Source: a virus
DNA length: 47,669 bases
Strand: one strand, 5' to 3'
Virus record (IMG/VR): IMGVR_UViG_3300045141_000134
Span: 1-47,669 of that record
Shown: one piece after another, positions 1-47,669 of the stretch
How the letters are laid out: every line of letters starts with the position of its first letter
Numbering within the stretch: the stretch's first letter is position 1
Translations under genes and position numbers: made by a program
Notes under the pieces: generated by a model
The model's input: the letters and a program-made list of their open reading frames with translations, nothing else
Told to the model about the DNA's origin: nothing
The model's database searches: none

Positions 1-127
1 ACTCGGCGGCGTACTCGGCGGCGTACTCGGCGGCGTACTCGGCGGACTCGGCGGCGTCCTCGGCGTCCTCGGCGGCGTACTCGGCGTACTCGGCGGCGTC
101 CTCGGCGGCGTACTCGGCGGCGTGGGA
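1..127. repeat. terminal direct repeat (circular overlap)
   Basis: The first 127 bases are identical to bases 47543-47669. The overlap lies inside the tandem-repeat tail of one coding sequence and ends in non-repetitive sequence (GCGTGGGA). The reading frame continues unbroken across the join to a stop at 165-167. This is best explained as the overlap of a circular assembly graph. A true terminal repeat is possible but 127 is also a common assembler k-mer size. Confidence 0.9.
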
Positions 128-167
128 CGGGGCGCTCGAACTGCTCGACGCCGTTCTGTCACTGTGA
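1..167 (+). CDS. C-terminal part of the Ser-Ala-Ala-Tyr repeat protein (continues from 47098)
   Basis: This is the end of the gene that starts at 47098; joined over the circle it encodes 203 residues. The codon frame here has codons starting at positions 3, 6, 9 and so on. It reads repeats of Ser-Ala-Ala-Tyr and Ser-Ala-Ala-Ser, then a short non-repetitive end WDGALELLDAVLSL and TGA at 165-167. That ending resembles the close of a widespread phage/actinobacterial protein family of unknown function whose tails are Ala/Ser repeats. The next tiny reading frame starts in a GTGA overlap with this stop. Confidence 0.85.
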   Translation, partial: SAAYSAAYSAAYSADSAASSASSAAYSAYSAASSAAYSAAWDGALELLDAVLSL

Positions 168-232
168 GCTTCATTCCGCTCGGCCTCGCGATGGCCGTAT
201 TCGTCGGCTCGTTCTGCTTCAAGTCCCGCTAG
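164..232 (+). CDS. possible 22-residue hydrophobic peptide
   Basis: A GTG start overlaps the preceding stop as GTGA, and the frame runs 22 codons to TAG at 230-232. The peptide (MSFIPLGLAMAVFVGSFC then FKSR) is one hydrophobic stretch with a basic end, like other tiny membrane peptides coupled by GTGA elsewhere here (5684-5773). No clear ribosome site is visible, so it would rely on translational coupling. Function unknown. Confidence 0.35.
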   Translation: MSFIPLGLAMAVFVGSFCFKSR

Positions 233-240
233 CTCGTCTC

Positions 241-330
241 TCCCGTAAGGTCAGCAGCGATGTCTGCGCCGTTACAAGGCTAGGGCATCCCGCGCTAAAC
301 GCGCGGCCGGTTCGAGTCCGGGCACGGGGG
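241..330 (+). other. tRNA-like sequence, probably degenerate
   Basis: Bases 241-247 (TCCCGTA) can pair with 323-329 (CACGGGG) as an acceptor stem with one mismatch. Bases 307-321 form a good T-arm (CCGG, loop TTCGAGT, CCGG). Between them are a hairpin CCGCG-CTAAACG-CGCGG at 290-306 and a weak GCC-GTTACAA-GGC hairpin whose loop would give anticodon TAC. I cannot find a proper D-arm with GG in the loop, and the anticodon stem is short. It may be a decayed or unusual class II tRNA, or a tRNA-like structure at the edge of the HNH gene. Confidence 0.3.
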
Positions 331-332
331 AT

Positions 333-734
333 TTGAATACCGCTACCCTCGAACGCTTCAACGCGAAACACGTACTAGCTCCGGTAACGGGCTGTTGGCT
401 GTGGGTGGCCCACGTTGACCGGAAAGGTTACGGCAGATTCTCTAACCAATTCCGCCGTATCGAGTACGCTCACCGCGCCAGCTACACGCACTTCGTTGGC
501 CCAATCGCGCCGGGCTTAACGCTGGATCACTTGTGTCGGCAGCGCAACTGCGTTAACCCGCAACACCTAGAGCCTGTGACTCGCGCCGAGAACGTCAAAC
601 GCGGAGCGAGAGCGACGGATACGCACTGCCAACGCGGCCATAAGTTTACGCCCAAGAATACGTATAGGTGGCGGGGCGATGGTCGGCGTCGATGTCGCGC
701 GTGTAACACGCTCATGGCGCAACTACGTAAGTAG
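333..734 (+). CDS. HNH endonuclease (HNH_3 type)
   Basis: This 133-residue protein has the layout of phage free-standing HNH endonucleases. An N-terminal GCWLWVAHVDRKGYGRF block is followed by the DHLCRQRNCVNPQHLEPVT motif, where the HNH His and Asn residues and cysteines sit. A C-terminal zinc-ribbon-like part (CQRGH, CRACN) completes it. Such enzymes nick or cut DNA and often spread by homing. The start is taken as TTG at 333, just after GGGGG; no better start is visible and the frame is open upstream. It lies directly against the tRNA-like sequence, which suggests a mobile insertion. It is followed by a 140-base gap with a strong hairpin. Confidence 0.85.
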   Translation: MNTATLERFNAKHVLAPVTGCWLWVAHVDRKGYGRFSNQFRRIEYAHRASYTHFVGPIAPGLTLDHLCRQRNCVNPQHLEPVTRAENVKRGARATDTHCQRGHKFTPKNTYRWRGDGRRRCRACNTLMAQLRK

Positions 735-797
735 CGCCCACCCCCTTTGCGCGCTGCACGTCATGCGCGCACGTCAGCGACCCTGGCGGGCGCTGAT

Positions 798-834
798 GTC
801 CAAGGCTCTGCCTCTGCGGTGCGGAGCCTTGGAC
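798..834. promoter_or_regulatory. 11-bp perfect inverted repeat before the flavoprotein operon
   Basis: GTCCAAGGCTC (798-808) and GAGCCTTGGAC (824-834) form an 11-bp stem with a 15-base loop. There is no T-run after it, so it is not a standard terminator. It sits 40 bases upstream of the GTG at 875 and could be an operator or an mRNA leader structure. The remainder of 735-874 shows nothing else except the repeated leader at 854-869. Confidence 0.55.
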
Positions 835-853
835 ACGAACGCCCGTCACTTAT

Positions 854-869
854 CCCGCCAGAAGGAGGA
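854..869 (+). repeat. start-associated leader repeat CCCGCCAGAAGGAGGA (first of seven)
   Basis: The same leader, CCCGCCAG(A/G) followed by an A/G-rich ribosome site, precedes starts at 875, 2162 (copy at 2141-2156), 3489 (3466-3479), 45827 (45811-45823), 46116 (46095-46109) and 46686 (46662-46676). A variant, CCCGCCAATGGAGGAGG at 47071-47087, precedes 47098. It occurs only in the early accessory arm of the circle. The conserved part extends about eight bases beyond the Shine-Dalgarno sequence itself. Confidence 0.8.
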
Positions 870-874
870 CATCC

Positions 875-1087
875 GTGCTTCACATCGACGAGAACGTCAC
901 CATCACAACGCCTTGGGCCGACGATGAGGACAGCCCCGTGCTCGACAACTTCGAGGCGCACGTCGATATCCGCGACGAGAACGCGCTCCGCGCTTGCACC
1001 GTGATCGTGCGCACCGTAGGCGACACCGTTCAGATCGAGGTTCAGCGGATCGAGAACGATCCCCGCGTGGAGTTCATCCTCCCGTGA
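875..1087 (+). CDS. small acidic protein of unknown function
   Basis: This 70-residue acidic protein starts with GTG behind the leader CCCGCCAGAAGGAGGA. I do not recognise a family. It contains no cysteine pair or membrane segment. Its second half reads like a small beta sheet (alternating CTVIVRTVGDTVQIEVQRI). Its stop overlaps the GTG of the flavoprotein gene as GTGA, so the two are translationally coupled and may work together. Confidence 0.75.
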   Translation: MLHIDENVTITTPWADDEDSPVLDNFEAHVDIRDENALRACTVIVRTVGDTVQIEVQRIENDPRVEFILP

Positions 1088-2178
1088 CCTGCCTCGACTG
1101 TCCGGGGGATCACGTCTGCGACCTGCTGATCGTAGGCGCAGGCCCCGCCGGTCTAGCGGCCGCGGTCAACGCGGCCAGTGAGGGACTCTCCGTCATCGTG
1201 CTGGAACGCGCGCACGTCGGCGGTCAGGCTTCGAGCTCGTCGCACATCGAGAACTACCTCGGGTTCGCGCAAGGACTCACCGGAGCCGAGCTGGCCGAGG
1301 CAGCACGCGAGCAGGCGCTTAAGTTCGGCGCGCTCATCCACGCGGGGGCGCACATCATCGACCTGCGCCCCGACGAGTACGGGAACCAACAGGCGCTCTG
1401 CGAGAACGGCACCGTCTATCGGTGCGCGTCGGCGCTCATCGCGTCAGGTGTCACCTACCGACGCTTGGACGTTCCCGGCATCGAAGGGCTCGTCGGGCGG
1501 GGCGTCGAGTACGGAGCCTCCCCGAGCACGGCTGAGGACTACCGGGACCGCCGGGTGTTCTTGGTCGGCGGTGCGAACAGCGCAGGCCAGGCCGCGATCC
1601 ACCTGGCGAAGCACGGAGCCGACGTACAGATCTTGACGCGCTCGCCGCTCTTCAAGTCCATGTCCTTGTACCTGCTCGAGCGGATCGCCAAGTTGGACAA
1701 CATCACGGTGCGCGAAGGTGCCCGTGTCGCCGCCGTTCGCGGCGAGTATCCGCAGGAGCTGTCCACGAGGCCGGGCGCGGTCATCCCGTACCTGACCGAA
1801 CACCGCCTGTCTCACGTCACAGTCTCGGAGCCTTCGGGAGTCACGACCGAACTCGCATCGGCGCTGTTCATCTTCATCGGCGCGGAGCCTCACGTCGAAT
1901 GGGCGCAGGTGCGCACCGACCCGCGAGGCTTCATCCTCACCGGGAACGACGTTCCGTTGCTCCTGTCTGATCTAGCGGACGGCAAAGGCGAGCGCAACAT
2001 GCACAACCGCTCGTACCTCGAAACGAGTCTGCCCGGCATCTTCGCCGCGGGGGACGTTCGGTCGGGATCGGTCAAGCGCGTGTCGGCTGCTGCCGGCGAG
2101 GGCTCGATGGCCGTCTCGATGATCCACCGCTACATCTCATCCCGCCAGAAGGAGGAACCGCATGTCCACGTCAGTTGA
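1084..2178 (+). CDS. thioredoxin-reductase-like flavoprotein lacking the CxxC redox centre
   Basis: This 364-residue protein has the two-domain pyridine nucleotide-disulfide oxidoreductase fold. The FAD motif GAGPAG is at residues 18-23, the NADPH motif VGGANSAGQA lies in the middle, and LPGIFAAGDVRSGSVKRV with AAAGEGSMAV forms the C-terminal FAD contact. Where thioredoxin reductases carry CATC after the GRGV motif, this protein has GASP (residues 144-147). The redox disulfide is therefore missing. The same absence is known in an actinobacterial group of TrxR-like proteins, and SMSLYLLERI plus FIFIGAEPHVEW fit that group. The N-terminus has cysteines 3, 6 and 12. The start is GTG in a GTGA overlap; the last 17 bases overlap the next gene. 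An NAD(P)H oxidoreductase with an unknown acceptor is likely. Confidence 0.85.
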   Translation: MTCLDCPGDHVCDLLIVGAGPAGLAAAVNAASEGLSVIVLERAHVGGQASSSSHIENYLGFAQGLTGAELAEAAREQALKFGALIHAGAHIIDLRPDEYGNQQALCENGTVYRCASALIASGVTYRRLDVPGIEGLVGRGVEYGASPSTAEDYRDRRVFLVGGANSAGQAAIHLAKHGADVQILTRSPLFKSMSLYLLERIAKLDNITVREGARVAAVRGEYPQELSTRPGAVIPYLTEHRLSHVTVSEPSGVTTELASALFIFIGAEPHVEWAQVRTDPRGFILTGNDVPLLLSDLADGKGERNMHNRSYLETSLPGIFAAGDVRSGSVKRVSAAAGEGSMAVSMIHRYISSRQKEEPHVHVS

Positions 2179-2401
2179 GGAGATCGAGGCGAACATCGCC
2201 GTGCTCGCCGAGAAGGAGGCACGACTCGACAGGCGCATCCGCGCAACACAGGCCGTGGCCGAGGGCAATCTGGCCGCGCTCCGTGACCTGCTCGACGACG
2301 CGAACGGAGCGTTCCTGGAGTACCTCAAGTTCCGCTCGTGGGGCGACCCGATCCATCACGTCCCGACGTTCACCGCCGAGTACCTTCTCGGCCGTCGCTG
2401 A
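2162..2401 (+). CDS. coiled-coil protein of unknown function
   Basis: The 79-residue product starts at ATG behind the repeated leader (2141-2156), which lies inside the end of the flavoprotein gene. The first 50 residues are a charged heptad-like helix (EEIEANIAVLAEKEARLDRR and onward), typical of a short coiled coil. The C-terminal part is not recognisable. Its stop overlaps the next ATG (TGATG), so it belongs to the same coupled operon. Confidence 0.75.
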   Translation: MSTSVEEIEANIAVLAEKEARLDRRIRATQAVAEGNLAALRDLLDDANGAFLEYLKFRSWGDPIHHVPTFTAEYLLGRR

Positions 2402-2529
2402 TGGCGCGCCTCTACATCGTGAACGGGCGGGTCGTGGACTATGACCCGCTGCCCTACCAACTCGTGGGTGCCGCAGTCTTGTTGGTTTTGCTCGGCACAG
2501 GTTTGGCGCTGATAGCGATACTGACATGA
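2401..2529 (+). CDS. small single-span membrane protein
   Basis: This 42-residue protein starts at ATG overlapping the upstream TGA. After a polar N-terminus (MARLYIVNGRVVDYDPLPYQ) it has one long hydrophobic span (LVGAAVLLVLLGTGLALIAI). Orientation N-in or N-out is not obvious. Its stop overlaps the next gene as ATGA. Its operon position beside a flavoprotein leaves open a role as a membrane partner, but nothing in the sequence proves this. Confidence 0.7.
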   Translation: MARLYIVNGRVVDYDPLPYQLVGAAVLLVLLGTGLALIAILT

Positions 2530-2807
2530 CTACGGCAACGCGCAGGCGGAAGAAGATCGCCCGCGCGGCACCCGCGCTAGGAAAAGACTCCTGGCAGATC
2601 CTCAACGCGAAGGGCGAGATCCTTCGCGACCTCCCCTACGGCGAGAGTTGTACGCTCGCCACAGCGTTCACCGTCATTCAGCACGTCGAACCGAAAGGCA
2701 CGAAGGTGGAGTTGACTGTTCGTCTCAAGGCTCTGTTCGGTGAGCCCGACGACTTGTTCCGAGTCGTCCGCGAGGAGGACGGCTCGGTCAACTCCCATCG
2801 ACTCTAG
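2526..2807 (+). CDS. hypothetical protein
   Basis: The 93-residue protein begins at ATG in an ATGA overlap. The N-terminus is strongly basic (TTATRRRKKIARAAPALGK), as in DNA- or RNA-binding proteins. The rest contains a WQILNAKGEILRDLPYG segment and no motif I recognise. It is the last gene of the 875-2807 operon. Confidence 0.7.
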   Translation: MTTATRRRKKIARAAPALGKDSWQILNAKGEILRDLPYGESCTLATAFTVIQHVEPKGTKVELTVRLKALFGEPDDLFRVVREEDGSVNSHRL

Positions 2808-3160
2808 GTTGTCGTACGACCCGCGCCGGGAGGCGCTAGTCCGTCTTGCGCAAGCCTGACGGGTGAGGGGTTAACGACCGGGGAGTGGCGGCGCGCCCGT
2901 TATCAGCGCCGCCAGAAAACCAACAGTGAAAGACCTCCCTGTAGATGCCCCACCTACGCATCCATAGAAGGGTCTTGACCTAGCGCACGTTCGCCCGGCA
3001 AAACAAGACCGGGAAGCAGCGCGGTCAGGGTCGCGTGAGCAAGCGACGAGAACCGTACTGCGTAGCTAGGACAAAGACCGTCCGTGTGTACGCGAGTTCT
3101 CTTTGCGCCCTTGCGCGTCCTGACCATCGGACACGCCGGGGCGCTTTCGCGTTTCTGGAC
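2808..3160. other. intergenic region with alternative hairpins
   Basis: No gene is visible. GGCGGCGC (2887-2894) pairs with GCGCCGCC (2906-2913). Further on, AAGACC (2930-2935) and CAAGACC (3004-3010) can each pair with GGTCTTG (2971-2977). The two stems exclude one another, as in an attenuator or switch. A smaller hairpin GATGC/GCATC (2944-2948, 2958-2962) sits inside the first alternative. Plus-strand transcripts leaving the flavoprotein operon and minus-strand transcripts from 3367 would both cross it. Confidence 0.5.
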
Positions 3161-3367
3161 CTAGCTACGTGAGCCTCGACGCTCAGGCCGTGTCTCGACT
3201 TCTTCGGCCTTGAACGTCTTGGCGAGCTTCTCGGCCTCCGCTTGTGTGAGGTCGAGGCGCATGTCAACGCGCTTTGGATCGTTCCACATGATCCGGACAC
3301 GCGCGCCCGTCTCGGGCGCTATCACGTCGCCGGACATGCTCGATACAAGAACTTTCTGAACGGGCAT
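3161..3367 (-). CDS. small hypothetical protein, lone minus-strand gene in the early arm
   Basis: The 68-residue product starts at ATG (3367) behind AAAGGA at good spacing. The sequence MPVQKVLVSSMSGDVIAPETG suggests a short beta strand pair, and the second half is helical (LTQAEAEKLAKTFKAEEVET). No family is recognised. It is transcribed against its neighbours and faces 3489 divergently, so 3368-3488 should hold promoters for both. A regulator or an accessory cargo gene is plausible from position only. Confidence 0.7.
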   Translation of the reverse strand: MPVQKVLVSSMSGDVIAPETGARVRIMWNDPKRVDMRLDLTQAEAEKLAKTFKAEEVETRPERRGSRS

Positions 3368-3406
3368 CTCAGGTGTTCCTTTCAGGTCTGTGGATTTCTG
3401 TCATCA

Positions 3407-3434
3407 CCGCCGCAGTTTAGTACGTGTGCGGCGG
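3407..3434. promoter_or_regulatory. 8-bp inverted repeat in divergent intergenic region
   Basis: CCGCCGCA (3407-3414) and TGCGGCGG (3427-3434) form a perfect 8-bp dyad with a 12-base spacer. It lies midway between the divergent starts at 3367 (minus) and 3489 (plus), where an operator controlling both would be expected. No clear -35/-10 pair could be assigned. Confidence 0.45.
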
Positions 3435-3488
3435 CTAGTGCAATACCTGTATTCAAGCCATTATCCCCGCCAGAGGAGGCAGTGAAAC

Positions 3489-3788
3489 GTGCCCAAAGGT
3501 CTAGTATCCGCCGCAGGAGCGGCACAGCCAATAACGGACGCTCTGTACGGAAAGGGCGGCAGAGGTCGGACAGCCGACAAGACTACCCCGGAGGACCGCC
3601 TCGCGGAGCACATCAGTGCCCGAGCGCCGCGTCGTCAGCTCGGTGGACTCAGCGTCGGGGGACAACTCCGGGGCAATCTCGGTACCCGCGGCTACGGTGC
3701 GCTGCTCGACGGCCTGGCGCGGAAGTCCCAGTCGCCGCGCAAGCCCTCTCGCCGGCCGCGTCCTGTGCGGACGAGGGGTGCCGCGTGA
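3489..3788 (+). CDS. basic hypothetical protein
   Basis: The 99-residue product starts at GTG behind a copy of the repeated leader (3466-3479). It is rich in Arg, Lys, Gly and Ala and ends in a strongly basic tail (RKSQSPRKPSRRPRPVRTR). A GLSVGGQLRGNLGTRGYG segment is glycine rich. This composition suggests nucleic acid binding, but no family is recognised. Confidence 0.6.
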   Translation: MPKGLVSAAGAAQPITDALYGKGGRGRTADKTTPEDRLAEHISARAPRRQLGGLSVGGQLRGNLGTRGYGALLDGLARKSQSPRKPSRRPRPVRTRGAA

Positions 3789-3807
3789 CTCTTGGGGGAG
3801 ACGCGGA

Positions 3808-3999
3808 ATGAGCGGACGACCCAGGTCGGCGGAAACCGACGAAATCGACTACACATCGCACCTGCTCATACAAGGCAACTCAGGCCGCTGGGATCACCCC
3901 TGGACGATGAACGAGGAGGACGCGCAGGCCGAGTACGACGAGCTTCAAGAACGGCTCGAGCGGAAGCGGCCCATCGGCTTCGCACCATGGCCCGAATGA
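3808..3999 (+). CDS. small acidic hypothetical protein
   Basis: This 63-residue protein starts at ATG after GGGGGAGA. It has an acidic central helix (NEEDAQAEYDELQERLERK), and no motif is recognised. It is the last gene before a 190-base regulatory stretch. Confidence 0.6.
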   Translation: MSGRPRSAETDEIDYTSHLLIQGNSGRWDHPWTMNEEDAQAEYDELQERLERKRPIGFAPWPE

Positions 4000-4010
4000 C
4001 CCCTCGCGCG

Positions 4011-4031
4011 TATAGGTACTTCTTACCTATA
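4011..4031. promoter_or_regulatory. perfect 8-bp palindromic operator candidate
   Basis: TATAGGTA (4011-4018) and TACCTATA (4024-4031) are perfect inverted half-sites separated by five bases. The 21-base size and AT-rich character in a GC-rich genome suit a dimeric repressor site. It lies 155 bases upstream of the sigma-like gene. Confidence 0.5.
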
Positions 4032-4047
4032 GGGGATGAACGTATTG

Positions 4048-4077
4048 GCAGGGCCTGCTTTAGCAGGCTAGCCCTGC
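4048..4077. promoter_or_regulatory. strong stem-loop upstream of the sigma-like gene
   Basis: GCAGGGC (4048-4054) pairs with GCCCTGC (4071-4077), and an inner CTGC/GCAG stem closes on TTTA. The stem is interrupted only by GCTA. No T-run follows on the plus strand. It could be a weak terminator for the 3489-3999 genes or a leader structure for the operon at 4186. Confidence 0.45.
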
Positions 4078-4126
4078 TCTAGGAAGTATTAGCCAGCGGC
4101 GCTTCGGGCAGAGCCCGCGCCGCGAC

Positions 4127-4134
4127 CTGTACAG
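4127..4134. promoter_or_regulatory. CTGTACAG palindrome
   Basis: This 8-bp palindrome is also found at 20874-20881, at the integrase promoter, and at 45578-45585, in the spacer of the early promoter. All three copies are intergenic. Here it lies 52 bases upstream of the start of the sigma-like gene. It is a candidate operator shared by the lysogeny regulator. Confidence 0.35.
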
Positions 4135-4185
4135 GCCCTGTAACAGAACCGGGCCTCAAACGGTATACCCCATGAGGAGGAGAAT

Positions 4186-4653
4186 CTGACCGACGATCTT
4201 GGCGCGCTGTTCGAGCGCGCCGCCAGGCAGGCCCAACGCATCCTCGGTGATCGCTTCACCGCCGAGGACGTGGCCGCCGAAAGCGTCTCACGCATCATCG
4301 CAGGGAGCGACCCGGAACACTTGGGCCTCGTCGTGAACGGACTCGCCATCGACGAGTACCGGAGGCGGGGGAGAGAGATCCCCGCTGGTCTAGCTCGTGA
4401 CTTGGACGACCTGCTCGAGTACGACCAGCTTCCGCGGGTCATGCCTTTCACAGCCGACACGGACGAGTTCCGTACGGGGTTCGATCTCGCGCTGCGCGAC
4501 GTGCCTGACGACGAGCGTGACGCCTACATCCTCACCGATCTGCGCGGCCTCACCACGCGCGAAGCGTCCGGCGTGCTTGACACGTCGCACGTCACCGTCC
4601 ACCGCCGCGCAGAGGCCGCGCGGACATTCATTCGAGAGGGGCTGACGACTTGA
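4186..4653 (+). CDS. sigma-70-like transcription factor
   Basis: The 155-residue product resembles a small ECF-type sigma factor. The first half carries a degenerate region 2 (DRFTAEDVAAESVSRIIAGS with NGLAIDEYRRRGRE). The second half is a good region 4: LRDVPDDERDAYILTDLRGL, then TTREASGVLDTSHVTVHRRA, a helix-turn-helix that would read a -35 element. The start is CTG at 4186, placed five bases after AGGAGGAG; the first ATG (4270) would delete much of region 2. It is the first gene of the long replication operon, so it may redirect host RNA polymerase. The weak region 2 leaves open an anti-sigma or adaptor role. Confidence 0.7.
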   Translation: MTDDLGALFERAARQAQRILGDRFTAEDVAAESVSRIIAGSDPEHLGLVVNGLAIDEYRRRGREIPAGLARDLDDLLEYDQLPRVMPFTADTDEFRTGFDLALRDVPDDERDAYILTDLRGLTTREASGVLDTSHVTVHRRAEAARTFIREGLTT

Positions 4654-4952
4654 GCGATTTCAAGACAGGCGACCGCGTCCGCGTAGTCACGACCGACACG
4701 TACAACGGCAAAACGGGGACGATCAAGCAGTTCAGCAACGCCTACACCGCGTGTCTCGTGGCGCTCGACGGGGACGACTTCCCCGCGCGGTACTTCGACC
4801 TGGAAGAGTTGGTTCGCGACACGCCCGCGTTCATCAAGGTCGAGACGTACAAGTCGATCTGGCTCAGCTTCCCCGGCGAGAGCGTCGGGCGCAAGCTGTC
4901 CGTCGAGGACGCGACCACGCTGCTGCGGCAGCTAGACGAGGCGCTTTCTTGA
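4650..4952 (+). CDS. KOW-like small protein
   Basis: This 100-residue protein starts at TTG in a TTGA overlap with the sigma-like gene. Residues 4-50 (FKTGDRVRVVTTDTYNGKTG and onward) have the pattern of a KOW/SH3-like barrel, as in ribosomal L24 and NusG ends. The C-terminal half has a FIKVETYKSIWLSFPGES segment and an acidic tail. Direct coupling to a sigma-like factor hints at a role in transcription, but this is inference. Confidence 0.65.
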   Translation: MSDFKTGDRVRVVTTDTYNGKTGTIKQFSNAYTACLVALDGDDFPARYFDLEELVRDTPAFIKVETYKSIWLSFPGESVGRKLSVEDATTLLRQLDEALS

Positions 4953-5683
4953 AAATATGGGGCTACTACGCCTGGGGACTTCTAGGCGTAGCACTGACTC
5001 TCGCGTTGGTCTTTGGTACGGGGGCGACGTTCAAGTCCTCGTCGGTATCGAGCGCGCAGACGATCTATGTCCGCAACCTCTCCACGTACGTGTCCGACTC
5101 CGTCGTGAAGAACGACATCCCGGCCTTCCAGGCTGCGACCTCGCAGGACTTCGCGCCCATCTGGAAGGCGGACGCGAAGCTCGTGTTCATCGGCCAGGAC
5201 GCCGCGCCTCGCGGCGCAATCGTGATGACCCTGAAGGACAAGTCCGACGTGCAGAACGCCCTCGCCTATCACGAGATCACGGACGGCGTGCCCGACTCTC
5301 AGGTGTTCGTCGGAACGAGCCGGTACTTCAAGTACGACTGGACGGTGGGCTTCACCCACGAGCTGTGGGAGATGCTCGTCAACCCCGGTCTCACACGGCT
5401 GGACGAGAACACCGACGGGCTCGGCGGCAGGATCTGGTTCGGTGAAGTAGCCGACCCGGTCGAGGCCGACAAGCTCGGCTACACGCGCCCCGGTGCGAAC
5501 GGCGACCCCGTGCTCATCAGCGACTTCATCACCGAAAAGTGGTTCGGTGCCGACACCGCGGGACCCTTCGACTTCATGAACCACGTTCAGTCCCCCGGCG
5601 TCGTCCTGCCCGGCGGTTACGCGCAGTGGTGGGACGGCACGACCTGGGTCGTCATCAACCGCGGCCGTCGCGGGATCCTCTAG
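4949..5683 (+). CDS. membrane-anchored protein with a THELWE motif
   Basis: This 244-residue protein starts at TTG overlapping the previous stop. Residues 2-22 (KIWGYYAWGLLGVALTLALV) are a signal anchor, so most of the protein is outside the membrane. The middle has TVGFTHELWEMLVNPGLTRL. The His-Glu-x-x-Glu arrangement recalls metal-binding sites of a loosely described SHE-x-x-E protein group, but a classical HExxH is absent. The last part is Trp/Gly rich (PGGYAQWWDGTTWVVINRG). It could be an envelope-acting hydrolase or an exclusion protein; I cannot decide. It sits between regulatory and recombination genes. Confidence 0.7.
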   Translation: MKIWGYYAWGLLGVALTLALVFGTGATFKSSSVSSAQTIYVRNLSTYVSDSVVKNDIPAFQAATSQDFAPIWKADAKLVFIGQDAAPRGAIVMTLKDKSDVQNALAYHEITDGVPDSQVFVGTSRYFKYDWTVGFTHELWEMLVNPGLTRLDENTDGLGGRIWFGEVADPVEADKLGYTRPGANGDPVLISDFITEKWFGADTAGPFDFMNHVQSPGVVLPGGYAQWWDGTTWVVINRGRRGIL

Positions 5684-5773
5684 GTGAAGCTCGCGCTGTG
5701 CGTGTTCGCCGGGGCGGCTGCGGCCGTCACCGGCCTCACGTTCTGGGTCGCACGCAAGATCGAGTTGCTCTGA
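5684..5773 (+). CDS. 29-residue membrane peptide
   Basis: A GTG start follows the TAG of the previous gene directly. The product MKLALCVFAGAAAAVTGLTF then WVARKIELL is a single hydrophobic helix with basic flanks. Its stop overlaps the start of the exonuclease gene as CTGA. It lies beside another membrane-anchored protein and may assist it. Confidence 0.5.
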   Translation: MKLALCVFAGAAAAVTGLTFWVARKIELL

Positions 5774-6699
5774 CCGACCTATCGGCGCTCCTCTACGAGG
5801 AGCTACAGAGCGAACGTCGGCCCAACGACCACCTGCTCCATGCGTCCGCGCACCTGGAGGGCTCGCTGAGACACGCGCAGCTCGACGTTGCCGGCGCACC
5901 CAAGATCCACGAGTCCTTCGTCCGCGGGGTGCCGCTCTGGATCGGTTCGCTGATCCACGAGGACATCCACCGGATGCTCCGCAAGCGGGGCGTTCCGTAT
6001 CTGGCCGAGGTCGATGTGACCCCGTACCTCCCCGAGGGCTGGGCGGGCACGTTGGACGCGCTCATCTGGCAGCCCGAGGCCAAGGCGTTCGCCCTCGCGG
6101 ACTTCAAGACGACGAAGGGCGCAGCACTCCGCTACATCGAGGAGCGCGGGGCCAAGTCGGCGCACGTCCTCCAGACGAGCGCGTACTACTGGGCCGCGAA
6201 GAAGATGGGCCTGCCGTTGACGAAGGAGATCGGCGTGCTTTATGTGCCGAAGGACGAAGCTCGGGACGTGGAAGGTCCGCTGCTGGTCGAGTTCGAGCCG
6301 ACCCCGCAGAAGGAGCTGCACGCGGAGATGAAGGAGCGCCTGCGGCGCGTCAACGAGTACACGGCATCACTCGATCACTACACAAGCGGTCGGTACAGCG
6401 AGTACATCGGTGTCGTGGAGGATCCGCGGCGAATCATGGATCGCCTCGAAGGATGGATCACGGACGCGCTCGAGCCAGTGCAGGAACGCGAGCAGGTCGT
6501 GAAGTACGACCCGAAGACCGAGACGTGGGACGTGCTGCTCAAGCCCCACTGGTCTACCGCGTACTGCTCGTTCCCTGACGAGTTGTGCAACTGCCGTACG
6601 CAAGGCGTGACGAAGATCGGCACTTACGATGTCGATGGTGTGACGTACTACGCGCGTACAGGTTACGAAGATATTGCGCCGGTCGTAAGCCCGGCCTAA
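5770..6699 (+). CDS. Cas4/RecB-like PD-(D/E)XK exonuclease
   Basis: This 309-residue protein carries the PD-(D/E)XK nuclease core of the RecB/Cas4 group. An upstream motif I His lies in IGSLIHEDIHRML, the catalytic Asp in GWAGTLDALIWQPEAK, and motif III in FALADFKTTKGAA (Asp and Lys), followed by QTSAYYWAAKKMG as motif IV. A C-terminal cluster CSFPDELCNC may bind metal or an iron-sulfur cluster, as in Cas4. It would degrade DNA ends for recombination. The start is CTG in a CTGA overlap; no other plausible start precedes the conserved part. The annealing protein at 7491 is its likely partner. Confidence 0.8.
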   Translation: MTDLSALLYEELQSERRPNDHLLHASAHLEGSLRHAQLDVAGAPKIHESFVRGVPLWIGSLIHEDIHRMLRKRGVPYLAEVDVTPYLPEGWAGTLDALIWQPEAKAFALADFKTTKGAALRYIEERGAKSAHVLQTSAYYWAAKKMGLPLTKEIGVLYVPKDEARDVEGPLLVEFEPTPQKELHAEMKERLRRVNEYTASLDHYTSGRYSEYIGVVEDPRRIMDRLEGWITDALEPVQEREQVVKYDPKTETWDVLLKPHWSTAYCSFPDELCNCRTQGVTKIGTYDVDGVTYYARTGYEDIAPVVSPA

Positions 6700-7134
6700 G
6701 CGTGCGGGGCCGTGTCTTCTCGGCCACAAAGATCCGCGGATAGAGCGCCCCGCGGGCGCGAGCCTCGCACATTAGCCTGACGCGACTACCGCTTCGCCCC
6801 TATCAGGGCCGGGTAACAAGCGAGACGCCTAGGCGTCTGCGGCGAAATCGACCGGGTGATTCCGGCACAAGGGCCGCGTCAGTACGTTTGCAGCACACCG
6901 GCACACTCACTGCGGATGAACTCTGTAGCGGAGGTCGGGAACTGAGGGAACGACGGAGCGGCAAGCTCAGAGAGCTTGCGGTCTGTTGTCCGGCACGCAG
7001 CGGGATGGGGCTGCGTGCCCCCGAGCCGAGGTTGGGGCACGGCCACGGTAGGCGGTGGCGGCAGCTAAGGCGGGGTTAGGTAAATCGGCCCCCGACGTAG
7101 CCCCAGCAACATCTTTCAACAATAGGAGGTTCGT
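6700..7134. ncRNA. 435-base structured non-coding region
   Basis: No convincing gene is seen. The stretch holds a 16-bp perfect palindrome AGACGCCTAGGCGTCT (6823-6838). It also holds a 7-bp hairpin GCAAGCT/AGCTTGC with a five-base loop (6961-6979) and a 10-bp hairpin GGCACGCAGC/GCTGCGTGCC with an eight-base loop (6992-7019). The two hairpins are adjacent and GC-rich, as in a folded RNA. The region ends at the AGGAGG of the endonuclease VII-like gene. A regulatory or structural RNA is possible; I recognise no known class, and group I intron core motifs were not found. Confidence 0.4.
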
Positions 7135-7494
7135 CTGCGCGACAAGGCAGCGCACGCTGCGTACATGCGCGACTACCGACGACGCCGCGCAGCGGCCGGC
7201 AGGCCCGTGCGCGCGAACAACCAATGGTTCAACAGCATCAAACATCGCTACGGGATCACGCGCGAGGAGTACGACGCGCTGACTATTAAGCAAGGGGGTC
7301 TGTGTGCGATCTGCAAAGGAAGCGATCCCCGCCGCGGCAAGAGCACGCGGCTGTTCGTGGATCACGACCACGAGACCGGGCGTGTGCGGGGACTTCTGTG
7401 TCACAGGTGCAACGTTGCGCTCGGAGGATTCAGTGACGACATCGCGCGCCTACGCGCTGCGGCCAACTACCTAGAAGAAGGAGTAACCACTTGA
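7135..7494 (+). CDS. endonuclease VII-like HNH nuclease
   Basis: This 119-residue protein has the recombination endonuclease VII fold signature. A CAIC pair (QGGLCAICKGSDP) is followed by LFVDHDHETGRVRGLLC, the His-Asp-His catalytic loop, and CHRCNVALGGF, which completes the zinc site. Such enzymes cut branched DNA or act as homing nucleases. The start is CTG at 7135, six bases after AGGAGG. A later in-frame ATG at 7165 has no ribosome site. Its stop overlaps the next TTG. A second family member lies at 18835. Confidence 0.85.
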   Translation: MRDKAAHAAYMRDYRRRRAAAGRPVRANNQWFNSIKHRYGITREEYDALTIKQGGLCAICKGSDPRRGKSTRLFVDHDHETGRVRGLLCHRCNVALGGFSDDIARLRAAANYLEEGVTT

Positions 7495-8114
7495 CAGACG
7501 CTCTCGTAGAACTGCGGGTGCCTTTCCCCGCATCACAGGTTCGCAAGAATCAGAACAACCTGGATTACGTCGGGATTGAGGGTTACATCAACCGCTTCAT
7601 CGACGTGGTCGGTCTCGGCTACGACTTCCTCGTCACGCAGTCGAGCGTCACGCTCCTGCCAGAGGACATGACGACGAGCACCGGGAAGCGCCAGTACCTG
7701 GCGCAGGTGACCGGGCAGATTCGACTGCACGGTAGTCGGACGCCTAACAACGTGTCGCCGTCGTTCTCGCTTCCCGGCACGACCCGCTCAGGCACGGGGG
7801 CCGACGTTTCCTTCGACCCCGACAAGGCTGTGAAGACGGCGCAAGCCGAGGCGTTCAAGAAGGCTGCGCACCAGTTCGGTGTCGCGCTGGAACTGTGGGA
7901 CGAAGGGCACCGCGCAGACCTGGAGGTCGTGCGTCGTGGCGCTGGCGGCTCTGAGGCGGCGCTAAAGAAAGCAGTGTTCGACCTCGCCAAGAAGCGGCTC
8001 GACAAAGCCAAGCCCACAGTGGCCGATGTTGCGGAGCTGTTCAACGTCGCCCCCGGCGACTTGTCGTCCAAGTCCACGCTCGAGCAGATCCTCCGCACCG
8101 AGGGCGCGCTCTAA
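7491..8114 (+). CDS. Rad52-like single-strand annealing protein
   Basis: The 207-residue product matches the Rad52/22 pattern: an N-terminal LDYVGIEGYINRFIDVVGLG core, a beta sheet part (QYLAQVTGQIRLHGSRTP), and the hallmark DKAVKTAQAEAFKKAAHQFG then VALELWD. It would anneal complementary single strands during phage recombination, working with the exonuclease at 5770 and SSB at 15255. The C-terminal helical tail is variable. The start is TTG behind AAGGAG in a TTGA overlap. Confidence 0.8.
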   Translation: MTDALVELRVPFPASQVRKNQNNLDYVGIEGYINRFIDVVGLGYDFLVTQSSVTLLPEDMTTSTGKRQYLAQVTGQIRLHGSRTPNNVSPSFSLPGTTRSGTGADVSFDPDKAVKTAQAEAFKKAAHQFGVALELWDEGHRADLEVVRRGAGGSEAALKKAVFDLAKKRLDKAKPTVADVAELFNVAPGDLSSKSTLEQILRTEGAL

Positions 8115-9244
8115 TCCCGAGGCTGAATCGCTACAAGTGGCAGAGCTGGGCCGATCACATCGTCGCCACGTTCGACGAGGACAAGCCCGACATCGTCGCC
8201 ATCGACACGGAGACGACCGGCGTAGGCTTTTTCGATGAGCCTTTCGCCGCGACAATGACGTGGCGTCGGCCTGACGGGTCGCTCTTCAACGGCTACATCA
8301 GCCTCGACCCCGCGGACGAGTTCCTGCTCGGCGGCGTGAAGGAACAGAACATGCGCTGGCGCGGCCAGGTCGCGCTCCTGCACATCTTGAGCAAGACGCC
8401 GAAGTGGGTCTTCCACAACAGCAAGTTCGACCTACAAAAACTGAAGCTCATCAACGCGATCACCGATGGGATGCTCGACAAGATGGAGCTGCACGACACG
8501 CAGACCATCTACACGCTCATCGACGAGAACGGACGCAAAGGTTTGAAGCATCTCGCCGCAACCGTACTCAAGGTGGACGGCACCATCGAGGTCGAGATCA
8601 AGTCGGGGCCGAACAAGGGCACGTTCAAGCGCGTCCCCAAGGAGGAGCACGAGCTCGCCGCCGTCAGGCGGAAGCTTAAGATCAAGAAAGAGGACGGCTA
8701 CCACCTGCTGCCTCGCGAGATCCTCGTGCCGTACGCGCTCAAGGACACCGAATTCACCCTGCTCCTGTACGAGACCCTACTGCCCCGGCTCGAGCAGATC
8801 GGTGACCCGCGGCTCCTAGAGCTGTACCGCGAGTTCATGGAGTTGAAGCTGGCCTTGCTCGACATGGAGGCCGACGGCTTCGCCCTCGACCTGGACTACC
8901 TGTCCCGTGTCACGTCGGAGTACGGCGTGAAGGTGATGGAGGGCTGGGAGCGGATCGTGGATATGACGGGCAACCCGGACTTGAATCCACAGTCCCCCGC
9001 GCAGATCCTCCAAGCGTTCGCTGCCCGCGGGGTGACCTTGGAGTCCACGGCTGAGGCGACGTTGCGCGAGGTCGAAGACGACCTCGCCAAGGAGCTTCTC
9101 CAGTACCGCTCCGATAAGAAGATCCACACGACCTATCTGCACGCGCTTCAGGTGGAGCACCGCGACGGGATCGTGAACCCGAACTTCAACGATGACGCTG
9201 CGCGCACGGGACGCATGTCCTCTAGCGCGGCATCCAACAACTAG
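8114..9244 (+). CDS. family A DNA polymerase, N-terminal half (exonuclease and thumb)
   Basis: This part encodes about 376 residues. The 3'-5' exonuclease domain shows Exo I as IVAIDTETTG (Asp31, Glu33), Exo II as WVFHNSKFD and Exo III-like ALKDTEFTLLLYE. It then runs into the polymerase domain and stops in its first conserved block: ARTGRMSSS is followed by AASNN and TAG. The rest of the polymerase continues from about 10288. The start is most likely ATC at 8114, sharing its A with the upstream TAA (TAATC). ATG 8255 would remove Exo I. The stop itself forms the ribosome site (TAGGAGG) for the next gene. Confidence 0.85.
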   Translation: MPRLNRYKWQSWADHIVATFDEDKPDIVAIDTETTGVGFFDEPFAATMTWRRPDGSLFNGYISLDPADEFLLGGVKEQNMRWRGQVALLHILSKTPKWVFHNSKFDLQKLKLINAITDGMLDKMELHDTQTIYTLIDENGRKGLKHLAATVLKVDGTIEVEIKSGPNKGTFKRVPKEEHELAAVRRKLKIKKEDGYHLLPREILVPYALKDTEFTLLLYETLLPRLEQIGDPRLLELYREFMELKLALLDMEADGFALDLDYLSRVTSEYGVKVMEGWERIVDMTGNPDLNPQSPAQILQAFAARGVTLESTAEATLREVEDDLAKELLQYRSDKKIHTTYLHALQVEHRDGIVNPNFNDDAARTGRMSSSAASNN

Positions 9245-9252
9245 GAGGCTCG

Positions 9253-9441
9253 TTGCCCAAGCACAACAAGTTCGTGTGGGAGGACCTCGCGGACGCGACC
9301 GTCGGATTCGCGGCCTCCTTTGGTATCGAGTACGTGATCCTGCGCTACATCTTCCATGCGGGTCACGTATCCGTGCTCATCGCCTACGGGCTCGCGAGCA
9401 TCTACGGCCCCTTGCGCGCAATCAGGCGGCGAGTTAGCTGA
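9253..9441 (+). CDS. small membrane protein inside the polymerase insertion
   Basis: The 62-residue product starts at TTG after TAGGAGG. It has an amphipathic N-terminus and one or two membrane spans (TVGFAASFGIEYVILRYIF and VSVLIAYGLASIYG), then a basic end. It is the first gene of the insert that separates the polymerase halves. No family is recognised. Confidence 0.65.
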   Translation: MPKHNKFVWEDLADATVGFAASFGIEYVILRYIFHAGHVSVLIAYGLASIYGPLRAIRRRVS

Positions 9442-10061
9442 CCGAGTTCGCACAGGTCGTCCTGACGGACGATCAGGCCGTCCAGCTCGCACAGGCCATC
9501 GCGCTCGCCTTGTCCAACTCGACGGAAGACGAGATCGCGGGACATGAGGACGGGCTCAAGCAACTCGCCGTGTTCTTCGGGGCTGTTGCATCTGACCCGC
9601 AGCGGTTCCCCGTCACCGGGCGCATGGCGTCCAAGATCACGGAGGCACAGCGTCAGGCGAAGCAGCCGGCGCAGAAGCCGAAGCGGCTAAACGCACGGAA
9701 GCTCCGACAGGCTGCCCGTCAGGGCGGCGCTAAGCGCCGTCGTGCGGAGCGCAAGGAGAACGTCGAGAACTTCAACCAGGCGCAGCAGGCGTACGTCGCT
9801 GAGCTGGTCGAGATGCAGCAGATCCACCAGGAGAACGAGGCTCGAGCACAGGCTCTGATCGAGCAGGAGACGTTGACCCCCGCGGAGTTCGTGGAGGCGC
9901 TGACCCTGATCGGTGCGCCCGAGGCGATCCAGCACGCTGCGTCGAGAGTGCAGTCGGCACCCGAGGCCCCGACGCTTCTCCTGCCCGCCGGGGTCGAGAG
10001 TTCCGACCACGCCGACCTGATTCCGGCGCACGTTCGCTGGCCGGGCGGCGCACCTACGTGA
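9438..10061 (+). CDS. helical, basic hypothetical protein inside the polymerase insertion
   Basis: The 207-residue product starts at CTG in a CTGA overlap with the previous gene. The N-terminal part is a small alpha-helical domain. Residues 65-110 are very basic (RQAKQPAQKPKRLNARKLRQ, then KRRRAERKE), and a long Gln/Glu-rich coiled coil follows. The composition suggests a DNA- or RNA-binding structural protein. It shows no homing endonuclease motif (no HNH, GIY-YIG or LAGLIDADG), so the insert is not an obvious homing element. Confidence 0.6.
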   Translation: MTEFAQVVLTDDQAVQLAQAIALALSNSTEDEIAGHEDGLKQLAVFFGAVASDPQRFPVTGRMASKITEAQRQAKQPAQKPKRLNARKLRQAARQGGAKRRRAERKENVENFNQAQQAYVAELVEMQQIHQENEARAQALIEQETLTPAEFVEALTLIGAPEAIQHAASRVQSAPEAPTLLLPAGVESSDHADLIPAHVRWPGGAPT

Positions 10062-10396
10062 GGGTCTACGCGACCGAGCCGCCCTGGTCGGGTAGCTCAG
10101 AGTTCGGTAGTTGGAGACGAGGCCGTGACCTCTGGGATGGCTCGACGGAGTGGACGCTCGTTCCGTACTCACCCCGCGCCACGCTCACCGTGCTCTCGAA
10201 CATTCTCAAGAACCTGTACATGCCTTTGGTAGTCGAGCAACTGAACTCCGAGTTCCTCATCGAGGTAATGCCGGGAAGGGGGTTGCCATCAACTTCCAGA
10301 ACATCCCCCGCGATGACAAAGTGGTCAAGCGTGTGTTCGTTCCTAAGAGAGATATTTTCATCTTCGCGGACTACAAGCAGATCGAGCCGCGACTAA
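10058..10396 (+). pseudogene. chimeric frame with a major-capsid-like N-terminal fragment
   Basis: GTG overlaps the previous stop as GTGA. After about 37 unrecognised residues the frame reads RATLTVLSNILKNLYMPLVV and EQLNSEFLIEVMPG. This aligns with the N-terminus of this phage's own capsid protein (ATLTTLSNIMKNFYLGPIQS, QLNNEILVQQLLG) at roughly half identical residues. The similarity stops at about 10275, where the polymerase sequence resumes in another frame; the remaining frame to 10396 is noise. It appears to be a fragment of a foreign capsid gene left by illegitimate recombination, or part of a chimeric join. Confidence 0.6.
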
Positions 10397-11097
10397 CCGC
10401 GTACTTCGCGGAGAAGATCGGCTATCCCGAATTCGCGGATCAGATCCGCGCAGGGGTTGGGCCATACGAAGCAGTAGCCCGTCTTGCGACAGGCAAGCAG
10501 ACGTTGACCGAAGAGGAGCGGGACGTGTGGAAGCGTATCTTCCTCGGCATCCTCTACGGCGCAGGCGTCAAGCGTGTGAAAGAAGTCTGGTCTGAAGAGA
10601 CAGGCGAGATCATCACGATGACACAGGCGAAGAACATCGTGGACACGTTCAAGTCGAACTGGCCCGCGATTCCTGCGCTACAACAACGAGTCCAGCAGGC
10701 TGCCGCGAAACGCGGCTACATCCTGGGACTCGACGGTCGCCACCTTCACCTGGAAGAGAACGGCGAGCACAAGTTGCTCAACAAACTCATCCAAGGAAGC
10801 GCCGCCGGGATTATGAAGCGTGCGATTCTGAACGTGCATCGTCACCTTCGGGCAAATCCGAAGCTGAAGACGCGCATGGTCAGCGTCGTACATGACGAGT
10901 TGATCGGGGACGCTCCCGTCGCGGAAGTTCCGTACTTTGCGGAGCAGCTTCCACTTCTGATGCGGCAGGGTTTTGAGCACATCCACGATGTCGTCCCGAT
11001 TCTGGTGGATATTGAAATCTCGGCCGGAACATGGGCCGACAAAGTCAGCTACGACGAATGGGCTGAGACCCAACAGGAGGTTGCGCTTGTTTCGTAA
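10288..11097 (+). CDS. family A DNA polymerase, C-terminal half (palm and fingers)
   Basis: About 269 residues complete the polymerase. NFQNIPRDDK continues the TGRMSSS block left at 9244. Motif A is FADYKQIEPRLTAYFA, motif B RDVWKRIFLGILYGAG and motif C VVHDEL, so all catalytic aspartates are present. The frame is open upstream to 10150 but has no ATG, GTG or TTG near the true beginning. ATC at 10288 lies five bases after AAGGGGG and matches the ATC start of the other half, so separate translation as a two-part polymerase is possible. The alternative is a broken gene. Confidence 0.8.
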   Translation: MNFQNIPRDDKVVKRVFVPKRDIFIFADYKQIEPRLTAYFAEKIGYPEFADQIRAGVGPYEAVARLATGKQTLTEEERDVWKRIFLGILYGAGVKRVKEVWSEETGEIITMTQAKNIVDTFKSNWPAIPALQQRVQQAAAKRGYILGLDGRHLHLEENGEHKLLNKLIQGSAAGIMKRAILNVHRHLRANPKLKTRMVSVVHDELIGDAPVAEVPYFAEQLPLLMRQGFEHIHDVVPILVDIEISAGTWADKVSYDEWAETQQEVALVS

Positions 11098-11281
11098 GAA
11101 GTCTGTGACCATCAAAGTCACGTTCCGAGATCCGCGGAGCCTGAATCCCCCGAACGGATTCAGTGCGGACGATTTCCTGGGCGCGGTGTTTGACGGCGCA
11201 ACCGCCGCCGCTCTGGACGCGGGAAAGCGGTACGACGTTCCCGTGCTCGGGATCACGCGCGAGCGGAGTGCGTACTCCTGA
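11087..11281 (+). CDS. small hypothetical protein
   Basis: The 64-residue product starts at TTG, six bases after AGGAGG, and overlaps the polymerase end by 11 bases. An N-terminal basic beta segment (FRKKSVTIKVTFRDPRS) precedes a helical part (DDFLGAVFDGATAAALDAGK). No family is recognised. Its stop overlaps the next start as CTGA. Confidence 0.65.
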   Translation: MFRKKSVTIKVTFRDPRSLNPPNGFSADDFLGAVFDGATAAALDAGKRYDVPVLGITRERSAYS

Positions 11282-11703
11282 GCGACTTCACGATCCGCGA
11301 CAGCGGAGCGCGCGAACAGTTCGACAGTGGGATGGTGAGGGATACCGAAGACGACAAGCTCGACTACACGCTCGTCCTCGATGGCCCCATGTTCAAGCGT
11401 TGGGCAGCGCACCTGACCAAGGGTGCGAAGAAGTACGCCCCCCGGAACTGGATGAAGGCTTCGGGCGAGGAAGAGCTGGCCCGGTTCAGGCGCAGCTTCC
11501 TACGCCATGCTGTTGCGTGGCTCGACGGTGAGACCGACGAGGACCACGCTGCGGCGATCATCTTCAACGTCAACGGCGTCGAGTACGTCCGAGCGCAGCA
11601 GGCGGAAACGGAAGAGCCGATCCCGTACTGGGAGGGGTTCGATCCCGACTGCACGCTCTGTCAGCGCGTCATCTACCACCAGGCACATGTCTGCGAGGGT
11701 TGA
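11278..11703 (+). CDS. dATP/dGTP diphosphohydrolase-like protein (DUF5664 type)
   Basis: The 141-residue protein resembles the all-alpha phage dATP/dGTP pyrophosphohydrolase family, related to MazG-like enzymes. Diagnostic parts are RDSGAREQFDSGMVRDT, then FKRWAAHLTKGAKKYAPRNW and RRSFLRHAVAWLDGETDEDH, whose Glu and Asp residues would hold magnesium. It would trim deoxynucleotide pools. The start is CTG in a CTGA overlap; a start at the internal ATG would cut the conserved first motif. A C-terminal CTLCQRVIYHQAHVC looks like a small metal site. Confidence 0.75.
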   Translation: MSDFTIRDSGAREQFDSGMVRDTEDDKLDYTLVLDGPMFKRWAAHLTKGAKKYAPRNWMKASGEEELARFRRSFLRHAVAWLDGETDEDHAAAIIFNVNGVEYVRAQQAETEEPIPYWEGFDPDCTLCQRVIYHQAHVCEG

Positions 11704-12139
11704 GGGCGACACCGCCGTCCACACCGCGATCATCGACTGGGATGGCACCGCTGTTCCGAGTGTGTGGCCCGAGCACGCAACCGAGTTCATGCCCGGCTTC
11801 GTAGCGAACATGCGCCGGCTGCACGCCGCGGGGATCCGCCTCACGATCTTCTCAGCTCGACTGTCGCCGTGGGATCCCTGGACGAGTACGCGCCGTGACC
11901 CCGGACATGTCGCAACCGAAGTCCAGTACGTCCGCGCGATGCTCGACAACGCAGGACTCACGTTCATCGACATCTGGACCAAAGAAGGCAAGCCCGGCGG
12001 CTCGGTCTACGTGGACGACAAGGCCGAGCGGTACGGCGGCAACCGCCGAAGCTGGGACATCGTGACCGACAAGATCCTCATGCGTCTAGGCAAAGAGGAC
12101 GCCCAGTTCCCAGCGTTTCGACAGGAGGTACAAGCCTGA
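11687..12139 (+). CDS. HAD-superfamily phosphatase
   Basis: The 150-residue product has HAD motif I as IIDWDGTAVPS (nucleophile Asp), motif II as LTIFSARLS, and motif IV as SVYVDDKAERYGG. The small cap-less form resembles phage deoxyribonucleotidases or the phosphatase part of polynucleotide kinases. Its place after a dNTP hydrolase suggests nucleotide metabolism. The ATG at 11687 lies inside the previous gene. Confidence 0.75.
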   Translation: MSARVEGDTAVHTAIIDWDGTAVPSVWPEHATEFMPGFVANMRRLHAAGIRLTIFSARLSPWDPWTSTRRDPGHVATEVQYVRAMLDNAGLTFIDIWTKEGKPGGSVYVDDKAERYGGNRRSWDIVTDKILMRLGKEDAQFPAFRQEVQA

Positions 12140-12255
12140 GACCCGCAACTCGGGTTGGCAACTGCGTCCTGTTTCCGGGAGGCGGTTATCGACCGTTGAC
12201 GCGCCGAGAGCGCGTCCGTCTGTTCTTCAACCACGCAGCACGGATCCGGCCATGA
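12136..12255 (+). CDS. 39-residue basic protein with CTG start
   Basis: CTG follows AGGAGGT by six bases and overlaps the previous stop as CTGA. The frame runs 39 codons to a TGA that overlaps the next ATG (ATGA). The peptide contains RPATRVGNCVLFPGGGYRPL and a basic helical end. Both flanking overlaps and the strong ribosome site support a real gene that standard start rules miss. Function unknown. Confidence 0.6.
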   Translation: MRPATRVGNCVLFPGGGYRPLTRRERVRLFFNHAARIRP

Positions 12256-12482
12256 GGAAGAGAGGGCGGCCCCGTCGCGGCATTGTTAACTGGCGTGCCG
12301 AATGGGCGTCGGGCGGTGTGGACAACATGCAGTTCGAGATCGTGGAGTTGGAACGCGCGGGGGAGCTGTCTCGTGTGCGTGTCGTTCGTGTCACAGGTAC
12401 CACATACCTGCACGCAAAAGCACTGCTGCCCGGTTGGTTGAATCAGTCCGACGTGCAGTGGCTCACGGAAGTGAGTGCTTAG
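12252..12482 (+). CDS. hypothetical protein
   Basis: The 76-residue product starts at ATG in an ATGA overlap. A short Arg-rich N-terminus (MRKRGRPRRG) resembles an AT-hook-like DNA contact. A compact domain follows with QFEIVELERAGELSRVRVVR and a Trp near the end. It directly precedes and overlaps the Toprim-helicase gene. Confidence 0.65.
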   Translation: MRKRGRPRRGIVNWRAEWASGGVDNMQFEIVELERAGELSRVRVVRVTGTTYLHAKALLPGWLNQSDVQWLTEVSA

Positions 12483-13830
12483 CCGCGAAGCGGCGGCCTG
12501 GTTCCAAGCGAGACGCGGTATCACGCCCGAGACCCTTGAGGCTTTCGGCGTAACCACAGAGGCAGACGACACCGTCGTCTTCCCTTATGGGGACGCACGC
12601 AAGTACCGCAAGGGCTTCGAGAAGGATGCCGAAGGCGGGAGGAGGTTCTGGTGGGATCCCCCAACGTCCGCGGGCCAGGTCCCGTTCCTACCTCCCGACT
12701 TCGAGCCGCGCGAACGGATGCTGCTCGTCGAAGGCGAGACCGACACGATGGCGGCGTGGCAGGGAATCCCCGCCGAGCTCCGCGACAAGGTCTCCGTCGT
12801 CGGACTGAGCGGCACCGGCAGTTGGGCAAAGGCGATCCGCGACAAGGGCGGCGTCGAAAAGCTGTTCGGCCCCGCCAAGCGCGTCTTCGTCCTGTTCGAC
12901 AACGACGACCCGTACGAGAACAGCGACGGCGCTGCGAGCGTCGAGCGGGGCTGGCAGGAGGTTCGTGCCGACCTGGGCCGCAAGGCCCGCCGTGTCGTGC
13001 TCCCGCAAGGGATCAACGACGTGGCCGAGTTCTTCGAGAAGTACGACTGGGCGGCGCTACAGGTGCTGCTCAAGCGTGCGGCAGAGCCGCAGCGGTACTA
13101 CAAGCCCATCGACTTCACGAAGGAGCCGCCCCCGGTGGAGTGGCTGGTCGAGGGTCTGTTCCCAATGGGGGAGGTCACCGGACTCTTCGCAGAGTCGGGC
13201 GGCGGCAAGTCGTGGTTCACGATGGCGCTCGCACTCGCAGTTGCCGGCGGCGACACGCACTTTCTCGGTCGAACGGTGCGTCCCGGTCGAGTGCTCTACG
13301 TGGACGAGGAGAACCCGCGCGATCTGGTTGACCAGCGCCTGCGGGCGCTGGGGATGACACCTGCTCACCTGGAGAACCTCGACTACATCAACCAGCAGGG
13401 TGTCAACCTGTTCGAGGAACCGGAGCACCTGATTGAGCAGGCCATCGACTTCGAGCCGTCCCTGATCGTGCTCGGCACGCTGAGCAGCTTGTCGGTCGGC
13501 ATCGAGTCCGAGAACAACAACACGCAGATCACGAAGCTGTTTCGGCGGGGCATCGTCCCGCTCGCCCGCAAGACGGGCGCGGCTGTCGTGCTTGAGCATC
13601 ACGTCGGCCTGGACAAGGGCCGCCCTCGCGGTGCGACCGCGATCAAGGGGAACATCGACTCGGCGCTCCTGCTCTTGGAGGCTGAGGCCAACGGTCAGAA
13701 GACCGGCAACTTGAACCTGCTCCCGTCGAAGGAACGTCGCCGCCTCGGGCATCTCACCGCCCGCATCAACGGCGAGGTCGAGGACGGTTGGGTTCGCGTC
13801 GAGCTAGCAGAGGAGGACGACCCTTTCTAA
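12475..13830 (+). CDS. Toprim/RecA-fold primase-helicase
   Basis: This 451-residue protein has an N-terminal Toprim-type domain (MLLVEGETDTMAAWQGIP and a later VFVLFDNDDPYEN acidic motif). A RepA/DnaB-like RecA fold follows, with Walker A as FAESGGGKSWFTM, Walker B-like SLIVLGTLSSLSVG and VLYVDEENPR, and an EHHVGLDKGRPRG sensor. No CHC2 zinc finger or full primase catalytic domain precedes the Toprim, so it is more likely a helicase or loader with a vestigial primase part. The GTG start at 12475 overlaps the previous gene. Confidence 0.8.
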   Translation: MLSREAAAWFQARRGITPETLEAFGVTTEADDTVVFPYGDARKYRKGFEKDAEGGRRFWWDPPTSAGQVPFLPPDFEPRERMLLVEGETDTMAAWQGIPAELRDKVSVVGLSGTGSWAKAIRDKGGVEKLFGPAKRVFVLFDNDDPYENSDGAASVERGWQEVRADLGRKARRVVLPQGINDVAEFFEKYDWAALQVLLKRAAEPQRYYKPIDFTKEPPPVEWLVEGLFPMGEVTGLFAESGGGKSWFTMALALAVAGGDTHFLGRTVRPGRVLYVDEENPRDLVDQRLRALGMTPAHLENLDYINQQGVNLFEEPEHLIEQAIDFEPSLIVLGTLSSLSVGIESENNNTQITKLFRRGIVPLARKTGAAVVLEHHVGLDKGRPRGATAIKGNIDSALLLLEAEANGQKTGNLNLLPSKERRRLGHLTARINGEVEDGWVRVELAEEDDPF

Positions 13831-14019
13831 ATGTGCGAGACGTGTAGGCGCATCGAGGAGTCCGGCGTAGGTATCCCGGACTTGCTCTCGGAGGAGCTGA
13901 CCTTTGCGTCGCTCAACAAGCACAACGAGCCGATCTTCCGTGATCGCAACGGAAACGAGTGGGAGCTGGTGCGCGACCAACTCTACGAGAGCCTGTGGTG
14001 GCTCAAGAGGGAGGAGTAG
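13831..14019 (+). CDS. small protein with N-terminal CxxC
   Basis: The 62-residue product starts at ATG directly after the helicase stop. It begins MCETCRRIEES, a single CxxC that could bind metal as a dimer or with a partner. The rest is acidic, with a Trp-rich end (NEWELVRDQLYESLWWLK). No family is recognised. Confidence 0.65.
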   Translation: MCETCRRIEESGVGIPDLLSEELTFASLNKHNEPIFRDRNGNEWELVRDQLYESLWWLKREE

Positions 14020-14433
14020 TTGTCCGCACGCAGGTGCATACTGCACGGCTCGTTCCCTTCGGAGTACCGCTTCCAGATGTGTCCGGTCTGCAACACGCAG
14101 ACGGCGTACATCTCGGACGACGAGCCCGACGAGAACTGGGCGGCGAACATCCTGCGCTTCAAGGAGAACCAGGAAACCGACTCGTCCCCCGTCGAGGAGA
14201 TTCCAACACTCGACGGCGCGAAGGTGACGCTCGACCACGACCAGTACTTCATTCACACCTGGGACGTGGTGGCTGGCGGTATTGGTCACCGGCTACAGGA
14301 CACGGACCTTGTCCGTGTCGGCAAGCAGGTGTTCGAGATCCTGTCGTACTCGTACGAGGATCGGCGCTACCTGGTGCAGCCGTTCTCAACTGAGCTGACC
14401 GAGGAAGACCTGTCCAAGTTGGCAGGGCCGTGA
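14020..14433 (+). CDS. zinc-finger-like hypothetical protein
   Basis: The 137-residue product starts at TTG behind GAGGAG. An N-terminal zinc ribbon (RRCILHG with MCPVCNTQTAYI) is followed by an acidic linker. The C-terminal domain is probably beta rich (VRVGKQVFEILSYSYEDRRY). The cysteine spacing suggests a nucleic-acid-binding accessory factor of replication. No family is recognised. Confidence 0.6.
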   Translation: MSARRCILHGSFPSEYRFQMCPVCNTQTAYISDDEPDENWAANILRFKENQETDSSPVEEIPTLDGAKVTLDHDQYFIHTWDVVAGGIGHRLQDTDLVRVGKQVFEILSYSYEDRRYLVQPFSTELTEEDLSKLAGP

Positions 14434-14582
14434 GAGGCCACGTCACGCGGCAGGCGGGGAACGTGCTCTATCTCAAGCCCGTCCCCGGGGGTGTCGTGCT
14501 CTCGACCTGTCTGCTGCTCATCGTGCTGGTCGCTGTCGGCTGGTTCGTCATGGCGCAGAAGTGCAAGTGCACTGATGGCTGA
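14430..14582 (+). CDS. 50-residue membrane protein
   Basis: GTG overlaps the previous stop (GTGA). A basic N-terminus is followed by one span (VVLSTCLLLIVLVAVGWFVM) and a short tail with CKC. Its stop overlaps the next gene's ATG. It is one of several tiny membrane proteins scattered through the early operon. Confidence 0.6.
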   Translation: MRGHVTRQAGNVLYLKPVPGGVVLSTCLLLIVLVAVGWFVMAQKCKCTDG

Positions 14583-14856
14583 TACCCGCGTGGTCAACAG
14601 GTACGCGGAACCCTTCGACGTGTACATCGGGCGCGGCTCCAAGTGGGGCAACCCCTTCACGCACAGGCAGGGGACGCAAGCGGCTCATGTAGTTGGCAGC
14701 CGAGAGGCTGCAATCGCTGCGTACGAGGAGTTCGTCCTCGAGCGCCCCGATCTACTCGCCGCACTGCCTGAGCTTCAGGGTAAGACGCTCGGCTGCTACT
14801 GCAAGCCGAAGGCGTGCCACGGGGACGTGCTCGCTCGATTGGCCGATGGGCGATAA
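14575..14856 (+). CDS. DUF4326-type protein
   Basis: This 93-residue protein matches the DUF4326 pattern: VYIGRGSKWGNPFTHR near the start and GKTLGCYCKPKACHGDVLAR near the end. The Trp-Gly-Asn-Pro and Cys-Tyr-Cys-x-Pro-x3-Cys-His elements are diagnostic. The family's role is not established; it is common in phages. It starts at ATG inside the end of the membrane peptide gene. Confidence 0.8.
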   Translation: MADTRVVNRYAEPFDVYIGRGSKWGNPFTHRQGTQAAHVVGSREAAIAAYEEFVLERPDLLAALPELQGKTLGCYCKPKACHGDVLARLADGR

Positions 14857-15262
14857 GACCTGGAAGCGCGTCGAGCGAGAGAAGTGCCGCGAGCTCGGCG
14901 GGGAACGCTCTGGGCCTACCGGACGTGACACGCCCGATTGCGACGACAGCGTCCACGTCGGCCTAGAGGTCAAGAGTTACAAGACCTTCGTGTTCTTGAC
15001 GAAGGACTGGGAGCAGGCCGTGGACAACGCGGCGAAGATCGGGAAGCCCCCGGTGCTCGCAGTAAAAGAGCGCGGCCACAACGGCCGCGACATGGTGCAG
15101 ATCACGCAGGCGTACTTCACGATCCTGGCGGATTGCGCCGACCTCGGGCCGACCGCGTGGTACACGCTCGTGCGCGGGCAGTTTGTGCGCCTGCCCTGGG
15201 AAGACTTTGTGCGGCTTTACAGAGCCGCCTACATCAACGAGAAGGAGAACTCCACTGGCTGA
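14846..15262 (+). CDS. Holliday junction resolvase-like / VRR-NUC-type nuclease
   Basis: The 138-residue protein looks like a small PD-(D/E)XK nuclease. It has an N-terminal ERE-x-CRELGGERSGPTGRD, a DCDDSV acidic turn and the catalytic-looking GLEVKSYKTFVFLTKDW (Glu and Lys), followed by QAVDNAAKIGKPPVLAVKER. This matches phage proteins annotated as putative Holliday junction resolvases. It would cut branched recombination or replication products before packaging. It is placed just before SSB, whose CTG start lies within its last codons. Confidence 0.65.
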   Translation: MGDKTWKRVEREKCRELGGERSGPTGRDTPDCDDSVHVGLEVKSYKTFVFLTKDWEQAVDNAAKIGKPPVLAVKERGHNGRDMVQITQAYFTILADCADLGPTAWYTLVRGQFVRLPWEDFVRLYRAAYINEKENSTG

Positions 15263-15620
15263 GGCTCAGTACCGCGCCGTGTTCGGCATGATCCAGTTCG
15301 ATCCCCGTGAGGGAAATGCCGGCGGCAAGGACGTACGCAACATCACGATTCGCACGACGGGCATGAAGGAGCAGTCGATCAAGGTCGGCGCAACCCTCTG
15401 GCCGTCGCACGCACACATCCCCGTCGCCAAGGGCGACCTCGTCTGGATGGAGGGCAAGTTCTCCCAGACGCAGGGTGAGAACAACGGCGCGCCGGTCACG
15501 TACAACAACCTGTCCGTCTCGGCCATCAAGAACTTCGGTCAGGCAGACTCGGGTAGGCGCGAAGAGGACACGGCGAGCAGCGCCGCTGCCGACATCCCCG
15601 ACGACGACATTCCCTTCTAG
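15255..15620 (+). CDS. ssb: single-stranded DNA-binding protein
   Basis: The 121-residue product has an OB-fold pattern and the SSB hallmark acidic end (AAADIPDDDIPF) that recruits partner enzymes. The N-terminal part AEAQYRAVFGMIQFDPREG corresponds to strand 1. The start is CTG at 15255, about seven bases after AAGGAGA; an upstream GTG at 15183 would add 24 residues unlike any SSB. This is one of the clearest CTG starts here. It would support the recombination pair and the polymerase. Confidence 0.8.
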   Translation: MAEAQYRAVFGMIQFDPREGNAGGKDVRNITIRTTGMKEQSIKVGATLWPSHAHIPVAKGDLVWMEGKFSQTQGENNGAPVTYNNLSVSAIKNFGQADSGRREEDTASSAAADIPDDDIPF

Positions 15621-15622
15621 GC

Positions 15623-15838
15623 GTGGCCTTCGACAGGTTCAATGTCGGATACGGCGCTCGCGTGTCGGCCGAGTTCGGTCTGGACAAGTGGGATAGCGCC
15701 TATGTCACCGTGCGCACGGAGGGCAACAACACCTGGCAGTTGCAGATGACCGCGGATCGAGCACGGGATCTGTCGCGCCAGTTGAAGCGCGCAGCCGACC
15801 TCATTGACCCGCCGAAGAAGCGAGTCGTGAAGGTCTGA
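15623..15838 (+). CDS. small hypothetical protein
   Basis: The 71-residue product starts at GTG two bases after the SSB stop. Its predicted beta-rich first half (WDSAYVTVRTEGNNTWQLQM) and a helix with a basic end (RDLSRQLKRAADLIDPPKKR) give no recognised family. It is coupled to SSB and may act with single-stranded DNA. Confidence 0.65.
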   Translation: MAFDRFNVGYGARVSAEFGLDKWDSAYVTVRTEGNNTWQLQMTADRARDLSRQLKRAADLIDPPKKRVVKV

Positions 15839-15843
15839 CGAAC

Positions 15844-16170
15844 ATGAACGCGGCCGTCGCGGAATACCGCGAGGCCGTTGAGGCCCTGGCACTGCGGATT
15901 AGTCGCAGTGCTGGGGCCATTCGCGTTGGGGCAGAGTTCGACGACCTTGCGCAGGAGGGATTGATCCAAGTTTGGCAGTCCCTTGGGCGTGGCGTCACCC
16001 CCGCGGCACGCATCATCGAGCTACGGATGATCGACTACATTCGGTGGCTCGGCACGCAGATCGGCCACGGTCGTGTCTGCACCGAGGAGAACCCGGACGA
16101 CTGTCCGAAGCACGTCTCATATGACACGCTGCTTCCGCTGGACGATTTCCGTGTCGCGGAGTCGCGCTAG
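15844..16170 (+). CDS. sigma-70 region 2-like protein (first part of a split sigma factor)
   Basis: The 108-residue product carries sigma region 2: FDDLAQEGLIQVWQSLGRGV (core-polymerase contact helix) followed by RIIELRMIDYIRWLGTQ (-10 reading helix). The frame ends in TAG at 16168-16170. Region 4 follows in the +1 frame, beginning only a few codons later. ATG at 15844 has GAAGG upstream; a CTG at 15835 in a CTGA overlap is an alternative start. See the next entry for the second half. Confidence 0.7.
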   Translation: MNAAVAEYREAVEALALRISRSAGAIRVGAEFDDLAQEGLIQVWQSLGRGVTPAARIIELRMIDYIRWLGTQIGHGRVCTEENPDDCPKHVSYDTLLPLDDFRVAESR

Positions 16171-16195
16171 CTACACCGAGGAGGAGTTGCGAGCC

Positions 16196-16459
16196 TTGGT
16201 CGAGCACTACGAGTTGCTGCGCGAGCTGTCCGACACGGACGGCCGCGGACTCGGATGGCTCGCCTTGCGGACAGACCTCGACGCAGTCCTGGCACAGATC
16301 CCCGAGCAGTACTGGGTGGTGATTCTGCTGCACGGGCTCATCGGGTTCTCGCAGGCAGAGACCGCTCAACTCCTTCGGGTGTCGCAGCAGGCTGTGTCGA
16401 AGCGTTACCGACACGGCCTTGAGGAACTGCACTACTGGATCAACGGAGGTACGGACTGA
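16196..16459 (+). CDS. sigma-70 region 4-like protein (second part of a split sigma factor)
   Basis: About 87 residues, with a clear region 4: LAQIPEQYWVVILLHGLIGF, then SQAETAQLLRVSQQAVSKRY, a helix-turn-helix for the -35 element. The frame is open from 16073, overlapping the first half. TTG at 16196 lies nine bases after a GAGGAGGAG, so independent translation is possible. A +1 shift at CGC-TAG-C (16165-16171) would fuse both halves into one sigma factor. The two cannot be told apart by reading alone. Confidence 0.65.
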   Translation: MVEHYELLRELSDTDGRGLGWLALRTDLDAVLAQIPEQYWVVILLHGLIGFSQAETAQLLRVSQQAVSKRYRHGLEELHYWINGGTD

Positions 16460-16635
16460 GCACACGAAAGTTCGACCCAGATGTGTACGGGGCCTTGCAC
16501 GAGCAGGGCCTGTCGAATCGTCAGATCGCTGCGAAGCTCGACGTGAACGAAAGCTCGGTTCGTCGGGGGCTGAAGGCGTACAAGCCGCTGCCCATAGGGC
16601 GGCGCTTCCTTGTCACTGTGGTCGAGGTTGACTAG
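16456..16635 (+). CDS. small helix-turn-helix protein with CTG start
   Basis: CTG lies five bases after GGAGGT and overlaps the sigma stop as CTGA. The 59-residue product has a typical HTH: YGALHEQGLSNRQIAAKLDV followed by NESSVRRGLKAYK. It resembles small resolvase- or sigma-region-4-like helices that bind DNA. It is invisible if only ATG, GTG and TTG starts are allowed. It may modulate the sigma factor encoded just upstream. Confidence 0.65.
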   Translation: MSTRKFDPDVYGALHEQGLSNRQIAAKLDVNESSVRRGLKAYKPLPIGRRFLVTVVEVD

Positions 16636-16801
16636 CGCCGAAGTACACGCGCGGTACAACCAGAGCGCGAAGGGCCGCGCACGACAAGCGCGGTACCGGA
16701 GCACTGAGAAGGGCCGCGCTAACGAGCGGCGAGTGCATGGCCGCCTTCGCTTCAGCGAGCGCGCAGCCCGTATCAAACAAGCAGAGGAGTTGTTGACATA
16801 G
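16628..16801 (+). CDS. small basic repeat protein
   Basis: The 57-residue product starts at TTG, overlapping the HTH gene. It is rich in Arg and Lys and carries two related units, YNQSAKGRARQARYR and STEKGRANERRVHGR. Such (S-x-KGRAR) units recur in small phage proteins presumed to bind nucleic acid. Its stop TAG overlaps an ATA start (ATAG). Confidence 0.55.
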   Translation: MTSAEVHARYNQSAKGRARQARYRSTEKGRANERRVHGRLRFSERAARIKQAEELLT

Positions 16802-17034
16802 CGAAGTTTCTGGAGAAGACCGAGTCGGACATCGCGTGGGATCGCATCCGGCGCAGTGTCCAGTACCGCATCAACTACGCCGCCGCAACATGGCGCGCGG
16901 AGAAAGCGAACGAGATTCTCCCCCGGCTCCAGAGGGAGTTCGAGGAGAGCCTGCTCGCCGGCACGTTGCTCGAGCTGGAGGAGACCTCGTCGTCCTGGGT
17001 GGATGACCTGCTCGACACGGAGACTGTTGTCTAG
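16798..17034 (+). CDS. hypothetical helical protein with ATA start
   Basis: ATA at 16798 lies nine bases after GAGGAG and forms an ATAG overlap with the upstream stop. A 78-residue frame follows to TAG at 17032-17034. The product is helical and amphipathic (AKFLEKTESDIAWDRIRRSV, then ANEILPRLQREFEESLLAGT) with an acidic end. No ATG, GTG or TTG could serve near the beginning. The downstream DnaQ-type gene starts inside its last codons. Function unknown. Confidence 0.55.
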   Translation: MAKFLEKTESDIAWDRIRRSVQYRINYAAATWRAEKANEILPRLQREFEESLLAGTLLELEETSSSWVDDLLDTETVV

Positions 17035-17593
17035 GCTCGTCGCGGGTAAGCGTCTCCGAATCCTGGACTTCGACATCGAGAACCGCCCGCTCTCCTATCT
17101 CGGCATGGACTTCACCACGGCCGAGATCACGTCCATCGCGGCGTCCTTTCACGGCGAGAAGCGCATCTACACCTGGCTGCTCGGGGTGGACGAGACGGAC
17201 GAGATCCTCGAAGGCTTCCGCGAGCTCTACGACGACGCGGACATTGTCACCGGGCACTACATCCGGCGACACGACTTGCCGATCATCACGGACATGCGGT
17301 TCGAGGTCGGCTTGCCGAACCTCGGGCCGAAGCTGACGGTCGATACGAAGACCGACCTGCTGGCGGGGAAGGGCATCTCGAAGTCCCAGGAGAACCTCAG
17401 CGAGATGCTGGAGTTGCCTGCGCCGAAGGTTCACATGAACACGCCGCGGTGGCGCAAGGCCAACCGTCTCACCGAGGAGGGCATCGCCCTGACTCGGAAG
17501 CGCGTCGAGGGTGACATCGTCCAGCACAAGGCGCTGTACGCAGCGCTGGTCGATGAGAAGCGCCTCGGTCCCCCCGTCCTCTGGAAACCATGA
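17027..17593 (+). CDS. DnaQ-like 3'-5' exonuclease
   Basis: The 188-residue product has an RNase H-like exonuclease fold. Motif I is ILDFDIENRPLSYLG (Asp, Glu). A motif II-like region is IVTGHYIRRHDLPII (His, Asp). A later EEGIALTRKRVEGDIVQHKA block carries the final Asp with a nearby His. It resembles the stand-alone phage exonucleases that proofread or process RNA/DNA ends. TTG at 17027 follows GGAG by about six bases. Its stop overlaps the protease start (ATGA). Confidence 0.75.
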   Translation: MSRLVAGKRLRILDFDIENRPLSYLGMDFTTAEITSIAASFHGEKRIYTWLLGVDETDEILEGFRELYDDADIVTGHYIRRHDLPIITDMRFEVGLPNLGPKLTVDTKTDLLAGKGISKSQENLSEMLELPAPKVHMNTPRWRKANRLTEEGIALTRKRVEGDIVQHKALYAALVDEKRLGPPVLWKP

Positions 17594-18264
17594 GCGACCG
17601 CGAACTGACTCCGCTCGAGCTTCGCAAGGTCGAGTTGGAGAACGAGCAACTTGCGCACGAGATCCGCTACTCGAAGTTCCGCGCTGAAGTGGCGGCGCTG
17701 GAGCTGGAGCAGGCCATCGACAAGGAGCGTGACCGTCAGGCCAAGCCTGGCATCACGCGCCGGCTCAACTTCTTCGGTGACGTGTCCCCGGTCAACGTGG
17801 ACAACGTCATCGAGGCCCTGGATCACTGGTCGATCCGGGATCCGGGCAAGCCCATCACGATCACGTTCAACACGTCGGGCGGATCGGTCACCGACGGGCT
17901 CGCCCTGTACGACACCCTGAAGCGTCTCCAGCGTCAGGGCCACTACATCACGACTCGTGCAACTGGCATCGCCGCCTCGATGGGGGCTGTGCTCGTGCAA
18001 GCGGGAGACGTTCGCATCATGGACGCCCGTGCCAAGATGCTGATTCACGAGGGCAGCACCAGCTTCGGCAACTCCCGCATGTCGGCGGGGGAGATGGAGG
18101 ACTACCAGACCTTCAGTCGGATGCTAAAGGAAGACATCCTCGACATCCTCTCGGAACGTTCCACGCTCACGCGGGACGAGGTCAAGGACAAGTGGTCGCG
18201 CAAGGACTGGTGGATCACCGCCGCTGAGGCGCTGGAGTACGGCTTCGTGGACGCGGTCGAGTAG
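17590..18264 (+). CDS. ClpP-like serine protease
   Basis: This 224-residue protein matches the ClpP/crotonase fold: PITITFNTSGGSVTDGLALY, then TGIAASMGAVLVQAG with the nucleophile Ser, and AKMLIHEGSTSFGN with the His. An N-terminal coiled-coil helix precedes the domain. Phage ClpP-like proteases usually process capsid proteins and sit by the portal. Here the gene is in the early, opposite-strand operon, so a regulatory role or action on host proteins should be considered. Confidence 0.85.
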   Translation: MSDRELTPLELRKVELENEQLAHEIRYSKFRAEVAALELEQAIDKERDRQAKPGITRRLNFFGDVSPVNVDNVIEALDHWSIRDPGKPITITFNTSGGSVTDGLALYDTLKRLQRQGHYITTRATGIAASMGAVLVQAGDVRIMDARAKMLIHEGSTSFGNSRMSAGEMEDYQTFSRMLKEDILDILSERSTLTRDEVKDKWSRKDWWITAAEALEYGFVDAVE

Positions 18265-18641
18265 TGGGCTACACGATCCGGTTCGAGGGCGGCTCAGTTG
18301 GCGGGAAGGTCGAGTACCAGTACGGCGTCTTCGATGCCCGTGACCGGCACATTCCGGTTCACGAGATGTTTCGCGCGACGGCTGCTGGATCAGACGCCCC
18401 CACTTGGCCTGCGTACTCGACTGACATATACAGATTCGAGGGCGAGGTTCGAGGCAAGGGCAGTCGAGGCAGCGGACCCGAGTTCGACGGCGAGTACGTC
18501 TACCGCTGGGTGCGCCCGAACATCGCAGGGCTACAGGAGCAGATACGTGACCTCAAGAAACAGGTCGAGAAACTGAAGCGCACCGAAGATGCTTTCGAGG
18601 CGCTGGACACACTGCGCATCTACCTGAACAACGGGTTCTGA
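18264..18641 (+). CDS. hypothetical protein with C-terminal coiled coil
   Basis: The 125-residue product starts at GTG overlapping the protease stop (TAGTG). The first 80 residues look like a compact beta domain (GYTIRFEGGSVGGKVEYQYG). The end is a coiled coil (LQEQIRDLKKQVEKLKRTED). It is coupled to the ClpP-like gene and might be its adaptor or substrate; no family is recognised. Confidence 0.65.
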   Translation: MGYTIRFEGGSVGGKVEYQYGVFDARDRHIPVHEMFRATAAGSDAPTWPAYSTDIYRFEGEVRGKGSRGSGPEFDGEYVYRWVRPNIAGLQEQIRDLKKQVEKLKRTEDAFEALDTLRIYLNNGF

Positions 18642-18844
18642 TGGGGCCGCTCACGCTGGCCCTCTACGGCCTGATCGTCTTGTTCGCTGGCGGCGATGCC
18701 GCTGCGCATTTCACGCACTACAAGTACGGGGAGACGGTGAGTGCGTCCATCTGGGCGGCGCTCAAACGGTTCCCCGTACTGCACTACCTCTTGGGCGCGG
18801 CCATCGTCGTGCTCTTCACTCACCTTGAGCTGCGGTGGCCTTAG
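18641..18844 (+). CDS. small membrane protein with two spans
   Basis: The 67-residue product starts at ATG in a TGATG overlap. Hydrophobic stretches lie at residues 4-20 (LTLALYGLIVLFAGGDAA) and 47-62 (LHYLLGAAIVVLFTHL). No family is recognised. Confidence 0.65.
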   Translation: MGPLTLALYGLIVLFAGGDAAAHFTHYKYGETVSASIWAALKRFPVLHYLLGAAIVVLFTHLELRWP

Positions 18845-19239
18845 ACGGAGAAGAGCGACGAACGCATCACCGTGAATACATGCGGCTGTGGCGACTTCGC
18901 AACCTCGAGAAGGTACGCGAGTATGACCGTCGGCGGCATCATCGTCGCAAACACGATCCGGACTACAAGGCTCGCACGTTGCAAAGTGGGCGGCGTACTC
19001 GACTTAAGCGAGTAGGACTGACGGTCGAAGAGGCCGACGCGATGCTCGCGGCGCAGAACCACGGATGCGCGGTGTGTCTGACAAAGGCCGCGCAACTACA
19101 CCTGGACCACGACCACAGCACCGGAACGGCTAGGGCTTATCTCTGCCCAGAGTGCAACAAGGCGCTCGGACTTTTGACCGAGTCACCTGTGCGCATCAGA
19201 GCCTTGGCCACGTACATCGAATCATTTCAACTCCCCTAG
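18835..19239 (+). CDS. endonuclease VII-like HNH nuclease, second copy
   Basis: The 134-residue product has a basic N-terminal region (REYMRLWRLRNLEKVREYDR), then the endonuclease VII core: GCAVCLTKAAQLHLDHDHST, GTARAYLCPECNKALGLL. The zinc cysteines and His-Asp-His are all present. It is paralogous in domain to 7135-7494 but with a longer basic N-terminus. It would resolve branched DNA or act as a homing-type nuclease. GTG at 18835 overlaps the membrane protein gene. Confidence 0.85.
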   Translation: MALDGEERRTHHREYMRLWRLRNLEKVREYDRRRHHRRKHDPDYKARTLQSGRRTRLKRVGLTVEEADAMLAAQNHGCAVCLTKAAQLHLDHDHSTGTARAYLCPECNKALGLLTESPVRIRALATYIESFQLP

Positions 19240-19250
19240 GAGGGAAGCAC

Positions 19251-19478
19251 ATGGCTGCAACCAAGAAGTCGGCCCCCGAGGCCATCCTGTCCGTGCTCCG
19301 CAAGGGTCCGAAGAAGGGCCTCACTGCCGCGACGATCTCAGATCGCGCGTCGATCAACCCGAACACCACGCGGGCCACGCTCGTCGGCCTCGTGAACAGC
19401 AACGCCGTCGTCGTGATCGGTCGCGAGACTCCCTCGTTCGGCCGCCCGGCGAACCTGTACGTCGTCGCCACGGCGTAG
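19251..19478 (+). CDS. winged-helix DNA-binding protein
   Basis: The 75-residue product starts at ATG behind TAGGAGGGAAG. The pattern SAPEAILSVLRKGPKKGLTA, then ISDRASINPNTTRATLVGL and NAVVVIGRETPSFGRPANLY is a winged helix with a C-terminal wing. It is probably a small transcription factor near the end of the early operon. Confidence 0.7.
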   Translation: MAATKKSAPEAILSVLRKGPKKGLTAATISDRASINPNTTRATLVGLVNSNAVVVIGRETPSFGRPANLYVVATA

Positions 19479-19487
19479 GGTACGTTC

Positions 19488-19676
19488 ATGGGGATGCAGC
19501 GCGATCTCCCGCCCGCGCCGCCACCCGAGCAGCCCCGCCTCATATGGTCCGGCCCTGAGCCGACATCCTGGGAACCCACGGGCTACTGGATCGACTACCG
19601 CGTTCTGCGGTCGTGGCTGCGTCATCCGATCCAGACGTTCTTGTGGTGGCGCTACGCTGCTACGCTCGATTCGTGA
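19488..19676 (+). CDS. small hypothetical protein
   Basis: The 62-residue product is Pro- and Trp-rich (RDLPPAPPPEQPRLIWSGPE, then SWLRHPIQTFLWWRYA). A membrane-associated end is possible. Its stop overlaps the next start as GTGA. No family is recognised. Confidence 0.55.
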   Translation: MGMQRDLPPAPPPEQPRLIWSGPEPTSWEPTGYWIDYRVLRSWLRHPIQTFLWWRYAATLDS

Positions 19677-19921
19677 CCATGATCTTCCTGAGCCTGGTCT
19701 GCATGTTCCCGCCGGCCAACGTGCCCCCGCTGCATCTGACGGCGGCGCAGGGCTCAGCGTGGGTGGCTCCGGGCACGACGATGGACAACCTCGCCGCGGG
19801 CCTGAGTCCGGGTGGGTTGCCCTGGGGGTCCTCGATTGACTCGGGCGCTCCCGGCTTGACGCCGCTCGTGTTCGACCGACCCAACTGCTCCACCGTGCAG
19901 TTCGGTCGTCTCGTGAAGTAA
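19673..19921 (+). CDS. exported protein sharing a motif with a late virion gene
   Basis: The 82-residue product has a hydrophobic N-terminus (MIFLSLVCMFPPANVPPLHL) that may be a signal sequence. Its C-terminal part reads TAAQGSAW and later GLPWGSSIDSGAPGLTPLVFD. The late protein at 33047-33712 has TAAEGSAM and GGPAYGSSIDSGIPGAPPLVFN in the same order. This early gene and a virion gene on the other strand therefore share a segment. It is the last gene before the terminator. Confidence 0.6.
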   Translation: MTMIFLSLVCMFPPANVPPLHLTAAQGSAWVAPGTTMDNLAAGLSPGGLPWGSSIDSGAPGLTPLVFDRPNCSTVQFGRLVK

Positions 19922-19953
19922 GGTACGTCTCTCTTCCCTGGCGGGAAGAACCC

Positions 19954-19988
19954 GGCCCCTAGTCCCTCGTGGACTAGGGGCCTTTTTT
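19954..19988 (+). terminator. rho-independent terminator of the early operon
   Basis: GGCCCCTAGTCC (19954-19965) and GGACTAGGGGCC (19971-19982) form a 12-bp stem with loop CTCGT, followed by six T. It closes the plus-strand operon and sits between the convergent integrase gene and 19921. Confidence 0.95.
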
Positions 19989-19990
19989 CG

Positions 19991-20854
19991 TTAGGCGATG
20001 GGATCGTCCGCGTACAGCTTGAGGATCGCCCGGTGCAACTCCGTCATCGAGATGTTGTTGTAGAACCGCTGGAACACCCCCTCCGGTTGCCAGCCCATGA
20101 TCGCGTCCCGGATGGTCGAGTCCACTCCGTTCACCCGCAGGCTCGTGGCCGCTGTGCGCCGATAGTCGTGTGCCGTGTAGACGGGGTCGAATCGACGCAC
20201 CGTGTCCTGGATCGTCTGCACCGCGACACCCGAGTCCCCCCGCGATGTGACGACGAACCGACCGGGTTCCTGCTCCTCCTCGGCCAGGACCTCCGCGAGC
20301 GCGGGGTGGACCGGAACGAGCCTGAGCTTGCGTCCCTTCCCGTACAAGCGGATCATCTTGTCGGGGATCCGTAGCACGTTCGCGTCCTCCGACCCGTCGT
20401 CGTAGATCAGCGTGCGGATCTCGTTGCGGCGCATCCCTGTGTAGATCAGCAGGTGGAAGAAGATCCAGTCCCGCGGCGATTGGATCGTGGCTTTGATCTC
20501 CCGCAGCCGCTGGTTCGGGATGACCCGGATCTCCTTCTGTCTCGCCTTCGGCTCGTTCAGGTCGAGCGTCGGGTTGTGTCGCATCGAGCCGGCGATCATC
20601 GCGTGGTTGTACGCCGCGCGGATCGTGCGGAAGTGCGTGGCCGCCGAGCTCGTCTCCATGTCAATCGTGAGCTGGTCGAAGTACTCCTCGAGCACAGGCA
20701 TCGAGGCGGTCTCTGCTGTGAGGCCCTGTGCGAACAGCCATCGGTCGAGTCGGCTGGTGATCGTGTTGAAGTTCGCGACCGTGTGCGGCGACCTCTGGCC
20801 GCCGCGGACCTTGCGCTGAAGCCTCTCGCTGTACTGCTCGAAGATGAGTGACAT
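19991..20854 (-). CDS. int: tyrosine recombinase / integrase
   Basis: The 287-residue product has an N-terminal SAM-like core-binding domain and a C-terminal catalytic domain. Catalytic residues are visible: Arg in IYTGMRRNEIRTLI, the beta-hairpin Lys in RLYGKGRKLRLVPV, His-x-x-Arg in VYTAHDYRRTAATS, and the Tyr nucleophile in VFQRFYNNISM. It would integrate the phage at a bacterial attachment site, probably the tRNA-Thr carried next to it. ATG at 20854 lies after GGAGG. Expression is likely from the promoter at 20882-20910. Confidence 0.9.
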   Translation of the reverse strand: MSLIFEQYSERLQRKVRGGQRSPHTVANFNTITSRLDRWLFAQGLTAETASMPVLEEYFDQLTIDMETSSAATHFRTIRAAYNHAMIAGSMRHNPTLDLNEPKARQKEIRVIPNQRLREIKATIQSPRDWIFFHLLIYTGMRRNEIRTLIYDDGSEDANVLRIPDKMIRLYGKGRKLRLVPVHPALAEVLAEEEQEPGRFVVTSRGDSGVAVQTIQDTVRRFDPVYTAHDYRRTAATSLRVNGVDSTIRDAIMGWQPEGVFQRFYNNISMTELHRAILKLYADDPIA

Positions 20855-20873
20855 CGTGCCTCCTGTCTGGATT

Positions 20874-20910
20874 CTGTACAGATACTAGCACAGACACGCA
20901 ACAGAGGCAA
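20874..20910 (-). promoter_or_regulatory. integrase promoter with CTGTACAG operator candidate
   Basis: On the minus strand, TTGCCT (20910-20905) and TAGTAT (20887-20882) are separated by 17 bases, a good vegetative promoter. The palindrome CTGTACAG (20874-20881) covers the predicted start of transcription, where a repressor would block it. The ribosome site AGGAGG follows before ATG 20854. A further 7-bp dyad TCGTGCT/AGCACGA lies upstream at 20934-20950. Confidence 0.6.
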
Positions 20911-20994
20911 CTACAGCTCCCATTTCACTTGTTTCGTGCTAGAAGCACGAGTCACCTGGCGGGATTGAACTGCCTCAGTAAGATCCTACATCAC

Positions 20995-21068
20995 GCCGAA
21001 GTAGCTCAGTTGGCTAGAGCGCCGCTCTTGTAAAGCGGGGGTCGAGGGTTCGAGTCCCTCCTTCGGCT
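20995..21068 (+). tRNA. tRNA-Thr (anticodon TGT)
   Basis: A canonical cloverleaf is visible: acceptor GCCGAAG/CTTCGGC, D-arm GCTC-AGTTGGCTA-GAGC, anticodon arm CCGCT-CTTGTAA-AGCGG with anticodon TGT, and T-arm GAGGG-TTCGAGT-CCCTC, with discriminator T. CCA is not encoded. The gene lies between integrase and repressor, so it may be the attachment core that restores the host tRNA after integration, or a translation supplement. Confidence 0.95.
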
Positions 21069-21298
21069 TACCACTCCAAGTAGGTCTCCGTGGGGCTTAT
21101 GACGATGGTGACCTGGAGAACCGAGGCGAGAGCCTCAAGGCAGTGGAACGTGGGGTAGCTCACGCTTCGCTCCCACTTCGATAACGCAGACCTGGAGAAG
21201 CCGCCCAAGGCGGCTGCATCACGCAAGGTCAATCCCCGACGCTCCCGTGCAAGCCTCAGATCGTCACCCAGCGTTGGAGTTCGCCGCCTACGTTCCAA
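21068..21298 (-). CDS. Cro/CI-type HTH repressor
   Basis: The 76-residue product is a single XRE-type helix-turn-helix domain: DDLRLARERRGLTLRDAAAL, then GGFSRSALSKWERSVSYPTF. It has no C-terminal dimerisation or cleavage domain, so it may be a Cro-like or short immunity repressor. TTG at 21298 is the best start in frame; no ribosome site is visible, so a leaderless or coupled start is possible. Its stop touches the last base of the tRNA. Confidence 0.8.
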   Translation of the reverse strand: MERRRRTPTLGDDLRLARERRGLTLRDAAALGGFSRSALSKWERSVSYPTFHCLEALASVLQVTIVISPTETYLEW

Positions 21299-21431
21299 CG
21301 TGGCATGAAGCTACTGTTCTGCGTCCACAAAAGTACCCCTTCTGCGCCATGTACTAAAAGTCAGCACGAGGAGATACTTCCGTTCTGATACGCACCTGAA
21401 CGCCGTCTAGAGGGGACAGTGATCAAAGATA
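21299..21431. promoter_or_regulatory. divergent control region of the lysogeny module
   Basis: This stretch separates the minus-strand repressor from a small plus-strand frame at 21432. It is relatively AT-rich (TACTAAAAGTCAGCACGAGG). I could not assign a convincing -35/-10 pair or a strong dyad. Promoters for both directions are expected here from gene order. Confidence 0.3.
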
Positions 21432-21554
21432 GTGCAGGCATACCTAGCAGCACTGTTGGCGTTGCTCGACGACATGGAGTCGCTCGCAACCCACGCCCGG
21501 GCGCTTCTCGAGGGGCTCGAGATGCGTCTTGTTGACTTAGACGAAATCGTCTAG
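21432..21554 (+). CDS. 40-residue leucine-rich peptide beside the repressor
   Basis: The frame starts at GTG and reads MQAYLAALLALLDDMESLAT, then HARALLEGLEMRLVDLDEIV, an amphipathic leucine-rich helix with an acidic face. It is divergent from the repressor and ends just before the terminator at 21569. An alternative GTG at 21419 behind AGAGGGGA gives a shorter, less protein-like frame. It could be a small partner or antagonist of the repressor; this is inference. Confidence 0.4.
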   Translation: MQAYLAALLALLDDMESLATHARALLEGLEMRLVDLDEIV

Positions 21555-21568
21555 GAACGACAAAATAA

Positions 21569-21606
21569 GCCCCCGGCTTGTCCCTGAGTGGGAACAAGCC
21601 GGGGGC
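21569..21606 (-). terminator. bidirectional terminator ending the late operon
   Basis: GCCCCCGGCTTGT and ACAAGCCGGGGGC form a 13-bp stem with a short inner CCC/GGG stem. On the minus strand it is followed by TTATTTTG, so it ends the late transcript after the endolysin gene. On the plus strand it follows the 40-residue frame. Confidence 0.9.
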
Positions 21607-21618
21607 CTATTCGTATTT

Positions 21619-22128
21619 CTAGCCGGGGATGCGCACAAAGCGCACGGACGAGGGGCGCACGATTCGTGTACGGATGTAGACCCCGCCGCCGTCGCTCTGC
21701 GAGCCTGCGACACCGGAGGACGTGTTGCCCTCGACGGTCTTGAGCACGTACGAGCCGAAGAGCTTGCCCTTCGTCGCAGGCAGATGGATCACCTGGACGA
21801 CGATGCCGATGTGGTCGTCAGCCTGACCGTCCCCGTCGAAGTCGTAGAGGACGAGGTCACCGCGCCGGGGGCGTTGGACGACCCAACTGAGCTTCTGCGC
21901 CGCGGCGAACGTGGCGGCCACCGAGGCGGACTCGATGGGGAGACGACGCCCTGCGGCGGCGTGCTCCTCGTAGGACTGGAAAGCATCGCACCAGGCATAG
22001 CCCTCGGGCAGGCCACACTCGGCCAGGAACTTCTTGACCCACGGCCCCTGGTTGTTGCCGCCGACCTCGCGGATGTTGAGCTTGGCCGCCGCGAGTTCCG
22101 CGCGGACGAGCCTCTCGCGAAGCCGCAC
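21619..22128 (-). CDS. endolysin, CHAP/NlpC-like amidase domain
   Basis: The 169-residue product has a papain-like peptidoglycan hydrolase layout: GYAWCDAFQSYEEHAAAGRR with the nucleophile Cys, and a later GDLVLYDFDGDGQADDHIGI with the catalytic His. The N-terminal helix leads into NIREVGGNNQGPWVKKFL, typical of phage and phage-like CHAP enzymes. It would cut the cell wall at lysis together with the holin candidates just upstream. The GTG start follows the previous TAG. Confidence 0.8.
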   Translation of the reverse strand: MRLRERLVRAELAAAKLNIREVGGNNQGPWVKKFLAECGLPEGYAWCDAFQSYEEHAAAGRRLPIESASVAATFAAAQKLSWVVQRPRRGDLVLYDFDGDGQADDHIGIVVQVIHLPATKGKLFGSYVLKTVEGNTSSGVAGSQSDGGGVYIRTRIVRPSSVRFVRIPG

Positions 22129-22404
22129 CTAGACGCCCAGCGCCTTCAGGCCCTGCTCGAGGAGCTTGGCCGTCTCGACAGTGCCGCCGGCATAGACCAC
22201 GGCGCGCACGATCAGGACGGGGGCGAGGACCTTGAGCTCGGTGTCCACGCGCTTGTCGTGGAGCACGCGCAGGAGCTGACGGCCGACCCGCGAGGCGAGT
22301 GACGGCTTCGCGTGCTCGAGCGGACAGGGCGGACAATCGTTGAGATTCGTTTGGGCTGCGACGGCAGCCGCGATTCCCCGATCCTCGGGAAGTACTTCAG
22401 ACAT
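22129..22404 (-). CDS. lysis cassette small protein, possible holin-like
   Basis: The 91-residue product starts at ATG behind AGGAGGG. It has a moderately hydrophobic C-terminal stretch (LKVLAPVLIVRAVVYAGGTV) and a charged N-terminal half. One weak span is less than expected for a holin. The position directly before the endolysin supports a lysis role; otherwise unknown. Confidence 0.55.
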   Translation of the reverse strand: MSEVLPEDRGIAAAVAAQTNLNDCPPCPLEHAKPSLASRVGRQLLRVLHDKRVDTELKVLAPVLIVRAVVYAGGTVETAKLLEQGLKALGV

Positions 22405-22419
22405 AGAGGCCCTCCTGGG

Positions 22420-22839
22420 CTAGATGACGTGAGTGTCGAGCAAGATCGCGAAGACACTCAGAGCAAGAACGACGAGGCCAGCGACACCGCCGACGACCGT
22501 CCAGATGTTCGCCCGGACGGACCATGTCCGCACCGGGACCTCGAGAGCTGCGGCGCGCTCAACGCGCTCGCTTTCGGCCTTGACTCGGAGACGTTCAGTC
22601 TCCGCGGCGAGAGTGTCGGCTGCGACCCTGACACGCTCCTGTGCAAGGCGCGCTTCGGCGCGCATCTCTTGGATGTCCGAGGCGAGTCCTGCAACGGCCC
22701 CCTTGAGATCCTCAGAGGCTGAGGCCCAACGGTCGATACTGCCATTGAGCTTCACCAGATGAGCGGTGTGATTCTCCTGGGTCGCTTCGATGCGTCCCTC
22801 CCAACGTGCTCGCTCGAGGATCTGCTCTTCCACACTCAT
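22420..22839 (-). CDS. coiled-coil protein with C-terminal membrane anchor (holin candidate)
   Basis: The 139-residue product is a long charged coiled coil (residues 1-110, for example ERVRVAADTLAAETERLRVK) ending in one strong span, ANIWTVVGGVAGLVVLALSV. This layout fits phage holin-like or spanin-like lysis proteins. ATG overlaps the previous stop (TAATG). Confidence 0.65.
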   Translation of the reverse strand: MSVEEQILERARWEGRIEATQENHTAHLVKLNGSIDRWASASEDLKGAVAGLASDIQEMRAEARLAQERVRVAADTLAAETERLRVKAESERVERAAALEVPVRTWSVRANIWTVVGGVAGLVVLALSVFAILLDTHVI

Positions 22840-23204
22840 TAGTAGGCCGTTGCCGCACTGCCAGCGGCGCGCAAGGTGCGAAGGTGCTGCATCGTGGCGG
22901 CGACAGCCTTGGCACGGCCCATCGTGTGCAGCATCTGCGCGGGGTTCATTCGCGCGAGCTGGTGGTGCAGTTCCTCGTCGGGATCCTGAGCGCCCTGCTC
23001 GGGCTGTCCGGGCTGGAGCGCGCTCCGCATCTGCTGGAGCTGCTGCACCTGACCGAGCAGGCCCGCGATGTCGAGGCCCTGCGGCTGGGGCGCGCCCTGC
23101 TGCTGAGGCTGCCCCAACTGTGCGGGCTGGGGCGGTCCGATCTGCTGCTGTCCGGTCATCTGCTGAGCCAGGGCCATCGCGTTCTGACTGGGCTGTGTGT
23201 TCAT
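22839..23204 (-). CDS. Gln/Pro-rich protein
   Basis: The 121-residue product starts at ATG behind AAAGGAGGG. Its first 70 residues are Gln-, Pro- and Gly-rich and probably disordered. A helical end (HHQLARMNPAQMLHTMGRAK) follows. It lies between the virion lysin and the lysis cassette. No family is recognised. Confidence 0.6.
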   Translation of the reverse strand: MNTQPSQNAMALAQQMTGQQQIGPPQPAQLGQPQQQGAPQPQGLDIAGLLGQVQQLQQMRSALQPGQPEQGAQDPDEELHHQLARMNPAQMLHTMGRAKAVAATMQHLRTLRAAGSAATAY

Positions 23205-23213
23205 GGCCCTCCT

Positions 23214-24227
23214 TTAGGCAGCCGGTGCGCCGCCGCTGTAGCGGCGAGCACCGACATAGCCGGGGTAAGTGGAAAGGTTGGAGATGCGAACGGCCGCACC
23301 CGTGTGCGGGTCCTCGATGAAGCGGCCCCCGCCGATGTACAGGCCGACGTGGCCGGGCAGGTTGCCCTTCGGGTCTGACCCCTTGAAGAACACAGCGTCA
23401 CCGGGCTTGAGATTCGCGGGGGCGACAGGCTGACCGACCTGCCACTGCTGGTAGGTCGTACGTGGCACCGAGATGCCGTTCTTCGCCATGACCGCCTGCA
23501 CGAGGCCCGAGCAGTCCGTGTGTGCGCCGAGCAGAGCTTTGCCGCCGTACTGGTACGGGGTGCCGAGCTGAGACTCCGCGGTCTTCACGATGCCGCCGAC
23601 GTTCGCCCCAGTGGGAGCGCCCGTGAGACCCCCATTCGCTCCCTGTGCCCCGTAGGTGGCCTGGGCGGCCCCAGCCTGCTGTCGCTGCATCGCGAGCTGG
23701 AGGAGACCGTTCATATCTGGACCTGCGCCGGCAGCAGTCTGTGAGGACTGCGCCAAGAGCGCGAGCGCCGCGGGATTCGCCTCGCGGAGAGGAGGAAGCC
23801 CTGCCTGACCCTGGCCCGCCTTGCCGCCCGGACCTTTCGGCGTGCCCCAGGCCGCGGTGACCGGGGATGCCCCGAGCACGCGCAGGACGCCCGAGCCCGT
23901 GCCCCAAGTCTTGAGGTCGGGCTGCGAGGCCAACTGTGCTGCCGTCGCCTTCCCGGAGCGGAGCATGGAGAGGAGGTTGTTGTAGTGCCCGTTCGCGAGC
24001 GTCTGCGCCGTGGCCTGGATGCCCTGTTGCGGCGAGACGAAGTTGCGGACGCCGACGCTGTTGTACGCGCTCGCACCGGGCGCGGGCTGGGTCGTGTTGA
24101 GCGGGTTGTACGCAGCCGAGCCCCCCTCAGCCTGTTGCCAGGCTGAGAGGAACTTCAGGTTCTCGGCCGTGGTAGGGATGCCGAGCGTTCTCGTCAACGC
24201 GACTTGCCAGCCGTTGATCGCAGCCAT
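23214..24227 (-). CDS. virion-associated peptidoglycan hydrolase with NlpC/P60 domain
   Basis: The 337-residue product starts at ATG behind GGGAGG. The C-terminal third is NlpC/P60: GTPYQYGGKALLGAHTDCSG with the catalytic Cys, and LPGHVGLYIGGGRFIEDPHT with the His. The N-terminal part has a lysozyme-like or glucosaminidase-like segment (TAENLKFLSAWQQAEGGSAA, NPLNTTQ), and a Gly/Ala linker joins them. Placed among internal virion genes, it probably opens the wall during DNA entry rather than at lysis. Confidence 0.8.
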   Translation of the reverse strand: MAAINGWQVALTRTLGIPTTAENLKFLSAWQQAEGGSAAYNPLNTTQPAPGASAYNSVGVRNFVSPQQGIQATAQTLANGHYNNLLSMLRSGKATAAQLASQPDLKTWGTGSGVLRVLGASPVTAAWGTPKGPGGKAGQGQAGLPPLREANPAALALLAQSSQTAAGAGPDMNGLLQLAMQRQQAGAAQATYGAQGANGGLTGAPTGANVGGIVKTAESQLGTPYQYGGKALLGAHTDCSGLVQAVMAKNGISVPRTTYQQWQVGQPVAPANLKPGDAVFFKGSDPKGNLPGHVGLYIGGGRFIEDPHTGAAVRISNLSTYPGYVGARRYSGGAPAA

Positions 24228-24240
24228 GTGGCCTCCCTTC

Positions 24241-26670
24241 CTAGTAGTAGCCCTTCAGTGCCTTCTTCTTCTTGGGCTTCGGGTTCATCTGCGTCTGCTC
24301 TGTCTGCGCGAGCCGCTTCGCGGCCGACACGCTGACGAGCTTGCGCGGCGCGCCCAGAAGCTGCGACACGATCTCGGAGGGCTTCCCGGCGTACAGGTGC
24401 TGCTGCGTCTTGCCTTTGCTCGAGTACGTTGCGCCCTCACCGTGGCCGAGCAATTCGCCAACGAGTCTCGCGTACGGGAGACCCTCGGCGGTGTTCGCGA
24501 GGATCGACGGGATAACGCCGCCATGCGTGGCGACAGGTTCGGTCGATCCGAGCTTCGTGCCGCTGAGCTGCTCGACGAGTCCCGTGAGCAACGGGTTGAG
24601 CTGGTTGCCGAGCGTCGAGCCAGCGCCGAGCTTCCCTTTGCCGACGAGCGCGCCCACCGCGTCAGCGATGTCAGGCATCGAGGCGTACGGGTTGAGGCCT
24701 TGCGTGCCGATGGCGGGAACACGGCCGTCCTTGCCTGCACCGCCGAGCGGCAGCAGTCCCTGGAGGAACGAGGGGAGTTCCCCGAGTCGCTTCTCGGTGT
24801 CTGCAACACCCTGATTCGAGACCTGCTGCATCGCAGCGATCCGACCGGGGTGCTCGCCCACAAGGGCCGCCGTGTGCGTAGCGATGTGGCGAGACCACGT
24901 ATAGAACGGGACGACGGAGCGAATGGCCTGCTCTGTCGGCGTGAGGCCCGTGTAGTCGCCCGCGATGCTGCGGATGTGTGAGGCCGCGCGACCCTGGAGA
25001 CCTGGCGTGGTCTCGAGCGCCTTCGCCACGGCGGGATCGAAGCCCATGCCGCTGCGTCGGAGCGCCTTGACCTCGGGCGCAGTACGCATGAAGGCGTTGA
25101 GCGCCGTGCGCCGCACGGGCTGATCCGCCAGTGTGTGTACGAAGGGGATGAACCCCTGCGAAGCAACGCGCCCGGCCTTCGTACTCTGCATCGCCTTCTC
25201 GATCTTCCCCATGTCCTCGGGGGCGGTTGTCATCGAGTGTGCGAAGCCTGCGTTGAGTTCGTCGAGGAAGTGTGTGTCGGTCCAGTGCCCGCCGAGCCCC
25301 GCAACGCCGAGCATCTGCTTGGCGGCGCGCTGACCCTTGAGCTGCTTCACCGTGTCCACGATGCCGGGGAGAAGACCGTGCCCCGACTGTCGCATGGCGA
25401 GCATCGTCCAGTTGCCGACGGAGTTGTCCACGATGGTGCGCGGCGAGTAATGAATCAACGCCTTCTTCCAGATGGCGCTCGGAGCGCGCCAGAGCTGCTT
25501 GAGGAAGCGCACCGAGTTAGCCCCTTCAACGCCGAGCTTGTAGGCCGCCTTGGTTGGAACCATGAGCGGCACGCCGTCCTTTGTTGCGGCGTGCATTACG
25601 TTCTGCGTCGTGAAGTTGCGACCGAAGTTGTCCATCTGCTGCTCGAACGTGGTACCCGGCTTGTACTTCAAGTGCTGCTCGACAGAGTGCGTGGCCGCCA
25701 CGTAGGCGTACTTGTCGGGGAGCTTGATCGTGCGCGAGTCGAAGTTCGGACCTCCCGGATGCGGGATGCCGTGCCGCACGAGGTTCTCGTGGTTGTACTT
25801 CAGCAGCATCGGCTGCACGATCTTCGCCGTGTCGATCTCGGACAGAGACTTGCCCGCGTGCATCGCGGCAGCGATCTGCATGTGCGCAGCGTTCGCCCAC
25901 TCTGGCGCGTTCGCAGCCTGCTCGGCGGTCATCTTGTTGAGCGCCTGTGCGATGTCGGCGTGACCCACGCCCGCCTTCATCAAACGGCCCTGGATCTCAC
26001 TGTTGGCAGCGCCGCGGCTCGAGAGGAACTTCGAGTAGGCGCGCTCGTACGAGGCGGTCGGCCCAACGATGTGATCGGTGAACCACTGGGGCAGATACGG
26101 GTTCAGGTGCTTCCCGAGCGTGTGCGTAGCGATCTGCCGCAGCCGCACTGCCGGGGTGGTCGAGAGCTGCTTCTGCATGACGGGACGCGCAGCCGACTCC
26201 TCCGTGGCGAGAGGATCGTGCAGCCCACGAGTGGCCGGCTTGGTCATCTCACCGAGCTTCGCGAGCGTCGAGCCCTCGTCGATGGCCCCGAGTTCACCGA
26301 GCTTCGCGCCGATACGTGCGGCGGCACTCGTGCCCCCGGTGAACACCGTGGCTACGTCGAGGAGCGGGGCGAGAGGATGGCTGTACGTGTTGTGCGCCCA
26401 CTCACCGACGTGACCGTGAAAGAGCGGCGACCAATCCTGCCATGTCGCCTTCGCCCCGGTCTCGAGAGACCTCTCGGGGTGCTTGGCAAGCTGAACAACG
26501 CCCTCGGGAAGTCCGACGGCAGCGCCGCGAATGTCCCCGAGCAGATTAGCGAGAAGGCCCCCCGCCGACGGGGAGTCCTTCTGGGCAGGGGTCGAACCCT
26601 TGCCATAGAAGCCTCCGGTTGAGGAGCCGTAATAACCCGTGATGGTGAGACCCCCTCGCTGGGTGTACAT
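24241..26670 (-). CDS. large internal virion protein
   Basis: This 809-residue protein occupies the place of the large ejected internal proteins of T7-like phages. It is helical and Ala-rich, with WSRHIATHTAALVGEHPG and VDNSVGNWTMLAMRQSG type segments, and no enzyme motif was seen. It ends in a basic tail (KPKKKKALKGYY). The start is uncertain: ATG at 26670 has no ribosome site. An in-frame ATC nine codons later follows GAGGGGG at good spacing and would match the ATC starts elsewhere. Confidence 0.7.
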   Translation of the reverse strand: MYTQRGGLTITGYYGSSTGGFYGKGSTPAQKDSPSAGGLLANLLGDIRGAAVGLPEGVVQLAKHPERSLETGAKATWQDWSPLFHGHVGEWAHNTYSHPLAPLLDVATVFTGGTSAAARIGAKLGELGAIDEGSTLAKLGEMTKPATRGLHDPLATEESAARPVMQKQLSTTPAVRLRQIATHTLGKHLNPYLPQWFTDHIVGPTASYERAYSKFLSSRGAANSEIQGRLMKAGVGHADIAQALNKMTAEQAANAPEWANAAHMQIAAAMHAGKSLSEIDTAKIVQPMLLKYNHENLVRHGIPHPGGPNFDSRTIKLPDKYAYVAATHSVEQHLKYKPGTTFEQQMDNFGRNFTTQNVMHAATKDGVPLMVPTKAAYKLGVEGANSVRFLKQLWRAPSAIWKKALIHYSPRTIVDNSVGNWTMLAMRQSGHGLLPGIVDTVKQLKGQRAAKQMLGVAGLGGHWTDTHFLDELNAGFAHSMTTAPEDMGKIEKAMQSTKAGRVASQGFIPFVHTLADQPVRRTALNAFMRTAPEVKALRRSGMGFDPAVAKALETTPGLQGRAASHIRSIAGDYTGLTPTEQAIRSVVPFYTWSRHIATHTAALVGEHPGRIAAMQQVSNQGVADTEKRLGELPSFLQGLLPLGGAGKDGRVPAIGTQGLNPYASMPDIADAVGALVGKGKLGAGSTLGNQLNPLLTGLVEQLSGTKLGSTEPVATHGGVIPSILANTAEGLPYARLVGELLGHGEGATYSSKGKTQQHLYAGKPSEIVSQLLGAPRKLVSVSAAKRLAQTEQTQMNPKPKKKKALKGYY

Positions 26671-26678
26671 TCGTGGAC

Positions 26679-26795
26679 ATGAAGTGGGTCGCAGCCGCCA
26701 TCGTTGTGCTGGCTATCGCGGTGGTAACTGCGGGAGTCTTGATCTCCCACAGTCACCATTCCGCGAAGAAGTGCCAGGGGTACTACGGCTGCTGA
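26679..26795 (+). CDS. small membrane/secreted peptide on the opposite strand (moron candidate)
   Basis: The 38-residue frame reads MKWVAAAIVVLAIAVVTAGV then LISHSHHSAKKCQGYYGC. It has a basic start, one strong hydrophobic segment, a His cluster and a Cys pair at the end. It points against the late operon and overlaps the 3' end of 26783-28147 by 13 bases. TACATT at 26666-26671 with TGGTGA 17 bases upstream places a likely transcription start at the ATG itself, a leaderless arrangement common in actinobacteria. A prophage-expressed exclusion or envelope protein is plausible. Confidence 0.55.
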   Translation: MKWVAAAIVVLAIAVVTAGVLISHSHHSAKKCQGYYGC

Positions 26796-28147
26796 GTCGA
26801 GAAGAACGGACTCACGACCTGTGTGGCCCATCCGGGCGTCACGCCGCCGCCGGGGAAGAACGTGCTCCCGACCTGCTGGGCAATGATGGCCGCCTTGGCC
26901 GCCGTCATACCGGGTAGCGGATTCCCGTTCGCATCGAGGACATGCTTCAGCACCGCGTTCTGCACGTTCTGAATGTCCGTGGTCGTAGCAGCGCCGAAGG
27001 AACCCTTCGGTGAGAGCGTCGTCTTCTGTGCGAGCTGAAGCGCCTTCAGTCCGCTGAGCTGGGCGGCCTCAGCCGCCTGCTGGATGGCTAGCTTGTTCGA
27101 GAAGCCCTGCTGCGCGAGCGCGTTGTTCGCGTTCGTGATGTTCATGGTGTTCGTGTCGAGCGTCTGACCGTAGAGCTGACCCCGAGCGCCCTGGGCGTCC
27201 TGGAGCGACTGCTGATGGTTCTGTTCGGCCAGCGTGTCCGCGGCAGACTGCTTCGCCTTTGCACTGGCGGACTCGAGCGCGAGGAGCGGGGCAAGGTCGG
27301 CGTTGTACTGGTCCTGGTTCGCACCGAGAGCCGTGAGCGTGCCGATGGCGTTCTCACCCGCGTTCGCAACATCCCCCGTGCCTGCGTTGGCCGAGCCTCC
27401 GAGAGAGGACTCGATGGCGGCGAGCGCGTCCTTCATCGAACTGATGCCCGCACCGGAGATCGCCGTGTCGCGGCCTGCCGCCGTCTTGCGTGCGGACGCG
27501 ACCTGTCCGTACCAGTTACCGATGTCGGCCTGGTTCTGCTTCGCCTGCACCGGATCCCGTGCGAGCTCGGTCTGGAGGTCGTGGATCTGGGGGTCGTACT
27601 GTGCGCCGGCAGTCTCGTTGGCGAGCTTCGCAGCAAGCGCCGCAGGGATCGGCTGCGTGCCGAGACCCTGCGCGATAGAGCCGAGCCCGCGAAGGTCAAC
27701 GGTTCCGGCAGGGGACGACGGCGGATCCTTCGATGCCCCCGTCGCGGGGTCGAACGTGTTGATGACCGGAGACTTCGTCTTCACCGTGCCGTTCGCGACG
27801 TTCCACTTCTGTGGGTTGCGGTCTCCAGTGATCCGGTAGCCCTTGAGCGCCGCCGAAAGCACGCTGCCCGTGTTGGCGGGGTTGAGGAAGTTCGCGAGTG
27901 CGAGCTTCGTCTTGTTGTCGAGCTGCCCCGTCGGCGCGAGGTCGTAGCCTCGCGACTTCAGGAACTTCTGGATCTGCGGGACGTTGATCTGGCCGACCTG
28001 TAGGCCGCCGTCCTTGATGGTCTTCGCGCCGGGGAGAGTCAGATCAGGGATCGGACTTCTGACCGTGCCGACACGAGGACCACTGACGAGCGGAGACTTC
28101 GGCCGCGTGTCGTGGCTCACAGGTACGCGAGGCGGGGGAGTCGTCAT
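26783..28147 (-). CDS. internal virion / structural protein
   Basis: The 454-residue product is Ala-, Gln- and Asn-rich. It has a predicted peptidoglycan-binding-like segment near residues 50-75 (IQKFLKSRGYDLAPTGQLDN) and a long coiled-coil centre. The start ATG follows the previous TAG. It is probably an ejected or tail structural protein by position; no catalytic motif is seen. Confidence 0.65.
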   Translation of the reverse strand: MTTPPPRVPVSHDTRPKSPLVSGPRVGTVRSPIPDLTLPGAKTIKDGGLQVGQINVPQIQKFLKSRGYDLAPTGQLDNKTKLALANFLNPANTGSVLSAALKGYRITGDRNPQKWNVANGTVKTKSPVINTFDPATGASKDPPSSPAGTVDLRGLGSIAQGLGTQPIPAALAAKLANETAGAQYDPQIHDLQTELARDPVQAKQNQADIGNWYGQVASARKTAAGRDTAISGAGISSMKDALAAIESSLGGSANAGTGDVANAGENAIGTLTALGANQDQYNADLAPLLALESASAKAKQSAADTLAEQNHQQSLQDAQGARGQLYGQTLDTNTMNITNANNALAQQGFSNKLAIQQAAEAAQLSGLKALQLAQKTTLSPKGSFGAATTTDIQNVQNAVLKHVLDANGNPLPGMTAAKAAIIAQQVGSTFFPGGGVTPGWATQVVSPFFSTQQP

Positions 28148-28897
28148 CTACACCATCTCCGTTCTGCCGCCAGCACTACCGGCCTTCAGCTTCGTCGTGG
28201 TCTTGGGGGGTGTCTTCGGTGCGGGCGAGGCGAGGATTGCGGTGATGATCGCTGGGTCGAGCGTCTTCGCCTGAGCCGCGGGAATACCCCTTGCCTGGAG
28301 CATCTTCTGCGCCGTTGCCGTTGCGTTACTGCTCGGCGTAGTGGGATCAGCTCCGGTGTCACCGTAGTCTGGGTACGTCACGCCAGAAAAGTCGGCGGGA
28401 GTGAACTCCTGTGCCAGAAGTGCCTGCTCCGCAGCGGCCTGCTCTGCCTGCGCGAGTGCAGCATCACGAGAGTACGCCGCGCTGTTCTGCTGGTCGGTGT
28501 AGCCGCCGAGCGTTGCGGTGAGGGCTTGCCCGAGTGCAGCCGACTGCGCGCCGTCGTTGTACTTGTCCACGGACTGCGCCTGGTTCGCGAGACCGCCATG
28601 AAGGCCGCGATCTTCGCTCGCGTACAAGTCCTGCTGCGACTGCTGTGCCTGCGAGCGCAGCATCGACTGCAAGTTGCCGTACGGGTTCGTCGGATCAACC
28701 CGCATGTTCTGGATCGTCCCGTCTGTCGGGTTCACGTCACCCTGGTAGCCGTACTGCTGGAGCGTGCCGAGACGCTGCTGGTTGATTCGCGCGAGCGTGT
28801 TCTGGTACGCCGTATTCGCGTCGAGATTCGGTTGCAAGTACCCGGACGAACCAGATGCGCCAGGAATCGGCGCGGCGATAGGAGCTGCGGCGCTCAT
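28148..28897 (-). CDS. helical structural protein
   Basis: The 249-residue product is Gln/Ala-rich, with a disordered N-terminus and long helices (NTAYQNTLARINQQRLGTLQ, RDAALAQAEQAAAEQALLAQ). The next gene (454 residues) has similar composition. Both may form an internal core or a tail extension. ATG follows the upstream TAG directly. Confidence 0.65.
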   Translation of the reverse strand: MSAAAPIAAPIPGASGSSGYLQPNLDANTAYQNTLARINQQRLGTLQQYGYQGDVNPTDGTIQNMRVDPTNPYGNLQSMLRSQAQQSQQDLYASEDRGLHGGLANQAQSVDKYNDGAQSAALGQALTATLGGYTDQQNSAAYSRDAALAQAEQAAAEQALLAQEFTPADFSGVTYPDYGDTGADPTTPSSNATATAQKMLQARGIPAAQAKTLDPAIITAILASPAPKTPPKTTTKLKAGSAGGRTEMV

Positions 28898-29596
28898 CTA
28901 TGCCTTCGTGATCTTGATGTAGCCGGGCAGCTTCGTACCAGCACCGCCAGCACCAGCCAGCGCGACGAAGTTTGTTGCCGAGCTCTCCCAGATTCGGATG
29001 TTGTAAGTGTGCGAACCCGCGGACGGAGTGAGCCGACGCTTCAATGCTCCGAGTTGGTCCGAAGTTGAAGCAACCACGGTGCCGTCATAGAGGCGGCCAA
29101 GGTCGGTTGCGACATCCCACAGGTTGATGCCGTGCGTCGCGCTCGAACCGCCATGCACGTATCCAGGAGAGAAGAACTCGATGTCTACCGCTGTACCGTC
29201 AAAGGTGACCGCCCCGGCAGATACGACCAACGTTGCGGCGGCCTCTGCAACGGTGTTGGCTGAGACGCTCGCCGTGAACTCGACGTAAGCGAGCGTAGTG
29301 CCGGGCGGCTGCACTGCGACTGCGCCCGCTCCCAGCGATCCGATGACCTTCCCGGAACCAGGATCGGTGAGAGAGTTGAGGCCGATCTGCGTAGCACTCG
29401 AGCGAACCCAGGTCGAGCCGTTCCATACAGGAACCTCACCAGTGACAATGCCGGAAGGCTTGCCCACTCGCGCTGCGATGAGCGTGTCGAGCGTGTCCAT
29501 CTGCGCGTTAGACCCGAGACCGGAGGGCGCATCTACGGACGTGTTGAACTTCGGGATACCAAGCGGGGTCGGAGAACCCGTAGCGTCAGTGGCGAT
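28898..29596 (-). CDS. tail fibre-like protein with ATC start
   Basis: The 232-residue product ends in a beta-rich domain typical of fibres and tail spikes (VDIEFFSPGYVHGGSSATHG and SHTYNIRIWESSATNFVAL). The N-terminal ATDATGSPTPLGIPKFNTSV and MDTLDTLIAARVG resemble the usual fibre attachment segment. The only start that keeps this segment is ATC at 29596, six bases after AAAGGAGG. ATG at 29500 would remove it and has no ribosome site. It is one of the cleanest examples of a non-NTG start here. Confidence 0.7.
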   Translation of the reverse strand: MATDATGSPTPLGIPKFNTSVDAPSGLGSNAQMDTLDTLIAARVGKPSGIVTGEVPVWNGSTWVRSSATQIGLNSLTDPGSGKVIGSLGAGAVAVQPPGTTLAYVEFTASVSANTVAEAAATLVVSAGAVTFDGTAVDIEFFSPGYVHGGSSATHGINLWDVATDLGRLYDGTVVASTSDQLGALKRRLTPSAGSHTYNIRIWESSATNFVALAGAGGAGTKLPGYIKITKA

Positions 29597-29611
29597 GGCG
29601 ACCCTCCTTTC

Positions 29612-30112
29612 CTATGCAGCCTTGAAGATGATCTGGTCGAGGACGACCGAGAGATTCGAGCTGGGGGCGATGGGCGTAACCGTGCCGTCCGAGCCGACAT
29701 CGACACGTCCCGCCGCACCGTTGGAAAGCACGAGGAACGGGATGGCGGCGGCTGGCCGATACATCGGCGGCAACGTGAACGCGGCACTACCGAGCGTGCC
29801 CGTCTTGATCGTCCCGTGTAGGCGCACGTAGCCGTCCGGGCCGAGCAGGAAGCTCGCGTTCGCGTACGGCGCGCCGTAGTTGACCCACGAGTTCGCGAAA
29901 GCGGGCTGTCCAGTCGTGCCAATGAATCGGAACGTCTTGTAGCCCTGGAAGTCCACGAGATCCTGCACCGTGAGCTTGTTCACGACCGTGAGCTCTTCAG
30001 CCTGGAACGACTCGAGCGCCGTCACCGGGTAGAGCTGAAGCTGCTGCTGAAGGAAGCGCGTGAGCCAGGAGACCGTGAGATCGCCCAGCGTTTGCTCGCC
30101 GGCGACCGGCAC
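29612..30112 (-). CDS. virion protein, probable tail/fibre component
   Basis: The 166-residue product starts at GTG just after the nozzle stop. An N-terminal helix (GDLTVSWLTRFLQQQLQLYP) precedes a beta domain with GDTP-like turns (GPDGYVRLHGTIKTGTLGSA and FTLPPMYRPAAAIPFLV). This second domain resembles small beta sandwiches found in fibre and baseplate proteins. Confidence 0.65.
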   Translation of the reverse strand: MPVAGEQTLGDLTVSWLTRFLQQQLQLYPVTALESFQAEELTVVNKLTVQDLVDFQGYKTFRFIGTTGQPAFANSWVNYGAPYANASFLLGPDGYVRLHGTIKTGTLGSAAFTLPPMYRPAAAIPFLVLSNGAAGRVDVGSDGTVTPIAPSSNLSVVLDQIIFKAA

Positions 30113-32371
30113 CTAGCTCACCCGCCCAGGACGCTTCAACTTGTAACCGACGTGGTACGGACCGACCTGCAAGCGCGTGATCGACGACGTGCTCTGCCAC
30201 AGCCGGAAGCTGATGTGCGTCGAACCCTTCTGGAACTTCACACGCTTCGGCTGGAACACACCCTGGATCAGTGAGTTCCACGTCGCGAACTGCGCCTTCA
30301 CGTTGTCCCACGTCGAGACGTTCGTGCGAAGCTGATCCCACGTCAGCACCGACGACGGGAAGTTCCCTGTCAGCGTCGTGCCGATCTGGTTCAGCCCGAG
30401 AACGGCGTCCACGTTGATGTTGCCGCCCTGCACGAGGTAGTGCAACATGAGTTGCTTGAACTTCTTGAGCCGCGTGCTGTCGCCCGCGTCGAACTTCTTA
30501 GACTCGAAGAACCAGTCAGGCCCTGGAGCAGATCCCGCGAGGGAGAGATCGCAAGTGATCGGATCAACACCCTCTTCGTTGAAGAGAGGCTCGCCGTCAC
30601 AGATGAAGGCGTGGTCGCTTGAGTCGCCGGACACCTGCCCATTGACGAGGTACCACGCGGTCTTGCCTGCGCTCGACGGAAGCGTCACCGCCCCGCGGAT
30701 GTTCAGGTTCGTCGCAACCGTGATCGCGAGCGAGTTCATGTTGAGCACGAACGTCATCCGCGTCGGCGTCGTAGACGTGTTGCCCTTGATGACCGCAACG
30801 GTCGGGGAGACACTCTCCGCGAAGAGGAAGTAGTGGTCGCGATTGACCATCGACCACAGCCGGTACTTCGTCGGATCGAGAGTCCTGATCGTGTTCTTCC
30901 AGTAGTCGCCCAGCTTCGGGGCCGTCGGATCGTTCGTGAGGTTGCGAACCTGCACCCCGTCGAACATGTGGATGCCTTCGCGTCCGGCCCAGACAACGCC
31001 GCCGCCATATGCCTGTACGGACATGGCGCTGAGGGTCCCGTCGTCCTCGAGCTTCTTCGGTGAGAAGGTGCTCGGGGAGTTGCCGGTGATGATGAAGGTC
31101 TCGTTCTCCTTGAAGACGAGCAGGCCCGAGTTGGAAGGGGCCATCGCGCGGATCGGTTCGTCCACCGTCGCTGCGCTCGTCACATCGTCCCAGTCGCCAT
31201 CGAAGGCGCTGACATCTACTGCCTCGGGGTCAGACGGATCGCTGAACCACACGCGGGAGGTCTTGAGGAAGTCGCCGCCGTTGTTCGCGTACCACTGGCG
31301 TCCCGCATAGGTCGCATTGATCCAGCCGACCTTGCTGACGTTCGCTGTCGTGGCGATATTGAAGTCTGCGTCCACGCGCATAGCGAGGTACGCATCCGAA
31401 GCCATCGATACGGCAGCGTTCGATGCAAGCGTCAGCGAGATGTCGCTCTGAACCGAGGAGACCTTGCCGATGAAGCTGCCGTCATTCGCGCGGTAGAGCT
31501 GCCACGTTCCCGTGCTCAGCCCCTGCGAGACGAATTTCGTTGCACCGCCCGTTACGGTGGTGGTAGTCGTATCCGTCGTGATGCGCCCGGTGACGACCTT
31601 CGGGTAGAAGCCGCGCAGAGCCTGGAAGGTGGCCGCCTTCGCGGTGGCCGCGTACGGCGAGACCTGTGAGAGCGTGAGACTCGTATCCGAGTTGACCGAC
31701 TTCACGAGGCCGATGAGCGCTGACGAGTAAGGGTCATCCGTGTTGGCGAATAGCCAATGCCCCGGCGCGACGTTTGCGGTGAAACCACTCGGTGCAGTGA
31801 CCGCGGCGGAACCGCGGGCAACCGTGATCGAGCCGGCTGAGTAGTTCGCCTTGTTCGCGCCAGCCCACAGCGCGAGATCCTGATTGGGACTGTTCGCGCC
31901 GTAGTCGCTCGAGACCCCGATGACGAGCACGCCGTTGAGGCCCGGCTTCGCATCGACGATGCGATACGACGAACCCGACCCCGGTGTGGTCGGTAGCGGA
32001 TGAGGCCAAGCGAGGTCTGCGTTGACCGTCGTGAGGTCGTCGCTGAGCACGCTGAAGAAGCCGTTGGATCCGTCGCCGTTGAGCACCGCGTACTTGTCTG
32101 CGCCCTGCGGGTTGAGCGTCATCACGAGACCCGTGCCGGGCCGCGTGAGGCTTGCGACCCCGGTGACCTTGCGGACGGGGCCGCGCCTGCGCGTGAGGCC
32201 CGGCAGATCGACGAGGCCGTCCTGGATGTAGCGCGCCTCGGTGTCCGCCAGCTCCTGCTGCGGCAGCGCGAGGTTCATGCCGCCGGGCGCGCCCTCGAAC
32301 GTCTCCGTCAACATGCCCGGATCGTTCGTCAGTCCGAAACCGGCCGGCAGCGCGGGGTTCGCCTTCGCCAT
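30113..32371 (-). CDS. tail nozzle / stabilisation protein (T7 gp12-like position)
   Basis: The 752-residue product is rich in beta strands and Gly turns, with many repeated strand-turn units (for example SGLLVFKENETFIITGNSPS, YGGGVVWAGREGIHMFDGVQ) as in beta-propeller nozzle proteins. It directly follows the adaptor gene in the late direction, as gp12 follows gp11 in T7-like phages and gp10 follows gp4 in P22-like phages. ATG at 32371 follows AAAGGGG. Confidence 0.7.
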   Translation of the reverse strand: MAKANPALPAGFGLTNDPGMLTETFEGAPGGMNLALPQQELADTEARYIQDGLVDLPGLTRRRGPVRKVTGVASLTRPGTGLVMTLNPQGADKYAVLNGDGSNGFFSVLSDDLTTVNADLAWPHPLPTTPGSGSSYRIVDAKPGLNGVLVIGVSSDYGANSPNQDLALWAGANKANYSAGSITVARGSAAVTAPSGFTANVAPGHWLFANTDDPYSSALIGLVKSVNSDTSLTLSQVSPYAATAKAATFQALRGFYPKVVTGRITTDTTTTTVTGGATKFVSQGLSTGTWQLYRANDGSFIGKVSSVQSDISLTLASNAAVSMASDAYLAMRVDADFNIATTANVSKVGWINATYAGRQWYANNGGDFLKTSRVWFSDPSDPEAVDVSAFDGDWDDVTSAATVDEPIRAMAPSNSGLLVFKENETFIITGNSPSTFSPKKLEDDGTLSAMSVQAYGGGVVWAGREGIHMFDGVQVRNLTNDPTAPKLGDYWKNTIRTLDPTKYRLWSMVNRDHYFLFAESVSPTVAVIKGNTSTTPTRMTFVLNMNSLAITVATNLNIRGAVTLPSSAGKTAWYLVNGQVSGDSSDHAFICDGEPLFNEEGVDPITCDLSLAGSAPGPDWFFESKKFDAGDSTRLKKFKQLMLHYLVQGGNINVDAVLGLNQIGTTLTGNFPSSVLTWDQLRTNVSTWDNVKAQFATWNSLIQGVFQPKRVKFQKGSTHISFRLWQSTSSITRLQVGPYHVGYKLKRPGRVS

Positions 32372-32393
32372 CAGGCATCACCCCTTTCGCTAT

Positions 32394-33044
32394 TTAGATA
32401 GGCCAGTACTCGTCGTCGAAGTCATCGGGATCAACCACATGCACGTACTCGGGCTCGTCGTGCTGCTTCGCCATGAGTGCGTCTTCCATCTGCGCGAGCA
32501 CGTTCTCGTAGTGCGCCTCGAACCGCGCCGACAGCGCGGAGTCGTCGTCGAGGTCGTACAAACGCATGAGCGCGCGGAAGACGATGGCCTCGTGATAGTC
32601 GGCGGGAAGTAGGAAGGCCGACTCAGCGTCGGATGCTCCGACGTTCGGGACCATCTGTATGTACCGCTGACGCAGCGTCTGCGTCGAGGGCGGCACGGGC
32701 CAGAAGTTGAGCGTGTTGCCGACGAAGTAGTAGAGCTTCGGCGTGCCCGCTAGCGTGATCTGCGAGGCGTGCTTCTCCTCGAAGTCGTCGGTACGCCGGA
32801 AGTGGATGCGCTTGCCTGTCGTCGTGTCCATGATCTTCTTCACCGCGCGAAGATCGGTCGCTGCGTTCGACGGTGTTGCGTTCACGCCGTCGAAGGTGAG
32901 CGTCAGGAGCTTCTCGAGGAACGGCCAGTTGTTCCGGTAGCAGATGTTCTTGTGCGACTGATTGATCGCACGCAACTGCGCCGTCTGACCAAGATCCGAG
33001 AAGCCGTGATCATTGAGCTCGGTGATGATGTCTTGAGGGGTGAT
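32394..33044 (-). CDS. head-to-tail adaptor protein with ATC start
   Basis: The 216-residue product fits the podovirus adaptor role. The N-terminal TPQDIITELNDHGFSDLGQT, then QLRAINQSHKNICYRNNWPF and a later WPVPPSTQTLRQRYIQMVP region match head-tail connectors. The start that keeps the first helix is ATC at 33044, two bases after the upstream TAG; TTG 32975 would cut 23 residues. The acidic C-terminus (VVDPDDFDDEYWPI) would lie outside the ring. Confidence 0.7.
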   Translation of the reverse strand: MTPQDIITELNDHGFSDLGQTAQLRAINQSHKNICYRNNWPFLEKLLTLTFDGVNATPSNAATDLRAVKKIMDTTTGKRIHFRRTDDFEEKHASQITLAGTPKLYYFVGNTLNFWPVPPSTQTLRQRYIQMVPNVGASDAESAFLLPADYHEAIVFRALMRLYDLDDDSALSARFEAHYENVLAQMEDALMAKQHDEPEYVHVVDPDDFDDEYWPI

Positions 33045-33046
33045 GG

Positions 33047-33712
33047 CTACACCATCCGGGCGTTCGGGTTGCCGAACACCACGCCAGCCGCGCCGCCGCT
33101 GGCGGCAGCCGGGTTGTAGACGACCTGCCCCGACACGGGATCGAAGAAATGGCCCCCGCCGAGCGGGATAGCGCCGCCGCCTCCGTACTGCATGTTGAAT
33201 CCGTCGTCGTTAGCCACGCTCGGATCACTGGGGGCGTTGAACACGAGCGGAGGAGCGCCGGGGATGCCGCTGTCGATAGAAGAGCCATACGCCGGGCCAC
33301 CGGGCTGACCAATGGCAGGCCCAGTCATGGCGGAACCCTCAGCGGCCGTGAAGTGCTGCGGAGCAGCGGGGAGCTGGGGCGATGCGCCTGCCGTCGGAAT
33401 CGGCGTGCCTGAACCCGAGGACAGCAACGGCGTGCCGTGCGGCGAGTCGATGGGTGCGCCGAAGCCCTGACTGACCTCGTCGGCCTTCGGGTTACCGAGG
33501 ATCCCGAGCCGTGCGAGAACGCTCGGCAGGATGTTCGTGGACTGCGTGGACTGTGCGCGCGGCATCGCGTGCATCGCGGCCTTCAGGCCGGTGCCAACAC
33601 TTGCGGCTACGCCCTGCTGGCTCGCCATGTTGCCCTGTGCCTGCTGGCCGAGCTTCGCCATGAGTTGCTTGCGGCGCTGATCGGGACCAGTGACATTGAC
33701 TGGTGAGTACAT
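33047..33712 (-). CDS. structural protein with SSIDSG motif
   Basis: The 221-residue product starts at ATG behind AAGGG. It is helical at the start (DQRRKQLMAKLGQQAQGNMA) and Pro/Gly/Ser-rich later. A segment TAAEGSAM with AYGSSIDSGIPGAPPLVFN is shared with the early gene 19673-19921. Lying between capsid and adaptor, it may be a minor head protein. Function unknown. Confidence 0.6.
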   Translation of the reverse strand: MYSPVNVTGPDQRRKQLMAKLGQQAQGNMASQQGVAASVGTGLKAAMHAMPRAQSTQSTNILPSVLARLGILGNPKADEVSQGFGAPIDSPHGTPLLSSGSGTPIPTAGASPQLPAAPQHFTAAEGSAMTGPAIGQPGGPAYGSSIDSGIPGAPPLVFNAPSDPSVANDDGFNMQYGGGGAIPLGGGHFFDPVSGQVVYNPAAASGGAAGVVFGNPNARMV

Positions 33713-34147
33713 TTAGCCCTTCCCTTCTGGCACGAAAATGCGGGGACTCGGATGCGAGCCGTCTTTGCGCGCAGCCCATACGAAGGCTTCAGCGACCTCG
33801 CCCGTGGCGTCGTCCGCCAGCCGAGCCTGTTCGCGGCGCTTCTCGGCGTCACGACGTTCCATCGCGACGGCGAGCTTGCCGCCGTGCCGGCGCACGTCTG
33901 ACTTGTAGAGCCTCTCGGTGATGATCTCCCGCGACGGAAGTTCCGGCCCGAGTCCGAAGATCGGCACGGTCTCACCATCGGGGCGCTTGAGCAGGACGAC
34001 CCAGTCGCCCGTTCGGTCGTTCTTACCGAGGCTGAGGTTGGCGTCGTAGTCCTCGACGGCTTTCGTTGCCTCGCGGATGTTCGCGGGCACAAAGCCCTGA
34101 CCTGGGAGCCACAGCTCCGCAGGCTTGAGTCCGAGTACTGACGACAA
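33713..34147 (-). CDS. hypothetical head-region protein
   Basis: The 144-residue product starts at TTG, six bases after AGGAGG. A DYDANLSLGKNDRTGDWVVL beta part precedes a helical charged region (MERRDAEKRREQARLADDAT) and a basic end. The position after the major capsid gene suggests a head completion or decoration protein. No family is recognised. Confidence 0.6.
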   Translation of the reverse strand: MSSVLGLKPAELWLPGQGFVPANIREATKAVEDYDANLSLGKNDRTGDWVVLLKRPDGETVPIFGLGPELPSREIITERLYKSDVRRHGGKLAVAMERRDAEKRREQARLADDATGEVAEAFVWAARKDGSHPSPRIFVPEGKG

Positions 34148-34185
34148 GTGCGCCTCCTATGCAGACGTGTGTGAAAAGAAAGAAG

Positions 34186-34227
34186 AGCCCGGCTAGGCCC
34201 CAGCGTTGAGCCGAGACCCAGCCGGGC
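34186..34227 (-). terminator. probable partial terminator after the capsid gene
   Basis: GCCCGGCT and AGCCGGGC form an 8-bp stem around a GC-rich loop, followed on the minus strand by TCTTCTTTCTTTT. It lies in the only sizeable gap (34148-34302) of the late operon, directly downstream of the capsid gene. Terminators there commonly boost capsid mRNA relative to the genes beyond. Confidence 0.6.
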
Positions 34228-34302
34228 AAGTGCGCGTGCGCTGCTACGAACAGCGCAGCAATCCAGCCACCGAAGCAACTGGAGGGGTTTGGACTGAGTG
34301 GC

Positions 34303-35541
34303 TTAGAAGCCTGTGTCAGTCAGGCCGGACACGACGAAGTGCGTGTTCCGACGGTCAACGCCCATGTTGGCGTACCTGAAGAGGCCCGCCTGGTAGGCAT
34401 CGACACCAGAAACCCATCGGATCGTCAGACCGTCGCGACTGAGGAAGTCCCAGTCGGCGGGGCTGAAGAGCTTGATGTGCTTCTTGTGCAGACCGAGCAC
34501 CTGACCCCACGGAGCGTGGCGGTCCGGGTAGAGCTTCACCGGGGAACCGTTCGCAGCGAACGAGACCTCCGAGAAGCCGCCCTTGAAGTCGGTCTGGTTG
34601 ATGAACTGCACGAGGGACTTGAAGTCCGAGGTCTCGAAGAGACGACGGACGAGACCCGGCGAAGTGATCGCCACGACCTCACCCACGTTCGCCCCCGCCG
34701 CTGCGGCCTGGTTCCAGACCTGCATCAGCGTGGACAGGGAGATCGCGCCGCCCGTCGTGTTGGCGATGTTCTGCCAGAACTTCGAGCCGGCTGCCGCACC
34801 GTTGATCGTGCCGACCGTGTTCGCCGCAGTGGAGATGACCTTCTGGAGGCCAGCGTCCATCTCGCGGTTCACGTAGGTCGTTGAAGGACCAGCGTTGCCC
34901 TGCACGAAGATCTTGCTCGTGCCGGTCGGCGTGATGGTCGAACCCGACACGACGATGCTCGGCACAGACGGGTCAACATCGGTGATCGTCACGTTCGCCG
35001 CAATGGACTGCGGGTTCGCGGTCGTACCAATGTCGATCTGCTGGTTGACGTACAGGAAGCCCTTGACGATGGGCTCCGAGCTGGAGAGCGTCACGGTGTT
35101 GCTGATCGAGTTGCCCGGAAGTGCGGCAACAATCGCGTCACCCGTGCCGTAGATCTGACGGGCGAAGCCCATCTTGAGGTCGTCCCGGATACCGTCCAGT
35201 TCGACCTTCATCGCCTGAAGGAAGGCACCCGCCTGGGATGCGGTCTTGGCGATGGACTGGCCCGAAACCTGGACCACTCCGTAGTGATAGGCGAGGTCGT
35301 ACGTCGCCTGTGCGAAACCCTGCGAACCTGCCGTCGGAAGGTTCTCGAGCTCTCCGCGTGACCCAACCGCGCCTGAGCGCGCCGAGTGCAGCGGAAGAAC
35401 TGCCTTGAGACCTTCGAGGTTTTCTGAAGTCCACCCCAGGAGCTGCTGAACCAGGATCTCGTTGTTGAGCTGAGACTGGATCGGCCCGAGGTAGAAGTTC
35501 TTCATGATGTTCGACAGGGTGGTAAGAGTTGCTCCACTCAT
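34303..35541 (-). CDS. major capsid protein
   Basis: The 412-residue product follows a scaffold-like gene and has the HK97-fold feel of podovirus capsids. A helical N-terminus (ATLTTLSNIMKNFYLGPIQS) is followed by a QSQLNNEILVQQLLGW, the E-loop-like ENLPTAGSQGFAQATYDLAY and the A-domain WDFLSRDGLTIRWVSGVDAY. Its N-terminal pattern recurs in the fragment inside the split polymerase at about 10172-10275. ATG 35541 follows GGGAGTT. Confidence 0.85.
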   Translation of the reverse strand: MSGATLTTLSNIMKNFYLGPIQSQLNNEILVQQLLGWTSENLEGLKAVLPLHSARSGAVGSRGELENLPTAGSQGFAQATYDLAYHYGVVQVSGQSIAKTASQAGAFLQAMKVELDGIRDDLKMGFARQIYGTGDAIVAALPGNSISNTVTLSSSEPIVKGFLYVNQQIDIGTTANPQSIAANVTITDVDPSVPSIVVSGSTITPTGTSKIFVQGNAGPSTTYVNREMDAGLQKVISTAANTVGTINGAAAGSKFWQNIANTTGGAISLSTLMQVWNQAAAAGANVGEVVAITSPGLVRRLFETSDFKSLVQFINQTDFKGGFSEVSFAANGSPVKLYPDRHAPWGQVLGLHKKHIKLFSPADWDFLSRDGLTIRWVSGVDAYQAGLFRYANMGVDRRNTHFVVSGLTDTGF

Positions 35542-35608
35542 GTCTAGTCAGAACTCCCTTGGGGATTGTGGTGTTGGTCAACACCGCGCCCCGGCGGATA
35601 GACGGGAG

Positions 35609-36646
35609 TTAGCCGATGGTTGTGATGCCGGACTCGTGTGCGTACGCGAGCGCGCCCTTGAGCGCCTCGTCGAGGTCCACGAGCGGCTCGGTCTGCGTAG
35701 AGATCGCAGACGAACCGTCAACCGGCGCAACACCGCTGGGTGCCTGCTTCGTGTTCAGGTACCGATCCAGGAGTGCGTTACCAATTTCCTTGTAACGCTG
35801 CTCTGCCTGGAGCAAGTTCCCGTCGAAGAAAGCTGACAGCTCGTACACGGCGTCGATGTCGCCCTGCTGATAGCCAGGGTTGGACTGTCGAATCGCCATC
35901 TCCTGCCGCTGAAGCTCTCCTGCGAGAGCCATCTGCTGATAGGCGAGCTGCTCGGACTCGAGCCTCGTGTTCCGTTCCGCCTCGAACGAATCGAGACGAG
36001 CCTGGAGCTGCGAGACCTGCGTGCCCTGTTCGATCAGCGGTGCCAGATCCGGGTATTCCTGGGCGAGCTTCGCGAGCTGATCAGTCAGCCCCTGTCCCTG
36101 CGGTGTGACGGCCTGCTCGATCTGCTGGGCTGCTGCCGCCGATGCCTGCACCGGGGTGTAGCCCTGTTGTTCGAGTGCCTTCGTGAGTTCCGCATGGAAC
36201 TGCGTAAGCGCCTGGGGATCCTGGAGGGTGCGATAGAGCTCGACAGCCTGTGTGACCGAGTTGAGGTCACCGAACTGCTCGAACTGCTGCCGCTGCGCTG
36301 CCACTTCCTGCGTCTTGCGGGTGTACGCAGCCTGAAGCTGCTTCCATCCGTCCTGAAGCTCTGGTGCCAGCGTGTCGGGGTTGAACTGTCCGCCGTCGAA
36401 GGTATCCGCGGCAGGATCGGGAGGAGTGGTCGGATCGACGGCGGGAGTCTGCGCGACGAAGCGACCCATCGGGTCACGGTCCTGGCTGGGCTGTACCGGC
36501 GTGGCGGGGGTTTCCCCCTGGGGAGTCACGGGAGCGAGCGGGGCCTGCTCGACGGGAGTTACAGGTGCCGGCGCGTCGGTGCCGCCGTCAGACTGAATCG
36601 CACCTTCGAGTGCCGCGGTTGCGTCCGCGAGTGACATTTCAGAAAT
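35609..36646 (-). CDS. scaffold protein, probable ATT start
   Basis: The 345-residue product is acidic, Gln-rich and helical, as scaffolds are: a Pro/Thr-rich N-terminal half, then coiled coils (QLQARLDSFEAERNTRLESE) and an acidic helical end. It directly precedes the capsid gene in the late direction. AAGGAG lies eight bases before ATT at 36646, whereas ATG at 36637 is 17 bases away. ATT gives a product beginning SEMSLADATAALEGA. Confidence 0.75.
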   Translation of the reverse strand: MSEMSLADATAALEGAIQSDGGTDAPAPVTPVEQAPLAPVTPQGETPATPVQPSQDRDPMGRFVAQTPAVDPTTPPDPAADTFDGGQFNPDTLAPELQDGWKQLQAAYTRKTQEVAAQRQQFEQFGDLNSVTQAVELYRTLQDPQALTQFHAELTKALEQQGYTPVQASAAAAQQIEQAVTPQGQGLTDQLAKLAQEYPDLAPLIEQGTQVSQLQARLDSFEAERNTRLESEQLAYQQMALAGELQRQEMAIRQSNPGYQQGDIDAVYELSAFFDGNLLQAEQRYKEIGNALLDRYLNTKQAPSGVAPVDGSSAISTQTEPLVDLDEALKGALAYAHESGITTIG

Positions 36647-36690
36647 GGTTGGTTCTCCTTCGTCAGAAGAGTTCCCGAGGGACTGCTCTT

Positions 36691-37170
36691 CTATTTAGGA
36701 GCGGGAAGTGCGAGCACTTCCGCATCCACGATTTCGTATTCGCGATTCCGGGCGAGTTCACGTCCGGCTTCAACGAAGCCCTGCATCAGTTCGCGGATCT
36801 CGTCCGCGCCCGGCAGGTGGTGCTCGTGTGAGACCTTGTCGGTCAAGCCACGAGCACGGTCGATCTTGTCGGTCAAAATGCCGACAGTGACGTTCAGTTC
36901 GCTGATCTTCGTGGACTCCGGGATCAGTGTCTCGATCCTGCGGAGCGCCAGGTTGCGGACGCGCGAGGCGTCGTCAACGAACTCCCCCGCCGCAACCTCT
37001 ACGAGTTCGGTGTTGGGGGGTTTCTCGAGAAACTCGTCGCGCCAGCGACGAACGGTGTTCTCCGGTACGCCGGTCTCACGACTGGTGCGTTTGACGTTGC
37101 CGTCATTCGCGCGGAGAACGACGTACACGCGAGCCTTGTCGGTCTCGGTGTACGTCGCTCTACCTGTCAT
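36691..37170 (-). CDS. HTH protein, possible small terminase subunit
   Basis: The 159-residue product has an N-terminal helix-turn-helix: GNVKRTSRETGVPENTVRRW preceded by a helix. A helical oligomerisation region (ISELNVTVGILTDKIDRARG) follows. This matches small terminase subunits, which bind pac/cos DNA; it lies between portal and scaffold, away from the large subunit. A transcriptional regulator is the alternative. ATG follows the portal's TAG. Confidence 0.65.
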   Translation of the reverse strand: MTGRATYTETDKARVYVVLRANDGNVKRTSRETGVPENTVRRWRDEFLEKPPNTELVEVAAGEFVDDASRVRNLALRRIETLIPESTKISELNVTVGILTDKIDRARGLTDKVSHEHHLPGADEIRELMQGFVEAGRELARNREYEIVDAEVLALPAPK

Positions 37171-39666
37171 CTAGTGAGTCGCCTTCGCGGGCGCTGGACG
37201 CCTCAACTGCGCGAGCTTCTCCTGGTGGAGTTGCTCGGCGTGAGCCATCTGCTGAGCGTGAAGCTCAGCGGCCTGCTGTGCGGCCTGCTGCGCTTGCGTC
37301 CCCCGGTGAGCAGAGAGGGCCGCCTCGTGGGCGGCCTTCGTCTGCGTGAGAACGTGCTGATCCTGCGCCTGCTGGATCTGCTGAAGCTGCGAGTGCTGGT
37401 CGAGTTGCGTGTTGCCGCTCGACTGCGCCGCTGGCTTCGTCAGATCGTCGGTCACCCAGGTGTCGAGAGGCGGCTGAGCCACTTCGTCGTCGGTCACCTG
37501 GACACCGCTGCGCTGGAGGATCTCGGCCATGACCGGAGCACTTGCCGTGCTCTTGACCTGAAGCGCCACACGCGGGGCCTGCGTCGGCACCTGCATGAGG
37601 AACAACTTGTAGCGAGCCTGGAACATGCCCGAGTAGCGGTCAACGAACCGCTGCTGGATTTCCGGCGGCAGTTCCTCGAACTCGGCGGATGTCATGAACC
37701 GCTTGAGCACGTCGATGTGCGTGTCGTAGTCCTCGTACATCTGCGGAGCGACCGAAGCCTGCTCGAGCGTCTGCTGCGCCCACTGCATCTTCTGCTGCGG
37801 CGTGTCAGGTTGACCATCGCCGTCGGGGTCAGCCGTCGGATCAGCCATCACCTGCTGTACCTGCTGAAGGGCCTGCTGGTACGCCTGCACGTTAATGACC
37901 TGCCCGGTCTTGAGCTTGTCGATGGTGCGGTACGCCTGCTCCTCATCGGACTGCATCTGCGCGTTGACGCCGTTCATGTCCGCGATGTCGAGGTACCGCA
38001 TCGCCGTGCGCTCGTCGATGAGCTTGTTCGTGAGAAGGAACTCGATCCGGGCCTGCTTGCCCGCGCGGGTGCGCGGCAGACCTGAGCCTGCTTCGGCGTG
38101 GAAGGAGAAGCCGCCTTCGAGATCGGCGTTGAGGAACTTCTGCACTTGCACCGAGCCGTTCGCTCCCCGGATCTTCAGGAGGCGGGGCTCGGTGTAGTAC
38201 TTCTGCGCGAGCTTCACCATTAGCATCCCCGCGAGGGCGAGCGAGTCCTCAATGCGCGCGATCATCGGCGCGATCTGGTCAGCGACCGTCTCCTGGATCA
38301 GGTCGATGCCCTCACCCGAGTCGATCCGTGCGGGAAGCTGGTCCCGCTGGCTCGGCATCCGGTTGAAGAGCCGGTCGAGCCGCGCCTGGATGTCGCTGAT
38401 GTGCGTATACACGTACGACGGGATCGCAGGGATGTCGCGCCACTGCGGCACCGCGCCGTTGATCGGCACGTACGTGATGACGCGACCGGGCTCGTTGCTC
38501 AGGCGGTCCTGGAGCGAGCCTGCCGGCGAGAGGAGCTGCGGCTTGAGCGTCAAGTTCTTGTGCTCGACCACCTGCGAAATCGACCTGTTCAGCTCCTTCT
38601 GGAGCGGGCGGGACGGCGTCGTGATCGGGATGTCGAGCGCGCTGTTCGGGCGCTCGATGCCGGGGAAGTGGATGAGCGGAAGATCGGTGAACGGGTACGG
38701 CCAGTCCGAGTCCTCGAGAACCATGTTCGGACTCTCGATCCAGCACACGTAGCGGCCCTTCGGCACGGCTGCGCCGGGGCGGATGTACATGTGGTACACG
38801 CGCCGCACGTTCTGGTTGCGGTTCTCGGAGGAAGACCCGAGGTTCGTGACGAGAGACTCGTCGCCCGAGCTTGCGTCCGGGCCAACGTCCGCGGCTTGCT
38901 TCCAGCGCGCCGCCACGTCGTCCGGCGACATGTGCGCGGTGATGATGCAGTAGGCAGCGTCCTTCAGGCTCGAGTCTGACGAGGTCGGATCGACGAGCAC
39001 GTTGTCGCCCGGCATCGGCTTGACGGAGATGTCCCCGACGTAGACCGTCTTCTCGAACGTCTTGGGGTCGATGCCGACCTTCCGGAGTTCATCGCGGTAC
39101 ATGTCGAGCGCGTCATCAGGCCAACCGAGTAGAGACTCCCCCGCGGGGTTGACCATAAAGCTGAGCGCCTTGCCGGCGAGCGCGTCCCATGCGATCCACC
39201 AATAGCCCTGCGAGAGGGCGGCGTTGAGCATCGAGGTCTGGAGCTTCTGGCCGAGCGCGAGCTGGTCAGGCTGCCACCAGTAGTCATAGAGGGCCTGCGC
39301 CATCTGCGCAGCCTTCACGTCGCGCCACTCACCCGAGTCGGGACTGGCGTAAATCTGCGGCTTGTTCTTCGTCTGCTGTGCAACGAAGTGCGAGACGCCG
39401 GATTTGATCTGGTCAGACGTGAGGCGCACCTTGTAGCGCGGCCTGTCGCCCTCGTCGGTCGGCTCACTCTGGAGCTGTCCGCCGCCGGGCATGTCCTTGT
39501 TCCAGAACGACCACTGGTTGCCCTTGTAGAACTCGCGGTTCAGCGTCCAGTCGATCTTGTCGCGGTGTCGGAGCGTCTCCAGTTCCTGCCGTTTGGAGGC
39601 GAGACGTGTTGCATCCGTCAGACTTGCAAGGCTGTAGGACTGCGTCTTCTGATCGGCCACGCTCAC
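37171..39666 (-). CDS. portal protein
   Basis: The 831-residue product is a large podovirus-type portal. An N-terminal WTLNREFYKGNQWSFWNKD segment precedes the stem and clip regions (PRYKVRLTSDQIKSGVSHFV, then LFNRMPSQRDQLPARIDSGE). The last 150 residues are a long Gln/Ala-rich barrel-like helix (LHAQQMAHAEQLHQEKLAQL). It would form the dodecameric DNA gate. GTG at 39666 follows GAAAGGGGG. Confidence 0.85.
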   Translation of the reverse strand: MSVADQKTQSYSLASLTDATRLASKRQELETLRHRDKIDWTLNREFYKGNQWSFWNKDMPGGGQLQSEPTDEGDRPRYKVRLTSDQIKSGVSHFVAQQTKNKPQIYASPDSGEWRDVKAAQMAQALYDYWWQPDQLALGQKLQTSMLNAALSQGYWWIAWDALAGKALSFMVNPAGESLLGWPDDALDMYRDELRKVGIDPKTFEKTVYVGDISVKPMPGDNVLVDPTSSDSSLKDAAYCIITAHMSPDDVAARWKQAADVGPDASSGDESLVTNLGSSSENRNQNVRRVYHMYIRPGAAVPKGRYVCWIESPNMVLEDSDWPYPFTDLPLIHFPGIERPNSALDIPITTPSRPLQKELNRSISQVVEHKNLTLKPQLLSPAGSLQDRLSNEPGRVITYVPINGAVPQWRDIPAIPSYVYTHISDIQARLDRLFNRMPSQRDQLPARIDSGEGIDLIQETVADQIAPMIARIEDSLALAGMLMVKLAQKYYTEPRLLKIRGANGSVQVQKFLNADLEGGFSFHAEAGSGLPRTRAGKQARIEFLLTNKLIDERTAMRYLDIADMNGVNAQMQSDEEQAYRTIDKLKTGQVINVQAYQQALQQVQQVMADPTADPDGDGQPDTPQQKMQWAQQTLEQASVAPQMYEDYDTHIDVLKRFMTSAEFEELPPEIQQRFVDRYSGMFQARYKLFLMQVPTQAPRVALQVKSTASAPVMAEILQRSGVQVTDDEVAQPPLDTWVTDDLTKPAAQSSGNTQLDQHSQLQQIQQAQDQHVLTQTKAAHEAALSAHRGTQAQQAAQQAAELHAQQMAHAEQLHQEKLAQLRRPAPAKATH

Positions 39667-39676
39667 CCCCTTTCAA

Positions 39677-40009
39677 CTACTCGATGATGTTGCGGACTTG
39701 GCCCGAGCGGATCTTCTCGATGCCCGCCTGGAACTCCAGCTCGTCGATGACGCCTGCCTGGCGCATCGCGTGGAGTTCGTCTTCGTCGTCGGAGATCCAG
39801 AGTTCCTGCATCACCGGGGGCGGTAGGTCGGGCACGGCGCGGAGTGCGCCGGCAGCTAGTTGCACGGATGCGGTGGGCGCGCCGAGCTGGGCGCGGAGGT
39901 ACTCGACCTGTTCGATTAGGAGTTGCACGATGCGCTCGCGCTCAGCGAGCTTGCTTTCGTACAACTCCCGGAGTGCGGTCTCTCTGCTCTTGCGGACGAG
40001 GAAGAACAT
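39677..40009 (-). CDS. coiled-coil hypothetical protein
   Basis: The 110-residue product starts at ATG near the terminase end of the operon. A coiled coil (LYESKLAERERIVQLLIEQV) is followed by an acidic helical part (LWISDDEDELHAMRQAGVID, then ELEFQAGIEKIRSGQ). No family is recognised; its place between terminase and portal suggests packaging or head assembly. Confidence 0.6.
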   Translation of the reverse strand: MFFLVRKSRETALRELYESKLAERERIVQLLIEQVEYLRAQLGAPTASVQLAAGALRAVPDLPPPVMQELWISDDEDELHAMRQAGVIDELEFQAGIEKIRSGQVRNIIE

Positions 40010-40013
40010 CGAG

Positions 40014-40202
40014 TTACCGCGGTCCTACGGTGATGACGCCCGCCGTGACGGTGACAATGTGCTGCGTCGTAAACGCTGCGTCCATCAGGTCATCGAGTTG
40101 TCGATGGCTGAGGTTCCCGGTGATGGTCGCGACCGCCCCCGAGACCGAGCTCGTCGTGTTGAGCGAGTTCAGCTTCTGCTGGATCTGTGCGTGCAAAGCC
40201 AT
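40014..40202 (-). CDS. small late protein
   Basis: The 62-residue product starts at ATG behind AGGAGG; a longer frame upstream has no ribosome site. It contains ALHAQIQQKLNSLNTTSSVS, then a hydrophobic Thr/Val-rich end (TTQHIVTVTAGVITVGPR). No family is recognised. Confidence 0.6.
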   Translation of the reverse strand: MALHAQIQQKLNSLNTTSSVSGAVATITGNLSHRQLDDLMDAAFTTQHIVTVTAGVITVGPR

Positions 40203-40215
40203 ACGGCCTCCTTCG

Positions 40216-41757
40216 TTATGCGTCGGCCCCGAGTTCGGGGTCGTAGGGGCGCTGCTTGCCGCCCGCCTGAAGGACGTGATCCCAGGCTTGGCCTTGCAGC
40301 GAGTCATCGCGACGGATCTCTCCGAACAACGATGCGTCAGGTCGAATCGGAAGAAGCACACTCGCCGCCCCGAGCGCGATCTCTACCGCGTCGAGAAGGT
40401 CGTCGTGCTGGTTCTTCTTGGAGGGGTCGTAGGAGACCCACTGGTCGATGAAGTCGGAGTGCTTCTTGTTGATGCGGATCTTGCCGGTCTTGAACAGCGG
40501 ACCCATGCCGAGGATGCGGTCTTCCTTCTTGCCCTTCGACATGACGCCGACGATGTTCGGCAGGCCCTCCATGCGAGAGGTCATCTGCACGAGCGCACGC
40601 TGGTAGGCGTTCGCCTCGATGCCGATGAGTTGCGGCCGGTACTTGAGGAACCACTCGCGGATTTTGTCGAGCTGATCCGGGAAGGGGATCTTCTCGACGT
40701 AGTACTCCAACAGGAAGACCTGCGGCTGCGTGCGGTCCTTCGTCAGGCCGATGAGCGCCATCGCGAACGAGTCGGCGGCATCGGCCAGGGAGATCGCGGG
40801 GTCAACCCCGATGTAGAGGTCGAGTGCGAGCTTGCCGTCGCGGTCCTTCGGCAGTCCGAGATCCTCGGTCTGCACGTCGGGATTGCCGATGACGTAGTAC
40901 TTAAGCCAGTCGCCCTGGAGCGCCACGCCGGCCATCGCGTCGAAGGCCGCCATGAACTCCTGACGGAACATGATCGGGTGGTAGTTCTCGAGCGCGTACT
41001 CCCACATCTTGCGAGGGAAGTACGGGTTGTCGATGCTCGTGTACTCGACCCGGAACTGGCGCTCGTCCTCGAGCGCCTTGCCTGCGAAGAACATCTCCCA
41101 GAACCAGTTTTTGCCGTTCGGGGTCGTCGTCGTGATGACGATGCCCTCGCGGTCGGTGAGCGCCGGGAAGACAACATCCCATGCTTCCTTGTTCGGGATG
41201 AAGGCGGACTCGTCGATCCAGAGGATGTCGAGCCCCGCGCCGCGCAGCGACTGCGGATCGTCAGCCGAGCGGAACTCGACGACGCTGAGCAGTTCCTCAC
41301 CGGGGCCGTAGAACTCGAAGATGCCCTGGCTGCGGTTGTAGCGGTAGTCGCGGTCCTTGACGAGGCCGACGGCGCGGATGACCTCGAGGAAGGTGCTGAG
41401 GCTCGGGCGTCCCACGCGGTAGTCCTTCGCGAGTGCCCAGATCCAGAGCGGCCGTTGACTCTCCGTGCCGTGCGCATCCCGGTGGAACTCCTGCGGATGC
41501 AGCGCGTAGAAGAGAACCTCCCACGCAGCGGAGAGCGTCTTGCCTCCGCGTCGTCCGGCGACTAGATGCCGGAAGGGAGTGATGTTGCCGTCGAGCAGCG
41601 CACCGTGGAACAGCGACTGCCAGATGTGCGGGCTGTACTTGTTTTTCAGGAACCAGTAGAACTTGACCGGCTGGGCCTCGACCAGTGCGCCGAGATGGGC
41701 GTCGGTGAGTGCGTCTGCACGGTCATGGCCGCCCGCGGTCAGCGAGCGGAAGTTCAG
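40216..41757 (-). CDS. large terminase subunit with CTG start
   Basis: The 513-residue product is a terminase ATPase-nuclease. Walker A is HLVAGRRGGKTLSAAW, Walker B LDILWIDESAFI, with a coupling TTTTPNGKNWFWEMF motif. The RNase H-like nuclease has LYIGVDPAISLADAADSF and NQHDDLLDAVEIALG. It drives DNA into the head. CTG at 41757 lies seven bases after AGGAGG; the longer frame to 41838 overlaps the upstream gene and looks unlike a terminase. This is the strongest late CTG start. Confidence 0.85.
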   Translation of the reverse strand: MNFRSLTAGGHDRADALTDAHLGALVEAQPVKFYWFLKNKYSPHIWQSLFHGALLDGNITPFRHLVAGRRGGKTLSAAWEVLFYALHPQEFHRDAHGTESQRPLWIWALAKDYRVGRPSLSTFLEVIRAVGLVKDRDYRYNRSQGIFEFYGPGEELLSVVEFRSADDPQSLRGAGLDILWIDESAFIPNKEAWDVVFPALTDREGIVITTTTPNGKNWFWEMFFAGKALEDERQFRVEYTSIDNPYFPRKMWEYALENYHPIMFRQEFMAAFDAMAGVALQGDWLKYYVIGNPDVQTEDLGLPKDRDGKLALDLYIGVDPAISLADAADSFAMALIGLTKDRTQPQVFLLEYYVEKIPFPDQLDKIREWFLKYRPQLIGIEANAYQRALVQMTSRMEGLPNIVGVMSKGKKEDRILGMGPLFKTGKIRINKKHSDFIDQWVSYDPSKKNQHDDLLDAVEIALGAASVLLPIRPDASLFGEIRRDDSLQGQAWDHVLQAGGKQRPYDPELGADA

Positions 41758-41768
41758 TGTGGTACCTC

Positions 41769-42047
41769 CTACGAAGTGATGATCGAGCCGTTCAGCGTGC
41801 CGCTGCCCGCCTTGAACAGGAACACCCCGGACGGGCACTTGAGGCCCGGCTTCGGAAACGTGTACGGAACGGACGTGCCGATGGGGCAGCGGACAGACGC
41901 GATGGTGTTGCCGCCGGATCCGCCGTCCTTGATGTCAACTTCGACGAGGGCGGTGCCCCCGGACTCACTGACCGTGATCGACTGTACGTAGCGGGCGATC
42001 TTGGTTAGATCGACGTTGCCGTTCGTGATTCTGGTGGTAATAGCCAC
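41769..42047 (-). CDS. small virion protein
   Basis: The 92-residue product starts at GTG behind GGGAGGGGAG (TAGTG overlap). It looks like one beta sandwich domain (SITVSESGGTALVEVDIKDG, then ASVRCPIGTSVPYTFPKPG), as in small capsid decoration or fibre proteins. Confidence 0.6.
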   Translation of the reverse strand: MAITTRITNGNVDLTKIARYVQSITVSESGGTALVEVDIKDGGSGGNTIASVRCPIGTSVPYTFPKPGLKCPSGVFLFKAGSGTLNGSIITS

Positions 42048-42484
42048 TAGCTCCCCTCCCTCAACGTGTGAATGACTGTGATGGGGAAGCTCGGCGTTGT
42101 GCCTCCGGTAAATGCGAAAGTGAACGCGACCCTGTGCGGCATAGACGTGCTGATCCTTCGTGTCCACCTGACCGCGGTCACGGTCGTTTCATCTGCCAAC
42201 CGAATAGGCCAGTCCTCGCCATCGGGGAATACGCCGGGATCGGTGTCGGGCGCAAGGTCGAAATAAGTACCTGTGGTGTCTTCCTCAGAGTTGTGGGTCG
42301 TATTCGGAACCCACACCTGGAACTTCGCAGTGATTACTGCCGTGGTCGGAGCCCCTGCTACGGCCCCTACGACGACCTGATATTCGCTGTAACTTGCCCA
42401 CTCGCAGCGATCCGTCTTGGACGTGTTGAAGGAGACCGACTGAGGGAAACCCTGCGCGAGCTGATTCGTGACGATGACGCCCAT
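42047..42484 (-). CDS. virion protein, beta-rich
   Basis: The 145-residue product starts at ATG in a TAATG overlap. It is beta rich (YSEYQVVVGAVAGAPTTAVI and AKFQVWVPNTTHNSEEDTTG), with a later RVAFTFAFTGGTTPSFPITV. The pattern resembles capsid or fibre accessory domains. No family is recognised. Confidence 0.6.
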   Translation of the reverse strand: MGVIVTNQLAQGFPQSVSFNTSKTDRCEWASYSEYQVVVGAVAGAPTTAVITAKFQVWVPNTTHNSEEDTTGTYFDLAPDTDPGVFPDGEDWPIRLADETTVTAVRWTRRISTSMPHRVAFTFAFTGGTTPSFPITVIHTLREGS

Positions 42485-43290
42485 TAGGCGTAGACCCACC
42501 CACGAGCTCGAGCCATCACGACCCGCGACTCGTTCAATGTCGTATCGACCCGGCCGCGCGCTTCGAGCGTGAAGTTCATGCCGTTGTCGAACGTCGTCAG
42601 CGTCGTCGGCGGCGGCGAGCCTAGGGTGCGAAGAGGATTCTGCGCATCCTTGAGTCCCGCGAGACTTCCGTACGTCTGAGCGCCAATCTGAAATCCGTCA
42701 TAGACATTGTTGACGATGTCGAAAACGGAGCAGACGTAGACGAGGTTTGACTTGTTCTCGTTGTACGGCCAGTTGTACGTGGCCGCACTAGGGAAGTCCG
42801 TAGGGAACCCGTCGGCGTCGAGGATCTGCAACTTATTCGTGCGCGACCATGAACCCGAACCGTCTCGCGCGCTGTTGCTGTAGTGCGCGTAGCGGAACTT
42901 GGGGAAGTGCCGGTTACCGTTGAGGTCGGCGTAGTCGAGACCGAACTCCATCGCGCGAAACCCGTTCTGAGCGTACAGCGACCGCCAACCCACCAGGCAT
43001 TCCCAGGCGATCTTTGTGCCGCCAACCTGTGTCATCCGCTTGATCGCGGAGGCATCAATCCAGTTGTTCTGCACGGCAGTAGATCCGACCCCGTCCTCAA
43101 TGCAGAGGTACAGCGAGCGCGCGCCTGTGGCTGCTGAGTGAGAGGCGAGAGTGATTGGGCCGGACGGCTCGTTCGCGTTCCAGAGTTGATGCCAGCCGCG
43201 GACGCCGTCGTTGAAGTTCGGGTCGTCGAAGATAACGGAGCGGTCAGGTTTGATGCGCGCATCGACCTCACCGAATACGTAGCCGCTCAT
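42484..43290 (-). CDS. jelly-roll-like virion protein
   Basis: The 268-residue product is beta rich with many aromatics. It contains HQLWNANEPSGPITLASHSA, then GARSLYLCIEDGVG, and a GFRAMEFGLDYADLNGNRHF block reminiscent of carbohydrate-binding or concanavalin-like jelly rolls. It could bind surface polysaccharide. The ATG follows an upstream TAG. Function unproven. Confidence 0.6.
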   Translation of the reverse strand: MSGYVFGEVDARIKPDRSVIFDDPNFNDGVRGWHQLWNANEPSGPITLASHSAATGARSLYLCIEDGVGSTAVQNNWIDASAIKRMTQVGGTKIAWECLVGWRSLYAQNGFRAMEFGLDYADLNGNRHFPKFRYAHYSNSARDGSGSWSRTNKLQILDADGFPTDFPSAATYNWPYNENKSNLVYVCSVFDIVNNVYDGFQIGAQTYGSLAGLKDAQNPLRTLGSPPPTTLTTFDNGMNFTLEARGRVDTTLNESRVVMARARGWVYA

Positions 43291-43620
43291 CTAGCTCACC
43301 CCCGTGATCTGTCCGAACCCATCACGGGCTACGGTTCTAGTTGTGACTCCGTCGCTAACCGTCTGAATGACGCCGAAAGCGTTGCGTGTCGCTGTGATCG
43401 TTCCGTTACTGGTCGTGTATGACGCGATCTCGCCGTAGCCGTTCCTGCTAACGGAAGACACGAGAGCCGGCACGCCGCCGAACACCCCGGTGCCCGTACC
43501 GTCCGCCTTGATGCGATGACGGTCGAGCCCTCCGGTCTTGAATACGATGTCGCCCGAGCCTGTTGAGTCGGGGAGGGCCTCGATAACATGATCTCCTCGT
43601 CCGGCGTGATCTTCGGCCAT
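43291..43620 (-). CDS. YD-repeat-like small virion protein
   Basis: The 109-residue product starts at ATG behind GGGAGG. It carries short repeats of the form RNGYGEIASYTTSNGTITAT, RNAFGVIQTVSDG and RDGFGQI, like YD/RHS beta repeats. It is too short to form a shell and may be a structural filament or tip. Function unknown. Confidence 0.55.
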   Translation of the reverse strand: MAEDHAGRGDHVIEALPDSTGSGDIVFKTGGLDRHRIKADGTGTGVFGGVPALVSSVSRNGYGEIASYTTSNGTITATRNAFGVIQTVSDGVTTRTVARDGFGQITGVS

Positions 43621-43637
43621 GCGCCTCCCTTCCTCGT

Positions 43638-43820
43638 CTAGCTAGGGCGTGTCGCGCCGCAATCGCGGCAGCGCGCGGTGTGCGCGGGTTGATCCCGCAG
43701 GGCGGGCGTTAGCCCGTCATCGCGGCACGCGCAGTGCCACGGTTCGTTCTTGCGCCAGGGGTGCGGCTTGCGATGTCCTGCGTGTGTGCCGCCTTGGACG
43801 TGGCCGATACTGAAGGTCAT
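43638..43820 (-). CDS. small zinc-binding-like protein
   Basis: The 60-residue product has CACRDDG and CRDCGATRPS plus several His residues (HAGHRKPHPWRKNEPWHC), a likely zinc knuckle. It follows the first late gene directly. No family is recognised. Confidence 0.55.
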   Translation of the reverse strand: MTFSIGHVQGGTHAGHRKPHPWRKNEPWHCACRDDGLTPALRDQPAHTARCRDCGATRPS

Positions 43821-44225
43821 CTAGCCGAGGTCGTAGTCGATCTCAACAGGCAGGCCGGCGACGTTGTTGTTCTTCGCCTGGATCTGCACAGCGTGCAGAC
43901 CAGCAACGCGATAGCGCGCCCAGATGTACGCGACATTGGAGACCAGGACAGCCGCCGCGTTCTCGAGCGTCGGTAGCGTGATAGGCGCGAGTGTCGGACC
44001 TGCGCTGGTGCTCGTTCCCGTGCTGGGTCCGGTAGCGCCCGGATACGTCGAGGGGTCGGCTGCGTTGTCGCGGTAGGGCTGGACCGTGAGGACTGCGTCC
44101 CCTGCTGCGGTGGCTGTCGGCCCGACCAGCACGAGCACGGAGAGGTACTCGGAGCCGCTGACGTTCACGTACTGGTTCAGTGCCGTACCGGCCGCCTGGT
44201 TGCCGTTGGATTTTACGAGAGCCAT
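43821..44225 (-). CDS. first gene of the late operon, beta-rich virion protein
   Basis: The 134-residue product starts at ATG 44225 behind GAGGAGG; a longer frame to 44273 would read through the terminator hairpin and is rejected. It has VNVSGSEYLSVLVLVGPTAT and a C-terminal NVAYIWARYRVAGLHAVQIQ strand pair, typical of small virion decoration proteins. The terminator hairpin 20 bases upstream means late transcription must read through it. Confidence 0.65.
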   Translation of the reverse strand: MALVKSNGNQAAGTALNQYVNVSGSEYLSVLVLVGPTATAAGDAVLTVQPYRDNAADPSTYPGATGPSTGTSTSAGPTLAPITLPTLENAAAVLVSNVAYIWARYRVAGLHAVQIQAKNNNVAGLPVEIDYDLG

Positions 44226-44245
44226 GAGCCTCCTCTCAAAGAAAA

Positions 44246-44271
44246 GGCCCCAGTCTCGAAGGACTGGGGCC
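44246..44271 (-). terminator. attenuator-like terminator before the late operon
   Basis: GGCCCCAGTC and GACTGGGGCC form a 10-bp perfect stem with a six-base loop. On the minus strand it is followed by TTTTCTTTG and then, 20 bases on, the start of the first late gene. There is no room for a promoter in between. The T-run is only on the minus-strand side, so it acts on the late transcript. Confidence 0.8.
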
Positions 44272-45568
44272 ATGTCGGGTGTGAACTGAAAGGGACGGTC
44301 AGCTATCGGTCGCTGCGCTGTCGCGATCCGACACGGTCGAGATCGAGGAGGGGCGCGACGTTGTGAGCTTGCGGCCCACTACGCGCCATCTCCAGTCGAG
44401 CCCCGGATCGCCGTCAGACACCCATCGGCGGTTCGACCCCGGCAGAGCCAAGCTCGACAACAGCGACCGCGCCACTACGCGAAGCCGGCAAGCCGACCTC
44501 GAGCGGTGAAGCAGTAGCCGCCGCCGAACCTCAGCGACCCTGACGAAGCCCCCCGCGTCCAAGCGTGAGACTGATGCGACGTAGACCCTTCGACCAAGCC
44601 GTGCGCCAACGCGCCGACATCCAACTGACCATCCCTATTGACGCGCCCGGCCTCGAACCGGGAATGGGGCCTGTCCTTCTCGCGCGTCGAGCTTATGAGG
44701 CACCCCTCCACCGTCCGCCGAAAAGGGGGCCTCACCATGTAAATCGACACGGAGGACTTGTTCTACAACCTGCGGACTGAATCTCCTACATTCTGCGGCA
44801 TCCGGCCTGCGGCAGAGCCGCGCCGGAAGGCCCCGAGCTGACCTCTCCGGTGCCCCGTTTGGAGCCGGGAATGGTGCCCTCCCCGACTCGTTTTCGCGTC
44901 GTCGCGACCGAGGCGACCCCTCACTCCCTCCCCTGGCTCAACCATGCCCTTCACAGCACGGTCGGAGGGGTACTGACCAAGGGTCTGTCCCTATATGTCT
45001 AATAGGGACTTTCTTATAGGTCAGATACTGACCTGTCTGGTTCACGTAGTGAACCAAAGACAGGGAACAGGTCAGTATTAGGAGGCGCTTGGGGCACTGA
45101 AATCTGGTGGAGTTCATTACACGCGAAGCGATGGGACTCCCAAAGGGGCCTCGGGCTCGAGCCTTATATGGGCCACGGCAGACCCTCGGATTGGCTCAAC
45201 CATGCGGAACAGCGCATCACTGAGCCGAGCTCGGATGACGGGGGCATAGGACAGGAGCAGTGCATTACTGCGGTAATGGTGCGCCCACTGTTGCCCAGGT
45301 TGGCGACGTATAGGCCGCACTACCGACTCATGACGCCAGGCACATGGACCGCTGAGCCGCACATGCGGCGGCCTAGGTAGGGCACTTGATGCGCAACCGA
45401 ATGGTTGCGTTTAGGCACCGCGAGGTCTAGGTGTGCCTGACATTTCCCAGCACATCACTCCTGATGCGCTAACCCGCTGAGACGCTGTAAGACATCAGAT
45501 GTGATGCCCTAACAGGCCCTACATCGGCGGATCGAGCAGACCCGATACACGACTTTACAAACAAGTCC
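44272..45568. other. large non-coding control region
   Basis: About 1.3 kb has no convincing gene. It contains two related minus-strand segments with GG(C/A)CCATTCCCGG (44655-44676 and 44862-44883), the first ending in a perfect tRNA-style T-arm (CCCGG-TTCGAGG-CCGGG at 44646-44662). It also has a 14-base direct repeat TGGCTCAACCATGC (44934-44947, 45192-45205) and the inverted-repeat cluster described separately. The minus-strand late promoter and possibly the replication origin should lie here. Confidence 0.55.
44971..45078. promoter_or_regulatory. cluster of CTGACC inverted repeats and stem-loops
   Basis: CTGACC occurs in both orientations at 44973-44978, 45019-45024 (reverse), 45028-45033 and 45069-45074 (reverse). 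ATACTGACCTGT (45025-45036) pairs with ACAGGTCAGTAT (45067-45078) over 12 bp, enclosing the 8-bp stem TGGTTCAC/GTGAACCA (45038-45056). AGGTCAG (45018-45024) can instead pair with CTGACCT (45028-45034). A further 7-bp dyad TCCCTAT/ATAGGGA is at 44988-45008. Candidate origin or regulator-binding array. Confidence 0.6.
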
Positions 45569-45597
45569 TTGACAGTTCTGTACAGCTCGTGTACTGT
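45569..45597 (+). promoter_or_regulatory. strong early promoter with operator
   Basis: TTGACA (45569-45574) and TACTGT (45592-45597) are separated by 17 bases, the best vegetative promoter in the window. The palindrome CTGTACAG (45578-45585), also present at the integrase promoter, lies in the spacer, where a repressor would exclude RNA polymerase. It drives the early arm. Confidence 0.75.
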
Positions 45598-45602
45598 TCC
45601 TG

Positions 45603-45674
45603 ATGCAGCGCCAAATACGGAAGCTGCACAAGAGGGACACGGCCTCCTACCGCAGGAAGTCCCCGGCGGACTGA
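45603..45674 (+). CDS. 23-residue basic leader peptide
   Basis: ATG lies five bases after the -10 hexamer, so the transcript would begin at or beside the start codon (leaderless). The peptide MQRQIRKLHKRDTASYRRKS ends PAD and TGA. It is strongly basic. It could be a regulatory leader peptide or a tiny RNA-binding factor. The region 45675-45826 after it shows no other gene. Confidence 0.4.
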   Translation: MQRQIRKLHKRDTASYRRKSPAD

Positions 45675-45826
45675 GCTTTGCTTAGCTCGACATCGTCGAA
45701 GTGACCACCCCCGAGAGTTACCCGCCTAGCGGCGCAACGGACTTGAGGGGGAGTGACATTGGCAGGAGTCGAGATAGGAGTCGCAACCGTTGCGGCTGCT
45801 AGGTCAACTACCCGCCAGGAGGAACC

Positions 45827-46039
45827 ATGTACCCGATTCATGCACAGATGCACAACGGCGCAAGTGTTGCGGATTGGCTCGGTACAGCGGCTATGGCAGC
45901 GAGAGTTGCGGCTACTCGGATAGAAAACGTCCGAGACGGCTCGAACATTGAGCAGCCTCGCGAGGCCCTTCGGCAGGCGGAAGCGGAACTAGCTCAGGTG
46001 CTGGATGAGTTGCGCGCCATTCGCCATAGCGTCGGCTAG
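45827..46039 (+). CDS. small helical early protein
   Basis: The 70-residue product starts at ATG behind the repeated leader (45811-45823). The second half is one charged helix (QPREALRQAEAELAQVLDEL). It is the first full gene behind the early promoter. No family is recognised. Confidence 0.7.
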   Translation: MYPIHAQMHNGASVADWLGTAAMAARVAATRIENVRDGSNIEQPREALRQAEAELAQVLDELRAIRHSVG

Positions 46040-46115
46040 GTACTGCGGGTGACTCCGGACACGTTCGGAGCATCCCGGAGCATCTACTCCAAAACCCGCC
46101 AGGAAAGGACTACCC

Positions 46116-46622
46116 ATGTCGGAGCTACGCATCTACGTAGCCTGCCTCGCCGCGTATAACAACGGAATCCTCTACGGACGTTGGGTTGACGCAACGCAGG
46201 ATGCCGAGGACATCCGGGACGAGATCACGGCGATGCTCGCCGCTTCCCCTATCCCCGGAGCCGAGGAGTACGCGATTCACGACTACGACGGATTCGGCCC
46301 GCTGAACCTTGGCGAGTACGAGAGCATTGACCGCATCGCGGAAATCGCTCAAGGGATCGAGGAGCACGGCGAAGCGTTCTCGGCCTACCTCTCGAACGAT
46401 CCCACGGCGGACACGTTTGACGACGACTACGCAGGCACTTGGGATTCAGAGGAGGAGTACGCGCAGGACTTCGTGGATTCGGTCGGCGGATGGGCGGGCG
46501 CGGAGATCCCCGCGGAGCTCGAACCCTACCTCGATTGGGACATGATCACGCGCGACCTGATGATGGATCACTGGTCGGTCAAGTCCAGCGACTACCGGGT
46601 ACACATCTTCCGTTCGTACTAG
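46116..46622 (+). CDS. ardA: ArdA-type antirestriction protein
   Basis: The 168-residue, very acidic product matches ArdA. It starts IYVACLAAYNNGILYGRWVD, continues with HDYDGFGPLNLGEYESIDRI and ends in an acidic helical dimer domain (DSEEEYAQDFVDSVGG). ArdA mimics DNA and blocks type I restriction enzymes. An early gene behind a strong promoter is where protection of incoming DNA is needed. ATG follows the repeated leader (46095-46109). Confidence 0.9.
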   Translation: MSELRIYVACLAAYNNGILYGRWVDATQDAEDIRDEITAMLAASPIPGAEEYAIHDYDGFGPLNLGEYESIDRIAEIAQGIEEHGEAFSAYLSNDPTADTFDDDYAGTWDSEEEYAQDFVDSVGGWAGAEIPAELEPYLDWDMITRDLMMDHWSVKSSDYRVHIFRSY

Positions 46623-46685
46623 ACCGACGCACTAGGCCCGCTTTGCGGCGGGTCAACTCATCCCGCCAGGAAAGGACAAAACTAG

Positions 46686-46931
46686 ATGCCCGCGAAGTGT
46701 GAGTGTTGCGGCCAGTCAGTCAAGGCGAAGAAAGCCCCCGCGAAGCGTAAGACCATCACGTTCGGCGGGCGCAACTGGCCCGGACAAAGTAAAGAGTACG
46801 AGACCAATATGCGCGTGAAGCGCGGCGAGCTGGTCTGGTCGCCGTTCGTGCATATGACTCGGTTCGGGGCGCGCGGGGATTTCGTCACTCCCGAGAACGC
46901 GGCCGAATATGAGCTAGCGGCGTCGGCGTGA
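46686..46931 (+). CDS. small zinc-finger-like protein
   Basis: The 81-residue product starts at ATG behind the repeated leader (46662-46676). It begins MPAKCECCGQSVKAKKAPAK, a Cys cluster with a basic tail; the second half has TRFGARGDFVTPENAAEYEL. It is probably a nucleic-acid-binding early protein. Its stop overlaps the next ATG. Confidence 0.65.
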   Translation: MPAKCECCGQSVKAKKAPAKRKTITFGGRNWPGQSKEYETNMRVKRGELVWSPFVHMTRFGARGDFVTPENAAEYELAASA

Positions 46932-47098
46932 TGGCCGCGCTTCGCGACCTCGAACCCGACGAGTACGACCGAATGGAGATTCACGGCGAATGGCGCGTCC
47001 AAACGGACGCGCTTGACGCTTCGCACGACGACTACTGGTCAACCGTGGCGCGGGACGTTCTCGTGCCAATCCCGCCAATGGAGGAGGTCAACTTCTAA
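46931..47098 (+). CDS. 55-residue acidic early protein
   Basis: ATG at 46931 overlaps the previous TGA, and the frame ends in TAATG with the next gene. The product contains MAALRDLEPDEYDRMEIHGE and an acidic aromatic centre (DASHDDYWSTVARDVLVP). No family is recognised. The next gene's leader copy (47071-47087) lies inside it. Confidence 0.6.
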   Translation: MAALRDLEPDEYDRMEIHGEWRVQTDALDASHDDYWSTVARDVLVPIPPMEEVNF

Positions 47099-47669
47099 TG
47101 CTCGACATCGACACGCTAGAACTGCTCAAGGGTGGACACTCGGCCCGCTGTGACGACGACGGCGCGCCCACGCTTTGCGCGATGGAAGCGGTCGCGTGGA
47201 TCTGCAACGAGAAGCACACGGACGCGCCAGCCTGTGTCGCACCGGAGATCGCCGCCTACGTTCGCAGGCTCAACGACTCCATGCCGGACGATCAACGGCA
47301 GAGGCTCAAGCCGTTTCTGCCGCGCATGATCGACACAGCCGGCGACGGCAAGCACGTTCAACGCGCGTACCTGTTCGCGGACAACGCGGTGCGCGTCATG
47401 GCCCCGCTCGCTCTCGACGCGGCGGGACTCACGAAGCAGGCCAAAACGCTCCGCGAGCTCTCCCCGATCATGTCCGAGGCGACCGCGCGCTCGGCGTACT
47501 CGGCGGCGTACTCGGCGGCGTACTCGGCGGACTCGGCGGCGTACTCGGCGGCGTACTCGGCGGCGTACTCGGCGGCGTACTCGGCGGACTCGGCGGCGTC
47601 CTCGGCGTCCTCGGCGGCGTACTCGGCGTACTCGGCGGCGTCCTCGGCGGCGTACTCGGCGGCGTGGGA
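47098..47669 (+). CDS. conserved phage protein with Ser-Ala-Ala-Tyr repeats, N-terminal part (continues to 167)
   Basis: ATG at 47098 (TAATG overlap) starts a 203-residue protein that crosses the circular junction. The N-terminal 125 residues have the pattern of a widespread family in phages and actinobacteria: LCAMEAVAWICNEKHTDAPA, then CVAPEIAAYVRRLNDSMPDD and RAYLFADNAVRVMAPLALDA. Its function is unknown. The rest is a tandem run of SAAY, SAD and SAAS units written almost entirely with TCG-GCG-GCG-TAC codons. The repeat DNA is nearly identical from unit to unit, so its length may vary or be mis-assembled. Confidence 0.85.
   Translation, partial: MLDIDTLELLKGGHSARCDDDGAPTLCAMEAVAWICNEKHTDAPACVAPEIAAYVRRLNDSMPDDQRQRLKPFLPRMIDTAGDGKHVQRAYLFADNAVRVMAPLALDAAGLTKQAKTLRELSPIMSEATARSAYSAAYSAAYSADSAAYSAAYSAAYSAAYSADSAASSASSAAYSAYSAASSAAYSAAW

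Follow-up and report, generated by a model that had tools for sequence, protein, structure and literature searches.

Bacterial translation systems start at ATG, GTG or TTG and rarely elsewhere, and non-standard starts have been known gene by gene. How, then, should one read a phage genome in which a first-pass annotation placed CTG, ATC, ATA and ATT at the head of many genes, and what would let them serve as starts? The window, the whole 47,669-nt stretch of DNA analysed, carries a 127-bp terminal repeat and is probably the complete circular genome of a temperate soil phage. Near-cognate codons appear to open about one fifth of its genes and a smaller share of those in its high-GC relatives; with such starts recurring through the clade, the ATG/GTG/TTG rule would fail for this phage-host system. 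The genes concerned seem to include essential morphogenesis genes, among them those of the packaging motor and of the capsid scaffold. The host itself is probably unusually permissive in choosing start codons.

The proposed starts, gene by gene

All the codons that the annotation listed are where it placed them, and its proposal that they are genuine starts largely holds. I graded 17 sites, calling a site well supported on either or both of two grounds: a homologue begins at the aligned column, or no ATG, GTG or TTG occurs back to the upstream in-frame stop. Twelve qualify, 11 of them from the original list; two (4186 and 7135) are recognised by their ribosome-binding site alone, and three (5770, 12136 and 15835) are weak. 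Every codon seen as a start differs from ATG by a single step, at either the first or the third position.

The late genes on the minus strand give the clearest view of how these codons change. The large terminase (40216..41757, minus strand) begins with CTG after AGGAGG, and the same column holds CTG in the relatives L035 and G001, with an in-frame stop shortly before it in G001, and ATG, GTG or TTG in the others. The adaptor/tail-connector-like protein (32394..33044, minus strand) begins with ATC, has no alternative within 168 nt upstream, and is matched by ATG, GTG or TTG at exactly the projected column in 31 of 33 homologues. The fibre-type protein (28898..29596, minus strand), so named in the first-pass annotation and without a PHROG match, has ATC after AAAGGAGGG and a stop 18 nt upstream; the aligned column reads ATG in G003/G006 and L036, TTG in G012 and ATC in G010. 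In these three genes the odd codon is not conserved across relatives and switches with ATG, GTG and TTG, and such aligned swaps form a natural set for measuring selection on initiation. A late structural protein (24241..26643, minus strand), absent from the original list, starts with ATC after GAGGGGGT; its counterpart in G012 has TTG at the same place, after GAGAGGGGGT, and the ATG at 26670 has a poor Shine-Dalgarno (SD) score.

On the plus strand, DNA polymerase A is encoded in two parts. The N-terminal part (8114..9244) starts with ATC, aligned at residue 1 with TTG in G003 and ATG in G008; there is no ATG, GTG or TTG back to a stop 162 nt upstream, and the next one would cost 47 residues. 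The C-terminal part, a separate gene (10288..11097, plus strand), starts with ATC within an xNxQNIPR motif, where G008 and G029 have GTG and G003 and L086 have ATG. An intron junction at 10288 was considered and rejected: in relatives this residue opens a gene of its own, with ATG or GTG as the start, and Rfam finds no intron family. Between the two parts, an unknown protein (9438..10061, plus strand) begins with CTG immediately 3' of a stop codon, with GTG at the aligned column in G003. A phrog_18716-like protein (11278..11703, plus strand) starts with CTG and has no upstream alternative; G008 has ATG, and the CTG-AGC of the window aligns with TTG-AGC of G003 after a one-residue gap. The SSB-like protein (15255..15620, plus strand), which has no Pfam or PHROG match and owes its name to the annotation, starts with CTG after AAGGAG, with TTG at the aligned column in G012 and one codon off in G003.

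Two small plus-strand genes bear on the claim that odd starts hide genes from standard callers. A small HTH protein (16456..16635) has CTG after GGAGG, with CTG in G003/G006, ATG in G008 and TTG in G012. An unknown protein (16798..17034) has ATA, as does G012, there with GGAGG; no ATG, GTG or TTG lies upstream to the stop, and the next one would cost 56 residues. The claim is plausible for both, whose homologues share the start position; for the third gene named, at 12136, the SD is the sole indication. Odd starts in this clade mean that standard finders cut or miss proteins: callers limited to ATG, GTG and TTG truncate, extend or lose them, and metagenomic protein catalogues are affected.

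Of the two starts identified by SD, which is ideal in both, that of a sigma-70/ECF-like protein with a sigma region 4 match (4186..4653, plus strand) is a CTG at good spacing after GAGGAGGAG, with no ATG, GTG or TTG back to the stop. The other is the CTG of an endonuclease VII (7135..7494, plus strand; Endonuclease_7 match), which follows TAGGAGG and has an in-frame stop 12 nt upstream. The three weak candidates, all CTG on the plus strand, fare differently. The exonuclease-like gene (5770..6699) overlaps a small upstream ORF by CTGA and could instead start at GTG 5698, and the 39-residue orphan ORF at 12136..12255 has an ideal SD and no homologue found. For the sigma region 2 protein (15835..16170), ATG 15844, three codons downstream, fits equally well or better (SD score 3.6 vs 2.8) and is also ATG in relatives.

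Alignment of N-termini with relatives, the check that the annotation itself had suggested, found ATG, GTG or TTG at 55 of 99 projected start columns, from homologues that are related rather than independent; for CTG/ATN codons inside these genes the figure is 665 of 4362 (15%). The genes at 4186 and 7135 have no homologue covering the N-terminus. In-frame stops enclose 12 of the 17 proposed codons. The SD score of the proposed codon exceeds that of the next in-frame ATG, GTG or TTG at 16 of 17 sites, the exception being 15835; it is above 4.5 at nine of the 17 and at least 3.6 at 14, and a strong SD is absent at a few, such as 9438. Odd codons are also common to independent phages: ATT opens five scaffold genes and ATC two fibre genes, and ATA occurs twice. 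Since identical codons come from different metagenomes they are not sequencing errors. An expectation-maximisation fit over 61 start codons put ATG, TTG and GTG on top with CTG and ATT enriched, but was set aside as evidence owing to ACC/AAC contamination from second codons.

The scaffold gene and its leader hairpin

The scaffold-type protein (35609..36646, minus strand), its function proposed from synteny, is encoded immediately before the major capsid gene and starts with ATT after AAGGAG. ATT also opens the gene in G012, G002/G010, G009 and L046, and CTG or TTG does so in most other high-GC relatives. Of 27 high-GC scaffold starts, 21 are TTG, CTG or ATT, against mostly ATG or GTG in the capsid, portal and g36691 genes. 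The low-GC sister phages have ATG in every readable case, whereas the high-GC clade is mixed. Treated as a four-state label, the scaffold start codon must have changed at least 15 times along the portal tree. An ATG three codons downstream was rejected as the start on grounds of SD spacing and of the upstream Ser-Glu codons, which are conserved with synonymous changes; its absence from the scaffold genes of L045 and L033 also counts against it.

Just before the scaffold SD ends a covarying RNA hairpin (36664..36693, minus strand) of the form stem-CAR-stem-loop-stem-A-stem. Its strict pattern occurs in 41 of 60 scaffold leaders, with 97% paired cells, and in 1.8% of random windows; no Rfam family matches it. 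The low-GC phages have the hairpin too, yet start with ATG, which shows that the one can occur without the other. The persistence of weak starts through repeated codon changes, together with covarying RNA structure beside the SD, points to possible translational control of capsid assembly.

Explanations weighed

From the starts, their alignment with standard codons, their clade limits and the scaffold bias, all read from the sequences, I infer with moderate confidence, as the best explanation, SD-driven near-cognate initiation in a permissive, probably actinobacterial host, with the scaffold held on weak starts. The Shine-Dalgarno sequence would place the ribosome at the start, and ordinary fMet-tRNA would initiate despite a single mismatch, in the first or third base of the codon. 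Because such a host would tolerate near-cognate starts better than E. coli does, start codons would drift among seven codons, and the scaffold would stay on weak TTG, CTG or ATT, most likely setting its dose relative to capsid protein. Relaxed start selection in the host had already been proposed in the annotation; near-ATG codons, mostly good SDs and recurrence across the clade make it the most probable reading. More tentatively, and with the balance leaning against it, a bacterial lineage may accept seven starts (ATG, GTG, TTG, CTG, ATT, ATC and ATA) usefully and the phage clade use them all, while a scaffold on weak starts behind a conserved RNA operator sets particle stoichiometry.

An unlikely rival, though the one that survives best, is that near-cognate starts preceded by a strong SD work at modest efficiency in any bacterium, that drift does the rest, and that gene callers hide the results in all phages, so that there would be nothing special about this host or this phage. 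Counting genes without ATG, GTG or TTG near the 5' end on coding potential alone is compatible with this: the high-GC clade (15 of 368) is no higher than, and not separated from, five unrelated high-GC phages (7 of 155), and the low-GC sisters give 0 of 185. In an SD-anchored test the clade scored 25 of 180 genes and the controls 6 of 83 and 4 of 48, a supportive result only, as several matches in clade and controls proved false when inspected; the unrelated phages supplied four SD-anchored candidates, of which one or two look plausible. Drift in any bacterium sits poorly, however, with the low-GC sisters, where the same pipeline gives nothing convincing; in the structural families, 17 of about 192 high-GC starts are clearly non-canonical, while none of 65 in the sisters is convincingly so. 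CUG complexes are, moreover, unstable on E. coli ribosomes (PMC11497404), and the scaffold bias is unlike random drift.

Regulation throughout, with every odd-start gene kept low or under IF3 control, is less probable again. It has precedent in Streptomyces sigR and infC (PMC5472188), and the scaffold does stay on weak starts across many independent changes, but the terminase, adaptor and fibre starts alternate with standard codons.

It is most improbable that a phage-encoded factor, a special initiator tRNA or initiation factor, permits the odd starts during infection. The genome does carry a tRNA-Thr(TGT), the sole tRNA called, positions 241-330 hold a degenerate element resembling a tRNA, and many of the phage proteins have no known function. 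That element, which the annotation had offered as a possible cause, is not called a tRNA by standard ARAGORN or Rfam scans; with relaxed settings ARAGORN reports it as intron-bearing, the anticodon being ACA. With no CAT anticodon and negative standard scans, the element was rejected as an initiator tRNA, and no phage initiator tRNA was found in the genome and no IF3 domain in the window. Among relatives the element is barely matched (a partial match of 35 nt in G001, little elsewhere). That most proposed starts are wrong, through standard codons further in or out or assembly errors, is true or possible at 5770, 12136 and 15835 but scarcely credible overall, given the in-frame stops, the aligned homologue starts and the identical odd codons in different metagenomes.

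Host and known systems

The permissive host invoked here is probably a soil actinobacterium: among cultured phages, those with the closest capsid proteins, at 27-29% identity, infect Arthrobacter, Microbacterium and Cellulosimicrobium. Against this, the only cellular contig on which a terminase profile search found a relative is in a Dehalococcoidia (Chloroflexota) MAG, where mis-binning is possible; the capsid protein was not found in 399 other Chloroflexota genomes, in which tRNA-Thr identity reaches at most 82-86%. Phages of this kind open the start-codon fidelity of uncultured soil bacteria to direct testing.

In one actinobacterium, M. smegmatis, SD-led reporters behave partly as the phage starts would: ATT initiates robustly and ATC weakly but detectably, whereas CTG, the commonest odd start here, failed at 0.03% (PMC4633059), so the CTG starts are not explained by known actinobacteria. 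The IF3 gene infC of E. coli and Streptomyces likewise has a near-cognate ATT/ATC start (ATC in Streptomyces) behind an SD and is autoregulated and IF3-discriminated (PMC5472188), but it is one host housekeeping gene per genome, as against a dozen phage genes mostly not conserved as non-standard. Streptomyces sigR resembles the phage genes in joining a strong SD to a very weak start: GTC behind AGGAGGTG limits its dose through IF3, so that less of one partner is made than of its counterpart (PMC5472188), to which scaffold dosage would be a parallel. Unlike the present case, sigR is a single regulator gene with demonstrated IF3 dependence, and GTC is not seen here. As in infC and sigR, the phage genes appear to have starts other than ATG, GTG or TTG at the true N-terminus, with a strong SD that seems to offset the weak codon at most sites; weak codons are conserved in the high-GC scaffold (the 21 of 27 above) and not in terminase, adaptor or fibre.

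Deinococcus deserti reportedly starts genes at several different non-canonical codons, and leaderless mRNAs are a feature there. In the phage a clear SD precedes most starts, and these SDs and overlaps with upstream genes argue against leaderless initiation. Phages with reassigned stops also defeat standard gene calling, but need the reassigned codon, which this phage does not; its long ORFs are readable under table 11 and no suppressor tRNA was called, so that the elongation code looks standard and initiation alone appears to differ.

Proposed non-canonical starts in the window

The CTG, ATC, ATT and ATA codons proposed as starts in the first-pass annotation were all found at their places in the window, and most of them held up. 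Of the 17 sites examined, 12 are free of ATG, GTG and TTG over the stretch from the preceding in-frame stop to the proposed start. For each window gene, the site of residue 1 was projected onto relatives taken from IMG/VR (related phage genomes and contigs, here carrying G and L handles). The adaptor, which starts with ATC at 33044, has ATG, GTG or TTG at exactly this position in 31 of 33 homologues. The terminase start (CTG, 41757) lies opposite CTG, ATG, TTG and GTG, the two polymerase starts opposite TTG/ATG (ATC, 8114) and GTG/ATG/ATG/GTG (ATC, 10288), the fibre-type start (ATC, 29596) opposite ATG, TTG, ATG and ATC, and that of an unknown protein (ATA, 16798) opposite ATA in G012. A further ATC start that the annotation had missed, at 26643 on the minus strand, follows GAGGGGGT and is TTG in G012.

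Three proposals fared less well: the start at 15835 is in doubt, since ATG 15844 scores better for a Shine-Dalgarno (SD) sequence and is also present in relatives, and 5770 (a GTG lies upstream of the CTG) and 12136 (a 39-aa orphan) are similarly weak. Support for 4186 and 7135 consists of an SD and boxing stops. Twelve odd starts, among roughly 60 genes as estimated from uncurated ORF calls, thus appear well supported from sequence, start assignment in a single genome leaning partly on SD strength.

Over all sites, 55 of 99 codons at the projected start column were canonical; codons facing internal CTG/ATN codons within these genes were canonical in 665 of 4362 cases (15%). The Fisher p-value of ~1e-19 overstates the strength, as homologues are not independent and the adaptor supplies one third of the 99. 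A gene-by-gene view agrees with this pooled test: homologues could be projected for 13 genes, and for 9 of these at least one relative carries a canonical start at precisely the column in question. A test on coding potential only did not separate the window's clade from unrelated phages.

Start codons among related phages

The start of the scaffold-type gene (35609..36646, minus strand; ATT at 36646), which lies directly upstream of the major capsid gene, was readable in about 60 phages, its codons being assigned by eye from printed contexts and SD positions. In the low-GC sister clade (43-51% G+C) it is ATG in every readable case. In the high-GC clade, which includes the window's phage, it is ATT (window, G012, G002/G010, G009, L046), CTG (G001, L033, L036, L037/L048, L039, L045, L050), TTG (G003/G004/G006, G005, G008, G011, L040, L041, L043, L049, L060, L064/L065) or, in a minority, ATG. 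GTG was never observed at the scaffold start, for which the portal tree requires 15 or more changes among ATG, TTG, CTG and ATT. The terminase also starts with CTG in G001, L035 and L045 and, from printed context, in L058 and L062, and with ATT in L059. Under a conservative rule applied to twelve structural families, 17 of about 192 starts in the high-GC clade were clearly non-canonical, and none was convincingly so among 65 in the low-GC clade.

The phages whose scaffold gene favours weak codons mostly start their capsid, portal and g36691 genes with ATG or GTG. Two effects therefore emerge: a general tolerance of odd codons and a scaffold-specific preference for weak starts. Sequencing or assembly errors are an unlikely source, even though the contigs are metagenomic, because odd codons are common to different samples.

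A hairpin in the scaffold leader

A conserved, covarying RNA hairpin (36664-36693, minus strand) closely precedes the scaffold SD. It reads stem, CAR, stem, loop, stem, A, stem; CAR and A form an asymmetric internal loop, and a genome usually has one site. Its strict pattern occurs in 41 of 60 scaffold leaders versus 22 of 1200 random windows from the same contigs. In an alignment of 24 sequences, 96.9% of cells pair and 7 of 8 pairs vary on both sides, a count inflated by the sequences being mostly picked by pattern match, so that the comparison with random windows is a fairer control; no shuffle reached this pairing level, which was lost when the partner was slid. A covariance model built from these sequences found 15 sites at E <=0.01 in 52 loci, one per locus, and all of the subset compared with the scaffold start lay in the scaffold leader. 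Weaker matches (e.g., L005 7268 and L027 4916) are probably chance. Neither the five unrelated phages nor Jasmine, Shocker, DS1 and ctEqG8 gave a hit with the model, and an Rfam search returned no convincing family. My guess is that the hairpin would serve as a translational operator of the scaffold gene; alternatively, it may mark a processing site or some other site of protein binding.

Initiation, host and phage identity

Every odd codon is one base off ATG, at position 1 or 3, and the SD score is above 4.5 at 9 of 17 sites and at least 3.6 at 14 of 17. This fits near-cognate initiation, in which fMet-tRNA would start at such codons guided by the SD. The data do not fit an altered code or an initiator tRNA encoded by the phage: the sole called tRNA is Thr, the tRNA-like element at 241-330 (plus strand) shows no CAT anticodon and the window holds no IF3 domain. 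The element is degenerate, with a T arm, an acceptor and a long variable arm and without a clear anticodon arm; apart from a 35-nt partial match to G001 it is little conserved.

In M. smegmatis, SD-led initiation is robust at ATT, weak at ATC and absent at CTG (PMC4633059). Streptomyces infC starts with ATC, and sigR starts with GTC behind AGGAGGTG, holding SigR down versus its partner via IF3 (PMC5472188). On E. coli ribosomes CUG complexes are unstable (PMC11497404). The window's proposed CTG starts therefore go further than anything these papers document in actinobacteria. The capsid protein's nearest cultured relatives, at 27-29% identity, belong to phages that infect Arthrobacter, Microbacterium and Cellulosimicrobium. 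A related contig, L031 (JADLBJ010000156.1; scaffold start ATG), is binned in a Dehalococcoidia MAG with two IF3 C-terminal matches; the binning is possibly a host hint, possibly a mis-binning.

The large terminase (phrog_2), portal (phrog_156) and major head protein (phrog_14242), a tyrosine integrase (19991-20854) adjoining and divergent from a complete tRNA-Thr (20995-21068), and a DNA polymerase A in two genes (8114-11097, plus strand) that part at the QNIPR motif and have small genes between them, identify this 63% G+C virus as a temperate tailed phage. With identical 127-bp direct terminal repeats (1-127 and 47543-47669), the record most probably represents one full circle of 47,542 bp. 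The integrase pair recurs in G003, G006 and G012, with tRNA-Thr(CGT), and the polymerase split point is identical in G003, G008 and G029, with different spacers. The window also encodes an ArdA antirestriction protein (46116-46622, plus strand; PF07275, E 1e-40) and an FAD/NAD-dependent oxidoreductase (994-2178, plus strand), an unusual phage cargo with a relative in G003. Finally, in the relatives L038, L040, L042 and L055 the terminase is preceded by 17-26 tRNA genes; the window's phage has one tRNA gene.
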